The notes beneath the pieces are model-generated. The model had not been told where the DNA came from, searched no databases, and worked only from the letters and a program-made list of their open reading frames with translations. From Heterotrichella gracilis (Eukaryota; Sar; Xanthophyceae; Tribonematales; Xanthonemataceae), in contig JAULBX010000003.1 in assembly GCA_032358255.1 (NCBI GenBank), forward strand, positions 62,001-126,000: 64,000 nt of DNA, given 5' to 3'. Positions 1 to 64,000 of this stretch are shown here, in pieces. Every line of letters begins with the position of its first letter. Positions within the stretch are counted from its first letter, which is position 1. A program made the position numbers and the translations under genes.

Positions 1-760
1 CCCCAGGCGCACCTCCTGGCAGTGGCAGAGGGCCAGTACACCCCGGAGGACCTGCCCCAGTCCTACCGCAGCGTGGCGCGCAAGGTGTGGCAGGAAACAT
101 CCACCCCTGCATCGGGCCAGCCCTGGCTGGTGCGCTGTGTGAGCGCTGCACTGACCAGGATAGGCGTGGAGCACGTGTGCGGGGCGCACACCGATGACAA
201 CTTGCTGGTGCTGGATATAGTGCTGTCGCGCAAGGACAAGGTGGGTGGGTTTTATCCTTTGGTGGAAACAGGGATATGTGTAGGGTAATGTACTGCTGCA
301 AAATCCTGTTTTAGGGTTACCAGGGAAGGATTGGGGGGTGGAGCGTGTGTGCTAGATGTAGCGCTGTCTCACGAGGGCAAGCTGGGAGGTGTGTTGCTGG
401 TTTAGGGTCCCCATCGTCACCCCAGACCCCAAACCCCTAGGTTCCTGAAAAGGTCAGTCCCCAACCCAGCCCGTCCATTCCCCACCGGTTGGCATCCAAA
501 TCACCCGCCAGCCCCCACCCACCCGCCCACCCCCCAACCCCGTACAGGTCGCCCTCCAGATCATCCGCCAGTTCCACACGGTGCGCAACCACCCCACCCG
601 CCTCATGGCGCGCACCGTGTACCGCGAGCGTCTGCTGGTGGCGCAGGGCTGGCGCCTGGTCACCATCAGCCACCGCCAGTGGAGGGCGGTGCGGGACCAG
701 GGCTTTGAGGCCGAGGAGGACCTACTGGTGCAGCTGCTGCGCACGGTCATGGACGGGTGA
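1..760 (+). CDS. RAP-domain protein, C-terminal part only
   Basis: This is the 3' end of a gene that begins outside the window. One exon runs to 240, the intron is 241-547, and the last exon is 548-760 with a TGA stop. The exons join in phase 0. The final ~70 residues have the shape of a RAP domain, including a LVAQGWRLVTISHRQW segment near the end. RAP domains are found in organellar RNA-binding proteins (OPR and FASTK-type), so a role in chloroplast or mitochondrial RNA metabolism is likely from family knowledge. The left exon edge is unclear: a CAG at 4-6 could be an acceptor, or the exon may extend beyond the window. The helical-repeat part usual in OPR proteins would lie upstream and is not visible. 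Degenerate copies of both exon ends lie in the intron and the 3' flank (see findings). Confidence 0.7.
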
Positions 761-2721
761 GAAACCCTAAGGAAGGGTTCCTTTGTGGTTGAAAGCCCCA
801 CGCAAGGGTTTCTCCTTTCCTACATCAGGGCCTGAGAGGAGCCGTACGCACTAGTCTTCAGGGCGGTGCAGGCCAGGCGTTGAAGCGGAGCAGCTGTTGT
901 GGACGGTTGTGGACGGGTGAAGAGAAACCCTAAGCAAGTGTTTGTCTTTCTTGGGCGAACCCCACACAGGGGTTTGTTGGTCGTACTGACCAGGCTTTGG
1001 ATTGGGAAGGCCTGGTTGTGCCTCTGTGAAAGGGAATATTGACAAGAACTCCTTTAGCTCGAAAGCCTATGTAGGGGATGGGTACCCTATGCCAGGGTTG
1101 TCGTGGTGCTGGTGTTGAGGGCGGCCATGAATTGAGGAGGAATACCCATTGCAAGGGGTTGTTATTTGGGTTCTACCCTAGGTAGGGAAGGGTATTGGGA
1201 GGAGGGCCTGCTGGATGAAACCCTGTAGAGCCTCAGGGGTGGAGACATGGGGAGGTCAGAATGTTTTTTATGGGTTGGGGCAATGGGCCAGGGGGTGATG
1301 CTGTGTGGGAAATGGTGGAGAGTGGGACTGGGGAAGGGGGATGCAGCAAGCCATGGCATATGCCCAGCTGGGGAGACGTGGAGTGCAAAGTACAGTAGTC
1401 GGTGGCCTCAACTTGAGGCTTGAGTGCTCAATGCGTTTGCGTTGTTGCAGCCAGCGTTTGTTTTCTGGAGAGGTTTGGTGTTGATCTTTAAGGTTTTGAA
1501 CCCTGCTATTGCGCTATTAAGGGGTTTAGTGGGTATAAGGCAGCACAGCGCATTTATCAGTGTGGGAATCATACAAGGCGGACTGAATTGTGTGGCTACA
1601 GTCGTGGCATCTGTTGGAATTTAAGTTGCCAATCATATGCGGCATGGGTTGACCTTGCCAAAAAAGACATGGGGTAAATTATCCTCGCAATGGGTTTGGG
1701 ATTGGCGGGTGTCCTATTACCCTAAGGGTTGGCGTATCCCAGGCAGCCAGGTAATACGATAGCATATGTGTATATATGTGTGTGGTGGTATGTATGTGTG
1801 TATTTTGCCTGGCTGTCACCTGTGAGCGTCTCCTTCCTACTTTCTTTCTTCTGTGGGTCTCATCTTCCGAAATTCGTTTTGCTGTGCAGCTTGGGGGTGG
1901 CATCCATGTGACACTCTTCTCTAGTGGCAGCAGAGAGCGAAAGCACTTCAGTACTGGTACTCCTCCTCCATTGTACAAGCCTTGGACCCCGAGTGGCGGG
2001 CAGCGCACCAGCGCACTCAGTATCGCTCGGGACCAGGTACCTTGGTGGGGTGCACCATGCGCGCCGCAGGCCGGGTAGCGGCTCCCGGCCACTCCAACCC
2101 AATGGCGCGCAGCATGCCGACCAATAAAGCTGCTCGGTCGCACAGACAACTTGTGACCTGCCAGGTGGGGCACGCTTTTGTGTCGTTGTCGTACCACAAT
2201 GCGTATGCATGCATATTGCTGATGCATGCAAGCATAGTCACACTGCAGAGTGAAGGTTGAGAGAGAGACCTATAATGGCACTCGCGCACCGCAAGCCTTT
2301 GTATTCACTCTATGGAACTAGCAAGGACTCCTCTGTGCCATCCCCTTGAGTGGTGTCACTCCTGCATGCGTGCATGTGGGGCGATAGACAGCAGCAGCAA
2401 AAGTGGACACCGCCGAACCCACTACGTTTGCAAGCCACCCGTATCGCTAAGCCGTATATATAGCAGCTAAAACCCTCACTGCTATCCAAAATCTACCAAA
2501 CAGCAAGCATGTGACTGCAATGGGCATGCCATGCACGATGGCCTTGTGTAGACATAGTGCCTGCCCACCCACCCTCACCCGCCACACCACACCAACAACC
2601 ACGCGCATCCTAGGCGCAAAACTGGTGAGCATGGCCCAGCTGCGGGGTGGACTACCTTGTACTTGTGGCAGCTTAACCTAAACCTAAACCCCAACCCTAA
2701 ACCCTACACATCCCTGCGCAG
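761..2721. other. Intergenic: RAP gene 3' flank and upstream region of the pfkB gene
   Basis: No convincing coding sequence is visible. Positions 891-975 echo the last exon of the RAP gene. The stretch 1680-2600 probably holds the promoter, the 5' UTR and perhaps a first exon of the pfkB gene, because the kinase needs a 5' exon ending in phase 0 before 2722. One open frame at 1982-2163 ends at a CAG|GTGGGG that could be a donor, but I cannot confirm it. A CCCTAAA-type tract lies at 2674-2708. Confidence 0.4.
2674..2708. repeat. Interstitial plant-type telomere motif tract
   Basis: Imperfect tandem AACCTAAACC / CCCTAAA units lie immediately upstream of the first recognised pfkB exon. The unit matches the plant and green-algal telomere repeat. 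It is too short and imperfect to be a chromosome end, so it is an interstitial copy. Confidence 0.7.
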
Positions 2722-5170
2722 GCGCAACCTCAGGGGGTGAAAGTAGTGGGCATGGGCAGCGCTGGGGTTGACTACCTGGCGGCTGTGGCTGCATTCCCTG
2801 AGCCGGACCAGAAGCTGCGCACGGAAACCCTAGAGGTCCAGGTGGGGGAACCCTAGCCTAGGATTGGATAGCACCTCCCCAGGGGTGTGAGCAGGTGGCG
2901 TGGTGCACTTGTGTCACTTGACAGCACTGTACACATGCTTGTTGACCACACTGGCAATGCACATATGCGCGTTGGTCCTGATTTCCACCTTGGCCACAAC
3001 GGGCACGCCGCATTACTGTCACTGGCAACCCCCGCCTCACTTCCCACCCGACCCCCCACCTCACCCTCCACCTGAACCCTCACCCCCCACCATAGGGCGG
3101 AGGCAACTGCGCCAATGCCCTCACAGCAGCTGCCCGCCTGGGTCTCTCCCCCTGGATCATATCAAAGATAGGGGGTGACGGGCTAGGGGAGGGAATAATA
3201 AGGGAGCTTGAAGGGGAGGGAATCGACACCCGCCACGTGCTGCGGGCTCAGGGGTACTCCTCCCCTTTCACCTACATCATTGTGGACAAAGCTGGTAGGT
3301 AATAAAGTTTAGGGGTGCTCAACTAGTTCAACTAGATTATTGCAACTCGCTTGGCGCATGCGTTGTATGACAAGGGCACCAGGTAGGACCAAGGGTTCAT
3401 ACAGCTAGATAACCCCTTGATTTTGTACTTGAAGGTTTCACTCATACCCCGCAGGCGACACCCGCACCTGCATCCACACCCCAGGCGCCCCTTTCGCCCC
3501 CCAAGAAATCACATCTGAGCTCCTGGAATGCGCCCTTGATGGGGCACATCTGGTGTATTTCGATGGCAGGCTGACAGAGGCGGCACTGCTGGTGGCCAGG
3601 GCTGCGCGTGCCAAGGGTATTAGGGTTTTGGTGGAGGCCGAGAGGCTGCGGCCGGGGCTGGAAGATCTGCTTCGGGAAGCGGATTTTGTGGTCACAGCAG
3701 CAAAGTTTCCCATGGTGGGTGCAGGGATGTCAAGGAGGATTTTAGTATATCACATGCGATGTAATAAAATTATCATGGGAATGCGGTTATTAATGACCAA
3801 TTTCGTTGTGTTTGGTGGACGATGGCATTTTACCACGTTGACAAAGCACTCAACCACAGATTCCTTTGGGCCAATCACCTTCACAAAGGACCCCATAGTT
3901 GTTTAATGCACCCAATTTTCAATCCTAAAGCAAGTGCCAACTCCAAACCCTATCCCACCATTAATGCCAAATCCCCTTGCCCTCAGGCCTGGACGGGTCA
4001 GGAAGACATCGGCAATGCCCTAGTGGCAACCCTAGCCCGCCTACCCCACGCCAAGTGGATCATCACCACGAGGGGCAAGCAGGGGTGCGTGTCACTCGAA
4101 AGGAGCGAGGCGGCGGAGGAGGATTCGCCTCTCGGGAGCCTCATCGAGAAGCTGACGATGGCTCTCGAGGAGAAGGTGAAGGGCTCAGAGGCTGTGCATG
4201 GCGCGTGGGCAAATGGGGGGGCGCTGGATGTCAAGTAGGTGCTGGGTGGTGGAGGGTGAGGTGGCTGGGTAGGGTTCAGGGGGGTTTATGGGGTAGTTGG
4301 GGTTGTTTATGGGGTGTGGGATAGTGATTGAGATTGTGTGCAGGGTGAGGGTGTGTGCGTACAGCATACACACTACATGCCATGTTGCTTTGCCGCAACG
4401 CCAACATTATTGTCCCTGCCACCACCGGTAATTGCACCAGCCACCGTTTCACCCCCCACCCCCTTCAACCTGGCAGGCAAGGCCAGGTGTGGACCACCAA
4501 GCGCACCTACCGCCTGACCCTAGCAAAGGGTAACCCCACATGGCATGCGGAGGCGGCGGTAAGGGCGCAGGCGGCAGCACAGGCAGAAGCAAGCGCCAAT
4601 GCAGCCTCGGGGGATGCCGCTCGCTACGAGAGTCAAGCCGCTCAGTCCTGGTTTGCAGACAAGCCAGAGGTGGTTGCGAGGGTTGCGGTCGCGACGCCTG
4701 GCTTGCTACCACAGGTGCGTGCGGCTGGGAGAACCCTAAACCTCTGCACCATCAAGCCCTGTAGGTCTGTGTGTCATCCTGTGGCGACGCATGCTGGACT
4801 GCCTCAGTTGTGTGCAATTGGGTTAACCTAAGCCTAAACCTTGCAATGCTAATTTTGACATTTGTGGCGGTTGCGACACCTGGAATCCCTTTCCCCAGGC
4901 ATCTGTGGTGTGGATCCCCATTCAGTCCCCCATGTGTGATATGATTCCTAGTATTTTCAACTCCCTTTTGGTGCTGCGCAGGGGGCAGTAATGGACACAA
5001 CTGGGGCAGGGGACGCCTTTATCGGGTCGGTGCTGTACGGGGTGTGCTCTGGGAAAACCCTAGAGGAAACCCTCCGCCTGGCGTCGGTGGTGGCGGCGGC
5101 CAAGTGCACCGCCATGGGTGCCAGGCCAGGGATTCCTCACAGGGATGCCATCAATCCCCAACTATTATGA
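2722..5170 (+). CDS. pfkB/ribokinase-family sugar kinase
   Basis: Exons are 2722-2841, 3096-3294, 3455-3714, 3987-4234, 4477-4714 and 4982-5170, and every join keeps the frame. This gives 417 residues plus an unresolved N-terminus. Both family signatures are present: GGGNCANALTAAARLG at the start of the second exon, and DTTGAGDAFIGSVLYG in the last exon, with the catalytic Asp and anion-hole glycines. SPFTYIIVDKAG, RTCIHTPGAPF and VYFDGRLTEAA match the plant pfkB-like subfamily of Arabidopsis At5g43910 type as I recall it, whose substrate is not settled. It should phosphorylate a sugar or nucleoside hydroxyl with ATP. The fifth exon has an Ala-rich stretch that looks like an algal insertion. 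Exon echoes occur at 2618-2668 and 4863-4898. The real start codon lies before 2722 and I could not fix it. Confidence 0.85.
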
Positions 5171-5739
5171 CACAGTGGCTAGAGCCGCAAACTTTATACG
5201 GCGTTTGCCCATAGCAACTTCAGATATTGGTACTTGATTGCAGCGCTACGCGGTCCATCCAAAATAGCTGCTGGTGAGGGTGGGGGAAGCGCAATAGGTG
5301 GGCTTGGGTATTTAGTCACGTAACAAGCTTTGAGGATAGCTTGTTAGACGGAAGGGTAGGCTAGCAGTTGCATGCGTACGGTTGCACCACACACCGTCTG
5401 GGACGCGCTGCACCGGTCGGGGACGCGATGACGTGGTGACACACCCTAAGGTTAGGGTTTTGAACCAGACAACAATTGTTTTACGCAGGTTGTTATTTGC
5501 AATGATTTATTGCAGTTGACATGAATCTCAACGAGTAGGCATAAATCCATTTCGCTTGCGTCTAATTTGTGTGGACTGGTACCCTTCCGGCCTGAAACTT
5601 TTGAATACTCGCAGGCTCTTGAGTGCCACTTTCGACTGTCACATCTTGTTTCCTAGTTTATATCCACATCTTTTGCTGTGTGTGCACCAAAACAACCTGT
5701 TGACGCCTTGCCTCGACTTGTCGACAGTCTACCTTCACG
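5171..5739. other. Intergenic between pfkB kinase and coiled-coil gene
   Basis: Holds the 3' flank of the kinase gene and the presumed promoter and 5' UTR of the next gene. A short CCCTAAGGTTAGGG motif, a head-to-head pair of telomere-like units, lies at about 5442-5458. No gene is seen. Confidence 0.4.
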
Positions 5740-8613
5740 ATGAGCTTTGCACCAAGAGGAGTTTCGACCGGCGGATACAAAGTGGCAGGGGTAAGGAAGG
5801 AGCGGACAGAGAAACAAATACGAACCCATATTATAATTGAGGGCGAGGCCGAGTGCAATGACTGCTTCAGCCCAAAAGGCAGTCACTGCACTACCCAAAT
5901 TTGAACGGTTAACAGTTGCATGCATATCAATAATGTGCACGGCATGCCTGTAGGCCACCTGTGTTGAATCTGAAGGGTTCCTGTGTCCCCAGATTGACTG
6001 TCGAAAACCAAGTGGAAGACAAGTTGCTAAAGTGCTGCATACTTTGAAAGCGGCAGTTGAGGTGAGCTTATAGCATTTGAACCCAGTGGCCCACAGTAAC
6101 TATTCAAATTTAGGGTGGTCCCTAACGTGTATCCGTACCTGTGGCAACAGGAGCTTAGGGAGGACACACATGACCAGCTGTGCTTGGAGAATATGTCCAC
6201 CAACTCCTTCAACCAGCTGAACTTCCAAGTGAACTCTCTCCACCAAGGCTTTTCAACCCTCTCAGATGCTGTTCTAGCAGGACTGGGTAAGCTACCTTGA
6301 ACAACCATATTGGGTTCACTTGCAACTTCGTGGATTGGCTGTTTGGCAGCGTGTATGCACCTGGGCTGTTGCAGATAATACTCAGCTCACTTGCAGATGC
6401 CATGAAGCAAGAAGTCAGCACTTGGAAAGCCGAGAAGCATGCCTTGCAGTCAGAGCTGGTGGCTGTGCGGTGTGAGGTGCAAGGCAAGCTGGCGCAGGTG
6501 GACTCCTGGCGCAGGGAAACCATGCAGCTCATGCGACTCTCTGCTGGCACAGAGGTAGGTTGGAGCTGAGAGTCATGCTGGGTAGCTCTTGTCACTATCT
6601 TGCATATGCATTCAGGGTTTAGGATTTGGAGATGGTACCAGCAAACAAGGCATCTATGCATTTATCAAGCTGGTGGTCAGGCTGTATTGCTGCTTCAAAC
6701 TGTGCAGGTAGCGGTTCTGCAGCACCATGCCGGCAAGCCAGCCGTGGTGGAGCACGTGTATGCCCAGGACCGCCAGATTGCTACCCTCAGGAACCAGCTC
6801 AGCAGCCTCGGGGACCTGCTGGGGCACACCGAGGAGAATGTGGCTGACCTCAAGATCCAGCTGCTGGACCAGGCTGCCAAGTGGCACACCTTGAGCAGCG
6901 CCAGCTCAGCGATTGAGGCCAATGAGGCCGTTGTGACTGCCATCGAGACGCTGGAGCGGGAAGTGCGCGGGCAGACTGACAGAGCAGCCAAGGCTGCTAC
7001 AGCAGCTGTGTTGGAGAAGCTGGACAAACGCATCCAGGTGAGGATGAACAATGAATTCTTTCAACAATGGGGAGAGCAATTTGGTACACTCAGTCAGGAT
7101 CCCTGACCCATGAGGTGCACGTCACTTGCATAGAATGGAGGACTAGGACCCCTTTCAAAGCTGGCATGCATGGTGGTGCACAGAATTGATTGTGGACAGG
7201 CCACCCAAATCACCATTTCCAGCGATCACGCATCGCATAGTGCACGCTGGCAACAGCTGTGCTCATCATCCCACCCACCCCATCATTTCAGGAGAACGCC
7301 ATGCCTGCCATAGAGTCCGCTGCCCGGCAAGCTGCGGAGCAGCATGTTGCCAGCCTGCGCCAGGATGGATGTGAGCACCAAGTGGCCGAAGAGGCGGTAG
7401 CAAGCGACAGGCTGGCAGGTATGGAGTCCCGAGTGGCAGATGTGCAGGCGGACGTGGCCACCATCCGCAGAGGTATGATTGCGCAGCTCTTGCATTACAT
7501 AATGCACATTAATGGCAGGCCATTAAGGTACTTGTCTCGTGGTGCCATCGGTGGATGCGCATGGAGCTGCATTTTGCAGGACTTGAATACACAACAGGGA
7601 CCTCGCATAACTCATGTGCTGCGATCTAGAGCCACTTAGCAGCAATTGCAGCATCTTTGCTGTCCCATGACGTGCATGTGCATGTACCCCGTTCATTCAT
7701 AGACTATGACACAGTTTAAACCTAGCCTGTTGTTGCTATATTAGCGTAATCGAAACCCATCCTACTTCCCACTCGCAGATGTCAACCACAGCTGCACCCT
7801 GGCCTCAGCAGTTGCCGAGGACCTGTCCACCATAGCAGACAGCGCGCAGCAGCTGACGGAGCTGTGCCAGGGGATCGAGGGGGCGCAGTCGGGGATGGAG
7901 GCGCGGCTGGCGGGGATTGAGGAGGCGGTGGCGGCGCAGGTGGGGATGGGTAGGAATTGGGTCAGCATCAAAAATGGCTGCAGATGATCCTGCGATGCCT
8001 TGGTGTATGGCATTCCTGTACAATGCCACAGCTGTTGCATGCGCTTTTTTGTTGACCACTAATCGAGGTGTGGCTGATGCTGCAGTCAGGGTTGGAATCT
8101 CGGCTAGCAGCGGTGGAAGGGCGCGGGGTATCAAGGGCCACTCTGGATGCTCTCCGAGACCAGGTAAATCAAGTTTGTGTACTTATGCTGCACACCCTTC
8201 CGAGGATCCATACTGGCATGCACAGGTCAGGTCATAAGAGTCATCATGATGTGGCGTGGCATCATCCAGCATCTGGCGCCCCTTTATGAAGCAACCATCG
8301 AGCATACATGGCCATCTAGAGCAACGAAGCAGTACCCGCCTGACACAGCACCCACCCGTCACTGCCTCCCCAGGTGACCGCCCTGGACCTGCGGCAGCAC
8401 GCAGACAGCACCTCTCTCCAGGCCATGCTCAAGTCGGTGCTGGGAGACATAACCAGCCTGGCGCGGGAGGCGCGCAGCGTAGACGGGTCGCTGCAGTCGC
8501 TGCGGCGCTCCACCGGGCAGACGTACGACGCGCTGGTGCGTGCCAGCGAGGTGTTTGCGCAGGCGCTGGGCATCACGTCGCCGGTGGCGCAGGGGGACGT
8601 GGTGGTCATGTGA
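5740..8613 (+). CDS. Unrecognised coiled-coil protein
   Basis: I do not recognise this gene. Nine exons join in frame: 5740-5790, 5993-6061, 6151-6286, 6397-6554, 6708-7037, 7292-7472, 7779-7939, 8086-8163 and 8374-8613, giving 467 residues with ATG and TGA. The start MSFAPRGVSTGGYKVAG is short and polar, without a signal peptide. From about residue 20 to the end the protein is almost entirely charged amphipathic helix rich in Glu, Gln, Ala, Leu and Ser (for example DRQIATLRNQLSSLGDLLG), with no Cys pairs, catalytic motif or membrane segment. That composition points to a structural coiled-coil protein such as a cytoskeletal, centrosomal or meiotic-axis factor, but nothing in the sequence selects one. 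The exact closing of nine exons in frame is the main support that it is real. Confidence 0.65.
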
Positions 8614-9473
8614 GGGCAGCCGCTGTCACAGTGCGTACTTGCCGCCATATCCCTCCGTAGGGTTGAATGACCGCTGTTTGATGCTCAAGGTGGATTTAGA
8701 TGTTCATGGTCATCATGAGGCTCCCCGGTGGCGTAATTAATGCTGCAGTACAGGCAGTGTATGCGGCAGCTAATAAGCGCCAGTGTGTGGTTGCTGCATG
8801 GCTCGTCTCAAGGCTTGGCGCTTATCAGCGGTGGTACATGCATGTTCCTACAACGCAATGCATTCCCTCCAGAGGAACTGTCACTGGCCAATGGCATACC
8901 ATGGACTACTTCCTCAGGCTGTCCAGGCTGGGATTTGAGAGCAAGGCTTGCCATGTGTATTATATCAAGACGTGTTGATCATTGTAAATTATTCCCATAG
9001 TAATACTATGCAATTATAATTGAGTGAGTCATACCCAGCTCGCGCTGATCCAGGAGGCAAATTGAATTCTACATGTTGAAATTATTGGCGCTTAACGCTA
9101 GGTAGCTAGCATATCTCAAGGTCTGACTGTCCAATATCACATGCAAATTGACGTGGTTCGATGTACTGATGACAACGGTATTATTCATTTGTAGTTCCAT
9201 TTTCTTTATGTCCATTTAAATAAACCATTGATGATCAAGGCAGCGACAGTGACATTGGGGATGGATCCAAAATGCACTCTCCTTCTTAACCCAGCTCCAA
9301 GGTCTGCGACAACCGGCTTAGAGACAGTGACTGGCAACACAATTCGCTGCCAATACCCAAAGCATGGGTGTCTAGCCACAGCTCCTGCCGGAAAGGTGTA
9401 GAGACGGTACCGCTGCACAAAAAGTGTCACTGCCTTAAAAGGGTCCATGCCCTATGAGCTCCTGCTGTTGCAC
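8614..9473. other. Convergent intergenic region
   Basis: Lies between the 3' ends of the coiled-coil gene (+) and the NDR kinase gene (-). It should hold both 3' UTRs. AT-richer stretches occur around 8950-9240. I see no further gene or RNA. Confidence 0.4.
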
Positions 9474-12416
<2,943 letters not shown>

Positions 12417-13851
12417 GGTGTGAGAAGTATATCTGCAAAACTGCAGCCGTACAGAGGTACAACACTTGGTCCAGGGGTCACAAAGTGTATACAACGGTCT
12501 TTTAGCCAGTATGCATCGGGCTGAGAAGCAAGAACGTGGGTAAACTGGCAACAACCTGAAGTGGTCCTAGGTTGGAAAGCGTGAACCGTTTAGCTCCACA
12601 CTACTCAAAACCCAGAATCTACACGTGCACTTATTCAATAGCACCAAAATATAGCACCAAACAAGGCAACGCAAACTAAAGAGTTCCAAGTCCACTGTGA
12701 TCCTGGCGAGTCAACTTGAGCAGCGAGTTGACGCAAACCACCACTATTACTGCCCCCTTGCTTATGGGCAACAGAAGATGCATGCATGCCCACATTGTGT
12801 GCCCCTGCTTTGGCTACTAACAGGTGAGCATGGTTAGAGACTTTGATGTTGAAGGTTGGGTGCCAGTCGGGTGGGGAGCAGCAAGAAAAAAAGTAGGTCA
12901 CCAACCATGTGAAGCATGCCCCGCAATGGCAGTGCCTTCCACTATCTGCACAGTGCCTTAGCAAAACCGCTCACCTGATCAGGCGTTTTGCGGGAAAGAC
13001 ACTGGTTTCTGACTTACTTTTGCAGTAACAGATGGCAATCGGACGGTGACATGCATGCATGCGAATTGCGCGAAAAGAATCCCTGCTGCTCATGCTTTTC
13101 CATACGTATTCAGTACCAAGGACACTGGTTATGTTTTTAGATCTACTGTAAAAGACTCCTGGGGTCAGTAATTTGTCTTGCGACAGATTCGAAATGGTCC
13201 TAGCCAGCAGGCATCCGTTACATGCAGGACTGACTCGAACCCACCTCCAATGAGGCTGAATGCAGCACTGCAACGCTCCCCATCGTCAAGCCAATAACAA
13301 TACAGAAGCTTCTCTCGATCGATGTTCACTCCATCAACCCTCCTTGGATCAGCAGTACGACTTTTTGCCCACATGGTGCATGTTGGCGGGGCCTCTCACA
13401 TGATATCGCCCACCAAAGGCACCTCTGATAGGTGGAGTGGTGCAAAAAGTGGATTTGGCACCTTCCAAACCGGAATCTGAACGAGAGACAGAGTATATAA
13501 CAGCAGTGTGCACAGTTTCAGGCATAAATTGCCTTCAACTCTCTTGTTTCAAACCACCTACCTCGCCAGACCTGCAGCTGTCATCGCTATCTGTTGCAAC
13601 CTCCAATTGGAAGCTCATCGGCGTCTGTTGCAACCTTTACCAGGTAAGCTCCATTTCTCTCAAGTTCGAACTGAACTCCTGCTCCTCAACTGCTGCACCT
13701 GCCAGTTTCAACGTTCGCATTGCTATGTGTTTTGTGTCGCCTGCACCTTTGATCAACGTGCGAACAGTGCCACTTCTGGTCGACCACAGATCGCTGACGT
13801 TGCCTATGAACGTCCCTGTTTTCTTGCAGGCAACGGTTAGTCATCGCAGTC
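12417..13851. other. Divergent upstream region of NDR kinase and cysteine-rich gene
   Basis: About 1.4 kb between two divergently transcribed genes. It should hold both promoters and 5' UTRs. An acceptor-like TTCTTGCAG at 13821-13829, just before the ATG of the right gene, suggests a 5' UTR intron. Open frames here (for example 13437-13901) have no recognisable protein and are not called. Confidence 0.35.
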
Positions 13852-15059
13852 ATGAAGTCTACTACACTGATCCTCTTGTCCCTGGCGCTCTTTGCCGGTA
13901 GGTTTGCCTGCAAACTTCGAAGGAATTCCTGTCTTGACCCTTTGTATATATTACCATGTTGATTCAGCTTTTGATGCCTGTGTAGCATGTGTTGAGCCGT
14001 GGTTGGCAAAAGGCAAAGACACACTGAAACACATTAACACGAAACCTGTTTGCTGTTTCAGTGGCCCAAGCTACACACGGCGCATCCAGGACGCTGCTGG
14101 CCAGCGGCTGCTACGATGAAGAGACTCAAGTTTTCCCACTGTCGATCGTCTTCATCAATGCCACGTCCCCTCTGCAAAGGAAGACCGTCAAGGCCAAGCC
14201 ACAGTGCATCAGTTGCAAGTGAGTATGGCTGTGCATATCCGTAGTCCTGTCCATGTCGAGCCTCTAGGCATGGGGTGCAGCCATTGTTGGTTTTGCTCCT
14301 CAATGCTGAAGTCCAACCTGAGCCTATCAGCATGTGGTAGATGTTTTTGGCATAAGCATGTACAGTGGATTGGTGCACTGCACATAAGGCTTCTAACAAG
14401 GTTCCATTGCCGTTCATTTGAGTTTGTGTCACACCGAGTCTTACTGTGGACTCTTAAGGTGACCTTGGCTAATACCCCCCTCCTGTGCACAATGCAGGTC
14501 CCTGCGCTGTGCCGAGAAGCGGTGCTCTGCTGGCAAGGGCTGCACCGGCTGCCCTCCAGGGTACATCAAGTTCTTCCTGGGCTATGACCCCAAGGTTGTG
14601 CGTCAGGGAGCAGACCCCAATGCACCAAAGCCCCTCCCCAACTACACCCAGTGCGTGTATGCCAAAGGCCTCAACTGTGCCACTGCCAAAGACAACGTCG
14701 GCTGCACCTCGTGTGCACATGGCTCATTCCTTCAGAAGCCCTGGTAGGTGCTTGTGAATCACATGTGAACAGCCACTGAGAATTTGACTCTGCAAATGAA
14801 CTGAAACATGTTGAACATGCTATGCCTGTGCAATGGGATTTGTATAGAGGATCTTTGCATTTGCAGGTACGTCAGCCGCACAGACTATGCCAAGGGTTTC
14901 AGCTACCTCCTGAGGTGCATCAATCCCAAGACTGACATGCACTGCGCCAAGGCTGATGAGAATGGGTGCACCAAGTGCAACAAGGGAATGGTGGTGGGTG
15001 TGGATGATGAACTTGACTACACTGGACAGCACAAGGGCTGCATCACCCCTGGGACCTAA
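13852..15059 (+). CDS. Secreted CXXC-rich protein
   Basis: Four exons close in frame: 13852-13897, 14062-14218, 14498-14743 and 14867-15059, giving 213 residues. The start MKSTTLILLSLALFAVAQA is a clear signal peptide, with cleavage expected near residue 19. The mature protein is rich in cysteine with repeated CXXC and close-Cys motifs (CISCK, CSAGKGCTGCPPG, CTSCAHG, CTKCNKG) and two likely N-glycosylation sites (NATS, NYTQ). This spacing resembles furin-like or variant-surface-protein-like Cys-rich repeats in unicellular eukaryotes, so an extracellular or cell-surface role is likely. There is no C-terminal membrane segment, so it is probably secreted or wall-associated. The gene is the parent of the damaged copy that follows it. 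The precise function is unknown. Confidence 0.8.
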
Positions 15060-15990
15060 GCAGCAATTCCTTTCCCCTCAGTTATTGACAGTATCCAATA
15101 CTTGCACAGCAGATGATCATGGGTTCTTCGCAGCATATCGAATGCGCATATTATATTGACACACAGGCTCTGAGTGTGTGATCCCAGCCTGGTATGTTGT
15201 TGCAATTAAGCAATGATAATGTTGCTTCATAATATGGCACAAGCCTTTGGAATGAGTTGGAAAAGTGTGTCATAAAGAATGGCAATCAGTGAACTTAATT
15301 GTCTTTTATGAATCCTGGTCAGCAAATACTGTGCAACATGGGCATTATTGTTACAAAGTGCACATCCATTAGACCTCAGCTTACAATGTTGTGAAGCCAT
15401 TACAATATTACCAGCACCCATGGCATGCTGCCAACTGTAACATATATCAAGGTCTTTTTGGAATCCAAAGTCTGAGTCAAGTGACCACACACTATGCATC
15501 ATGATTTGGCCCAGGCTTGCGACAAAGCACAGCGCGTGCTGCAGACGTTCAACCGGTAACTCATGCTACCATGTCATGATGTTTTTTCTCTTTTGAATCC
15601 TTGCATGGTTGCCGTCCTGCCAGTGGCCCACTGGCATTGAAAGAAACATTGAAACCTTCTCAGGATAGTCCTGCCACTTGTGGGCGTTTTCTTTTCTTTC
15701 TTTGGACTACTAGTAGGGCGCCCACGCCTAGACTTTTGAGGGTGACCTCAGGTGCCGGGCAGGGTCACCCTCACAACATTGAACAGGCAGCTGGCCACTC
15801 TGCGCATGGCTCAGGCTTAAGTACACCGTGACGGCAATTTTGATTGCCAACTTGGCAATCAGGTCTGGCATGCCATCAGTAGGGTCATCAGCTGAGTCAC
15901 TACGGTAGGACTGCGCATATGCCATATAGTAGTACGCATATGCGCAGTAAATGAGTAAATGATCCTGCCATGAAAATACATGTGCCTGCA
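15060..15990. repeat. Non-coding right part of tandem duplication unit, copy A
   Basis: No gene is seen. Short blocks here have counterparts after the second copy: the AATATGGCACAAGCC stretch near 15231-15246 matches about 17311-17325, and the CAATCAGGTCTGGCATGCCATC stretch near 15855-15890 matches about 17725-17765. The region therefore belongs to the duplicated unit and diverges more than the exons do. A CTTTTCTTTCTTT tract lies at 15689-15704. Confidence 0.5.
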
Positions 15991-17131
15991 ACTCTGTCTT
16001 GACCCTTTGTATATAGTACCATGTTGATTCAGCTTTTGCTGCCTGTGTTGAGCCGTGATTGGTAGCAGGCTACTCCAAAACTCAACAAAAGACAAAGACA
16101 CACTGAAACAAATTAACACGAAACCTGTTTGCTGTTTCAGTGGCCCAAGTTACACACGGCGCATCCAGGACGCTGCAGGCCAGCGGCTGCTACGATGAAG
16201 AGACTCAAGTTTTCCCACGCTCAATTGTCTTCATCAATGCCACGTCCCCTCTGCAAAGGAAGACCGTCAAGGCCAAGCCACAGTGCATCAGTTGCAAGTG
16301 AGTATGGCTGTGCATATCCGTAGTCCTGTCCATGTCGAGCCTCTAGGCATGGGGTGCAGCCATTGTTGGTTTTGCTCCTCAATGCTGAAGTCCAACCTGA
16401 GCCTATCAGCACGTGGTAGATATTTTTGGCATAAGCATGTACAGTGGATTGGTGCACTGCACATAAAGCCATTGCCGTTCATTTGAGTTTGTGCCACACC
16501 GAGTCTTACTGTGGACTCTAACGTGACCTTGGCTGATACGGGTCCCCCTTGTGCACATGGCAGGTCCCTGCGCTGTGAAGTGGTGCTCTGCCGGCAAGGG
16601 ATGTCCCGGCTGCCCTCCAGGGTACATCAAGTTCTTCCTATGGACTTCCCAATGACCCCAAGGTTGTGCATGACGGAGCAGAACCCAATGCACCAGAAAT
16701 CCTCCCCAACTATGCCCAGTGCGTGTATGCCAAGGGCCTCAACTGTGCCACTGCCAAAGACAACATCGGCTGCACCTCGTGCGCACATGGCTCATTCCTT
16801 CAAATCCCTCATACGTGCTTGTACAGCACATGTGAACAGCCACTGACGTTTACTCTGCAAATTAAATGAAACTTGTTGAACATGCTATGCCTGTGCAATG
16901 AGATTTGTATAACTTATAGGGACCTTGGCATTTTGCAGGTACGTCAGCCGCACAGACTATGCCAAGGGTTTCAGCTACCTCCTGAGGTGCATCAATCCCA
17001 AGACTGACATGCACTGCGCCAAGGCTGATGAGAATGGGTGCACCAAGTGCAACAAGGGAATGGTGGTGGGTGTGGATGATGAGATTGACTACACTGGACA
17101 GCACAAGGGCTGCATCACCCCTGGGACCTAA
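15991..17131 (+). pseudogene. Decayed tandem copy of the CXXC-rich secreted protein gene
   Basis: Homology with the intact gene starts at about 15990, inside what was intron 1, so the signal-peptide exon was never copied. The copy of exon 2 (16141-16297) is nearly unchanged. The copy of exon 3 (from 16564) has lost 5 bases after CTGCGCTGTG and gained about 7 after AAGTTCTTCCT, so the frame is not restored. Its donor, GGTAGGT in the parent, reads CATACGT here. The copy of exon 4 (16939-17131) is nearly perfect, with DEIDY in place of DELDY. The missing signal exon, broken frame and lost donor make it a pseudogene, and the high identity means the event was recent. Transcription from the parent promoter reading through both copies is possible but not shown. 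Confidence 0.85.
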
Positions 17132-18229
17132 GCAGCAATTCCTTTCCTCTCATTTGTCATACTTGAATTGCGCGGCAAACGAATATAATATTTTCACATC
17201 AAAATCGCAGATCAAATTGATCACTGTAAATTATGATAGTACACAGTGGCTCACACTGGCTACGTGATCCCATTTTCTTGTAGCTGACATAAGACCGTAA
17301 GTTGATTCACAATATAGCACAAGCCTCGAAATTGGAAGGAAATGATCATGATAATCATTTGACAAGGCTGCAATTGTTACAACTCAGTTGCAGGTCAGCG
17401 CAGCGCAGGCACTTGCATGCACAATCATGCATGGATCCACCGACAATGAAAGTCTTTGAATTGATAACTTATAATTTACAAACAGCTGAGCCAAGATTCC
17501 CTAAGCCATTGGGCGCCCACAGGTGCCACTGAATGATTGAATTTCAATGGGTGAAGGTCCAAGCAGGCTAGGCTAGGATGAATTCAGGTTGAGCTACGCC
17601 AGAGGCTGCTGCCCATAATATATCGCACATGGCATAATGTACACCCCCCCCTGATTCCGCCTTTGTGCGTCCCCTTCCTTTCTTTCTTTGAAATTCATTC
17701 TTCCGTGATGGCACGTGCACCTTGGCAATTCAGTCTGGCAATGCCATCAATGGGGTCATGCACCGCAGGTTGTCACGTTGCCGCAATGGTTGGTTATGGT
17801 TACAGTGGCAGTGGTGAATGCAGCCTGGTCATTGTTCCACACGTTGGCTGTTTGCTCCTGGAGCTCCTGGACCAGCAGTGTAGCATCACACAGCCGTTGA
17901 TAACATGCAATGCCATTGCAAAAGTTCAATCCAGAGGAAATTAAGTGCTGCATTGCATCCTGATGTTTGCTCTTGCGCATCGCCTGGCACAGTGCAACCA
18001 TCAACGATAGCCATAGAAAATGCGTGGCAGGGCACAGCGCATCGATTGGAATGACGCAAACAGTCTACTTGTTAACCAGGTGCAGCAGCAGGTGCTGACA
18101 TGCTAGCTGCCATCATGTCCACCACGCTCCCCGCACTGCCCTGCCTGCCTGCGCGAGGCTGCTGCACACCCCTGCCGCCTGCTAGCGCCATGCTGCACTG
18201 ACCACCCCGTAGGAAACCCTTCAAGGGTT
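17132..18229. other. Intergenic: end of tandem duplication and 3' flank of OST48
   Basis: No gene is seen. The left half (to about 17770) matches the right part of copy A of the tandem duplication. A tail-like sequence TGTGCGTCCCCTTCCTTTC at about 17663-17681, continuing as TTTC units to 17690, also occurs at 49370-49406. Confidence 0.4.
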
Positions 18230-20804
18230 TCACTTGCTATACAGGAGCACCAGGCCCAGCACGAAGAACGCCACCATGGACGATGTCACCGAGGCGTAGT
18301 AGGGATAGGCGCACAGCAGGAAGCGCTCGTACTCGTTGTGCCTGAAGGGGCGCACGGGGATCTGCTCCTGGATCTCAATGTAGCTGTAGCCCATGCGCTT
18401 GTAGTCGATCACAAACTTGAACACGCCGTACACGTCGGGGACCTTGAACTGCACGCTGAAGGTGCCCTGCAGGGAGCAGGGGTGCTGGGCGTCAGTATGA
18501 GTGGAAGTAGAGATTGTGGTGATGAGTGGTTTGCGAAGATTATGGTGCAGTGCTGGCGCAGTGAAAAGTAAAAAAGTTTGACTTGCTATCGCTAGGTACA
18601 CCTGTGGGTATGATGGACGCATTGCCAGGGGCAGCAATCATGAAGTCACCATCATCAATGACATTACAAAGGCTTGCACATGGATGCAGTGGCTGATGCC
18701 ATAACGCAGCCGATACGCATGTGTCAAACGAGTCAACCCAGCATGCTCGTACATTGTAATCCGGCTCCAGGAAACTGATGACGTGGGGGTCCAGCATGAC
18801 AAACTCTAGCTGCACATCCTTGGCACTGCGGGGGCAACAGCAAGGTTCAGATGCATTCAGGCAGGTAATTAAGACAGTGCAGCCATGGGTGCATGCTGCT
18901 GGTGGATTACACAAATGGCATGTCATGCAAGGCCTAGATCAGTTAAATTGTGCATATGTCTATGAGCAAAGGGCAACATGCAGCCGCCAAATCAAGGATG
19001 TTGTTGACAGATACGCCCACCAGATCAACCATTAGCTGGCGACAATCTAGGTTCATGCCCCTCGCCTCACCCCCACCATCCACACCCCATCATGTGCAGC
19101 CATGCCGTGCCCAACCCCTTGCCATGCCCCTTGACTCACACATATGGCCTCCACTGGCTGTTGCTGAACTCCCTGATGTCGATTGCAAACTCAATCTGGT
19201 CAGTCACACGGTAGGAGCTGGCCGCATGTGCCTGCCCGATTTGGTGATGGCGCAGGTTTTCCGCCACCAGCACACCCCTCCGGTGGAACGCCCATTCGGT
19301 GACATCCATGCAGAACTGGTGGTTGCTGTTGTCGTCAAAGCTGCAAGGATCACACGCAAGAACAGGTTGTGGCGGCGGTGGTAGCCATAAATTCTGTCCG
19401 ACCTCTAATGCCCATGCGTACTTGGCCACCGCGGCCGACAACCTGAATGTGTGTCTGCCTTGCGCACTTTGCATGGTCCATGTGCTGTGAGCTATGTTCT
19501 TCCGTGCCGTGCTGACGCATAACCACACAAGGCAGGTGGAAGCAGTTCTGTGGCCGACTTACTTTGATCCCGCCACAACAGTTTGCTTCTTGAAGAAGTT
19601 GTCGCTGAAGAGGTCGGTGGAGCCTGACACAACCACCCTGGCGTTGTTGCGGGCCTGGCACCGGCACGAAGGGGAAACAATCAGCAGTTTGCGGTGGCAC
19701 AACAGCACATGTTGGTGTGAGTATGATGCAGGTAAGTGATCATATTTATCTCTTTATTTTTACAAATGTGGTATAATGCAGGCAGGTGAGTATGATGCAA
19801 ATTTGAGGGCGTTTCGCCAACAGACGCCAGCCAGCTGCAGGCAGCAGTGTACCTACCTGCACTGCTGCCACCAGCGTGATCTGCTTGCCCATCAGAGCAG
19901 GCAGGTCTGTGAGCTGCTTGCCAGGGAACCAGCTGTAGGCTGTGTCCTCCGCAGTCAAGGCCTTGAACACCTGGTGAGCAGAACCACGCGTTGCTAAGCT
20001 GGTGGAAATGCTAAAGGCAGGCGTGAAAGCTCAATTAGCCAATACAACGGGAGCAAGGCATACTGCGTACCAGCTCGCTGTCCTTTGGTATTGTCAAACC
20101 AATCCCCTTGTACACAACGTGGGCCTGCGGGTGGACACAACGCGTGATCAAAAGGGCAGGAAACCGCAGCGGTGAGCAGAGAAAGATAGCACCAGCACCC
20201 TTCAACTCACGTCTGCGAGCTCCAAGTCGGTCACTGCTGGTGATGGGTTCCACTGCCTGGTGGCGATGACAGTGGTGTCCACAGGGACGCTGTTGTCGTA
20301 GTTGACAAGCTCGTGTACCGCTGTGCCTTGCTGCTCAATGTCAACCCCAACCTCCATGATGAGGTCCCTCAACTCGTCAGTGGCCTTCCCATCAACAGCA
20401 ATCAGCACATCATGGCCAGCATCAATGAACTCCAGAATGGCTGGCACATCCAGGGCACCCCCAAACTCTGTGGAATACAGTAAGATATGTTGATCACAGC
20501 TTATTTTGTTGCACTGTGCACCTCATTTTGTTCCAAACACCCACGCACCAGTGACAGTCGAGGCGAACAGCACCAGTTTGTCGTATAGGAAGGTGTCCCA
20601 CTCCCGCAGTTGGAGACTCCTGTCATCTGCCTTCTTGAACTCCAGCTGCCATCCCTCTTTTTGCAACGACTTCCAGAATATGCTGTGGGTGGTCTTGATT
20701 ATGGGGGAGTCGTGCACCACCAGAACTTTGCCAAGCTCCTGTGCGGTGGCAGAGCACAAGCATGCCACTAGGATGCCAGCCACCAGAAAATGTCTTTGAG
20801 CCAT
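18230..20804 (-). CDS. OST48: Oligosaccharyltransferase 48-kDa subunit (OST48/WBP1)
   Basis: Eight exons close in frame on the minus strand: 20549-20804, 20211-20467, 20071-20124, 19857-19970, 19563-19654, 19140-19340, 18753-18825 and 18230-18466, giving 427 residues, the usual length for this family. It starts with a signal peptide (MAQRHFLVAGILVACLCSAT), followed by the GIFT-like lumenal domain (KVLVVHDSP, DKLVLFAST, FGGALDVPAILEFIDAGHDV). It ends with one membrane helix (about residues 398-422) and a short cytosolic LLYSK tail. VVVSGSTDLFSDNFF and the last-exon segment VQFKVPDVYGVFKFVIDYKR are conserved in OST48. It is an essential non-catalytic subunit of the ER complex that transfers the lipid-linked glycan to Asn in N-X-S/T. 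A second TTG-started reading 9 bases upstream is not needed; the ATG at 20802-20804 gives the signal peptide directly. Confidence 0.95.
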
Positions 20805-21299
20805 ATTACCCAAGCCCCAATAAGTACGTTTAGTCGCGAGAGATCTGCTACTTCAAACAAACCAAAGCAGGCGTGTTGCCACTACCGGTGTGCTGTTGTG
20901 GGCGACATCGCGGTGATCATGCATGCAAACGCCAGGCTACATCAAGCTCCCCTCTCCTATCACTGAGACTACCAACGTGCACAAGCTTGACAAAACAGCT
21001 GGGACTGCAGCTGGACTGTAGCCTACAGTGTAGGTCTCTTCACAAAGGAGTTGGTTAAGTCGGGTTGCGCACTGATTGGATGTGCTGGGACCATTGTCGC
21101 TCAAGAGGAATATTATATGGAAGGAAGGCGAGGGAGAGGTGATGGCATGCATGCAGATCCACAAAAGCCACTGGCACTGGTGGCAACTTTCAATAATCTG
21201 ATGTGTAAAGTGACCACAATAGCGTGATTCTGGTTTTTAAAGGTAGCACCACGGCTTTCACTCTCGTCTTGGTTATCAATTGGTGCACTACTGCCCACA
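20805..21299. promoter_or_regulatory. Shared divergent upstream region, OST48 and MoCF-domain gene
   Basis: About 495 bp separate two ATG codons that point away from each other, so both promoters and 5' UTRs must lie here. I see no clear TATA box or known element and call it on position only. Confidence 0.4.
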
Positions 21300-23404
21300 A
21301 TGGTGAGCTCCAGCCTGTTGCGGCAGTTTGGCAGCAGTAGAGGTCTGCAACGGCTACAGAGCGCGGTACCACGATGTAGATGCTGTGAAGTGCAGGTACT
21401 GTTGATCGTTTGCCCCTGTTCTTATCTGCTTCTCTGCCCATTGCCATATGCATGCATATGCAGTCGCCCAACGTGGCCAACAGCCCCTGAACCATGCTTT
21501 TCCTGCAGAGACACAGGAATTGTTCAGCTGCAGCGCATGCTGATGGATCCATAAATGCACCCAAAGCAGCTGCCGTCATCATCGGCGACGAAATTTTGTC
21601 GGGATCCATCACTGATGTCAACACACCATGGCTAGCAAAGCTGTTGCACAGGTGAGCATGTCAACACACCACGCGTCTGTTTATGCAAGCCTTAAATTGA
21701 TCCTACTATATGTATGTACCACAATGCTGTGCATTACAATCCAATCCAATGCAATCCCAGGCCTGTCCCCCACTGTATTTGTGCCATTGTGACGTGACGA
21801 AAAGCAAGTTGGTAATCGCCATGGCAATGTATTGAAATGCCCTGCTGGCAGCATGCATTATCATAAAGCAGGATCCACCACTCAGCAGCGTCTCCATGCT
21901 TTCAGCCGAGGCGTGGACCTAGTGCGGGTGGAGTACATCCCTGATGAAAAGGAGGAAATTAAAGAGACAGTTGCTCGGTTACGGCAGCGGGTGGGGCCTG
22001 AAGGGGCGGTGTTCACAAGCGGGGGCATCGGCCCCACGCATGATGACGTCACCTATGAGTCAATCGCAGAGGCCTTTGGTACGTGTGCGGCATGCGTTGA
22101 TGCAATAAGATGGCGTATATTGTGAACAGATGGTGCATCTTGCGCATCTCGTGGGGATTTTCCAGCGGCGCAGAAACATGGGCACCAAGTGGTGGCCATG
22201 CCAATTGCTGTGGTTATGTGATTCAGGTGTCCAGACATTAACCATTAGGCAATGGCATAGCAAACTGCAACAAATTACAACATCTAAGTTCCTGCATCAA
22301 GCAATGTTTCACATGGTTTGATGCGGCACTATTTAAAAGAAACAAGTGATAGTCATGTGGTGGGGTGCATCATTGCAGCAACTTGCAGGGGCCTGGACGG
22401 GATTCTACCACAGCACAGTTCGCGATCTGCACATTGAATTTGGCACCTACTCTCCCGCCTTTATAGTGGACATCGGCTTGTGAAGGCCAAGCGTGCGTGG
22501 CGGGTTGCACTCCACCTGGGACATGCATACTACCTGGGACACCCCACCATACAACCGTAACTATCCCTGTGATTGCTGCAGGAGTGGAGTTGGCCCCCCA
22601 CGAAGGGACGCTGGAGAGGATGCGGGTACATTACGAAAAGCGGGGCGTGGAGCTGAATGCTGCTCGGCAGCGCATGGCCGCCCTGCCTGTTGGGTCCACA
22701 GTGCACTTCACCCCTGGCCTGTGGGTGCCAATGGCGGAGATTGGGCGTGTGTTCATATTGCCTGGTGAGGGGCATGGTCCACTACATGCATGCTGGCACT
22801 TAGGGCATCGCGCTACGTTCCTCGCATGTGTTACTGGCATGTACCAGACTGCTGCTGTTGCAGATGCGCTGCATTGTGTGGCATTGGACAGGGGTTATTT
22901 AATTTATATTGCCCACTGTTCAATCCCAACGGGGACCCATTTGTGGGTGCTGGGAGAAGGCTCACGCACCACTACGCGTGATCACTGCGGGCGGCAAGCC
23001 TTGCCACCAGGACAACAGTTCCCCATAGCCGGTTGCACATGGGCTTCACATGCATGCACGCTGTCCACTCAACATACCATAAATAGTAATGTCATTCTTA
23101 TGCTGCCCCAGGCATCCCCCGCCTGTTCCAGTCCATGCTGGAGCACAACAAGGAGCTGTTCACAGGCCCCTCCACCACCAGCCATGTGCTGTACACGAAC
23201 CTGGGCGAAGGGGATGTGGCGGTGCCGCTGGCGCAGGTGGCGGCGGAGCACCCTAGGGTTCGCATAGGGTCGTACCCCAACACCGCGGAGGGCGATGGGC
23301 GCTACCGCGTGAAGCTGCAGTTTGAGGCCAGGGATGGGGAGGCGGTGCAGGCGGCGGTGGAGGCCGCCGAGCAAGCGCTGCAGACATTCAAGCAGCTGGA
23401 GTAA
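21300..23404 (+). CDS. MoCF/CinA-type molybdopterin-binding-fold protein
   Basis: Five exons close in frame: 21300-21395, 21509-21651, 21906-22078, 22582-22764 and 23112-23404, giving 295 residues. The first ~50 residues (MVSSSLLRQFGSSRGLQRLQ onward) are Ser/Arg/Ala-rich without acidic residues until near residue 43, typical of an organelle transit peptide. The domain then shows AAAVIIGDEILSG (about 52-64) and FTSGGIGPTHDDVTYESIA (about 115-134), the hallmark motifs of the MoCF fold shared by Mog/MoaB, CinA and the N-terminus of eukaryotic FAD synthase. The conserved GGIGPTHDD suggests a working nucleotide or pterin pocket. No PAPS-reductase-like FAD synthase domain follows, and the C-terminal ~95 residues resemble the tail after MoCF in CinA/FLAD1-like proteins. 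Likely roles are cofactor clean-up (FAD or pyridine nucleotide hydrolysis) or molybdopterin-related; the family alone does not decide. Confidence 0.85.
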
Positions 23405-23874
23405 TGCATAGGGTTTCTGGCGGCTGTGGTGGTCCAGGATACCCTGGTGGCCTCACCGATTCCCGGCAGCGTATTGACCTAGGGCGTGGGCGGGAATGGG
23501 GATATTATGGCTGATATTGCTATTAAGTTTGTGCTTTTTGCTTATTGGGTCAGCAGGGTGACTTATCTGTATCACACTGTATCAGCAGCTTTACTGTCAA
23601 ACACACTCATCAGTTTGGGGTGAACAGGCCTGTGGCTCCACACCAGTGTGGGTCTGTTGACATGTAGGGTTCAGTGTGGGTAGCATTAGGGTTTCAGGAC
23701 AATTAGGGTTCTGGGAGGACAGAGACGTACTTGCACGACCTTTTAGTCTGACTAGTGGGCTGACCAAAGTCTCTATCCCGCACGCACGAAGTTTGGACAC
23801 GACAAAGTAACACGATAGTTCCATCTAACACACCCGTGCGTACGGTTGCCTGTGCGGTGCGACAGCGCACTAGC
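23405..23874. other. Intergenic between MoCF-domain gene and quinone oxidoreductase
   Basis: Contains the 3' flank of the left gene and the upstream region of the right one. Several TTAGGGTTT units occur at about 23670-23710. No gene is seen. Confidence 0.4.
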
Positions 23875-26800
23875 ATGCTACTCAGCTCAAGGCAGCATAC
23901 CATAGTACACGGGGCAAACTTGACAGCTGCACTACCGCTGCTGTCAACTACTGTACGTCATGCCCCCCTTCGCGGTGCCAGGCTAGTGGTTCGTGCCTCG
24001 ATGACAGGGGCCTCGCGGAGGGTGTGGAAGCTGCCGAAGACAGGGGACATCAGGAACCTGGTACTACAACAGGAACAGTTGCCACAGCTTGCTCCCAGCA
24101 CCGTACGGGTGGCGGTGAAAGCGGTGCGTGTTGCCTGGGCGTGAGCCTGGGCGGGGCCCTACCATATGATGTGCACATGCGGACCAGGGTTGCTCCACCT
24201 TGGTTCTGCCTCTTCTTTTCCTTTTTTTACAACCGAAGATGAAATTGAAGACCACCCCCTTGACTTAGTATGCCTGGAAGTGTCAGTGCACATGCATGCA
24301 TATTGGTTGTGCATGCAGCGCATTATTGGTTGTGGCATGCACATACCATGTATGCATGCATTGTGCCGGATATGCCACACATAATCCTGGAACTGCCCCA
24401 CAGGTTGGACTCAACTTTGCCGACGTGTTCACGTGTCTAGGTTTGTACAAGGCAGCGCCCAAAACTGACCTGATACCCGGCCTCGAGGTATGTGCCACAC
24501 CCAACGGCTTGGCGCACCCATGGCGATGGTCATGGCATGCATCGACATGCTCTCTGTTAATGACACTATGAGAATGAGTGCAAGAAAAGCACTTGTCTGA
24601 ACAATATCTACTGTCCCCTTCACTTTTGCGTCCGAAATTTTCCGGCACTGCTTGACATGGAATGTCACCCTTTAACATCTTGTCACTTTCCCCTGCAGTT
24701 CTCAGGCATTGTAGAGGAGATCAGCGGCCCCAGCGTTGACAGCGCTTCAGACCCTGACCCCAAGCAGCGGGCGGTCGCTGAGCTGAATGCAGCAAGCGCC
24801 GCAGGGCTTCGCGTTGGAGACAGTGTGTTTGGAGCCACCCGCTTTGGCTCATTCGCCACCTGCGTGGATGTGCCAGCTCACCAGGTAACTCAGCATGAAC
24901 GCACGTCCTGACCGTGAAAGTAGCTAGATTAAATCTGTTTAATCAACAGTTACATTTAGTTACTTAGTTAGTTACATGCATTCCAGCAATACAGCCAGAT
25001 TAGCAGTCGGTCTTGCATATGCGGCGCCACGCAGCTCTTTCCTGGCACTGTTTGAACCACTTATTGATCCCACCCGACTTGAGGTCCTGCTGGAGTAAGT
25101 CAGCCCATGTGGCCCTTGGCTTACCTACCCCCTTTGCCCCCTCTACCCTCGTACATTTGGTGTCCAGCAATACTGTTCAAACAGCAACCTTTTCCATGCC
25201 GTGCACCAGCCAGCATTCCTGGGACTACTCTGCACCAGCGGTTCAAGTGCAGCCGCTGCGCAGGCAGGTCACGCTGATTGGAATTGTTAGGGACATTTAG
25301 AGTTCAAAGAAATTGTAGAAATAATTCTAGTACCGTATGGATTTCAGGTTCGCAAACTGCCTGCCGGATGGACCTTTGAGCAAGGCGCCGCCTTCCTGGT
25401 GCAAGGCCTGACCGCATCCTACGGTCTCAAGAGGCTGGGGGGCCTTGAGAAGGGCCATGTGGTGCTGGTACAGTCAGCTGCAGGGGGCTGTGGCCATCTG
25501 GCACTGGCAATCTGCCTGGCAGCGGGCGCCACCCCAGTGGGAACTCTGGGGTCCCCCAACAAGGTGCGGTGGGTCCCAGGGATCATCAGGAAAGATTGGT
25601 GGGGTCACTGACTGTTATTGGTAGTGGCTCCAAAGGGGGTGCACCAGGTGGTAAGTCGTGGATGACCTTGATTGTGTTGCTCATAGCTGGCTGCTGCTCT
25701 AGGTGCAATCCTAATCAAGTGCTCGTGGCACACAGTATCCCACAAGGCATTGCTCCTACACTTTGTGAGCGAGGCCAGCATGCAAAATTACAGCCAATGC
25801 AAGTTTGGATTTACATTGGTGTTTTCACAGGATTGGAATGCATTTTTGTTGAAGGGGACAGTGAAAGGCACCCGAGTCGCTATTACCACAAACAGTGTGT
25901 GTTTTTGGTGGCCAGGTGAACGTGTTACTGGAGCGGTTCCCCGAGCTGCAGCCCACCAGCCTCATTGTGCGTGACAGGAGGCGCTTTGGGGAGCAGCTGC
26001 AGGAGGCCCTGCATCACCAAGGTACAGGCCACAAGTGACTCCATTTTCAAGCTGTGTGGGTACACACAGTTGCATGTTCTGGATGAAAGGACATCTGTGT
26101 GGGTGCAATCAGCGGCACCATCAAGGTGTGCATGCGCAACAAGGGGCAGCGTCAAGCTGCGTGCGTGCAAGCAGCTGCATATGGTGAACATGGTTGTGCA
26201 TCTAGTGATGGGTTTGTCAGAGCGGCGCCGTTACCCATGTGGCTACGTATATCACGGTGATCAAATAATCACACCAATGTTCACACCAATGATCGCATCA
26301 ATAATCCTGCCAATGATCCACCAATAATCACACCATTGATCACACCAATGGCCTGTTGTCCCTTTGGGGTCTGCGCTGGAGGATCATGAGTCATGATTCA
26401 TGACGCTCCTGCCAGTGATCAAGGCGTGGTGCACGTGCGCAGGTGCCGAGGGTTTTGACATCATCCTTGACGCAGTGGCCGGGGACTTTTTCCAGCCAGG
26501 TATGTAGACAGCCTTGTTGCAACCACCCCCCTTTGAATCGCACACAGTGCTGAAGTCCCAGGGCGTGATGATTGTTGCAAAATGCAGATGCAGGTTTCAC
26601 ATGAATCCAAAGATCGTGCTGCTTGACACCACACCATTGATGTATGTTTGCTGACTGCAACCTGCTTATAGCATTGCAGGGTGGTTGTGAGCTCTGCAGA
26701 TGGAAACCTTGCTCTCAATGTGGTGTAGGATACGATCACCTTTCGCGGGGAGGACGGTATGTGGTATATGGAGCGGCTGATTGGACACCCCAAGGTCAGT

Positions 26801-27622
26801 CACAGAGCCTGCTGGCCAAAGTGGGTCACAAGTACTAGCAGTTTGATACGAGTTTTCTAATGTGGGGAGGTCCCAAGCCTGCGCCACCCTTAGCGCAACA
26901 AAATGCCACACAATTTGTGGAATTATTCCACACATTTCCTCAACAAATGCTATGCGCATATACGGTTGAGGCAAGCACACCACGCAAGCACAGCCTCCAA
27001 AAGGTTGCACCAAAATTTGTCACCATGCACAGTGTACAATCACCTGTCGTTGATCATCATTTGTTACCCATGATATCTAACTCCTGGGATTTAGTTGCAA
27101 CCTGCCGCCATGTGCACCCCCCTTTTAGGTGACAACCTGGCTGGCTGCACCTCACCGTGCAGGATCTGTACTCCCATGGACCGCATACACATGATAGGCC
27201 ACTCTAGGAGCCTGTACCTTACAGGCCATGTGCTGTCAAACTCCAGCTTATGGGGATCTCTTTTGCACACAGTTTTTGTAACGTATGCACCATCCACGAT
27301 CGTGTTGAAACCCACCGCCATGTGCGCCCTCCTCACAGGTGACAAGCCCGGCTGGCTGCGCCTGGCGCTGCAGTACCTGCGCCGCACCACCCTGGACCCC
27401 ATGCAGATGATAGGCCAGAACGTGGGGGTGCTGGGCTTCAACCTCATCTACATGTTTGACAAGGCGCCCCTCATGGCTGCGCTGCTGGACGAGCTGCTTG
27501 CGCTGGGCCTGCCAGCACCCATGGTGGGCGCCACCTACGCGTTTGACCAGGCGCCTGAGGCCATACGGCGGCTGCAGTCAGGGGAGACGGTGGGGAAGGT
27601 GGTGCTCCTGGTGGGGCAGTAG
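23875..27622 (+). CDS. Zinc-less MDR quinone oxidoreductase, VAT1-like, organelle-targeted
   Basis: Eight exons close in frame: 23875-24123, 24404-24487, 24699-24884, 25348-25563, 25916-26021, 26443-26499, 26729-26794 and 27339-27622, giving 415 residues. The first ~55 residues (MLLSSRQHTIVHGANLTAAL onward) are Ser/Ala/Arg-rich and look like a chloroplast or mitochondrial transit peptide. The GroES-like part has VGLNFADVFTCLGLY and FSGIVEEISG, and the Rossmann part has the NADPH-binding VQSAAGGCGHLAL (about residue 216). FDIILDAVAGDFFQPGYDHL and GRYVVYGAADW fit the VAT-1/quinone oxidoreductase subfamily, which lacks the catalytic Zn ligands. The expected reaction is NADPH-dependent reduction of quinones or reactive enones. 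Exon 7 is short (66 bases), with acceptor TGTAG at 26724-26728. A decayed copy of the last exon's left edge lies in intron 7. Confidence 0.9.
26250..26350 (+). repeat. Degenerate short tandem repeat in an intron
   Basis: Units of about 13-16 bases built on AATGATCACACCA / AATAATCACACCA recur about six times with variation in intron 5 of the quinone oxidoreductase gene. It is a simple minisatellite with no sign of function. Confidence 0.6.
27095..27225 (+). repeat. Decayed copy of the oxidoreductase last-exon left edge
   Basis: Aligned with 27312-27440, this stretch shares the sequence before the exon (CCGCCATGTGC...CCC), the acceptor (TTTTAG here, CACAG in the real exon), GTGACAA...CTGGCTGC, and GATGATAGGCCA as GATAGGCCACT. 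Many substitutions have accumulated and the reading (GDNLAGCTSPCRIC) no longer resembles the real GDKPGWLRLALQY. It lies just upstream of the functional exon in intron 7. Confidence 0.75.
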
Positions 27623-29097
27623 CCTAATAGCGGGGAACGGCGGTTACCGTAGCAAATGCCCAACATTACCCAGTTTTGACGTTAAGCCGCAATCAATTGC
27701 TGCATTGACTTTACTGTCGTCTGTGGGCGTTTTGTTTCTTTCTTATTCAGGTGTCCCGGACAATGTGACAGTCAGGCTTCATCATATGGCACAAAGTTTC
27801 CATTCTTGCCTCCTAGTTGGCTTCAAATTGGATGGCAGTTAAAGTCATTTCTGCAGAATCTGACCAGAATCTGCAGAGGCAAATTTGAAGACCTTTTTCT
27901 GCCTCTCAGAGACACCGTACTCATCAAAATTGTGACAGTTGATACAACAGTGGCAGCGACTGTCGCTATTACAAGGCTTAGCTGCTGCAGCTGCGCGTGT
28001 TGTACGCGCATAATATTAAATTATTGTCATAACTTTGCCCCCCCACCCACCGTCCCTGCGTGTCAGCGCCCAGCATACCCTGAGGTAAACAAAAAGACCG
28101 GCTGCAATTGAATTTCCAAGAAAACAGCGTCAAACATTGCTGAATCTCGGCTGCAATCCAAAGGAGGATCATTCGGTACCGGTAGTGTCCAAATAAACTG
28201 TCAGTGAGCCTTAAAAATCCTGGGCCAACCGTCACCCATGCCATGTGTTAATTCATAATAGGATCTAGCCCTTCTTCATACAAGAAATAAATGTTGGTCT
28301 AGGCCTAGGATCCTATTTGTCAAGTCTCAGGTGGCAAGCTTGCAGTAAAGCTGTACTGCTGCAAGTGGCTAAATTATGGCATTGAGTCATGTAAATGCTG
28401 CTCAGATGTTGGCATATGCACATTGCTACAGTTCATTTAGACATTCAATGCTATTGATCAGTCTTAATAGGCACGGGAACACTTCAAGGGAAACTGCATC
28501 ACTCCTCTCATGTGTCCTCCAGGCGGAAATAGCACCTGTGCTTCACACACTGACAGGTGCCGACCACCATGGCACAGGTGCCAACCACCATGGCGCAATT
28601 TTGTGCATACCCTCCAGCGCGTGTGGCAACGCAATGCTCACCCATGTTGTCCACTGCTGCTGCTCATCCACGTCACCCACGACAACCGCTGGCCAAGCAA
28701 TGCACCAGAGCGCCCCAGGCCTCACAAGCGCATGTCTGCATGCTGGCACCAAGACTCCTAGCCAGCGCAGCCACGCCATTTGCCCCGTGCATATATTTGC
28801 CCCAGCTACAGTACAAACTCCTAACCACAATGCTACCACCAGGATGCTGCCAGCGCTGCCCCCTTGTTGTCCACCAGGCACCAGCACCAGCTTGCTGACA
28901 CGCCACCAGGCTCAAACGGCAACCCACCCTTCAGCCCTGGCCCTTGCTGGCAGCAGGCATCAGCCTCCAAGCCGCAACCTGGACCCTCATCACATCGCCC
29001 CGGCAGGCTCACAGCAAGTCGTCGTCAAGCGACGCCCCCTTGCTGCCACCTGGCACCAGGCCCTGGGCCACAAGCATTCTGCATTGCCCCGGCAGGC
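27623..29097. other. Convergent intergenic region with copies of the EXS gene 3' end
   Basis: Lies between the 3' ends of the oxidoreductase (+) and EXS gene (-). The long open frame 28376-29296 on the plus strand is antisense to the EXS exon and to its repeats and is not called as a gene. Positions 28860-29096 contain tandem, decayed copies of the EXS stop region. A tail-like TGTGGGCGTTTTGTTTCTTT lies at 27723-27742. Confidence 0.5.
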
Positions 29098-31888
29098 TCA
29101 CAGCAGGTCGTCATCCAGCGCCGCCGCCTTGTCCACCGCAGGTACCAGCTTTCCAAGCTCCGGCCGCTGGTGCTGCAGCTTGCGCAGCTCCACCTCTATG
29201 CGCACAAAGGCCCACTGGAACCGCCTGAATGCCTCCAGCATGGCCACGGCAAACACCGCCACCTGGTGGCGCCGCAGGTGGGGCGACAGCTTGTAGGTCC
29301 ATGCCAGGCGCAGGCACAGGTTGGATGCCATGAGGTAGTAGTAGAAGCTGCGCTGGTAGAGCAGCTCGGAGCTGAGCAGGGGCTTGGGCGGGGAGAAAGC
29401 GGACTCGCCTGCAGGAGAGGATTCAGGGTTTAGGGTGCGGATGGGTGCAGGTGGGCCGCGTGAGCGCAAAAGGTGTCACCACTTGAGGAGCATGCAAGGA
29501 AATGGGGCGCCATGCAAGCACACGTTGGGTGGCCAGGTCCTGCCGGTTTGTGGTTGGTGTGCATGCGTGAGGTACAGCTACCTGTCGGAGCATATTGAAA
29601 TAAAAATTGAAACAAGATATGTATTGATAAAAAGATAAAACGCAACCTGGCAGCAATCCCACAGCAGCAAGCAGCAGGTATGCATCATTGCATGAATGCA
29701 CTCACGTGGAGCGGTGAAGAATTGGATCTCCCAATCGCGCTCCACATCCCAAAAGTAGCTGTAGCATGAGTTGAGGACCGCAGCAGCGATCCACATCGGC
29801 TTGTACGTGCTGTTCCATGCGTCCTTGTCCACTTGGTACTTGACAGCTGACAGGATGATGACGGGGAAGGCAGTGGAGTACTTGATGGCGTTGTACACCT
29901 GGAGGGTGGGATCAATAGAGGTTCAAACAGCGCCAGGAAAGAGCTACTTGGCGCCGCATGTGCAAGACTGACTGCTAATGTGGCTGTGTTGCTGGAATAC
30001 ATGTAAGTACCTAATTCCAAACTAACGTCTGGAGCAGTGGATGGTGCCAGTTGTACAGTGTCGCAGTGACGCTATGGTCCCATGTGGGCATGGCTTGATG
30101 GGTTGTGCACTGGATGAAGAAACCAATGATGGTGTGAGGTGTGATAATGCATTGATTGCAGCAATTCCCAATGCTGTGTGAGCAGGCATGCAACATGGTG
30201 TGACAGCCTTGCAGCATGACCCCACCCCATGGGCGGCACAACACCCACCACAGCTCGCCCCAGGAATGCACATGAGACACACAAACCTGCAGTGGATGCT
30301 GATTGATGGGGCACATTATGTAACAGTGCCGCAATAAATGCTGTTCGTCGACTAGCTCACCTGTGACTTGGCCCCTGTGTCCAGATACACTCGGATGCAT
30401 TGGCAGAAGCGCCACAAGTAGGGCAGCGCCAGCCCCAAGGGGATCAGGAACGACGCGCTGGTGCACACCTGGGAGGCAGCGGGCAACGGCACAGCGATTA
30501 GGCAGCAGACACTAGATGGCATGCACCCGGAAGGGAGCACCTGCATGACCGCATGGGCATGTGGATATGCATGCATGCCTTTACACGCTGTACTGCACGT
30601 GCACAATCGCTGGTACGTGCGTGCTGGTAGGCTCCCAGGTGGAGCATTACCATGTCCGCCGGTTCCCTCCCTGGCCCAATTTTGGCATTTGGCATGCATG
30701 GATTCAACGCCGTACCCAACAACCAATGTGTATGCAGAGTACCCCTTGTACCCCAGTTGTGATGGCCCACCCCCAGGATGGGTAATTCCCTACCTTTTCA
30801 GCCGGTTCCATCACCGGCCCGGTCATGAGGTGGCACACCGCCCGCTCCGAATCTGACAGCGCTTTGGCCAGCGAGGTGAGGATATCAGCCAGCAGGAAGT
30901 CTGCCCAGGATACCCCCCTAAAGGGCGTGATCACCCGCCACAAGGTTGTGGAGAAGAACAGGCGCGTGTCCCGGTAGGCCACGTTGGCTGGCACCAGAAA
31001 CAGCAGCGCCACAAACACGTACAGTATGGGCGGCTGGTACGCAGCGTAGTCGGTCTGGCCTGTTGCGCAGCTGTAGGTGAACACCGCGCAGCTGCTGGTG
31101 AAGACAGTGGTGATCAGCCCACACACCTGCAGCACAGGCGGATGGGTGACCACCGTAGTCTAGGCAGATGGCCTGATGATATGAACCCATACCCAGGCAT
31201 GGGTGCCAAGGTTCTGTGCTGCGAAGATGATGAAAGCAAGGGCCAATGACCCTGGATATATGGCCGTGTCTGGTCTTGGTACTAGCTGTGAACACTTGCC
31301 AAGCCGCCATGGTACCATGCTCAGCAACTTGTCAACCCAGGGGATCTTATGCTCACCTGGAAGATCTGCCGGCTGGCCAGCAAGTACTTTTGGTCCTCTG
31401 CGCTGAAGCAGACGTCGTACCGGATGTAGCGCTGCTCAAAGAAGCGCACCACCAGCGCCCACAGCCACAGCATGAACAGCATGGGCACCAGCGGCTGGTA
31501 GTACACATACAGAAGGTCCACGTGGTTGGTCTCCAGCGACGTCACGCTGCTCGCTATGAACACCACGCACACAAGGTTCCATAGGAACGTCACTGCCCCC
31601 TGCACCGCAACCAGGCGCCTGTCAGAGGCTGTGGACTGGATTGGGCATGGGAGTGCCCTGTGCAGCTTTACTAGGAGGCCTACCTGGTACTTGGACTGTT
31701 TGAGGTGCCGCGTGACACCAGACGCGTGCGCTTTCTTTTCAGTGGGAGTTGCTGGCTCTCCATCGCTGCACAAAGTTGAACAAAGGGTGGAAACCATAAC
31801 CACCCAGAGGTGTGGCAGTACTGGAAAGCAGTCACCAAGGCACTCACCCACTGTCAACAGCAGCATAACCAGCCTTGTTGCGCTCCAT
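29098..31888 (-). CDS. EXS-domain membrane protein (XPR1/ERD1-like)
   Basis: Seven exons on the minus strand: 31848-31888 (or further upstream), 31684-31765, 31357-31635, 30794-31126, 30361-30468, 29706-29898 and 29098-29408. All joins keep frame, giving 448 residues from the ATG at 31886-31888. The body is an EXS domain: several hydrophobic helices (for example LYVFVALLFLVPANVAY and PLGLALPYLWRFCQCIRVYLD), FRGVSWADFLLADILTSLA, SYFWDVERDWEIQFF, and the C-terminal FRRFQWAFVRIEVELRKLQ, a signature of this family. EXS proteins include the phosphate exporter XPR1 and yeast Erd1 (Golgi phosphate and glycosyltransferase recycling). No SPX domain is seen upstream, so it resembles the Erd1-type short form. 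The start is uncertain: exon 31848-31925 is open upstream of the ATG, and 32008-32060 is a possible extra exon in matching phase. Confidence 0.85.
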
Positions 31889-31925
31889 GAGGATGCTGCC
31901 AAGCGGTGACTCTGGTGGGTCAAAA

Positions 31926-32950
31926 CTGCATAAGTTGATCAAAGTTAATGCAGAGGCAAACAAGGTGACACATGCAGTGGAAGGCTCAAAACCTGCAGTG
32001 AACTCACGTGCAAGACAGCACATTGGGGACCAATTGCACAACGCCTTCAATGACAGTTTGCTGCTTAAAAGCCGTGCTCACAGAAAGGTTGTGTGCCATG
32101 TTTTGGTGGTGTGTGCCTGTCATGGAGTGCAGGTTGGGGCATACCTCTTCTTGCGAGGGTAGTTACTGTACATGCGCCCAACGGTGTCTGGAGCGTTTGC
32201 TGCCCATGTCTATTTTAAACCCAGGAACCTTGCCCTGGCTCATTCGGTGTAAATTTCCAGTACCAAGTGAGATCCCTCCAACCTTGTAACACACCCTGAT
32301 CTAGAAAGGGTGCGGCGAACAGCTGCAGTTGAACATTGGTCTGCCTGCCACTTACGATCTATTGCTACAAGAAGGGAAGCAGGACCCTGCACCACGCCCC
32401 TGGCAGTGGTGCAGAGAGGATCGTGCAGAATTTGAGGGGCTCCGATCAGCGCTGAAAAAAGCTGTGTGGGTCAACAGGGGTCTCGACGACGGCTGTATCC
32501 AACAGAACTATGCAGAGGCAACAGAGTAAGAACCCAAGCAACGCATTTGACTTCTGCTGCTTGTCGCCAGCCTTTGTTCACTTGCAAGTCCACTTGCAAG
32601 TCCAAAAGAGCTCTAGGGTGAAAGTGGGAGAGTCTTGTGACAATATTACAATCTCCTGTCAAACCCTATAACTAGGGTCTCGAGTGCCCGAAGCTCACAC
32701 AAGTTTATCGGAAGTTGCGTAGAATCTCCGGTAGATGGTTAAGCCACTCGGGGCACGAACATCCACTCAGTATCCAGGCATCAAGCGAGGATCGTTTTTC
32801 TGTTTCCCGACATTGTCTTGTATTGCTAGTTGGCCACTCACCTCTGTAACACCCCCACACAGTCACCCTTGCCAGGCGATACGCACTCTACTTGCGGCAA
32901 AGCGATAGTAGTGCCACACAAAACTACGTTCCAGAGGAATAAGTCTTCAG
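31926..32950. other. Divergent region upstream of EXS gene and TSPO
   Basis: Should hold the 5' end of the EXS gene (possible exons at 32008-32060 and ending near 32160 on the minus strand) and the TSPO promoter. The phase of the second candidate does not fit the first, so the 5' structure stays open. A short relic-like reading lies at 32329-32529 on the plus strand. Confidence 0.35.
32329..32529 (+). mobile_element. Possible small relic of an LTR retrotransposon polymerase region
   Basis: About 200 bases resemble, weakly, the junction between reverse transcriptase and RNase H of Ty3/gypsy-type elements (an F/W-x-W...F-x-x-L-R-x-A-L type spacing). No LTRs or other parts are seen, so if real it is an old broken fragment. 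Confidence 0.25.
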
Positions 32951-34655
32951 ATGGGTCAGGTCCTCTCGGTGGTACGTGTTTCCCCTGCTTGTCACTTGGT
33001 CGTTGGGAACGGTCGGTCTGTACTAGGTCACTGTGTACTGAAACACGGGTTTGGCAGGGTCCCTAGCTGTGTGGCCGTTATCGTACCTACTAAAATCTTT
33101 TTTGGGTTCGCAGCAGCGAACAGTGTGCATCCGTTTCCCGTCACATGGAGTTGGGGTGGCCCATCTGCCCAACATGTGACTTATGCATGCATTGGCATGC
33201 ATGCATTGGTGAAGAGCATCTGCCTGGTTTGTGCGAAGTAGGAGGCACGGGCACGGCCCATATCCCGTTTGTTAGTGACATTATGTTTGTGCCTAGTTTT
33301 CCCCACCGCCATAAACGTTCCATGCGTGTGCGGAGACTTCGAGTGGCTGCCCAATCTTGTGCGCTGAAAAGTGAAGAGGACCCTGTGGATAGCTTTTTTA
33401 TTGAGAGCTTACAGCTTCTGTCTTGTCGCTGCGCAGGTTGCGGCGGTTGCCTTGCCTCTGTCAGCAGGCATTGCGATTGGGATCGACATCAAGGATGAGA
33501 TCAAGGGCTGGTACAAGGATTTAGTAAAGCCAAGCTGGAACCCACCAAACTGGTTGTTTGGGCCCGTGTGGACGGCGCTGTACACAGCCATGGGAGTGGC
33601 GTCCTGGATCGTGTGGAAGAAGGGTGGTGGGCCTGTGCCACTCACACTGTATGCTGTCCAGCTGGCGCTCAACCTGGCCTGGAGCCCCATCTTCTTCAAG
33701 CTGCACTCACCAGGATGGGCTGCAGTGGATATCACAGGTAGGGACACCTCTATGAACCATCCACCCCTGTGGTGTGTTGTGTGTTGGTTGGACCAGAACG
33801 TGTCTGCTGAGTCGTATTGGGTGGCGGGAATCGTGATGGGCCATATCTGCAAGGGGTCAAGGCATGTTTGAGCTGGGAAAAACATACCTTGTGCCTCACA
33901 ATACAAGAAGTGAAGTGCGCCCAAGGTGTCCAACGACATGCGGCCCGCGTGGGGGTGCGCTGCATTTCTTTCATCATCTGCAGGAGCACGAGGAACTCGT
34001 AAGCCCTAAATCCAACTGCATTTGAACCCTAAAGTGTGGTGTTCAACTCATGCAAACTCGAAAAGCCGAAAAGAAAAGAGACCATGCAAACCCTACCCTT
34101 GTCGGTGCACAAGTCTAGCGTCATAAATTACACTGGCCAATGGGGGGTTCCGATACTTGCAGCGCTGCTGGGAGTGCTGAGCGCCACGATCGTCAAGTTC
34201 CACCAAGTGTCGCCCGCGGCAGCTGCCCTGCTGGTGCCCTACTTTGGCTGGAGCGCGTTTGCCACCGCACTGACCTACAACATCTGGCTCAACAACAAGC
34301 CTGAGGAAGGGAGCAAGAAAGAGCAGCCAGTTCTCCAAAAGGAGGAGAAGGAGGAGGAGCAGACGGGAGGGGATTCGCCTGTGACAGAGGAGGAGGTCCG
34401 TGCCAGTCCGCACTCCCCATGCATTTGTGACTTTCTGTCGTGCTCTGTCACAGATGGTTGTTGTCTTCATGTGTGCTCATGTGTTATTGCGTGCTGGTGT
34501 CGCAAATTTGTATTGTGTGCGTTAGGTTCCCAGTAGGGCAGTACATGACTGGGTTGCTGGATCCTGACTCAGCGTGCTCCCACACTGTGCAGCCTTTCGA
34601 AGATATTGCCAGGGCCGGAAGCGATGTTGCGGAGGGCTTGAAGAAGACAGAGTAG
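32951..34655 (+). CDS. TSPO: Translocator protein TSPO (TspO/MBR family)
   Basis: Exons 33437-33737, 34163-34395 and 34593-34655 are well supported. A first exon at 32951-32971 (ATG, 7 codons, donor GTACGT) fits in phase and gives 205 residues; this start is an inference. The TspO/MBR core is clear: about five hydrophobic helices, with [20 protein letters not shown] (family hallmark), a [10 protein letters not shown] segment, [12 protein letters not shown], and [20 protein letters not shown] in the last helix. The family binds tetrapyrroles, sterols and other ligands in mitochondrial, ER or plastid membranes and is often stress-induced. A charged Lys/Glu-rich C-terminal extension of about 60 residues follows the last helix ([21 protein letters not shown]), longer than in bacterial TspO. 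An in-frame open stretch before 33437 lacks an ATG, so an upstream exon is required. Confidence 0.88.
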
Positions 34656-35565
34656 TATTGTGCTGAAGATTGTGAGCTGTGGGTTGGACCATGGACTGGG
34701 CCCCATGCGGAACTCACTGGACCGTGTGATTTCTATTGTTGGGCACTTCTTGGGCAATGGAAGTGCAGTTTTTTCAAGGAATTGGGGCAGCTCTGTTGCA
34801 GCAGCTCTGTTGCAGCCAATACACAATGATTGCAACCAGCAGGACCCTGGTTGAGCTGCACGTTGAACGCGGTCATCAATGTTGTGACTGACTGCAGGCT
34901 GCTGTAAGCAGCAGTGCTGGAAACCGGATATGTAGAAAGATGCTGGGATTGTAAGTACTTACCTATCTACCAGGGCTGTTCAAATAAAAGAAATTGTCAC
35001 AGTACAATTGTCCCTGCAGAATTCACTGGACTGGTTTTGGGACTGTTTACAGCCCTGCAATAGCCATGCCACAGGCAACAGCTCACACACAAGTTTGCAA
35101 CGGCCTAGGAGTTGCTGCAACCTCAGCATCCTCCTTTGCCACTGAAAGGTGTCCAAATTGGGGCTAGGCCAAGCTATAAGAAATAAAGAAAAAAATCACC
35201 CGCACAGTGTGGTGCACCACAGCCATCATCAATGGCACACCTTGTGGATCCTAAGAAGCACGCATTTGCCAAAATTTAATGAAGAATGCTCCCAACTAGG
35301 GAGTGGCAGCAAGAAATATATGAAGTGTTGATCTGCGCAGCCATGCCAAACCCTAAACCCTGAAGCAGCATACCTTCCTTCTGTACTCCACAAGTACAGC
35401 TCCATTAAATGATCGCATTAATACGCTCACAAACTGGCGCATGAAATTGATGAAGTCATGACCATCGTGGCCGTGGCCTGCTGACAGCGGTGTGTGTGTT
35501 GGAGCGCTGAGGCGCGCGTGGTTAAATCGTCGACGACGTGCAATCTCCACCTGGTGGTCCACTGG
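34656..35565. other. Intergenic region right of TSPO
   Basis: No gene is seen. A CAGCTCTGTTG unit is repeated side by side at about 34789-34812, and a CCCTAAACCCTGAAG telomere-like motif lies at 35350-35364. Confidence 0.35.
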
Positions 35566-38283
35566 CAACTATATATGTACCTGCCACACGTGTTTACAGG
35601 ACATGCACTCCGGTTCTAAGACTGCTCTGAACACAAAGAGATCTACTATTGATAAATTGGTGCAGACGCTTTGCTAATGGCTATCAAGATGCATGCAAGC
35701 CACCAGCTTCTACATTTGACGTATGTTCTTTAAAAAATCGACGCTTGCTGAGTCAGATGGTCAATTTGCTGGCTTGCATGCAGTTTAAAGCTTCACAGAT
35801 GAAATCTGTACTGGGCTGAGCAAATTGCGCAGGCATGTAGCTTGTGGAGACAGTGGTATCAATCCCTTCATTAGCTAATACCTTTATTATTAAGTAATGT
35901 TCAGCAACCATTGTAACTCGATCATTATAGAATACGTTCATTCACTATGTCCCCACGCTACCTTGCAACAAGCTCGAGACACGGTGGGGCACAGGGCAAA
36001 CACAGCCAATGGCCAAGTCCAAACAAAAAATGTACTCGTCCCCATGTGGCTTTAATCCATGGACATATCAGCGCACATTGATGACAATCCATCCCTTCAA
36101 TGCTGGCCTCCCCAGCAAGTTGCCATGATTGCATGCTCAGACAGTCCCCCTTTCTGCTCCACAACCGGTAGGGCCGCGGCACCATTTCAGCCATGTGATG
36201 GGTGGCGCTCTCTAATGCAGTCGCTGCACCCTGGCGGTAACCTGCAGAGGCAAACTAAAGTCAGACAAGTATCAACACTTGGCAGGGCAAAAGCTGGTGG
36301 CAGTGGTGTTGGCGGACTATCGGGGCAGGGTCCTGGAGGCTGCGCAAGGCTCGTTAATGATTGGCCAGGGGAGCGGGGTTGAGCAGGGTGGGCGCGGTCA
36401 GCCCGCACCACCCAGGCAGGGGAGGGAGGGCGGTCGCGGGAGGCGGTCTTTGCACACATGGAGCAGCTAATGGGGTCCAATTTGAGGTTTAGGGTTGGGG
36501 CTGGGGCAACAAACAAATGTCGACATTTGAAAAGGACATTTGATTAAAAAACCCTCATTATTTCTTTTAATTACCCTTGCACCATCGTCATTCCATTTGG
36601 CCATCACCAGTATCTCCCATATCATACCTGCCGGTGCATTCAAACTGCGTGCTCCCCCATCCTTGCAGCATTCTCCTCCTGGGTGTTGCTGCTGCATCAA
36701 GCTCCACCGCTGCTGTGAATGCAGGTGCAGAGGTGACGGGGGTGCACAGCCCCATGCCTGCACTACTGCACATTAAGATAAAGAAACGTGCATATAGAAG
36801 TAGGCGCCAGCTCAGGCGTGTGACAGGTGGCAACCCCTGCTCGTGTGTGCTGGCAGCAACCTTCTTCTGGGGCACAAGAAGAAACATAGATATAAAGTAA
36901 ACAAATATTAACACGGTAATATGTGCAAAAGGAACAGAGAATATAAATTCCTATAATACCAGACTCTTTGCTGCTATGCGAACCCACCTCAACGATGCGC
37001 GATGAGCCTGCGCAGTGCTTTGTACTTCTCATCCACAACAGCCTGCAATCGGCCTGCAAAGCATGCCAGAAAGAACACGATCAAGCTCCTATGGTGTATG
37101 AGTTGCATGGGATGGTCGCAGAGATGAGATGCAAAACAGGGTGCAACTGTGTAAATCAATCCAACAGCAGGCGAGAAAAAGACCCTTTGCTCGCACCTGG
37201 CCTAAGTCGGGTAGGCGGGTAGGCATAGAATTTCCCCTTCCCGTTCTTCACGCCGTAAAACTGGAGCAGCAGTGATAGCTTGTCATTGTTGGCAGCTGTT
37301 CCAGTGCCCATACACTCCAGCTCGCCCACGCTCTTAGGGAAGCACGCTGTGCCAACAAGGATTGGAGCCGTGAGAACCACAGGGTTCTGTTGCACACCAG
37401 ACAGCCACGCTTGCAGGGAAGCAACAACTCACCTGGAGGTGGTCGGTCGGCAAGGTCATGGTCAAGGAGTGGTTCAAGGCAACCCCCACCCCAGTCTACC
37501 ATGCGGTGGTTGTTTGAGGCTATCAAGAAGTTGTTCATGGAGCGAAGTTCGGTCCTGATTGGCTTCATAACCTCCTCCCAGGCCTTGCGGTTCTCCTCAA
37601 TCACTGCTGGGTCGTTCTCCATCTCCTCCAATACGTCAAACACTTCTTGGGAGAGCACTGATGCTGCAGTGATTCAGAACTAAGACAGCCTTAGAATTGG
37701 CACCAAAGGTGCAGGTAAAGATTGAAACTTTTTGCCACAAAATAACCCCTGGACCCTGGACCCTGCATCCATACCTTCATACATGGAAGCAAGGTGCTGG
37801 ACATATTGGGTGATTTGCGATACCCACTCGCCCACCGCATGGTCAGTCACTGCAGTAGGCACCACAGAGTGAGCAAAGGGGACGAGGTGGGAGTGGTTGC
37901 AGCAACGCTCATTTGGGTCCAACTTGGAAGGTGGGTCAACATGTCACCTGATGTCCCCAATGCGTCAAGGGCTATGGCCAGATACGCGTTCCAACTCTGC
38001 ACCTCCGTTTCTGTTGGCTGTGCGTCGATGTATATCGCCGGCGGCAAAGGGTACAGCAACCCATAGACACTAGACGGTCGAGTTGCTCAGGAGGGTGTGG
38101 GATAGCCATGGTGAGGGTCCAAAGGGACGGTTCAAGGTGAACAACTTTGTGGGGAAAACAGGAAGGTATACCTGGCTGAGTTCAGGATCGCTAATACCGC
38201 GGTGCTACATAATTACGCTGCAGCACTTGTGGCACACGAAGTCCCGGAACATGGGTGGATGCATGCATGCAAAAGCGTTGGCG
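35566..38283. repeat. Segmental duplication, left copy
   Basis: About 2.7 kb that reads, in the same orientation, as a diverged copy of 49031-51945. Matches include the ACTCCGGTTCTAAGACTG block (35608 versus 49089), AAAGCTTCACAGATGAAATC (35787 versus 49420), the ACTTGG-CGGGGCAAAA block (36279 versus 49922), the whole minus-strand gene, and its upstream region ending at GGATGCATGCATGCA (about 38260 versus 51914). Beyond these points the flanks differ. The unit carries a family gene with both flanks, so it was copied as DNA and not through a spliced RNA. Confidence 0.85.
36989..38109 (-). pseudogene. Damaged member A of the unrecognised three-gene family
   Basis: It follows the exon plan of member C: 37948-38109, 37775-37849, 37433-37663, (37197-37371) and 36989-37053. 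Compared with member C, exon 1 lacks one base in GGGTACA(C)GCAACCC (about 38050), so the start MAIPHPPEQLDRLVSMG runs out of frame. The acceptor before exon 4 reads CACGG where member C has CACAG. Exon 3 is in frame (ASVLSQEVFDVLEEMENDPA onward, then FLIASNNHRMVDWGGG) and is 6 bases shorter than in C. Exon 4 keeps LSLLLQFYGVKNGKGKFYAY, and exon 5 keeps QAVVDEKYKALRRLIAHR. With a frame break and a lost splice site it is most likely a pseudogene. A shorter product from a downstream start cannot be excluded. Confidence 0.7.
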
Positions 38284-39260
38284 TCACAGTACGCTTACTT
38301 ATGAACCAAGCGCTTCCTGGCACCATAATATTGCGTCTACTCTGCGTCTACTTCGTTCAAGAGCTTGAAAAGACACCTGTAAAAGCTCTGCAAAGCTTTG
38401 CAGCCTGCATGGTCCATATTCCACTTGTCCACGTATTCCCCTTTAATGTCGGAGACAGGTTCGGAGCTATAAAGAGAGCTCGGTAAAGCACCAATCTTCG
38501 CCGGGTTACTCTAAGTAGGACATAGCGCAACCTGGAGCAAGTAAAAAAAAAGTGCGTTGCAGAATATGCGTTGTTGGCTTCGTTTTATCGTCCCAGGGCC
38601 GACCTGGGTGCTGGAGCACTGGCAATGCTACCCTTGACAGGGATGCGGCGTGGATCACAGCAGTCTCGAGGTGGGGTGCCCTGTTGGGCTTAGAATGAGT
38701 CATAGCGGTTGAGAGTGATAGGCATGCATGCATCAACTGTTTTGCAACACACACCAGGCACTGGCACAAGTGCACAGCTGAGGGACAGCGAGTACTACCG
38801 TTAGGTGTGCCGCTCTGTGGATGGACCCAATACAAAGTTGCAGTAGGTCCATGTCTCCCAGCAAATGGGTTTGCATGGTCATATTTTGCGGAGCCCCAAA
38901 AAGTAACAGGGTGGGTGATGGCACTGGGGGTGTCAGTGGTAACAGGGGCCATGTTGGCAAGACAACTGGTGATGCAGCGCAGTCTAATACCGCTGACCCC
39001 TCATCTGCATATATGCATCACTACCCCAGCAGCAGATGCCATCAGGCACCGAGCTCACCTGGCAGTTGGTGTACCGCCCGGGCAGTTGGCGCGCCCTCGC
39101 GTTGCCCACCCAGCACACCCTTTACCAGATCCGCAGTCCTTGAAACAATCACTGAAAACTAAATACAGACTGCGGTGCAGGAGGTGACGCCTCACCTCAC
39201 AAGTACACAAGGCCCCCTATCAGCTGTGGAGACCTCGGAGATTGGACATTCCCGTTCAAA
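38284..39260. other. Intergenic between duplication and LINE
   Basis: Upstream flank of family member A and lead-in to the LINE. Open frames here, such as 38506-38952 (-), have no recognisable protein. No gene is called. Confidence 0.35.
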
Positions 39261-42200
39261 CTTCACCCACGCCCCCCCCCTACCACCCCACCCCACCTAA
39301 CCATCACCCTCCTCCCCACGCCTATACCTGTAGCCCCTTCCCGCCGCCCGCCCACCCACCGCCGTGCTAGCCTCACAGCAGCGCTCCGCACAGGGGCCAA
39401 TGCCAGACGCATGGCCACCCCCTCAGGTCTTGCCTCTAGTACCCCAACACCTTTCCCTGTTGCAGTACCAGTTAGCGCACGGCTAGCTGCACGCGCAGGT
39501 GCACCCCCTACCACACCCGGCCCCCACCCTCTCAGTACTACCATTCGTGACCTTGCCACGATTGGTTAGGAAGCTAAAGGATGCCTCAACACACCAGCTG
39601 GCCCCGCAGAACCCTTGACCACCACCACCTTTCAGTCACTACCACCACCCATCCAACCCAGAGGATTACATGTGGCATCCCTGAACTGCAGAGGCCTGCA
39701 CACTCGCAAGCAGCTGGCGGTGCACCAACTGCTTGCGCACCGCCACATCGACATCCTGGTAGTGCAAGAGTCCTGGGAAACTGAGGTGCACCTCAGTTTC
39801 CCCCTCCCCTGCAACAAACACATGGTATGGGAAACCCCGAGCTACAGGAGCTTGGGGTTGTGGAACGGGCTCCTAGTCGCTGATATTGTAGTTGTGCTTG
39901 ACACTGTTTGGAGAGAGTCTCTTTGGATGCGGGTGCAAAAAGGTAGGCGTGAGCAGGACTTGTATTTTGGGTGTGTGTACATGCCAACAGCCGATCACCC
40001 TGTCAGTGATATTGAAACCGCTATGGAGCCAAGTGTCCACAGATGTCCAGCGCTTCCAGGTACGGGGCAAAGTTATAGTACTTGGTAATTTCAATGCCAG
40101 GGTAGGACGCGTGACGACTGCTAACCAGGTAATCGGCCAGATTTGGGGAAGAGCCAGCCAATCAGTCAGGGCAAAAACTAGTGCAAATGATGACAGACCT
40201 TCATTTATTCGCTCGAAATGGTTGCCTCCCTGGACCGGTGCAGCACACCTACATGCAGGTCAGTCAGGGACAGCCACGGGCTGCCAGTGTTGTTGATTCG
40301 TTGATTTCAGACAGTGACATGATCCACCACCAGATGACGCCGATCCAGATGGACTTTGAATGTATCGGTAAGACTGACCTCGCCCTTGTGAGCACAACCC
40401 TACCAGTACTACTCACAAGCAGAGGGCATCTCATCAGCGCAGGAGAGGGGGGGAGGGGGATTATAATTATAATAATATTAAATAGTGCACAGGTTTAGGC
40501 TGGAGTATTTTGAAGGAAGGGATTTTATGGCTAGGTAGATACCACAAAGCAATTTTCAGCTTGATCATGCCGCTGCTTGAATGCTCACACCCTACAGAGA
40601 ATACCCAGACCCAGCTAGATCAGGGGAATAGAGCCCTAACTCCAGCGATAGTTGGTGCAGCAGATCTATCCATTGGGCGCAAGAAGGGAAAAATTCCAGA
40701 TGATTAATTCCAGGTAGGGCTGTGAAATGATGGACACCAGAGCTCTGGGAGGTGATTGACAAAGACAAGGTTTGTATGCAGAACTTCTCTCCGCTGCTGG
40801 TGATTCATCCCCTACCTGAACTCACCCTGGACCTTCACCAGCGATGGCAAGCAGCTAACGGGGACGTGCACAAAGCGGTAAGGACAGCTAAAAACTATTG
40901 GCGCAACTTGCTGCTAGCCTAAACAATACACAAGGATCAGCAAAGTTTGGAAAACCCTGGCCTGGCGCAGCTTTGAGTCCAAGACGGATGTCTCGCAGTC
41001 TTCAATGCAGGTAAAGGCAGTAATCACCCTGTCCGGAGATACCACCTTGGCATCAGTGAGATCTTTAAAGAACACTACCGTAAGCTAGGAGACCCTAATC
41101 GTGCGGCCTCTTCGACTACCTTCAATGACAAATTTATGGCGATTATCTCAGGTAAGATGCCTAGCGTGTTAGCCAGTGAATGTGGGGTGAGTTCCAGCAT
41201 GCAGATTTAGTGATCAACCCTATTACCCTTGAGAAAACTGGTATGGCAAAGAAGTCCCTACATAATGGGAACATGTGTGGGTCAGACCTGATACACAGTG
41301 AGTTTTTGAAGAACGGTTTTGGCACCCTTGACAAAGCCCTTCAAACCTTCTTTAACCGGTGTGTTGATAGTGAGCACGTTACGGCGCCGACACGAGTCGG
41401 TACGGTAGTTTCCTTTTACAAGGGGAAGGGACCAATGCTAGACCTGGCACTTACACGACAATTATGAGCGTCGTAGGGAAGTTGTATGCGTAAAGTCTTA
41501 ACAATCATGAGCGTCGTAGGGAAGTTGTATGCCTAAATTCTCAACAATCGCCTTTTAATATACCTGGAGGACAACCACCTACCTCATGAGGACCAGTCAG
41601 GGTTTCGAAAAGGTAGGGGATGCACAGACCACCAGCATACTCTGAAAAAAATCACCCGGTACAGAGCAGGTAAGAAGTTACCCACCTATGCATTCTTCTT
41701 AGATATTGAAAAGGCTGGCCTAGCGGGGACCAGTGCTGTGAGGGGGATGGTTTGGAGACGGTTATAGACAATACTGTGTGGCGACAGGGCATGTGGTGGA
41801 AACTATACAGCAAGGGAGTGCGCGATACGTTTCTACGATCCCTAGTGAATATGTATGAGGTGACTAGATGTTGTACCCTGACTAGATGGTGGTAGGTCTA
41901 ACCCTTTCAGCATCTATCAAGGAGTTGCTCAGGGTTGTGTGCTGTCTACCACCCTGTTTGATGTGAGTGTCAATCATTTTTGTTGAGGGAGGTGGATATG
42001 GGGGAAACAGGGACCGGCTTAGATGCTGGCAGTGGGGATTGCTTAGTGGCAGCGTTGATGCTTGCAGATGGCTATGTGAGATTGGCAGCTCATGAGGGCC
42101 AGCTGCAGCGCAACATCAACACTTTCAGGGGTATGAGGTGACGGTTTTAAGGCCAACGAGTCAAAATGTGCAGTGTTATTATCATTTTACCCACAACGTG

Positions 42201-42348
42201 CAGCAGAACCTCAATTGCGACACAGTGACCCCCTTCTCCACCCGTTCATGCAGACCTCCCCACCTCCCGCTGCACATCCCCCCCCTCCTCCCTGCAATTC
42301 CCTAGTACCATGTGGTGGTGTCGGTGCACAGTGGCAGGTGGGTGGCGG

Positions 42349-42382
42349 CCCCAAACCCTAAACCCTTTGCTAGGGTTTGGGG
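42349..42382. repeat. Head-to-head telomere-motif inverted repeat
   Basis: A left arm CCCCAAACCCTA (42349-42360) and a right arm TAGGGTTTGGGG (42371-42382) are perfect reverse complements around a 10-base spacer. The two telomere-type strands face each other within the sequence that interrupts the LINE. Confidence 0.85.
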
Positions 42383-42655
42383 TCTTTGGTTCTTGTGTGC
42401 CGATGTAGTGTGGGTGTAGTGTGGGTACGCAGTGTGGTCCACTGTACCTGCATCCGTACCTGTGACTGAACCCGGAACCTTAAAACCCTTCATTAGGTTT
42501 CAAGGACCAGGTTCTCGTGTGTTGGTGTGGTCCACTGTACCGGTTTGTATACCTGTGGCTGTGGCTGTGGCTGTCAACCTTACAGCGCCGCTTGTGCCCT
42601 ACATTCTCCCTCCTCCCGCCAAGTTGCTTTGCTAGTACAAACCCCTTCTTCCCAG

Positions 42656-43169
42656 ATCCGCATCTGCTACTACTGGTACAAACGAATCAAGGGGGAGCAC
42701 CATGACTCCGCAATGGGGGGGGTCACGCGACTGCTGCACAGGTGGGGGGCATTCCTAATAAATATTAATAATATGAAAACTATCAACTGCCTTCAATTTG
42801 CTGTATATGCGCACCCCACCCACATCAGTGGTACGCACACGTGCAATTTTATATGTGTGCTACACATTAGGGAAACCCGTGGTAAGAACAGGGGTGAATC
42901 AAATGATCGTCATATTTTGTTGCAAGTTATGACAACAAAATCGAAAGAACAGATGTAGAAACAATGCTGATGTTTTCATACGCATGCATATAGGCATGTA
43001 TGGCGTACAAAACCCACATGGCCATATCCTCCAGATGACAGTGTTTCCCTCCCTTCCCGTCAGCCTGCTCACTATCTTGCTCCCCCCTTGCAGTGGCCAG
43101 CCTGACAGCCTGATGAGTGAGGTACCCACAGTGGTGGTAGATGCCCAGCACACACACATCAATGATCAG
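42656..43169 (+). pseudogene. Two orphan exons of an unrecognised host gene inside the LINE
   Basis: Positions 42656-42741 read IRICYYWYKRIKGEHHDSAM then GGVTRLLH, between CCCAG and a GTGGGG donor. Positions 43094-43169 read SGQPDSLMSEVPTVVVDAQ then HTHINDQ, between TTGCAG and GTGGGG. Their phases fit (two bases plus one base making a Ser codon), so they look like consecutive exons of one protein-coding gene. No matching upstream or downstream exons are visible, and the surrounding sequence is LINE on both sides. I do not recognise the protein. It may be a captured fragment of a gene elsewhere, or a small piece of a gene into which LINE pieces inserted. Confidence 0.5.
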
Positions 43170-43960
43170 GTGGGGAAAAAGCCTTATGACATATGTTATC
43201 ATGTGATGTGAGCATTCTCAGTACCGCCTTGCCACCGCACCAAATGGGTTCCAATGTAGTTAAAAATATATATGTATGTATATGTATGTATGTACTTAAA
43301 GGTATATAAATGTATATAGAAATAGCCCCGGTGGGGTGTGATTCGTTGCACCTGTCCACCTGAGCTCTGGGCACGTGATAAGCAGCAGCTCAGTTCTTCA
43401 ATGGCTGGCAAAATCTCACTGGAGTTGGTTGCACCCACGGTGTAGTGCTTGCCTGTTGACCAGACACCAGCTTGATGACACATGCAACCATGTCCGCAGG
43501 CGCAAGAATAACTGGGAGAAAGGGTGCCGTTGGCAGATGCTGTTTTGCACACAAACGGTGCTGTTGCGCACGCTGGCACACAAGTACCCAACATCTCACA
43601 GCCTGCATTCAGCGACTGAGACATGTCCATGCTGCAATGCGCCCAAGGAGAGTGTGGCACACGTAGTGATGGAGTGCACCCACTTCCAGGAGGGACGACA
43701 GCAATTGGTGGAATTTGTCAGCACAGTTCCCCCAGCAAAGTTTGCATCTTGGACCAGCATGTCAGTGGAGGAACAAGCAGGCAAAGTATGGATGGTGGCT
43801 TTTGGGGAAGGGGCTTGGCACCAGATTCAGTATCATTGCCTGAGGGCAGCTTGAGCATGCAGTTATTACCACATAGCCATGGACAGCAGTTTGGGTTGGG
43901 GGTGTGGGATGCTCGGCAGGCATGTGTGGACACACCAGCTAACTGACATTTGGCAGTGCA

Positions 43961-46090
43961 GTCTAATCATCCTGGGGTTGGGACCCAGGATTTTCATTTT
44001 GCAGCAGTGATTTCCCCCCCCCAGAATGTATGTGTATTTCTTCTTGGGGACAAGTTTTAGGGTTTTAGGGCGCACACCTACGGTTTGGGGGTTTTGGTAG
44101 GTGTTGGGCAGAATTCGGGAATTACCCTCATTTCTCGTGAACCAGTGTTTTCTGCATATGAGCGCGCTGCTGGGACAGAAGCAGCATCCCCCTGCGGCAG
44201 AGATGCTGCCCCTGTCCCAGCGTGTTGTCTGTCCCAGTGGGTACATTATTATTCTTATCATTATTCTTATTCTTATTCTTCCCAATGGTATCCATGGACT
44301 AGAACTCGGGTGTAGCCTTCTTTGCAACTTCAGCCGCATGTTGTTGTTGGGATACATCTGATTACACCACCTCAGACACACAAGACAGGGTTTGAAGCTG
44401 TCTTAAGCACGTTTTATTGTGCAATGGCCCAATGCACCCTCCCACATGTGAAGCCATATGCCAGGCTCAACAGAGCACTAAAGTTAGCCAGGTCAGCATC
44501 TACCTGTAGCTATTACCATACTTAAACATTGCATGTTGCATGCTCTGCGTTGATGGCTGAAAGCGAACTGGGCCATGGCATTTGCTAGCGGTTGGTTGGG
44601 TAGCCCAGGTCAGCCTTCAAGTTGGCCATGGACACACAAAGGGACCAGCCCAGATTTTGCAACACAAAAACTCCTGGTTACTGCAAATGGAATAATAAAA
44701 TATTAATATGCCCACCTCCTTTAAATTTCAGAGTACAATCTAACTGTGCGACTGCATGCGTATAACTTCGCTCAAGCAAGAGATTGAACAATCAGGCAAG
44801 CTGCTGCTCCAAACCCTAAACACATGTGTTGGCCATGAAGCTGTGTCGCCCCATGTATCCCCCCTCGACAAGCCATGTCGGCATGCATGTAAACCAAGTC
44901 CAATATAATGACTGGAGCTAGCTTATGCTCATAGGACAGCACCATATAATGCCCCCTTCAATGAATCACATACTCATTGACAATACCCTCCTCAATCCAA
45001 CTGAATCACAACAGGCCATCATCACCTCATGTATGGTACGCATTAGTGATCATAACAATACAGTGTACAGCAATGCTGCTGTTGTTCGTGTTACCATTGT
45101 CGTGACCCAAGAATCTATCTGATATGTACTGTGGGTTGTTGTCAGGTGCCTCAATTATTGGACAAAGAAACGCCATAAACCATTAAAAGGCAATCAAGTT
45201 TCCTGTGTTGCATGAATCAACACCAAGCTTTTCAAATCATCACTCAGGGCCTGCCTGTCAGCATCTGCTGTCCAAGAGACCCTTGTCGTCTAATTACTTG
45301 ATCCTAACAGCCCCTCTGCCCAACCTTTTATAGGCTACAGCACCTAGTGGTGTCTCCAAACTTTGGCGGGCACTGGTGCTGTATAGCGGTCTCTGCCATG
45401 CCATGCCGCCTCACATCACCTGCATGGGAATGTGGGTGCAAGTTACTGCCTGTACACGGGATTTTCTGCAAGCAGCGCTGTGGCCTGACAAAAAGCCAAT
45501 CACGTTGCACCTCCGAAAAGTAAATGCAGGCGACATGCAAGATGAGTACGCATGTGTCTCTGAGTTCGCTCAGCATGCCATCTGATTCAAAGATTCAAGG
45601 GATATTGTCATTGACACTGCCAGTGTAACATGTAATAATTGGCCAGACTCACTAGGCTGGTCAAAATGAGCAAGCTATCACAAGCAGCATGAACTGGCAA
45701 TGAGACTGTCTCAGCATCCAATTGCCCTATTCTACAATAATATCATTCACATTCGTTGACCGTCAATTGGCATGATTGAAATGTTGCTTATGCGCAAAAA
45801 ACAGTTAGAATGCGCAAAGGGCCATGAAAATGGAAGTGTTTCTGTACAATATTACCCTGGACTCCTGGCTAGAGACTATTCTGCTGGCAAGCATTATTCT
45901 GTTGTGAATCATTATAGGATCATATTCGCTTAGACTAGGTGCACGTACATTGTCAAGCTTTTCATGGTATATATTAGTAATCATGTGTCGTTTGAATGGA
46001 AGCCAACATTTCCACACATTGCTCTCCAACACCCTCAGGAATTAGTAACCACGCCTTGGAACCAAAATAGTAGGGCCTACAACCCCAGTA
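43961..46090. other. Repeat-rich intergenic sequence without a recognisable gene
   Basis: Scattered short open frames lack family resemblance or plausible exon joins. A TTATTATTCTTATC-type AT-rich tract lies at 44245-44280, and CCCTAAACACATG at 44814-44826. Nothing is called. Confidence 0.35.
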
Positions 46091-48224
46091 CTAAAGTACG
46101 TACTTTATCTCATGGGTCACCAAATACTCATCGGCCGCAGATATGGCGCCGCAGCTCACCCACATTGCGGGCACCAATGTTCGCAGGGCTGCGTTTGCCA
46201 CTGCATGCATTCAAACACGTAAATGCTCACTCTGAAAAAGTATACATAAGTTTAACTCAAGTTGTAAAATAATTGGCCCACGAGAGCAGCGCACACAGGC
46301 ATGCGATGCCACTTGCATATAAATGGCTTTAGATTTTCTCACATGCAACACAGCACGTTGACACGTAGCACAAAATGTTGTGTCAAGCGATGCAAAAGCA
46401 TACTTTTAATATTGGCAAACCGCCAGGCATGCTTGTCATTTAATGTCAGGGTTTACTCACCATGGGGAGGCGGATGGGCATAGACAGTACCGGTGGTGTC
46501 GTTGACAATGCCATAGAAGTTCAGAAGATACGCCAAGCGGTTGTAGTGTGCTCGTCTTGATTCCAACATCAGCGTGAAAGCTTCCACCGTTGCTGGAAAC
46601 ATGTCTGCACCGCAGAAACAGTTTAGCCAAAGAAAAAACAAATAGTACACAGGTGCCACCATTTGCCTTGAGATGATTGCTGTGTGTTCATTGCTGCGGT
46701 ACATTGCTCCTCAGATGAACACGCAGCATTGCAGATATGAGCTGCCAGGAGTACCACAACCTACATTGTGCTGGTGAAGCGTTGGCATTGTTGACCACCA
46801 CCTCTAGCGGCCCCACCATGTTGTCCATTGCCAGTCCATTCCGAATGATCACCAGCGTTTTTGACATGCGATCAATGTCAGCCTGTAGGGGCTGCATGGC
46901 CTGCGTCAGCGCCGGCACCGTCAACACTGCTTGCAAAGCTTGTGCAATGACTGCAGCCATCTGGGGCTGTACCAGCATCTGTGTCAGCGCCTGAGCGAAT
47001 GCTGGCTGTGCTGCCGGCTGCTGCAGAGTTGTCAGAATGGCACTGACCAGTGCTGGTTGGGATGCGGGATGCTGCAAGGCTTGCTGCAGCATCTGTGGCG
47101 TCATTGGTGGGCCTGCGATGAGTAGATCAAACAAACGCATTATTTATGGCAGGCAAAGCACATGATTTTGATTGGCCACCATTGGAGTGTGTCATAATGC
47201 GTCATAGTGCTTATAAATACTGCTGAAGATCACTGACCACGCTGCAACCCACGCACCGGACCAGGCCACAAGTGTATGGAGGGGGCATACTATGGTCGTA
47301 CTGCAGAGTATGCCCCCTCCATATGTGGCTGGTGTAGGGGGGGCATACTATGCTTGTACTGCCAGTGCAGCTGTAAAGCAGTGCAGCTGAGGATCACAGA
47401 CTTGCGACCAACATACCAAAGCAAGCTATCTTCAATTGATCGACATACTCGCCCAGGTTGGCCAAATACTGGGCTCGTGTGTCAGCACCAGGAGGATCAT
47501 TGGGATCCGGACCTACAAAAGGTACGCCAGCCTGGTGAACTACGGGTTCATCAGAGCGAGGAGAAGAAGTGGTTCCAAGACATCTGTTGCAACATGATCC
47601 ATGAGTGGACAATAAGGGAATGCAGGGAACATTGTTCCCTCCGCTAATTGCAAGCCAGTGCATGTTACCTGCTTACTTACATGCGTTCAGCGATGCAGGC
47701 AGATCAGCAATCAGTCCTACATGCCTTGCGCCAAACAGCCCTGTCCTGGCACTGCTTATACTAACTCTACACTGGTGGTGCCAATGCAGCTATATCACGC
47801 AACGCCAGGTCAATCCATGTGGCTCTGGGCCTCAGCACGGCACACTGCCTTATCGTCCTACCAAACATTGTCCTACAGCACTTGGGTATTCTATTGTCTT
47901 ACATGTGCCCAACCTGCCCTAGCCATCACAGCCAAATTTCCCTGAACCTAGTAGAAGCAGCCTTGCAATTGCACTTCTCCGAAAAGCGAGCACAAGTTGT
48001 ACTGGAATATGGTAAACCCTTGACACCCCACACATAGCCCTCAAATGGCTATTCTGATACATGTTACCTGCATCTGCCAATAACACAGCGGCCTTGGCCT
48101 CAAATGCCCTCCACTTGCCAAATTGGCTCCGATTAATGGGTCCATTAGCTGGCGGAATAGGGGGATGGCGGTGGTTGTGGTCGATGAGGAGTTGCAGCTC
48201 TTGTGGTGGCTGCTGCATTGCCAT
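46091..48224 (-). CDS. Member B of the unrecognised three-gene family
   Basis: I do not recognise the function. The model is 48068-48224, 47417-47512, 46723-47112, 46461-46604 and tentatively 46091-46200, giving about 298 residues. It is related to members A and C by its start (MAMQQPPQELQLLIDHNHRH against MAIPHPPEQLDRL), by exon order, by phase 1 at every intron, and by exon 4 (YLLNFYGIVNDTTGTVYAHP against LLLQFYGVKNGKGKVYAYP). Exon 2 is GPDPNDPPGADTRAQYLANL onward. Exon 3 is much longer than in C and is rich in Gln, Ala, Pro and Leu (QMLQQALQHPASQPALVSAI onward), with near-repeats of LQQPAAQPAFAQAL. There is no signal peptide or membrane helix. The donor of exon 3 (C|GTGTTC) and exon 5 are weak calls. 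Low-complexity helices may serve in protein interaction, but that is speculation. Confidence 0.5.
47275..47323. repeat. 17-bp perfect inverted repeat in an intron of family member B
   Basis: The arm TATGGAGGGGGCATACT (47275-47291) and its exact reverse complement at 47307-47323 flank a 15-base spacer. A third, direct copy of the core GGGGGGCATACTATG follows at about 47339-47353. The structure would fold into a strong hairpin in RNA or single-stranded DNA, and may be the remnant of a small inverted-repeat element. Confidence 0.85.
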
Positions 48225-49030
48225 GGCGCCATCTGCCTTTGATACCTGAGCAGAATCAAGGACGTTGTCAAGAGGCTCTCACATCATCTGGAAATGCAGA
48301 TCCACCATGCCCAGTTGTTAGAAGTGAGAGGCTGCCAACAGGACCTGATGGGTTTATAGCAATCAACCCCTGATCGGTGACAATGGCATGGGTGGCACTC
48401 AGTATGAAATACTGGCACTCAGTATCCAATTTGGCGGCATGTCGTCCATGCTCCGCAACAGTCCGACCTAAGGACCCAAGGCTTAGTTTTTGCAGCAAAA
48501 CCTAGCTGTGGAACAATTTCTTAGCCGCTGTCGGGCAGTGTCCAGGACCTGAGGTCAGACCAATGACAAGCCTAACGCTGCTTCACTCTTCAAGATTGTA
48601 GAAACTTTCTAGCTGAGCTTTAACAGTATTCACACGACCAAGTGTTGTCGTGAGCACTTGGGCTGCTGGTGCTTAAACAAGAGCGTGTGCACTTGGGCAA
48701 TTTGCCAAGAGACCTGCTCAGGCTACTTACCGTAAGGCTGTGCAGTCACTGGTAGTATAGCAGTGATAAGCACTGAGGACCTCAGGTTGAAACCAGCCAG
48801 GGCCCTCAAAGTTTGAATGAAGAGGAGAGGTCAAGGCGAGTAGATTCGTGCCTGGTCCGTTGCAGTGTACCACTTTAAAGTCTATGGGTCGCCAATGGCT
48901 TCTGAGCCAGCTGCAGTCTGTAGCCAAGGGAGACATTTCATAATAAACAATAACCTCCCTGCAGACTCGCTTTTGACTGAATGCGCAATGTATTTGCTAT
49001 AAACTTTCATTCGATCAAAAATGCTCAGTC
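48225..49030. other. Upstream region of family member B; two unexplained minus-strand open frames
   Basis: The minus-strand frames 48268-48498 and 48727-48936 are open and lack obvious low complexity (the second reads FKVVHCNGPGTNLLALTSPL in its middle), but neither matches a family I know and no splice joins tie them to member B. They could be upstream exons or decayed element sequence. Confidence 0.25.
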
Positions 49031-49231
49031 ATTTATGTACCTGCCATGTGTGTGCACTTGTTCGCAGGACACTGTCATGGCATGCACTCCGGTTCTAAGA
49101 CTGTTCACAAAGAGATCCACTATTTAAAAATTGTTGCACGCGCTTCGCTAATAGCTATCAAGATGAATGCAAGCCACCAGCTTCTGCACTTGACTTATGT
49201 TCTTGGAAACCAACGCTTGCTGATTCAGGTG

Positions 49232-49405
49232 TTCAATTTAGCTGTGTACACTAAACGCCAAACCCTTCTGCATGCCATGCCTGCGGGCATTGGCTAATTA
49301 GGCCTCCAGGTGGCTAATTAGGCCTCCAGGCTGGTGTGGTGCCCTGGTGCGAGCCAGTGGCCCCCTGACTACGCCTCTGTGCGTTCCCTTTCTTTCTTTC
49401 TTTCT
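49232..49405 (+). mobile_element. Possible SINE-like insertion with TTTC tail
   Basis: This block is absent from the sister copy of the duplication at the same point (about 35750), so it is an insertion polymorphism between copies. It holds two tandem TGGCTAATTAGGCCTCCAGG units and ends with TGTGCGTTCCCTTTCTTTCT and further TTTC units. A similar TGTGCGTCCCCTTCCTTTC end occurs at 17663-17690. There is no coding capacity. The family assignment is inference; no clear pol III boxes were identified. Confidence 0.4.
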
Positions 49406-50635
49406 GACTTGCATGCAGTTAAAGCTTCACAGATGAAATCTGTACTGGACTGAGCAAGCTGCGCAGGCATGTAGCTTGTGGAGACGGTACTGTACAGCAC
49501 CTTCACTTGCTAATACCTTTGATTATTCATTATGTTCAGCAACCATTGTACCTCGATCATTATACAATACCTTCACTCACTATGTCACCACGCTACCTTG
49601 CAACAAGCCCGAGATCCGGTGGGGCACAGGGCAAACACAGCCAATGGCCTAGTCGAATAAAAACCTGTACTCATCCCTATGTGTGGCTTTAAATATATAC
49701 CAGCGCACACTTTCGACAATCCATCCCTTCAATGCTGGCCTCCCCAGCAAAGTTGCCAAGGTAAAGCATGCCCAGACAATCCCCCCTTCCTGCCGCACAA
49801 CCAGTACATTGTGTTAGGGCCGTGGCACCATCTCAGCCATGTGACAGGTGGCGCTCCCTCACGCAGTCGCTGCACCCTGGCGGTAACCTGCAGGGGCAAA
49901 CAAAAATCAGACAAGTATCAACACTTGGCGGGGCAAAAGGTGGTGGCAGTGGTGTTGGTGGACTATCAGGGCAGGGCCTGGAAGCTGCGCAAGGCTTGGA
50001 AATCGGTGGGCAGGGGAGCGGGGCTGAGCGTGCCCACGCCGCTCAGCCCCGCTCAGCCAGTACCACCCAGGCGGGGGAGGGATGGGGGAGGCGGGAGGCG
50101 GTCTTTGCACACATGGAGCAGCTGATGGGGTCCAGTTTGAGGTTCAGGGTTGGGGCTGGGGCGGCAAACAAATGTCGACATTTGACAAGAATAATATGAT
50201 AGAGAAACCCTCATATTTTCGTATTATCTCCCTTGCAGCATCCCCAATCGCTTGGGGCATGACCACTCCCATATCATACCTGCCGGTGCAGTCAAACTGC
50301 GCGCTCCCCCATGCAGCATTCTCCTTCTAAATGTTAGCTGCTGCACCGAGCTCCACCGCTGCTGTGAATGCAGGTGCAGAGATGACGGGGTAGGCAGCCT
50401 CATGCCTGCACTCCTGCACATCAAAGTGAAGAAACGGGTATATAAAAATAGGCGCCGGCTCAGACGTGTGGCAGGTGGCAACCCCGGCTCCTGTGTGCTG
50501 GCAGCAACCTGTGGGGCGCAAAAGGAAAACAAATCAAACTGAAGAAATATCTTGGTTGACATGGTAATACCTGACAAGGAAAGAGATTAGAAATGCCTAT
50601 GATAGCAGACTCTTTGCTGCTAAGCGCACCCCACC

Positions 50636-51769
50636 TCAACAATGCGCGATAAGCCTGCGCAGTGCCGTGTACTTCTCATCCACGACAGCCTGCAATCGGC
50701 CTGCAAATGATGCCAGAAATAAAATATGATTAAGCTCCCATGGTGTACGAGTTGCATAGCATGGCCTCAGAGGTGAGGTGCAAAACAGGGTGCAACTGTG
50801 TGAAGCAATCCAACAGCAGGCAAACGAGGAGAAGACTCCTTGCCCGTACCTGGCCTCGGTCGGGTAGGCGGGTAGGCATACACTTTCCCCTTCCCGTTCT
50901 TCACGCCGTAAAACTGGAGCAGCAGTGATAGCTTGTCATTGTTGGCAGCTGTTCCGTTGGCCATACACTCCAGCTCGCCCACGCTCCTAGGGAAGCACGC
51001 TGCGCCAACAAGGGTTGGGGCTGTGAGAAGGCAGGGTTGTATTACACGCCAGACAGCCACGCACGCATGGAGGCCACAACTCACCTGGAGGTGGTCGGTC
51101 GGCAAGGTCATGGTCAAGGAGTGGTTCCAGCCAACCCCCGCCCCTGTCTACCATGCGGCGGTTGTTTGAGGCTATCAAGAAGCTGGTAATGGAGCGAACT
51201 TGGGTCCTGATTGGCTTCACCGCCTCCTCCAAGAGCTTGCGGTGCTCCTCAAGGAGATGCTCTGGTGGGTTTTCCTCCTGCTCCTTCAATACGTCCAGAA
51301 TTGCTTGCATGACCAGTGATCCTGCAGTGGTTCAGCAATTAACAGCCTTAGAAGCTGCACCACTACAGCTGCAATGGCGCAGGTAAAGATTGAAACTTTA
51401 GCCACAAATAACCCCTGGACCCTGGATCCATACCTCCGTACATGGAAGCAAGGTGCTGGACGTATTGGGTGATTTGCGATACCCACTCGCCCACCGCATG
51501 GTCAGTCACTGCAGTAGACACCACAGAGTGAGCAAAGGAACGAGGTGGGGAGTGGTTTCAGCAACGCTCAACTGGGTCAAACTTGGAAGGTGGGTCAACG
51601 TGTCACCTGATGTCCCCAATGCGTCAAGGGCTGTGGCCAGATACGTATTCCAGCTCTGCACCTCCGTTTCTGTTGGCTGTGCGTCGATGTATATTGCCGG
51701 CGGCAAAGGGTACACGCAACCCATAGACACTAGACGGTCGAGTTGCTCAGGAGGGTGTGGGATAGCCAT
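50636..51769 (-). CDS. Member C of the unrecognised three-gene family, intact
   Basis: Five exons close in frame: 51607-51769, 51434-51508, 51085-51321, 50850-51020 and 50636-50700, giving 236 residues. All four introns are phase 1 after a G. The protein starts MAIPHPPEQLDRLVSMGCVY, continues with an acidic-helical stretch (VTDHAVGEWVSQITQYVQHL), then VLKEQEENPPEHLLEEHRKL, FLIASNNRRMVDRGGGWLEP and LSLLLQFYGVKNGKGKVYAY, and ends QAVVDEKYTALRRLIAHC. It has no signal peptide, membrane helix or Cys cluster and is probably soluble. I do not recognise the family. Member A (36989-38109) is its recent sister within the segmental duplication, and member B is an older relative. Conserved sequence continues beyond the stop (50180-50600), which may be 3' UTR or further alternative exons. 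Confidence 0.7.
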
Positions 51770-51945
51770 GGTGAGGGGTCAACGGGACCGTTCAACGTGA
51801 ACAACCTTGTGAAGGAAATAGGAAGTTGCAACTGTTTGAGTCAGGATATCTCGGTTCTAAATACGTATTTACGCTGCAGCACTTGTGAACACGGAGTCCC
51901 GGAACCCATAGGGTGGATGCATGCATGCAGTTCGGTGGGACCAAC

Positions 51946-52788
51946 CCGGGGTGCCTAGGGTTGTTGTCCACGACCTGTTATCAGTCCATAATAAGTAGCT
52001 CTAGTTTGGTCTTGGTGCGCCCACGGTATTGATAGCCCGACACTTCAATAACAGCAGCAGCAACACGGGCTTGGCCATATGTGGGGTCATTTGTGGCGCC
52101 AGGCAAGGTGGACGACAGCACACGGAGATCCAGTGTTCCGGTGCCCGACTGCCTTTTAAAGGTTAAAACCTCATTGTTGAGGCAAGTAGGGTCTGTTTGT
52201 CTCGTAAAGGCATTATCGTATCAACTCCTGGTGCATTACAATGATGCATGCATATGCAGCACTGAAACGGTATTCTAGCGTCTCGCCTGGCCTCACTTCT
52301 CCCGCTCTAACCCTTCACCTGACGGAGGACCAGGGACTGCAACAACGTGAGTTCTACTTCTTGAACAAGTTGTCTCCTTTTGCGTCGGTTCACCCCTGCG
52401 ACAGGCCAATGGCATCGTGACCACAACTCCGCACTGCCCGACTCTAGAACGTGTTGCGGTCCAAACTAGTAAACGCGTAGCAAGGCTGCAGCACGGAGTT
52501 TGACTGGGGGTGCTGGCGACGCCAAGCAGGTGGGGTAATGCCTTATGCATAGGGGCACATATGCATGCATAGGCACCGGTTGAGTAGACGCCCAAAGTGT
52601 CTATGCCTGTTGGGTTGTTGCGCCGTTGCACACAGCTTTCAAGGGAAGTCTATATAAGCTGTGTATTTAGCGCCACTGGCTTGTATGGGCATGCGCAAGC
52701 CCACTCCTCCATGCACGCCAGGGCATGGCTTCCAGACCCCGCAGGGCTTACTGGTGCTCACACTTTGCACACTCTCCAGGGTCCAAGC
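51946..52788. other. Region upstream of bestrophin gene
   Basis: Together with 51770-51945 this separates divergent genes (family member C on minus, bestrophin on plus). The open frame continues upstream of the bestrophin ATG to 52603 (another in-frame ATG), so an N-terminal extension of 62 residues is formally possible. No other gene is seen. Confidence 0.35.
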
Positions 52789-55700
52789 ATGATACACTAC
52801 GACAGTAAAAAGTACTTTGGGTTGCACCTATTATTCCAGCTGTATGGGTCTTCGTTCCCCACAGCGTTTGTGTTTGGTGCGGCAAGTGCGCTGCTGACCG
52901 TGGTGGTCTGGTACTTTGTGAATGAGCGGATCGCCATGGAGTTGAAAAACCCACTCTCCTTCCAGGTGAGTCTAATTGCAAAGCACATGGTTACGGTAAT
53001 TAGGTAAAAGAGAATTGACCCTCCTAGGCCCCCCGCCCCAATAAGACAAATTGACTACACTGATGTGCATCTCCATACGCACAAGCATCAGCTCACCCAC
53101 TATCTGTACGGTAAAAAGTACTTTTTATTTTAAAGTACTTTTTATCAGTTCTCGCAAGTTTGCATTATGCATATGGGGCACATCTCCTTGCATGCCTCCC
53201 CGCGGTGAATTCCTCCGTCTAGAAGTGGCCCGTAGCCACAAGTCCTTTGAAACTTATTTAGTGGCTGGCACCAGTGATTTAGCAGAGTATGTAGCTAGCA
53301 ATGTGCCTTTAAACAGGGCACCAACAATCACACGAGTTCAGGTTGGCTCCGTGAAGTTGACTGCCAGTACAACATATCACATGTATCGACACAAGTGTTG
53401 TATATATATCAGCGCTCTCTGAGTTGGTTGCCTTTAAGCCTTGTCATGATGAAAGCTGCGATCCCGAGTCCAAATTTGAACCATATAACTTGGCTAGCAT
53501 GGACATTTGCAGCGCGCATGAGAGTCAGAATGTTGATGCATCATGGATGTTGCAAAAGGCAAAGATTGTGCCCTCTTCCCCAATCCCCTAACCACCCTAC
53601 CACCACGTTCGATGTTGCAGATTTTTGCTTTCATTGTCGGTTTTGCCATCGTCTTCCGGTAAGTGCACACTCTATGGTCACACCAAATGCTGGTAGCATT
53701 TTTTTGCAATAATTGTATCGAAGCTATTGGCCCAAGGCCTGCTAAGACAGAGTTTGCTGTGCAAGGGCGACTGCTGATCTGGCTGCGCAGCTGGAAGGCT
53801 TGTCAACTGATTAGCTAAAATGCTTCTGCAGGATCTCAAGTTCGTATGCACGATTCAACGAGGCAAGGAGCAATATTCAGCGTGTCACAGGGACACTGAT
53901 GAATTTCATTATCGAGGTGCGCAAGCGGGGGGCAATCTTATCAGTGGGGGCCAACCGGCACTATGCACAAGTTAATTTTCCAAATTTCTGATGGGGCTAC
54001 ATGTGGGACCTTTCATTGCCATGGATCCGTGCGCCATCCGCCGTGCACATCAACTTCTCCAAAATGTCTCATATTATTGATACATCCAGAACAATGCAAC
54101 ATTGTTTCACTCAAAGAATGCACTGAAGACCTCCTGCATCGTGCATCAGGGGTTGGCATCGGATTTGGCGGATGAGCACGACCCAGTCAAGCACCACCAG
54201 ATGTCTGAGGCTGAGAAAATCCAGACTGTCACTTTCTACTACAGCCTGCTGCACCACACCAGTCTGCTATTTGCTGTTATGATGAAGAAACTGCGCCAAG
54301 ACGACAACCTGGATGACATGTATCCCCACAGCATGGATGGCAAGCCGCCTTCAATGGTGAGTTTGAAGCAGCAGCATTTCTGAGTCATGCTTCGGTATAT
54401 GTCCATAGGCGGCCCACTTTTGATTTTTTACATCTTTAAATGCATGATAATTTGCTTCAAATAAGCTTCTACCACTAACAACTTCTGTCATTTGATAACT
54501 GTTAACCTGCAACGCATGATTTATGTTTGATACAAGAGGGGCGAGGTGCCCCCAGGTGCCAGGTCCGGGGCCAGATGGGCGGATCTGACCCACGAGGGTC
54601 TTAGGGTGCACAAGAATCAAGAAATGAAAATATTACCCAAGTGTCAGTAGGAAATGCTTGGCACAGGCCGACTGCTAGTGTTGCTAAGCGCATCCAGCTC
54701 AATATGAATATAAAAGTAATGAACCGAATGTATTATGCATGTAAGCTGTAACATTAACATGTGTCTTTTCAGTGCGCGACAGATGACCTACACTACAGCA
54801 GCCAGAAAACCGACGAGGAGTTCATCACCGACTACATCCCACTGCACGCCTTGGCCACTGGGATGCCCATCATTGGGGGCCTGTCAGAATCAGAGAAGCA
54901 GCTGCTGGAGAGCGGAGGGAATGCGCAAGACGTGCGAGGTACGCCTCATGGTCGGCTCAGGTCAACCATCATCATGCTCATTAGACTGTACAAAACGGTT
55001 GATGGGGTGGTGAGCACGCCATCAAAGTATTGTTCATTGCTGCACTCCAGTGAAGACACAGCATGCATGGCAATTTGACACATTGGCCAATATTTATACC
55101 CACCACCTGTACGGAATATGCACATTGCCACTCCCTGTCTTTGATCACTGCATGATTCTGGTGCTGCCACCATAGACGTACGTGTAAGAAACTGTTTAGG
55201 GTTTAGGGTTCCTGATCATTCCTCCCCTTGTGCCCAGGCTTGGGCCTGAACCTGACCTCTGCGCGTGTGGACATGGTGCTGTCCTGGGTGGTGCGGCTGT
55301 GGACCATGCGTGTGTACCAGGTAAGGGGAGGGGAATAGTGTGAGAGGAGGGCAATAGTAGTGAAATGTAACAGACACCTGTGCGTCAATAAGGAAGAAAA
55401 CAGTAAATAAATTTGTATGAAAGTGGAAGAAATAATGCCTTCTCTTTGCTGTCTCCTCTTCCTTAAAAAAGGCGCCTGTGCATGTTTAAGAACAGGCTGC
55501 GTGATGGAACTCATGCTCAATGTTCTTAATATAGAAATATATATGTATTTCGTTTGCTCATTTAACATATGGTGCATTTTCATGTTTATTCAGGCCAGCT
55601 CCCAGAACAACATGGTGCGCAACCAAGCCATTGCCAGCTTGAGGGAGGCAAGGCTGGCCTTTGGGCAGGCAGCGTAAGTGGCAACGCGCTTTGTGCGGAC

Positions 55701-56875
55701 TAGCTGGCATGATATGTATTACTTTCATTGAATATGTCATGTGAAGGACGTGCTGCAGGGTGCACAGGAAGCCATCACGCTGGCGGGATGCGTGTTGTCT
55801 TGCAAGTACCTGAATGGTATTGGACTTGCATTTGCAAACATCCAAATCTGTCACTCCGGTATCTCCGGCTGTCACTAATTATGCCAGGAGCTGTGATAGC
55901 AGTTGGGTCACAACCTTTTCTTAAAGCATTCTAGCCGATTTTGTAGTCGGATGCGCAGCCACTGCACAAACCAACCTTACCCCTGGTGCCATTGCCGTGA
56001 AGTTCTTGTCCATGCACCCCCCCACCCCCTCAATTCCCCTCCCCTGCAGCAAAATCGCCTCCACCCCCTTCCCCTTCACCTGGTGCCAGGCCAACCTCAT
56101 GCTGCTCACAGTGCTGTCCCTGTGCACACCCGTCATATGCACAATGTACACGGCGCATGTGTGGGCGGCGGCGGGCATCGCTTTCCTGGTGGTGTTCTCC
56201 TATTGGGCGCTGAATGGGGCGGCGGTGGAGCTGGAGGATCCCTATGGGCTGGACCCTAACGACCTACCCCTGTCACGGTTTGCGGTAAGGGCATGCCTAT
56301 TGATGCAGATGTCGGGATTTGGAATGATGCAGAAATTGTCACAGTGGTATTGGCATTGCATATTGGGTGGTGTTCTCTGTGGGCACTCAAGGGTGGACGA
56401 TGCAGCTGGAGGATTCCTATACAGGGCCAGGACCCTAAACTCTGCCTGTTAGGCAGTATGCTGTAAAGGAACAGAGATCATTAAACGCAATCAAAATGCA
56501 GATTTTTGACTTCACGCTGCGCCGCAAAAGTAATGGTTAATTATATCCAGTAGTTTCCAGATTATGCACATGCTTTGCTCCCAGCCAGTAGGCGGCTTTA
56601 CAGCTTACCCTGGCCATACCCTAGTCGGCATTCTCCAGTTACCGCCACCCAGCTCTGCCGGGACACAGGCCTTGTACCATTTCTGCATATGTAAAATCCC
56701 ATATCCCTGCTGGAAGGCATGCATTTTTTACCCTTTGTTCACCTGGCTGCAGTTCGACTTCAACCAGTCCATCCTGGTGGCGGCGTGGCAGCAGCGGCCT
56801 CTGTGGTTCAACCAGTACCAGCCCAACATCATGCCAGCCTATGCGCATGTGGACGAGCAAGGGGTGCACCACTGA
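52789..56875 (+). CDS. Bestrophin-like anion channel (bestrophin/UPF0187 family)
   Basis: Nine exons close in frame: 52789-52965, 53621-53658, 53832-53916, 54150-54356, 54773-54938, 55238-55320, 55594-55673, 56050-56284 and 56753-56875, giving 397 residues. The N-terminus MIHYDSKKYFGLHLLFQLYG is followed by the first membrane helix (FPTAFVFGAASALLTVVVWY). The second helix and conserved loop read IFAFIVGFAIVFRISSSYAR then FNEARS, the family hallmark, with the Y-x-R-x-x-E-x-R spacing. Later helices are in exon 8 (LMLLTVLSLCTPVICTMYTA and AGIAFLVVFSYWAL), then ELEDPYGLDPNDLPLSRF, which matches the acidic Ca-clasp-like region ending in a D-x-N-D-L-P type motif, and FNQSI. In algae and plants such channels carry chloride or bicarbonate across thylakoid or other membranes; localisation here is not evident. 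The upstream ATG at 52603 would add an untypical leader, so I prefer 52789. Confidence 0.92.
53111..53147. repeat. AT-rich palindrome cluster in intron
   Basis: TAAAAAGTACTTTTTA is a perfect 16-base palindrome, followed at once by a second AAAGTACTTT palindrome. It shares GTAAAAAGTACTTT with the bestrophin first exon (52805-52818). Confidence 0.6.
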
Positions 56876-56940
56876 CCAGGGTCCAATCGACACTTCCAGT
56901 GGTTGGACAGTACCAGAGGTTGCTGAGCAGAGAGCCGGCA

Positions 56941-57200
56941 AGGACCAGCTGGGACTTGAGAATGATCAGCAGGGAGCGAGAATGATCAGCTGACACCTGA
57001 ATGTGATCAGTAGAGAGCTAGAAATGATCAGCAGCGATCTGAAGTGATCAGCAGGGAGCGAGAAAGGACCAGCTGAGACCTGGAAGTGATTAACAGAGAG
57101 CTAGAAATGATCAGCAGCGATCTGAAGGTGAACAGCAGGGGTTTGGGGATGATCAGCTCAGTCCTGGACAAGATCAGCGGAGACCTGGACGTGATCAGCA
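56941..57200 (+). repeat. Degenerate ~21-bp minisatellite
   Basis: About twelve imperfect units of the type GATCAGCAGNGAxCTGGAxGT follow directly after the bestrophin stop codon, each starting with GATCAGC or a variant. The period is a multiple of three, so one frame stays open as heptad-like peptide repeats, but there is no start or splice context to suggest translation. Confidence 0.8.
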
Positions 57201-57973
57201 GTGTGCCACCACTGCCACACACACAGGACGCGACCATGCTGAGGCATCAGCTGGGGTTTAGGTCATTTGTCATGACAGGCGGGGGAGCGAGGCTGCGGTG
57301 GTTCATCCCGACCATGCATACCATGTGGCCGAGCAGCAGCAGCGTAGGTGTGCTTGTGGGTGACCAAGAGGTTGAAATTGACTGTGATCAGCAGAGTGAA
57401 TTATTATGTGACCGTCACATGTATGTGAGACCATGGTGGGTAGGCTGGGTGTTGCCTGGGGGCACGCGGGGTGCACCATGGGGTGCGCCTTGGTCATGAA
57501 TTCTATGCAATCAAGTTGGAGCCCTGCTTGCAAAGTATATATCGCCACAGCTGGCGAGAGAGGACATGTTCAGCCAGCAGCAGGGCTGCAAGTGACGTTG
57601 AAATATTTATTACAACCATTTTGGATGACTGGTTATTCAGAATGATTGGTATTGGAATCTGAGGCAGTGATCACTTCCTTGATCGTAATCCAAAATGATC
57701 AGGGCCATTATCTTCACCTGCCTGTGGGTGGCGCGCAGCCAGGAGGATAACGCTGTTGTCATACAACGCTACAAGTTGTAAAGTTGTAAGCGATGGTGAG
57801 GCGTACCTAGGTTTGCTTTCGACCTTTATAGCTGCCAACCCGGTCTCCGCTACTCTGCACTTCGTTGCAGTACTCGGCTTGTTTAGCCTGACACACACGA
57901 ACTTCTACACTAACACACCCAACTAACAGCGACAGCTCTTTGCACCAGTGGCTTTTCGTAGAGTGGGGACGCA
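57201..57973. other. Intergenic between minisatellite and adenylate kinase gene
   Basis: Presumed adenylate kinase promoter and 5' UTR; the open frame at 57086-57499 begins in the minisatellite and is not called. No other feature is seen. Confidence 0.35.
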
Positions 57974-60900
57974 ATGCAGACCACGCGTTCTACCTCCAGC
58001 ACGGCGCTGCCACTGTCTGGCAGGGCACACGTGTCCAGCAGCAATGCCTCTCACACAGCACCACAGACCCACTGCAAGGCTTACAGTAAGTCCCCACACC
58101 CAGCACTACCCAAAAGCTCCCTAGCCTCGAGGTTTTGAACCTTGAACTCTGGCGCAGGGCGCATGGAGAAGCCGTTTATGGGCAGCAAAGTCCACGCACT
58201 CAAGGCATCCAGGCAGCAACCAAGCAGGGCTAGCGCAGTAAGTTGCAGCTTGTTCAGTGTCAAGAGCGGCCCTGAAGCTGCCTGTTCACAAAGCAATTCA
58301 AGTAATCAAGCTGTTCAGTTCATTTAACCTCACACTCTGGTTGTGTGTGGCTGCAGCTGTCAGTGGTGGCTGGTGACCAGCTGCGTGTGATGATCGCTGG
58401 GGCACCTGCTGCGGGCAAGGGCACACAGTGCGCCAAGATCGTGCAGAAGGTAAGCAGCCATCCCTTAGAAGCATTTTGACTGCTCCTAGTGATTCCAGCT
58501 GCTCCTAGGTGTAGCAGCGCAGTGACATTGAGGGTATAGTAACTTGCAGCAAGAGACACCCCACCCACCCCACCACCATCACCGCATGGCAGTGTGGTGA
58601 CGTTTTGCTAGGACAGCCACGCTGGGCGATACGGATGGTGACCACGTGAGCCCCTGGGACTGAGTCAAAACCCTTAGGTGGGGTGTTACCGCATGGACCC
58701 ACTGACCCATGGGTGGCGGCTGTCAGCCTGGCTGTGCAAGGGGGGGGAGGGGGCGCGCAAACCCACGTGCTTTAGGGTTTGGAGCTCTGCTTTATCCCAC
58801 TCATGGCAGAATTTCCTAGAAAGCGTCACTAGACTTGTGCGCCTGGTGGTTCGATAACTTGTCAGCAACATCCAGACACCATACAAACACCCCCACCCCC
58901 TCAACCCCCACCCGCTCACCGCCGCCCCACCCCCACCCCCGCAGTTTGGCCTGGTCCACATCTCGGTGGGCGACCTGCTGCGCGAGCAGGTGGCGCAGGG
59001 CACCGACGCAGGCAAGCGCGCCAAGGCCTTCATGGATTCGGGCGACCTGGTGCCAAACGAGGTGGTGGTGGATATGGTCAAGGCCAGGCTGGCACAGCCC
59101 GACTGCGCCACCGCTGGCTGGCTGCTGGATGGGTACCCGCGCAGCGAGGAGCAGGCAGAAGCTATTGAGAAGGAGCACATCCGGCCAGACATATTCATCC
59201 TGATAGACGTAGGTGGTTGAAATGGTGGTGGTGGTGGGTGGTGGTGGGGTGTGGGTATGGTGCATGGGCTGGTGCTGCTGTGGCATGCATGGGGGGTGGC
59301 TGCTGGATGGGTACCCGCGCAGCGAGGAGCAGGCGAAAGCTATTGAGAAGGAGCACATCCGGCCAGACATCTTCATCCTGATCGATGTAGGTGGCCCACG
59401 GGGGGGAGGAGGGATGGTGGGGGTGTGGGGTGAGGGGAGGTGGAAGGGGGGATGGCATGTTCAGGTGCACGGAGTGGTGCTGCTGTGGCATGAACTTGGG
59501 CTGCATGGAGGGGGCTGGTGGTTGAATACCCTTGCATGAGGAGCAGATGGAAGCTGTTGATAAGGGACACACTACCCCGGACATCTTCAATATGATCGAC
59601 GTAGGTGGCGTGTAGGGGGCCATGGGGTTAGCGCACGCGGGGGGAAGAGCGAGAGGACAGGGGGTGGTGCTGGCACCGCATGCATGCGACGGCAGGAAGG
59701 GGGCATGTGCGCCATGGGGGGCAATGTATGCGTGGGATTGCGGGTGGGCAAGCCTTGCATGGGCATGAGTGCATGGGACAGGGCTGGCGTTGCTGTTTCC
59801 ACCCACACGCACACCCACCCACCCTTCAGGTGCCCGACGGCATGCTGTGGAAGGGCCCTCAACCTAATTACTCCATCCATAGGTGCCCGAAGTCATCCAG
59901 CTGGAGCGGGTGGCAAGCCACAAACCCTACACACTCAACCCTAAAATATGCCCTACCCCCTACAATGCCAACACCCCCTACAGGTGCCCGGCTGCATCAA
60001 GCTGAGCGGGTGGCGGGCCACAAGCCCTATAAACCCTAATTTGGACTCTAAACCCCCCATACGCACAGGTGCCGGACGACATGCTGGTGGAGCGGGTGGT
60101 GGGGCGGCGCATGGACCCCGTCACCGGCGAAATCTACCACCTCAAGTTCAAGCCACCACCAGAGGAGGTTGTGCCCCGCCTGCAGCAGCGCAGCGACGAC
60201 ACCGAGGAGAAGGTCCGCAACAGGCTGGCCACGCACCACAAGAACGTGGACTCGGTGGTGGGCTTCTACAAGGACGTGCTGGTGGAGGTGCGGATTCAGG
60301 GTTTTGGGGTTTAGGGTTTTAGGGGTTTGGGGTTTGGTACCCGGCTGAAAACGACGCAGAGGAGAGGGGTTGCAACAGGTTGGCAAAGCACCAAAGCGTC
60401 GCCTTTGTGGTGGGCCTCTACAAGGATGTGCTGGTGGAGGTGCGGTTTAGGGTTTTAGGGTTTGGTTTTGGAGGGCTAGGGTTCAGCACCCCCATCGATT
60501 GTGGATTTGGGTGTGAGCATCTGGTGCATGCGCGGTGGATAAGCAGTACATAGGCAATGCCGGGGGAGAACACCATTTGTGGGGTTTTACGCTGTGAGAG
60601 CAGCTGCTAACCATGGGTTTGCACGGGGCTGTGGATGGGGTGTGGGTTGCTGCAAGTTCCGCCGACATGGATCGATGTACCAGGGGGAGCGGCGCCTGGC
60701 AGCCAGGTGCCCCATCCCTAAAACCCTAGAGCTTAATCCCTAAAGCTATGTGCAGCTGGCCCCTGCGCCTGTGTCACAACAGGTGGCGCACCCCACCAGG
60801 CTGATACACCCACCAAACTGCCTGCCCCAAAGAACAGCGGCACCCCCACACCCTAAAAACCCTAACGCCATGTGCAGCTGATGCTCCCACCATGCTGACA

Positions 60901-61080
60901 CACACTCCTAAATCAACCGCCTGCCTTGCAGGTCAAGGGCACCCCACACCCTTAAACCCTAATCAACCCTGCCTGCCCCCGCAGGTCAAGGGCGACCAGT
61001 CCATGGAGGCTGTGTTTGCTGAGATAGAGAACGCAATCGACAGGGTGCTGCCCACCACCGCTGCTGCAGCCACCGCCTGA
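57974..61080 (+). CDS. Adenylate kinase, probably chloroplast-targeted
   Basis: Six exons close in frame: 57974-58085, 58158-58237, 58357-58449, 58945-59208, 60069-60287 and 60985-61080, giving 287 residues. The first ~62 residues are Ser/Thr/Ala-rich with few acids (MQTTRSTSSTALPLSGRAHV onward), a likely plastid transit peptide. The kinase shows the P-loop IAGAPAAGKGTQC (about 78-90), the AMP-site segment ISVGDLLREQV, LLDGYPRSEEQAEA (about 155), and a LID region GRRMDPVTGEIYH (about 193-205) without a zinc Cys cluster. RLQQRSDDTEEKVRNRL carries the catalytic arginines. It catalyses ATP + AMP to 2 ADP. Intron 4 (59209-60068) and the introns on both sides of exon 5 and before exon 6 contain at least seven copies of exon edges, making this the clearest locus for that pattern. 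Confidence 0.93.
59292..60035 (+). repeat. Array of exon-edge copies in adenylate kinase intron 4
   Basis: Positions 59292-59398 repeat the last ~95 bases of exon 4 with its GTAGGTGG donor almost perfectly. Positions 59530-59610 are a second, decayed copy of the same edge. Positions 59824-59860, 59875-59935 and 59978-60035 are three decayed copies of the left edge of exon 5, each with an AG acceptor and GTGCCCG. CCCTAAA motifs occur between and after them. Confidence 0.85.
60297..60486 (+). repeat. Telomere-type motifs flanking a copy of the exon 5 right edge
   Basis: A TTTAGGG-type tract (60297-60337) follows the exon 5 donor. It is followed by a decayed copy of the last ~95 bases of exon 5 (60350-60444, ending GGTGGAGGTGCGG), then another TTTAGGG tract (60446-60486). 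The same junction, GGAGGTGCGG followed by TTTAGGG-type sequence, thus occurs twice. Confidence 0.85.
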
Positions 61081-64000
61081 TCGGCTGCTGTCTGATCGAC
61101 CCTGATCGGTGATCGACCCACTCCTGGTTGGCTTCTGCCCACACGCCGGGGGCGCAGCATAGGGTATATGATTTAGGGTTAGAGTTTCTTCAGTTTTGCC
61201 GCCTGATTGGCTTGCGCCTAGGCACACTGCAACTATTGGGTGCGCCAATGGAGCGCTTGCGGGGCATGGGACCATCTGGATGTGGCGCACCAACCCTCGT
61301 CCCCTGGAGGCGGATGTGGAGAGGACCATGCTATTGCCAGCCTTGGCAGCGGCGGGGCCAACAAGGTTTGCTAGGGGGGATGCCACAGATGGGCAGGGGA
61401 GATGGGGATGGGTTTTGGTGGGTGCGTTTCTTTGCAGCACCTGGGGTCATCCACATGGAATGGAGGGTGAGTAGGCCAATCGTGGAGCATGGCGTGGAGC
61501 CAGGGCAGGGTGGTGCGTGTGGGGAACCGTGGATGCATTCCTGGTGGTGCCGCATGGAACACTGTTGAGGGCCATGGTTGTTTCAGGGCGTATGGGGTTG
61601 GCGAGGGGGTTCGTGGTTGCGGTTGTGCAGCCTGACAAGGTGGTGGCGCTGAGAGACTGACTGTGGGTGTCTAATATAGAGTGGGTTGACCCTTGCAAGG
61701 GTCAAGCACAGGATGCCAAGGGGTGCTGCAACTGCAGCTAGTTGGCATGGAATTTACTCACAGGGCCTGTTGTTTCATGGAGTTTGTACTCTCCTGGCAG
61801 AAGCATCTTGCAAGGCATGTCGCAGGGGTTGTCTTTGTGAACCCATATACTCCTGGTCAACCCTTCCAAGAGAGTGTTTGATCGGCTGCAGTGACTCTTG
61901 GCAGTTGCTAGGTATGATGTGTTCCTGTGCAACACAGGCAGGTATGATCCCCTACCTGTGTTGCACAGTAGGTATGATCCCCGGTAGGGAGAATGCAATA
62001 TATTATATATCTGGTGGTTTGCAGAGGCCATGTGGCGTTGCATTACTCCCACGATAATGACCCGCCATATTCGCAACTTGTTGCCGCAACTGCTTGTGGC
62101 ATGCCGTATTTCGTGATGGACAGACAGGAAGGGGAGCTCAGTGTGCAATGTGTAGCCTGGGTTGAACCAATGATGTGGCATGGACTGCAAACATGTTGTG
62201 CAAGCCTTGCTGCATTTGGGATTTTGTCATCTCAGCTGGCATTACGCATTTCCAGGAGCCAGTTGCACAGGCGGTGGCGGCGGCTGCCAGTACAAGAGGA
62301 AGCTCAGACCTTGTACCAGCATAATGCCACGTGTACTGCGCAAATCATCTGCCAAAATCGCATTCCCCACACGTGCCCCCGCGCTACCCTTCTGCCTTAA
62401 CCATTGGGTGGTGGCCGGCCACTGACAGTGCCAGCCGAGCGTGTCCGAAAGGCACAAACATGTACTTGCAGAACATATATGCGCGCAGGCTTCGCACGCG
62501 CAGGCGTCATCCATGCCCGTTTGCGTCACACCTTACACAACGGTGAAGTGCGCGCATTGCTGAGGGGGCAAAGTAGTTCCTAGACAATATCAGCGCTGAT
62601 GATACGCGGGGACGCGGTGTGGTGGCTGTGATCAGTCGCTCGGCTGGGAGACAAGGTGCGCATCATGCATGGGAGCCATTCAGCGCAAATGTGTTTGTGA
62701 CCTTCACGTCATGGACGCTGCGAGATTGTGGAACGGGGTTACGTACTTGGGGACATGCACCTTTTCGGCATGACATGGGTGCTGCTTCGCCTTGTTGGAC
62801 ACAATTGTACAGCTCTAAAACCCAGTCCAGGGCGCCAGTCGCCGGTAGTTGCCACTGTAGGAACGGTATTCTTTAATCTTAAACATAGCTAAGCTACTGC
62901 AACCTAGACCTAACCGTGACGCCGTGATATCGAACGCCAGCCCATCACATGTGGTTGACCTGCAGCTGAGTACTGTGCTGAACTTTCATGATATCATTCA
63001 AGCATTTTCTCAGAAAATCCGAACACTGTAAACGGACGCTCGCTTGGGTATCGCTGTATAGGCAGCCAGTGGTGTGGGGTTTTGGACTTTTATCCATGCC
63101 AGGCACGCATGCCACGTTTCAGTACTGCTGCAAGGGTGGAGGCATTAATATTGTTTCGTCATCGCTGGCTCGTGCGTGTAGCAACGCCCAGTAGTAGAAT
63201 GCGCAACGGTCGTGACTTGGCGGCGCTGGTAAGGCGTTCACCGCTTGTTACTGGAGTGCCCGTACAGCTTGCAACCTCGCTCAGGCAAGTTGCTGCTAGA
63301 CTGTGCTTGCACTGTGTGCCAAATGTATACACCCTGATGGCAGTTGCTATTTCTAGCCACATATTTGCCCACAGCTTTTAAATGAAAGTATGATATTGCA
63401 GGCACTCACATAACATGCATGGATGGCCACCCATGCACGCACGCCTAGGCGCAGTGCTGGCACACCACCAATGCTGGCACACCATTAATTCTCTTTAGGT
63501 AGAATTAGGTACAACATGGCGTGGCGTGAATATAGCCCTAACACCTAATAAAACCCAGTTTGCTGAATGCCCCAACATCAATGTACCCCACAGCCATAGA
63601 CTGCTATAGCTTCTGGCTAAAAAAACTGACCACGGACGGGTAGTCCTCCCTGCATAACAACCGCATTTTCTGTATGATGCATCTGGCACAGCTGTACTGG
63701 CATACCATGGTACCAAGGAACATATAAATGCACGACAGGTGTGGTTGCGTGCACCTTTACCCTTCAATTTCAGCAGTCACTCTGGTAGGTAAAATCGCGG
63801 GCCAGTGCTGCACAGCACGGTACTGCGATGCACCACTACTGTTCACTAGTGCAACTCCTTGACCATGTGGTAAATCCCGAGGCTTGCTCGTTTTTTCCCC
63901 TTGTGTATTGTGGAAAACCAAGTGGATTTTGTTTTCACAAATTGTGCATCATAGGTGTTTATCCTAAAACACTGAACTTTTCCACTCCCCTCTCTTTTAT
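61081..64000. other. Right end without a supported gene
   Basis: Open frames at 61128-61568, 61686-62057, 61993-62400, 62619-62876 and others have no recognisable domain and no convincing splice partners. The stretch 61915-61985 contains GGTATGATCCCC repeats and a 14-base perfect inverted repeat. A gene starting or ending beyond the window cannot be excluded. Confidence 0.4.
61925..61968. repeat. 14-bp perfect inverted repeat with direct GGTATGATCC copies
   Basis: CTGTGCAACACAGG (61925-61938) and CCTGTGTTGCACAG (61955-61968) are exact reverse complements with a 16-base spacer. GGTATGATCCCC occurs in the spacer and again after the second arm. Confidence 0.8.

Follow-up and report, generated by a model that had tools for sequence, protein, structure and literature searches.

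Exon-Edge Copies in Introns of Heterotrichella gracilis: Probable Small Tandem Duplications in a 64-kb Window

Introduction

Several genes on contig JAULBX010000003.1 of Heterotrichella gracilis carry a copy of one exon edge in the adjoining intron or 3′ flank, and the question is how these copies arose. The initial annotation proposed local templated repair, perhaps with addition of telomere motifs. We analysed a 64,000-nt stretch of the contig (64 kb, hereafter the window; one assembly, no reads). The copies are quite probably ordinary small tandem genomic duplications, with a unit of about 50–215 bp that spans an exon edge.

Such a duplication would have one end within the exon and its other end within the neighbouring intron, or within the 3′ flank in the case of EXS. 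Splicing would continue at the site bordering the exon body, and the extra copy would land in the intron, which would grow. Being outside the coding sequence, the extra copy would be tolerated and would drift freely, while selection would hold the exon copy, so that the exon part would stay recognisable. The origin would most likely be fill-in and end joining of staggered breaks, and replication slippage would look alike at this age.

Gene Models and Search Design

Gene models were made for each region and corrected by eye, and 12 genes were modelled in the window. Ab initio gene finding was discarded, as loose penalties fused everything into 1–2 genes and tight penalties gave 114 genes, mostly tiny. 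The self-search, blind to the gene models, compared 4228 tiles of 90 nt with the next 500 nt; neighbouring tiles overlap, so tile counts are not independent. A separate junction search was run with telomere-like patches masked. The exon-edge families were defined after the data had been seen and many tests were made on one small data set, so p-values of 0.001–0.05 are suggestive only.

The Rfam scan of the window gave 0 matches at the gathering threshold, and ARAGORN gave 0 tRNAs. Searched against viral contigs, the EXS last exon had no relatives and the adenylate kinase (ADK) exon had no match. Against genome contigs the ADK exon matched 26 loci, all in bacterial records (best segment 41–57% identical), which were useless for intron comparison.

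Local Direct Repeats at Exon Edges

Tiles scoring at least 44 were 79 direct, 0 inverted, and 0 reversed, with a mean of 2.3 against distant segments. At a score of at least 38 the numbers were 114, 7, and 0, with a mean of 3.0 against distant segments. The 7 inverted tiles represented 3 places, namely hairpins at 24.3 kb and 47.3 kb and a C-rich/G-rich match at 58.9/59.2 kb, and none of these places in the window self-search was an exon-edge copy. Direct matches formed 22 local clusters, 15 of which merged into 11 exon-edge families (10 splice junctions and one stop-codon end) in six genes: RAP, pfkB, quinone oxidoreductase (QOR), EXS, bestrophin, and ADK. The recurrence reported at these six loci is thus real at all of them. 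The copies have the same orientation and lie close together, as tandem duplications do. The families and the weak copies from the masked junction search are given below.

208..395, plus strand: RAP-domain gene, donor 240; exon tail and donor (source) 208–253, decoy 349–395 in the following intron, GT lost; self-search
480..572, plus strand: RAP acceptor 548 (weak); acceptor and exon head 538–572, upstream decoy 480–512 in the same intron; masked junction search, p = 0.0005 before multiple testing
683..994, plus strand: RAP donor 756; exon tail, donor, and following sequence 683–829, decoy 860–994; self-search
2571..2804, plus strand: pfkB acceptor 2722; acceptor and exon head (source) 2694–2804, upstream decoy 2571–2684; self-search
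4688..4845, plus strand: pfkB donor 4714; exon tail and donor 4688–4748, decoy 4781–4845, GT changed to TT; self-search
27094..27417, plus strand: QOR acceptor 27339; intron end, acceptor, and last-exon head 27304–27417, upstream decoy 27094–27201; self-search
28941..29148, minus strand: EXS stop-codon end; last-exon end 29037–29148 with stop 29098, 3′-flank copy 28941–29059; self-search
30647..30820, minus strand: EXS donor 30794 (weak); donor 30790–30820, intronic decoy 30647–30677; masked junction search, p = 0.0002 before multiple testing
56174..56469, plus strand: bestrophin donor 56284; exon tail and donor 56174–56291, decoy 56352–56469; self-search
59116..59628, plus strand: ADK donor 59208; exon tail, donor, and intron start 59116–59244, 2 decoys in tandem, 59294–59420 (90%) and 59513–59628 (79%); self-search
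59813..60103, plus strand: ADK acceptor 60069; acceptor and exon head 60051–60103, 3 preceding decoys, 59813–59851, 59873–59913, and 59970–60017
60196..60491, plus strand: ADK donor 60287; exon tail, donor, and intron start 60196–60342, decoy 60351–60491; self-search
60792..60997, plus strand: ADK acceptor 60985; acceptor 60958–60997, decoy 60907–60943, further intronic repeat 60792–60865/60886–60962; self-search

The masked junction search also gave a weak copy at EXS acceptor 29898, which is probably due to chance. Seven clusters were left out of the 11 families. Cluster 9550/10026 is a weak, distant pair (d = 476) that touches kinase acceptor 9562 and could be a further edge case. Cluster 26258 is a microsatellite, clusters 41458, 42432, and 47272 are three short pairs beyond the gene models, and both clusters at 56921 belong to a single minisatellite. 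No cluster among the 22 was a duplication wholly within an exon; such duplications would change the protein.

Extent and Contiguity of the Copies

The aligned copies included 7–69 nt outside the coding exon; they are therefore copies of genomic DNA and arose once the intron was already present. The copied segments hold both exon and intron sequence; the EXS stop-end family has no splice site and runs through the stop codon into the 3′ flank.

The ADK families at donor 59208, donor 60287, and the acceptor 60069 array run head to tail. At donor 59208, a single alignment runs from unit to unit. In the acceptor array the repeat extends into the intron, with intron pieces of two adjoining units also matching (p = 0.002). 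At donor 60287, the intron start carries a degenerate TTTAGGG array and the gap to the decoy is 8 nt. The spliced ADK protein aligned with 1zak without a gap where 59208 joins 60069, which places the ADK copies outside the protein. The ADK gene model requires no new intron.

The other families were presumably contiguous as well. Contiguity of the EXS stop end depends on the alignment used, since only the merged tile matches overlap and the ungapped repeat 28993–29059/29082–29148 leaves 22 nt between the copies. A decayed tandem unit should leave some similarity between its copies. This residual similarity was not found overall in eight partly visible pairs (combined p = 0.42; a ninth pair, with a short gap, was left out), which speaks against tandem duplication; RAP donor 240 alone gave p = 0.025. 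In-register extension, analysed in nine comparisons in seven pairs, was significant only for the ADK acceptor array, and QOR, where the signal should persist, gave p = 0.20.

Drift of the Decoys

Identity over aligned bases was 73–94% for the 14 decoys (difference 6–27%), in agreement with the earlier description of copies from near-perfect to barely visible. Mismatches in the 14 pairs numbered 33/264, 38/266, and 64/255 at codon positions 1, 2, and 3, respectively, and 68/373 in the non-coding part. The difference between exon and decoy was thus about 25% at position 3 and 13–14% at positions 1–2 (position 3 vs. 1 + 2, p = 7.5e-5). This result indicates that the exon is constrained and the decoy is drifting. 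In 11 of the 14 aligned decoys the exon part contained indels, a portion of which could stem from the alignment itself.

GT or AG was intact in 10 of the 14 decoys, so a donor or acceptor was usually included, as had been noted. Decoy splice dinucleotides were no better retained than their flanks (24/28 vs. 857/1124, p = 0.37), which gives selective retention no support. Where the junction falls inside the copied stretch did not deviate significantly from a uniform distribution (KS p = 0.15, n = 10, mean exon share 0.64; four rows were left out, being either further rows of a family already represented or too weak). Splice sites seem to be carried along, not targeted, and the decoys are presumably not used.

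Exon-Edge Excess

With patches masked, a copy at p < 0.01 was found in 11 of 108 junctions, compared with 1/25 exon-interior and 0/41 intron-interior controls (Fisher p = 0.032 for junctions against both controls pooled). Edges are therefore copied more than interiors, as the initial annotation held. The other six of the 12 modelled genes gave 0/52 among the junctions tested. Bestrophin gave 0/12 in the junction test, yet was grouped with the six copy-bearing genes.

Under random placement, the probability that all 11 of 11 families lie at edges was 0.0002–0.002 with equal detectability, 0.0007–0.006 with the simulated weight of 0.78, and 0.0015–0.010 with a weight of 0.67. Counting in the microsatellite (11/12) gave 0.006–0.034 at weight 0.78, and counting each of the six genes once gave 0.024–0.066. 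Random placement of tandem duplications thus predicts fewer edge cases than were seen. Simulated non-coding pairs were detected 77–79% as often as edge pairs, which weakens detection bias as the sole cause. The excess is a modest lead. The uneven spread of the copies over the genes is likewise not expected under a uniform duplication rate, and counts against simple tandem duplication.

None of the 11 families contained two edges of one exon in a single copy, and no whole-exon tandem duplication was therefore seen. The initial annotation had used this absence as an argument, which fails: random segments of these sizes hold two or more exon edges in only 2.9–7.0% of placements, and as only 0.3–0.8 whole-exon copies are expected, their absence means little. 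Introns with copies are larger, as proposed (median 544 vs. 236 nt, n = 7 and 52), and longer introns also offer more room for finding a copy.

Telomere-Like Patches

CCCTAAA/TTTAGGG motifs had been reported near the copies, and statistically this association is present. Of the non-coding patches of at least 8 nt, 20/46 lay within 100 bp of a family against 3.2 expected (copied patches counted twice). Within 120 bp, patches accompanied 6/11 copied and 7/97 other junctions (p = 0.0003, patches masked in the search); within RAP, pfkB, and ADK alone the values were 6/8 and 2/14 (p = 0.008). The motif class had 126 8-mer matches, the runner-up among 20 classes of equal composition had 30, and AAACCCT was the commonest of the seven rotations in the window (51 sites). 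In five families the motif stands at matching places in both copies, so the patches mostly predate the duplication. Examples are AAACCCTAA at RAP donor 756 (762–770 and 925–933) and the patch at pfkB donor 4714 (4732–4742 and 4833–4840).

These data raise the possibility, unlikely in our judgement, that telomere-like motifs at exon edges act as hotspots. They would stall replication, or bring CST with polymerase alpha-primase to staggered breaks, where fill-in of the ends and their joining would produce a tandem duplication. In mouse and human cells, small tandem duplications are described as products of CST-guided fill-in (PMC8355091), and interstitial telomeric sequences are described as unstable (PMC6410037). 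Against hotspots, only six genes are involved, and the patches, like the copies, cluster in RAP-pfkB and ADK; a regional cause of the association is possible. No patch of at least 8 nt lies inside the QOR, EXS stop-end, or ADK donor 59208 families, and the bestrophin patch derives from coding sequence. The patches also follow general intron make-up: 27/49 lie within modelled introns, G-type patches tend to be early and C-type late (p = 0.004, copied patches included), and CTAA peaks 20–40 nt before acceptors (8/1060 vs. 1/980 in the next bin). The patches may simply be splicing signals. The association is a lead, and a causal role would be an extrapolation from it.

A stronger version appears improbable. 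Short telomere-like motifs beside splice sites would recruit telomere fill-in machinery to local breaks, edges would be duplicated repeatedly, and introns would lengthen by accumulating decoy donors and acceptors in arrays; where the motifs lie would then govern intron growth in a lineage-specific way.

Templated Repair and Other Explanations

Templated repair, in which a copy of the exon edge is inserted and telomere motifs are added at the break, is decidedly improbable. It shares the edge bias and the motif association, the fainter pairs lack residual contiguity, and at RAP donor 240 and pfkB acceptor 2722 (telomere-like patches at 2677–2706, between source and decoy) the two copies do not share the motif position. 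Templated insertions should include inverted ones. The exon-edge copies are all direct and local, the ADK families are contiguous arrays, and five families carry the motif in both copies rather than at an insertion joint and absent from the source. Of the initial interpretation, recurrence, edge bias, motif association, and larger introns are supported, and the special templated repair mechanism is not.

A function that maintains the decoys, whether as alternative exons or as sites for stepwise or nested splicing, is very improbable. The intact GT/AG dinucleotides would fit this, as would GTAGGT, present in both ADK donor 59208 decoys as in the source; the retention of the dinucleotides is not significantly better than that of the flanks, indels appear in most exon parts, and the mismatch pattern fits drift. 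Chance or assembly artefact can hardly be the explanation, even with low-complexity introns and a single assembly, as the higher tile threshold gave direct matches exclusively and the copies differ by more than assembly duplicates would.

Comparison with Known Systems

The closest case to these probable tandem duplications is the potato RdRp gene, with a tandem genomic duplication across an intron–exon boundary (Ma, Lan and Niu 2016, PMC4974935). As described there, it is likewise a direct tandem copy of intron end and exon head with splice signals included, and a further 83-bp tandem duplication lies within an intron. In potato an RNA-supported new intron was made, whereas in this window copies occur at several junctions of the same gene, the surplus copy degenerates within the intron already there, and there is no sign of a new intron. 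Among the matches listed in the literature, none beyond PMC4974935 describes the exon-edge-copy pattern in its available text.

Small tandem duplications through fill-in and end joining of staggered breaks are reported in PMC8355091 and PMC5730883, with Vaughn and Bennetzen 2014 and Schiml 2016 cited for such events. They are similarly local, direct, and short; the two cell-line studies map induced breaks, whereas here ages are mixed and breakpoints mostly blurred. Intron gain by tandem duplication of exon sequence is attributed to Rogers 1989 and Hellsten 2011 (as given in PMC4974935) and Lehmann 2010 (PMC2891723), which share within-gene tandem duplication interacting with splicing. In the Rogers model, as summarised in PMC4974935, exonic AGGT is copied and an intron created, whereas here the edge of a pre-existing intron is copied. 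Plant telo boxes, AAACCCTA, are the same motif as the patches here; according to PMC3022908 they concentrate in 5′ UTRs, in contrast to this window, where just over half of the patches lie in modelled introns.

Junction-crossing tandem duplication is discussed in PMC4974935 as a source of new introns. The presence of 11 families in six genes of one 64-kb window suggests that it is also a common route for intron lengthening and gain of decoy splice sites, a history that stays readable in the exon. Should the association with telomere motifs prove genome-wide, it would tie end fill-in of the telomere type to gene structure and would offer a testable cause of lineage differences in intron length.

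Gene Models and Proteins

The 64-kb window is intron-rich eukaryotic DNA, and 12 gene models with 59 introns in total were built in it, every model being free of stops. The models were curated by eye; the RAP 3' end and some first exons are provisional. A Pfam scan of eight proteins matched each to a fitting family. Four others, labelled by eye outside the scan, are coiled-coil, cysteine-rich, molybdopterin-type, and TspO-like. The best match of the adenylate kinase (ADK) among solved structures was 1zak, which we take to be the maize enzyme. The cysteine-rich protein gene is tandemly duplicated whole (13929-17155; spacing about 2065 nt, 89% identity), and the gene finder yielded only a fragment of its second copy.

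Proteins of the Pfam scan and the families matched
RAP protein: RAP, 24.6 bits, only just above the cut-off of 24.2
Quinone oxidoreductase (QOR) of the initial annotation: zinc-binding dehydrogenase
Further proteins: PfkB, protein kinase, OST48, EXS, bestrophin, and adenylate kinase

Local Copies of Exon Edges

Recurrent copies of exon edges, claimed in the initial annotation, were confirmed by a self-search independent of the gene models, in which each 90-nt tile (4228 tiles) was compared with the following 500 nt. At a score of ≥44, 79 tiles had direct matches and none had inverted or reversed ones, compared with 2.3 on average for distant segments. At ≥38 the values were 114, 7, and 0, respectively, compared with 3.0. 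The seven inverted tiles represent three places (two hairpins and one C-rich/G-rich match), none of them an exon-edge copy. The direct tiles group into 22 clusters, 15 of which merge into 11 families (an exon edge with its local copies), all at an exon edge: ten at splice junctions and one at the stop-codon end of EXS. ADK holds four families, RAP and pfkB two each, and QOR, EXS, and bestrophin one each. The seven clusters left out were a microsatellite, three short pairs outside the gene models, two rows of one minisatellite, and a weak pair, far apart, touching a kinase acceptor.

The copies lie near their source in direct orientation, and those of ADK are arranged head to tail. At ADK donor 59208 a single alignment is continuous from unit to unit, and at donor 60287 the copies are separated by an 8-nt gap. 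The array before ADK acceptor 60069 contains four acceptors, the real one included, with intron parts matching in two units (p = 0.002). For the EXS stop-end copies the merged matches overlap, and the ungapped repeat leaves 22 nt between. Contiguity was not demonstrable in the fainter pairs: across eight gaps, residual similarity was not significant overall (combined p = 0.42; RAP donor 240 alone, 0.025). In-register extension, in nine comparisons among seven pairs, was significant only in the ADK acceptor array (QOR, p = 0.20). Mature adenylate kinase lacks the copies.

The copies include sequence past the splice site; they are therefore genomic duplications that postdate the intron, rather than intron-creating filler or products of spliced RNA. 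The junction position within the copied stretch showed no significant departure from uniform (KS p = 0.15) in 10 of 14 rows, and the exon share averaged 0.64; the other four rows were dropped because they were too weak or repeated a family already counted. All of these features would be expected of small tandem duplications whose breakpoints fell arbitrarily.

Edges Compared with Interiors

In the junction test, 65-nt segments were compared with the adjoining intron (introns <90 nt omitted), telomere-like patches were masked, and p-values were taken from shuffled introns. Copies at p < 0.01 were found at 11/108 junctions, 1/25 exon interiors, and 0/41 intron interiors (junctions against pooled interiors, Fisher p = 0.032), so, by the criterion set in the initial annotation, the preference for edges survives within the window on small numbers. 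Matches were obtained for RAP (2/2), ADK (4/8), pfkB (2/12), EXS (2/8), and QOR (1/14), and for none of 64 junctions in the remaining seven genes, bestrophin included. The query missed bestrophin donor 56284, and the sole positive exon-interior control sits in the same exon. RAP donor 756 stood outside the test, its intron having no mapped end. Weak cases were added at RAP acceptor 548 and EXS donor 30794; the match at EXS acceptor 29898 is probably chance.

When segments of the observed sizes were placed at random in the modelled genes, 14-20% fell wholly in exons, 33-40% in non-coding sequence, 38-46% on one edge, and 3-7% on two or more, giving 0.3-0.8 two-edge events expected among 11. Because events confined to an exon harm the protein and two-edge events are rare, the survivors should be split about equally between single-edge and intron-only duplications. 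We observed 11 and 0, respectively, with one intronic microsatellite left out of the count. A simulation with the same aligner recovered non-coding pairs 77-79% as often as edge pairs. With this weight, the probability is 0.0007-0.006 for 11 of 11 at edges, 0.006-0.034 for 11 or more of 12, and 0.024-0.066 with the six genes each counted once. Counted across the entire window, the 11 edge families compared with five non-coding repeats gave p = 0.002 with the weight, and six genes compared with five gave p = 0.11. A modest edge excess remains, which is not independent of clustering in few genes.

Ageing of the Decoys

Decoys, the extra copies, were compared with their exons in 14 pairs (EXS included, RAP acceptor 548 excluded). 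Mismatches at codon positions 1, 2, and 3 were 33/264, 38/266, and 64/255, with 68/373 in the non-coding part. The rate at positions 1-2 is about half that at position 3 (p = 7.5e-5), as expected if the decoy drifts everywhere and changes in the exon fall mostly on third positions. Indels were present in the exon-derived part of 11/14 aligned decoys, some perhaps alignment artefacts. In 14 splice-junction decoys the splice dinucleotides were retained at 24/28 positions, compared with 857/1124 in the flanks (p = 0.37). These mismatch, indel, and dinucleotide comparisons gave no sign that decoys are used.

Telomere-Like Motif

The telomere-like motif of the window is of the TTTAGGG type. CCCTAAA/TTTAGGG sites numbered 29, compared with 5.6 (SD 2.4) in dinucleotide shuffles, and the AAACCCT class gave 126 8-mer hits, compared with 30 for the runner-up among 20 heptamer-repeat classes matched in composition. 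Patches of ≥8 nt numbered 49 (9.8, SD 3.1, in local shuffles), three of them in coding exons. Within 100 bp of a family lay 20/46 non-coding patches, copied ones included (3.2 expected). The annotated proximity of the motif to the copies was borne out: with patches masked in the search, a patch lay ≤120 bp on the intron side of 6/11 copied and 7/97 other junctions (p = 0.0003). For RAP, pfkB, and ADK alone, the values were 6/8 and 2/14 (p = 0.008).

Motif addition at the break, also suggested initially, was not supported in most patch-bearing families. In five (RAP 756, pfkB 4714, and ADK 60069, 60287, and 60985) the patch occupies matching places in both copies, so the motif predates the duplication. 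In RAP donor 240 and pfkB acceptor 2722 it is not matched between copies, and in the bestrophin family the patch is coding sequence.

Other Repeats

Similar ORF fragments with a common conserved stretch, judged by eye from translations, lie on the minus strand at 37248-37622 and 50987-51310. A cysteine/histidine-rich ORF (43537-43854, plus strand) resembles a retroelement end by eye, and mobile elements may be abundant across 37-52 kb. A minisatellite (56921-57201, period about 21 nt, also 42 and 83) lies just past the bestrophin stop codon. The top 7-mers, GCATGCA (95) and ATGCATG (81), are palindrome-like. A perfect 28-nt palindrome occurs at 39775-39802, outside the modelled genes, and imperfect ones include 44169-44221 and 47275-47323.

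Mechanism and Consequences

The most likely mechanism would be ordinary tandem duplication, with outcomes filtered by splicing and selection. Tandem duplications from break repair are described (PMC5730883), as are novel Drosophila introns through tandem duplication (PMC2891723). The nearest precedent among the literature matches listed is a potato gene, in which tandem duplication across an intron-exon boundary created a new intron (PMC4974935). None of the matches listed describes exon edges copied repeatedly alongside telomere-like motifs.

Copy-bearing introns are longer (median 544 vs 236 nt; n = 7 and 52, p = 0.0006), in part because long introns offer more room. By summed alignment coordinates, 371 nt or more of the 860-nt ADK intron match one of the intron's edges.

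The telomere-like motif may be ordinary intron furniture. GGG is found 178 times in the first third of the 59 introns and 55 times in the last; CCC is found 228 times in the last third and 69 times in the first. Within introns, C-type patches occur late and G-type patches early (p = 0.004; n = 17 and 10, with copied patches counted). CTAA, a branch-point-like word, has its maximum 20-40 nt upstream of acceptors (8/1060 vs 1/980 in the next 20 nt). Plant telo boxes are described in PMC3022908. Patches at opposite ends of one ADK intron, TTTAGGG-type and CCCTAAA-type, show 81-86% complementarity over 21-22 nt, and pairing between them in the RNA is possible.

Complementary patch pairs in the ADK intron
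60311-60332 with 60844-60865
60311-60331 with 60942-60962
60445-60465 with 60846-60866

The motif may also promote breakage or fill-in, and both readings could be true. Interstitial telomeric sequences are reported to destabilise genomes (PMC6410037). In mouse and human cells, the formation of small tandem duplications is reported to require CST-guided polymerase alpha-primase, which carries out fill-in at telomere ends (PMC8355091); we infer that CST might favour such patches in Heterotrichella gracilis. On window-scale data, two leads remain: the excess of copies at exon edges and their association with the telomere-like motif.
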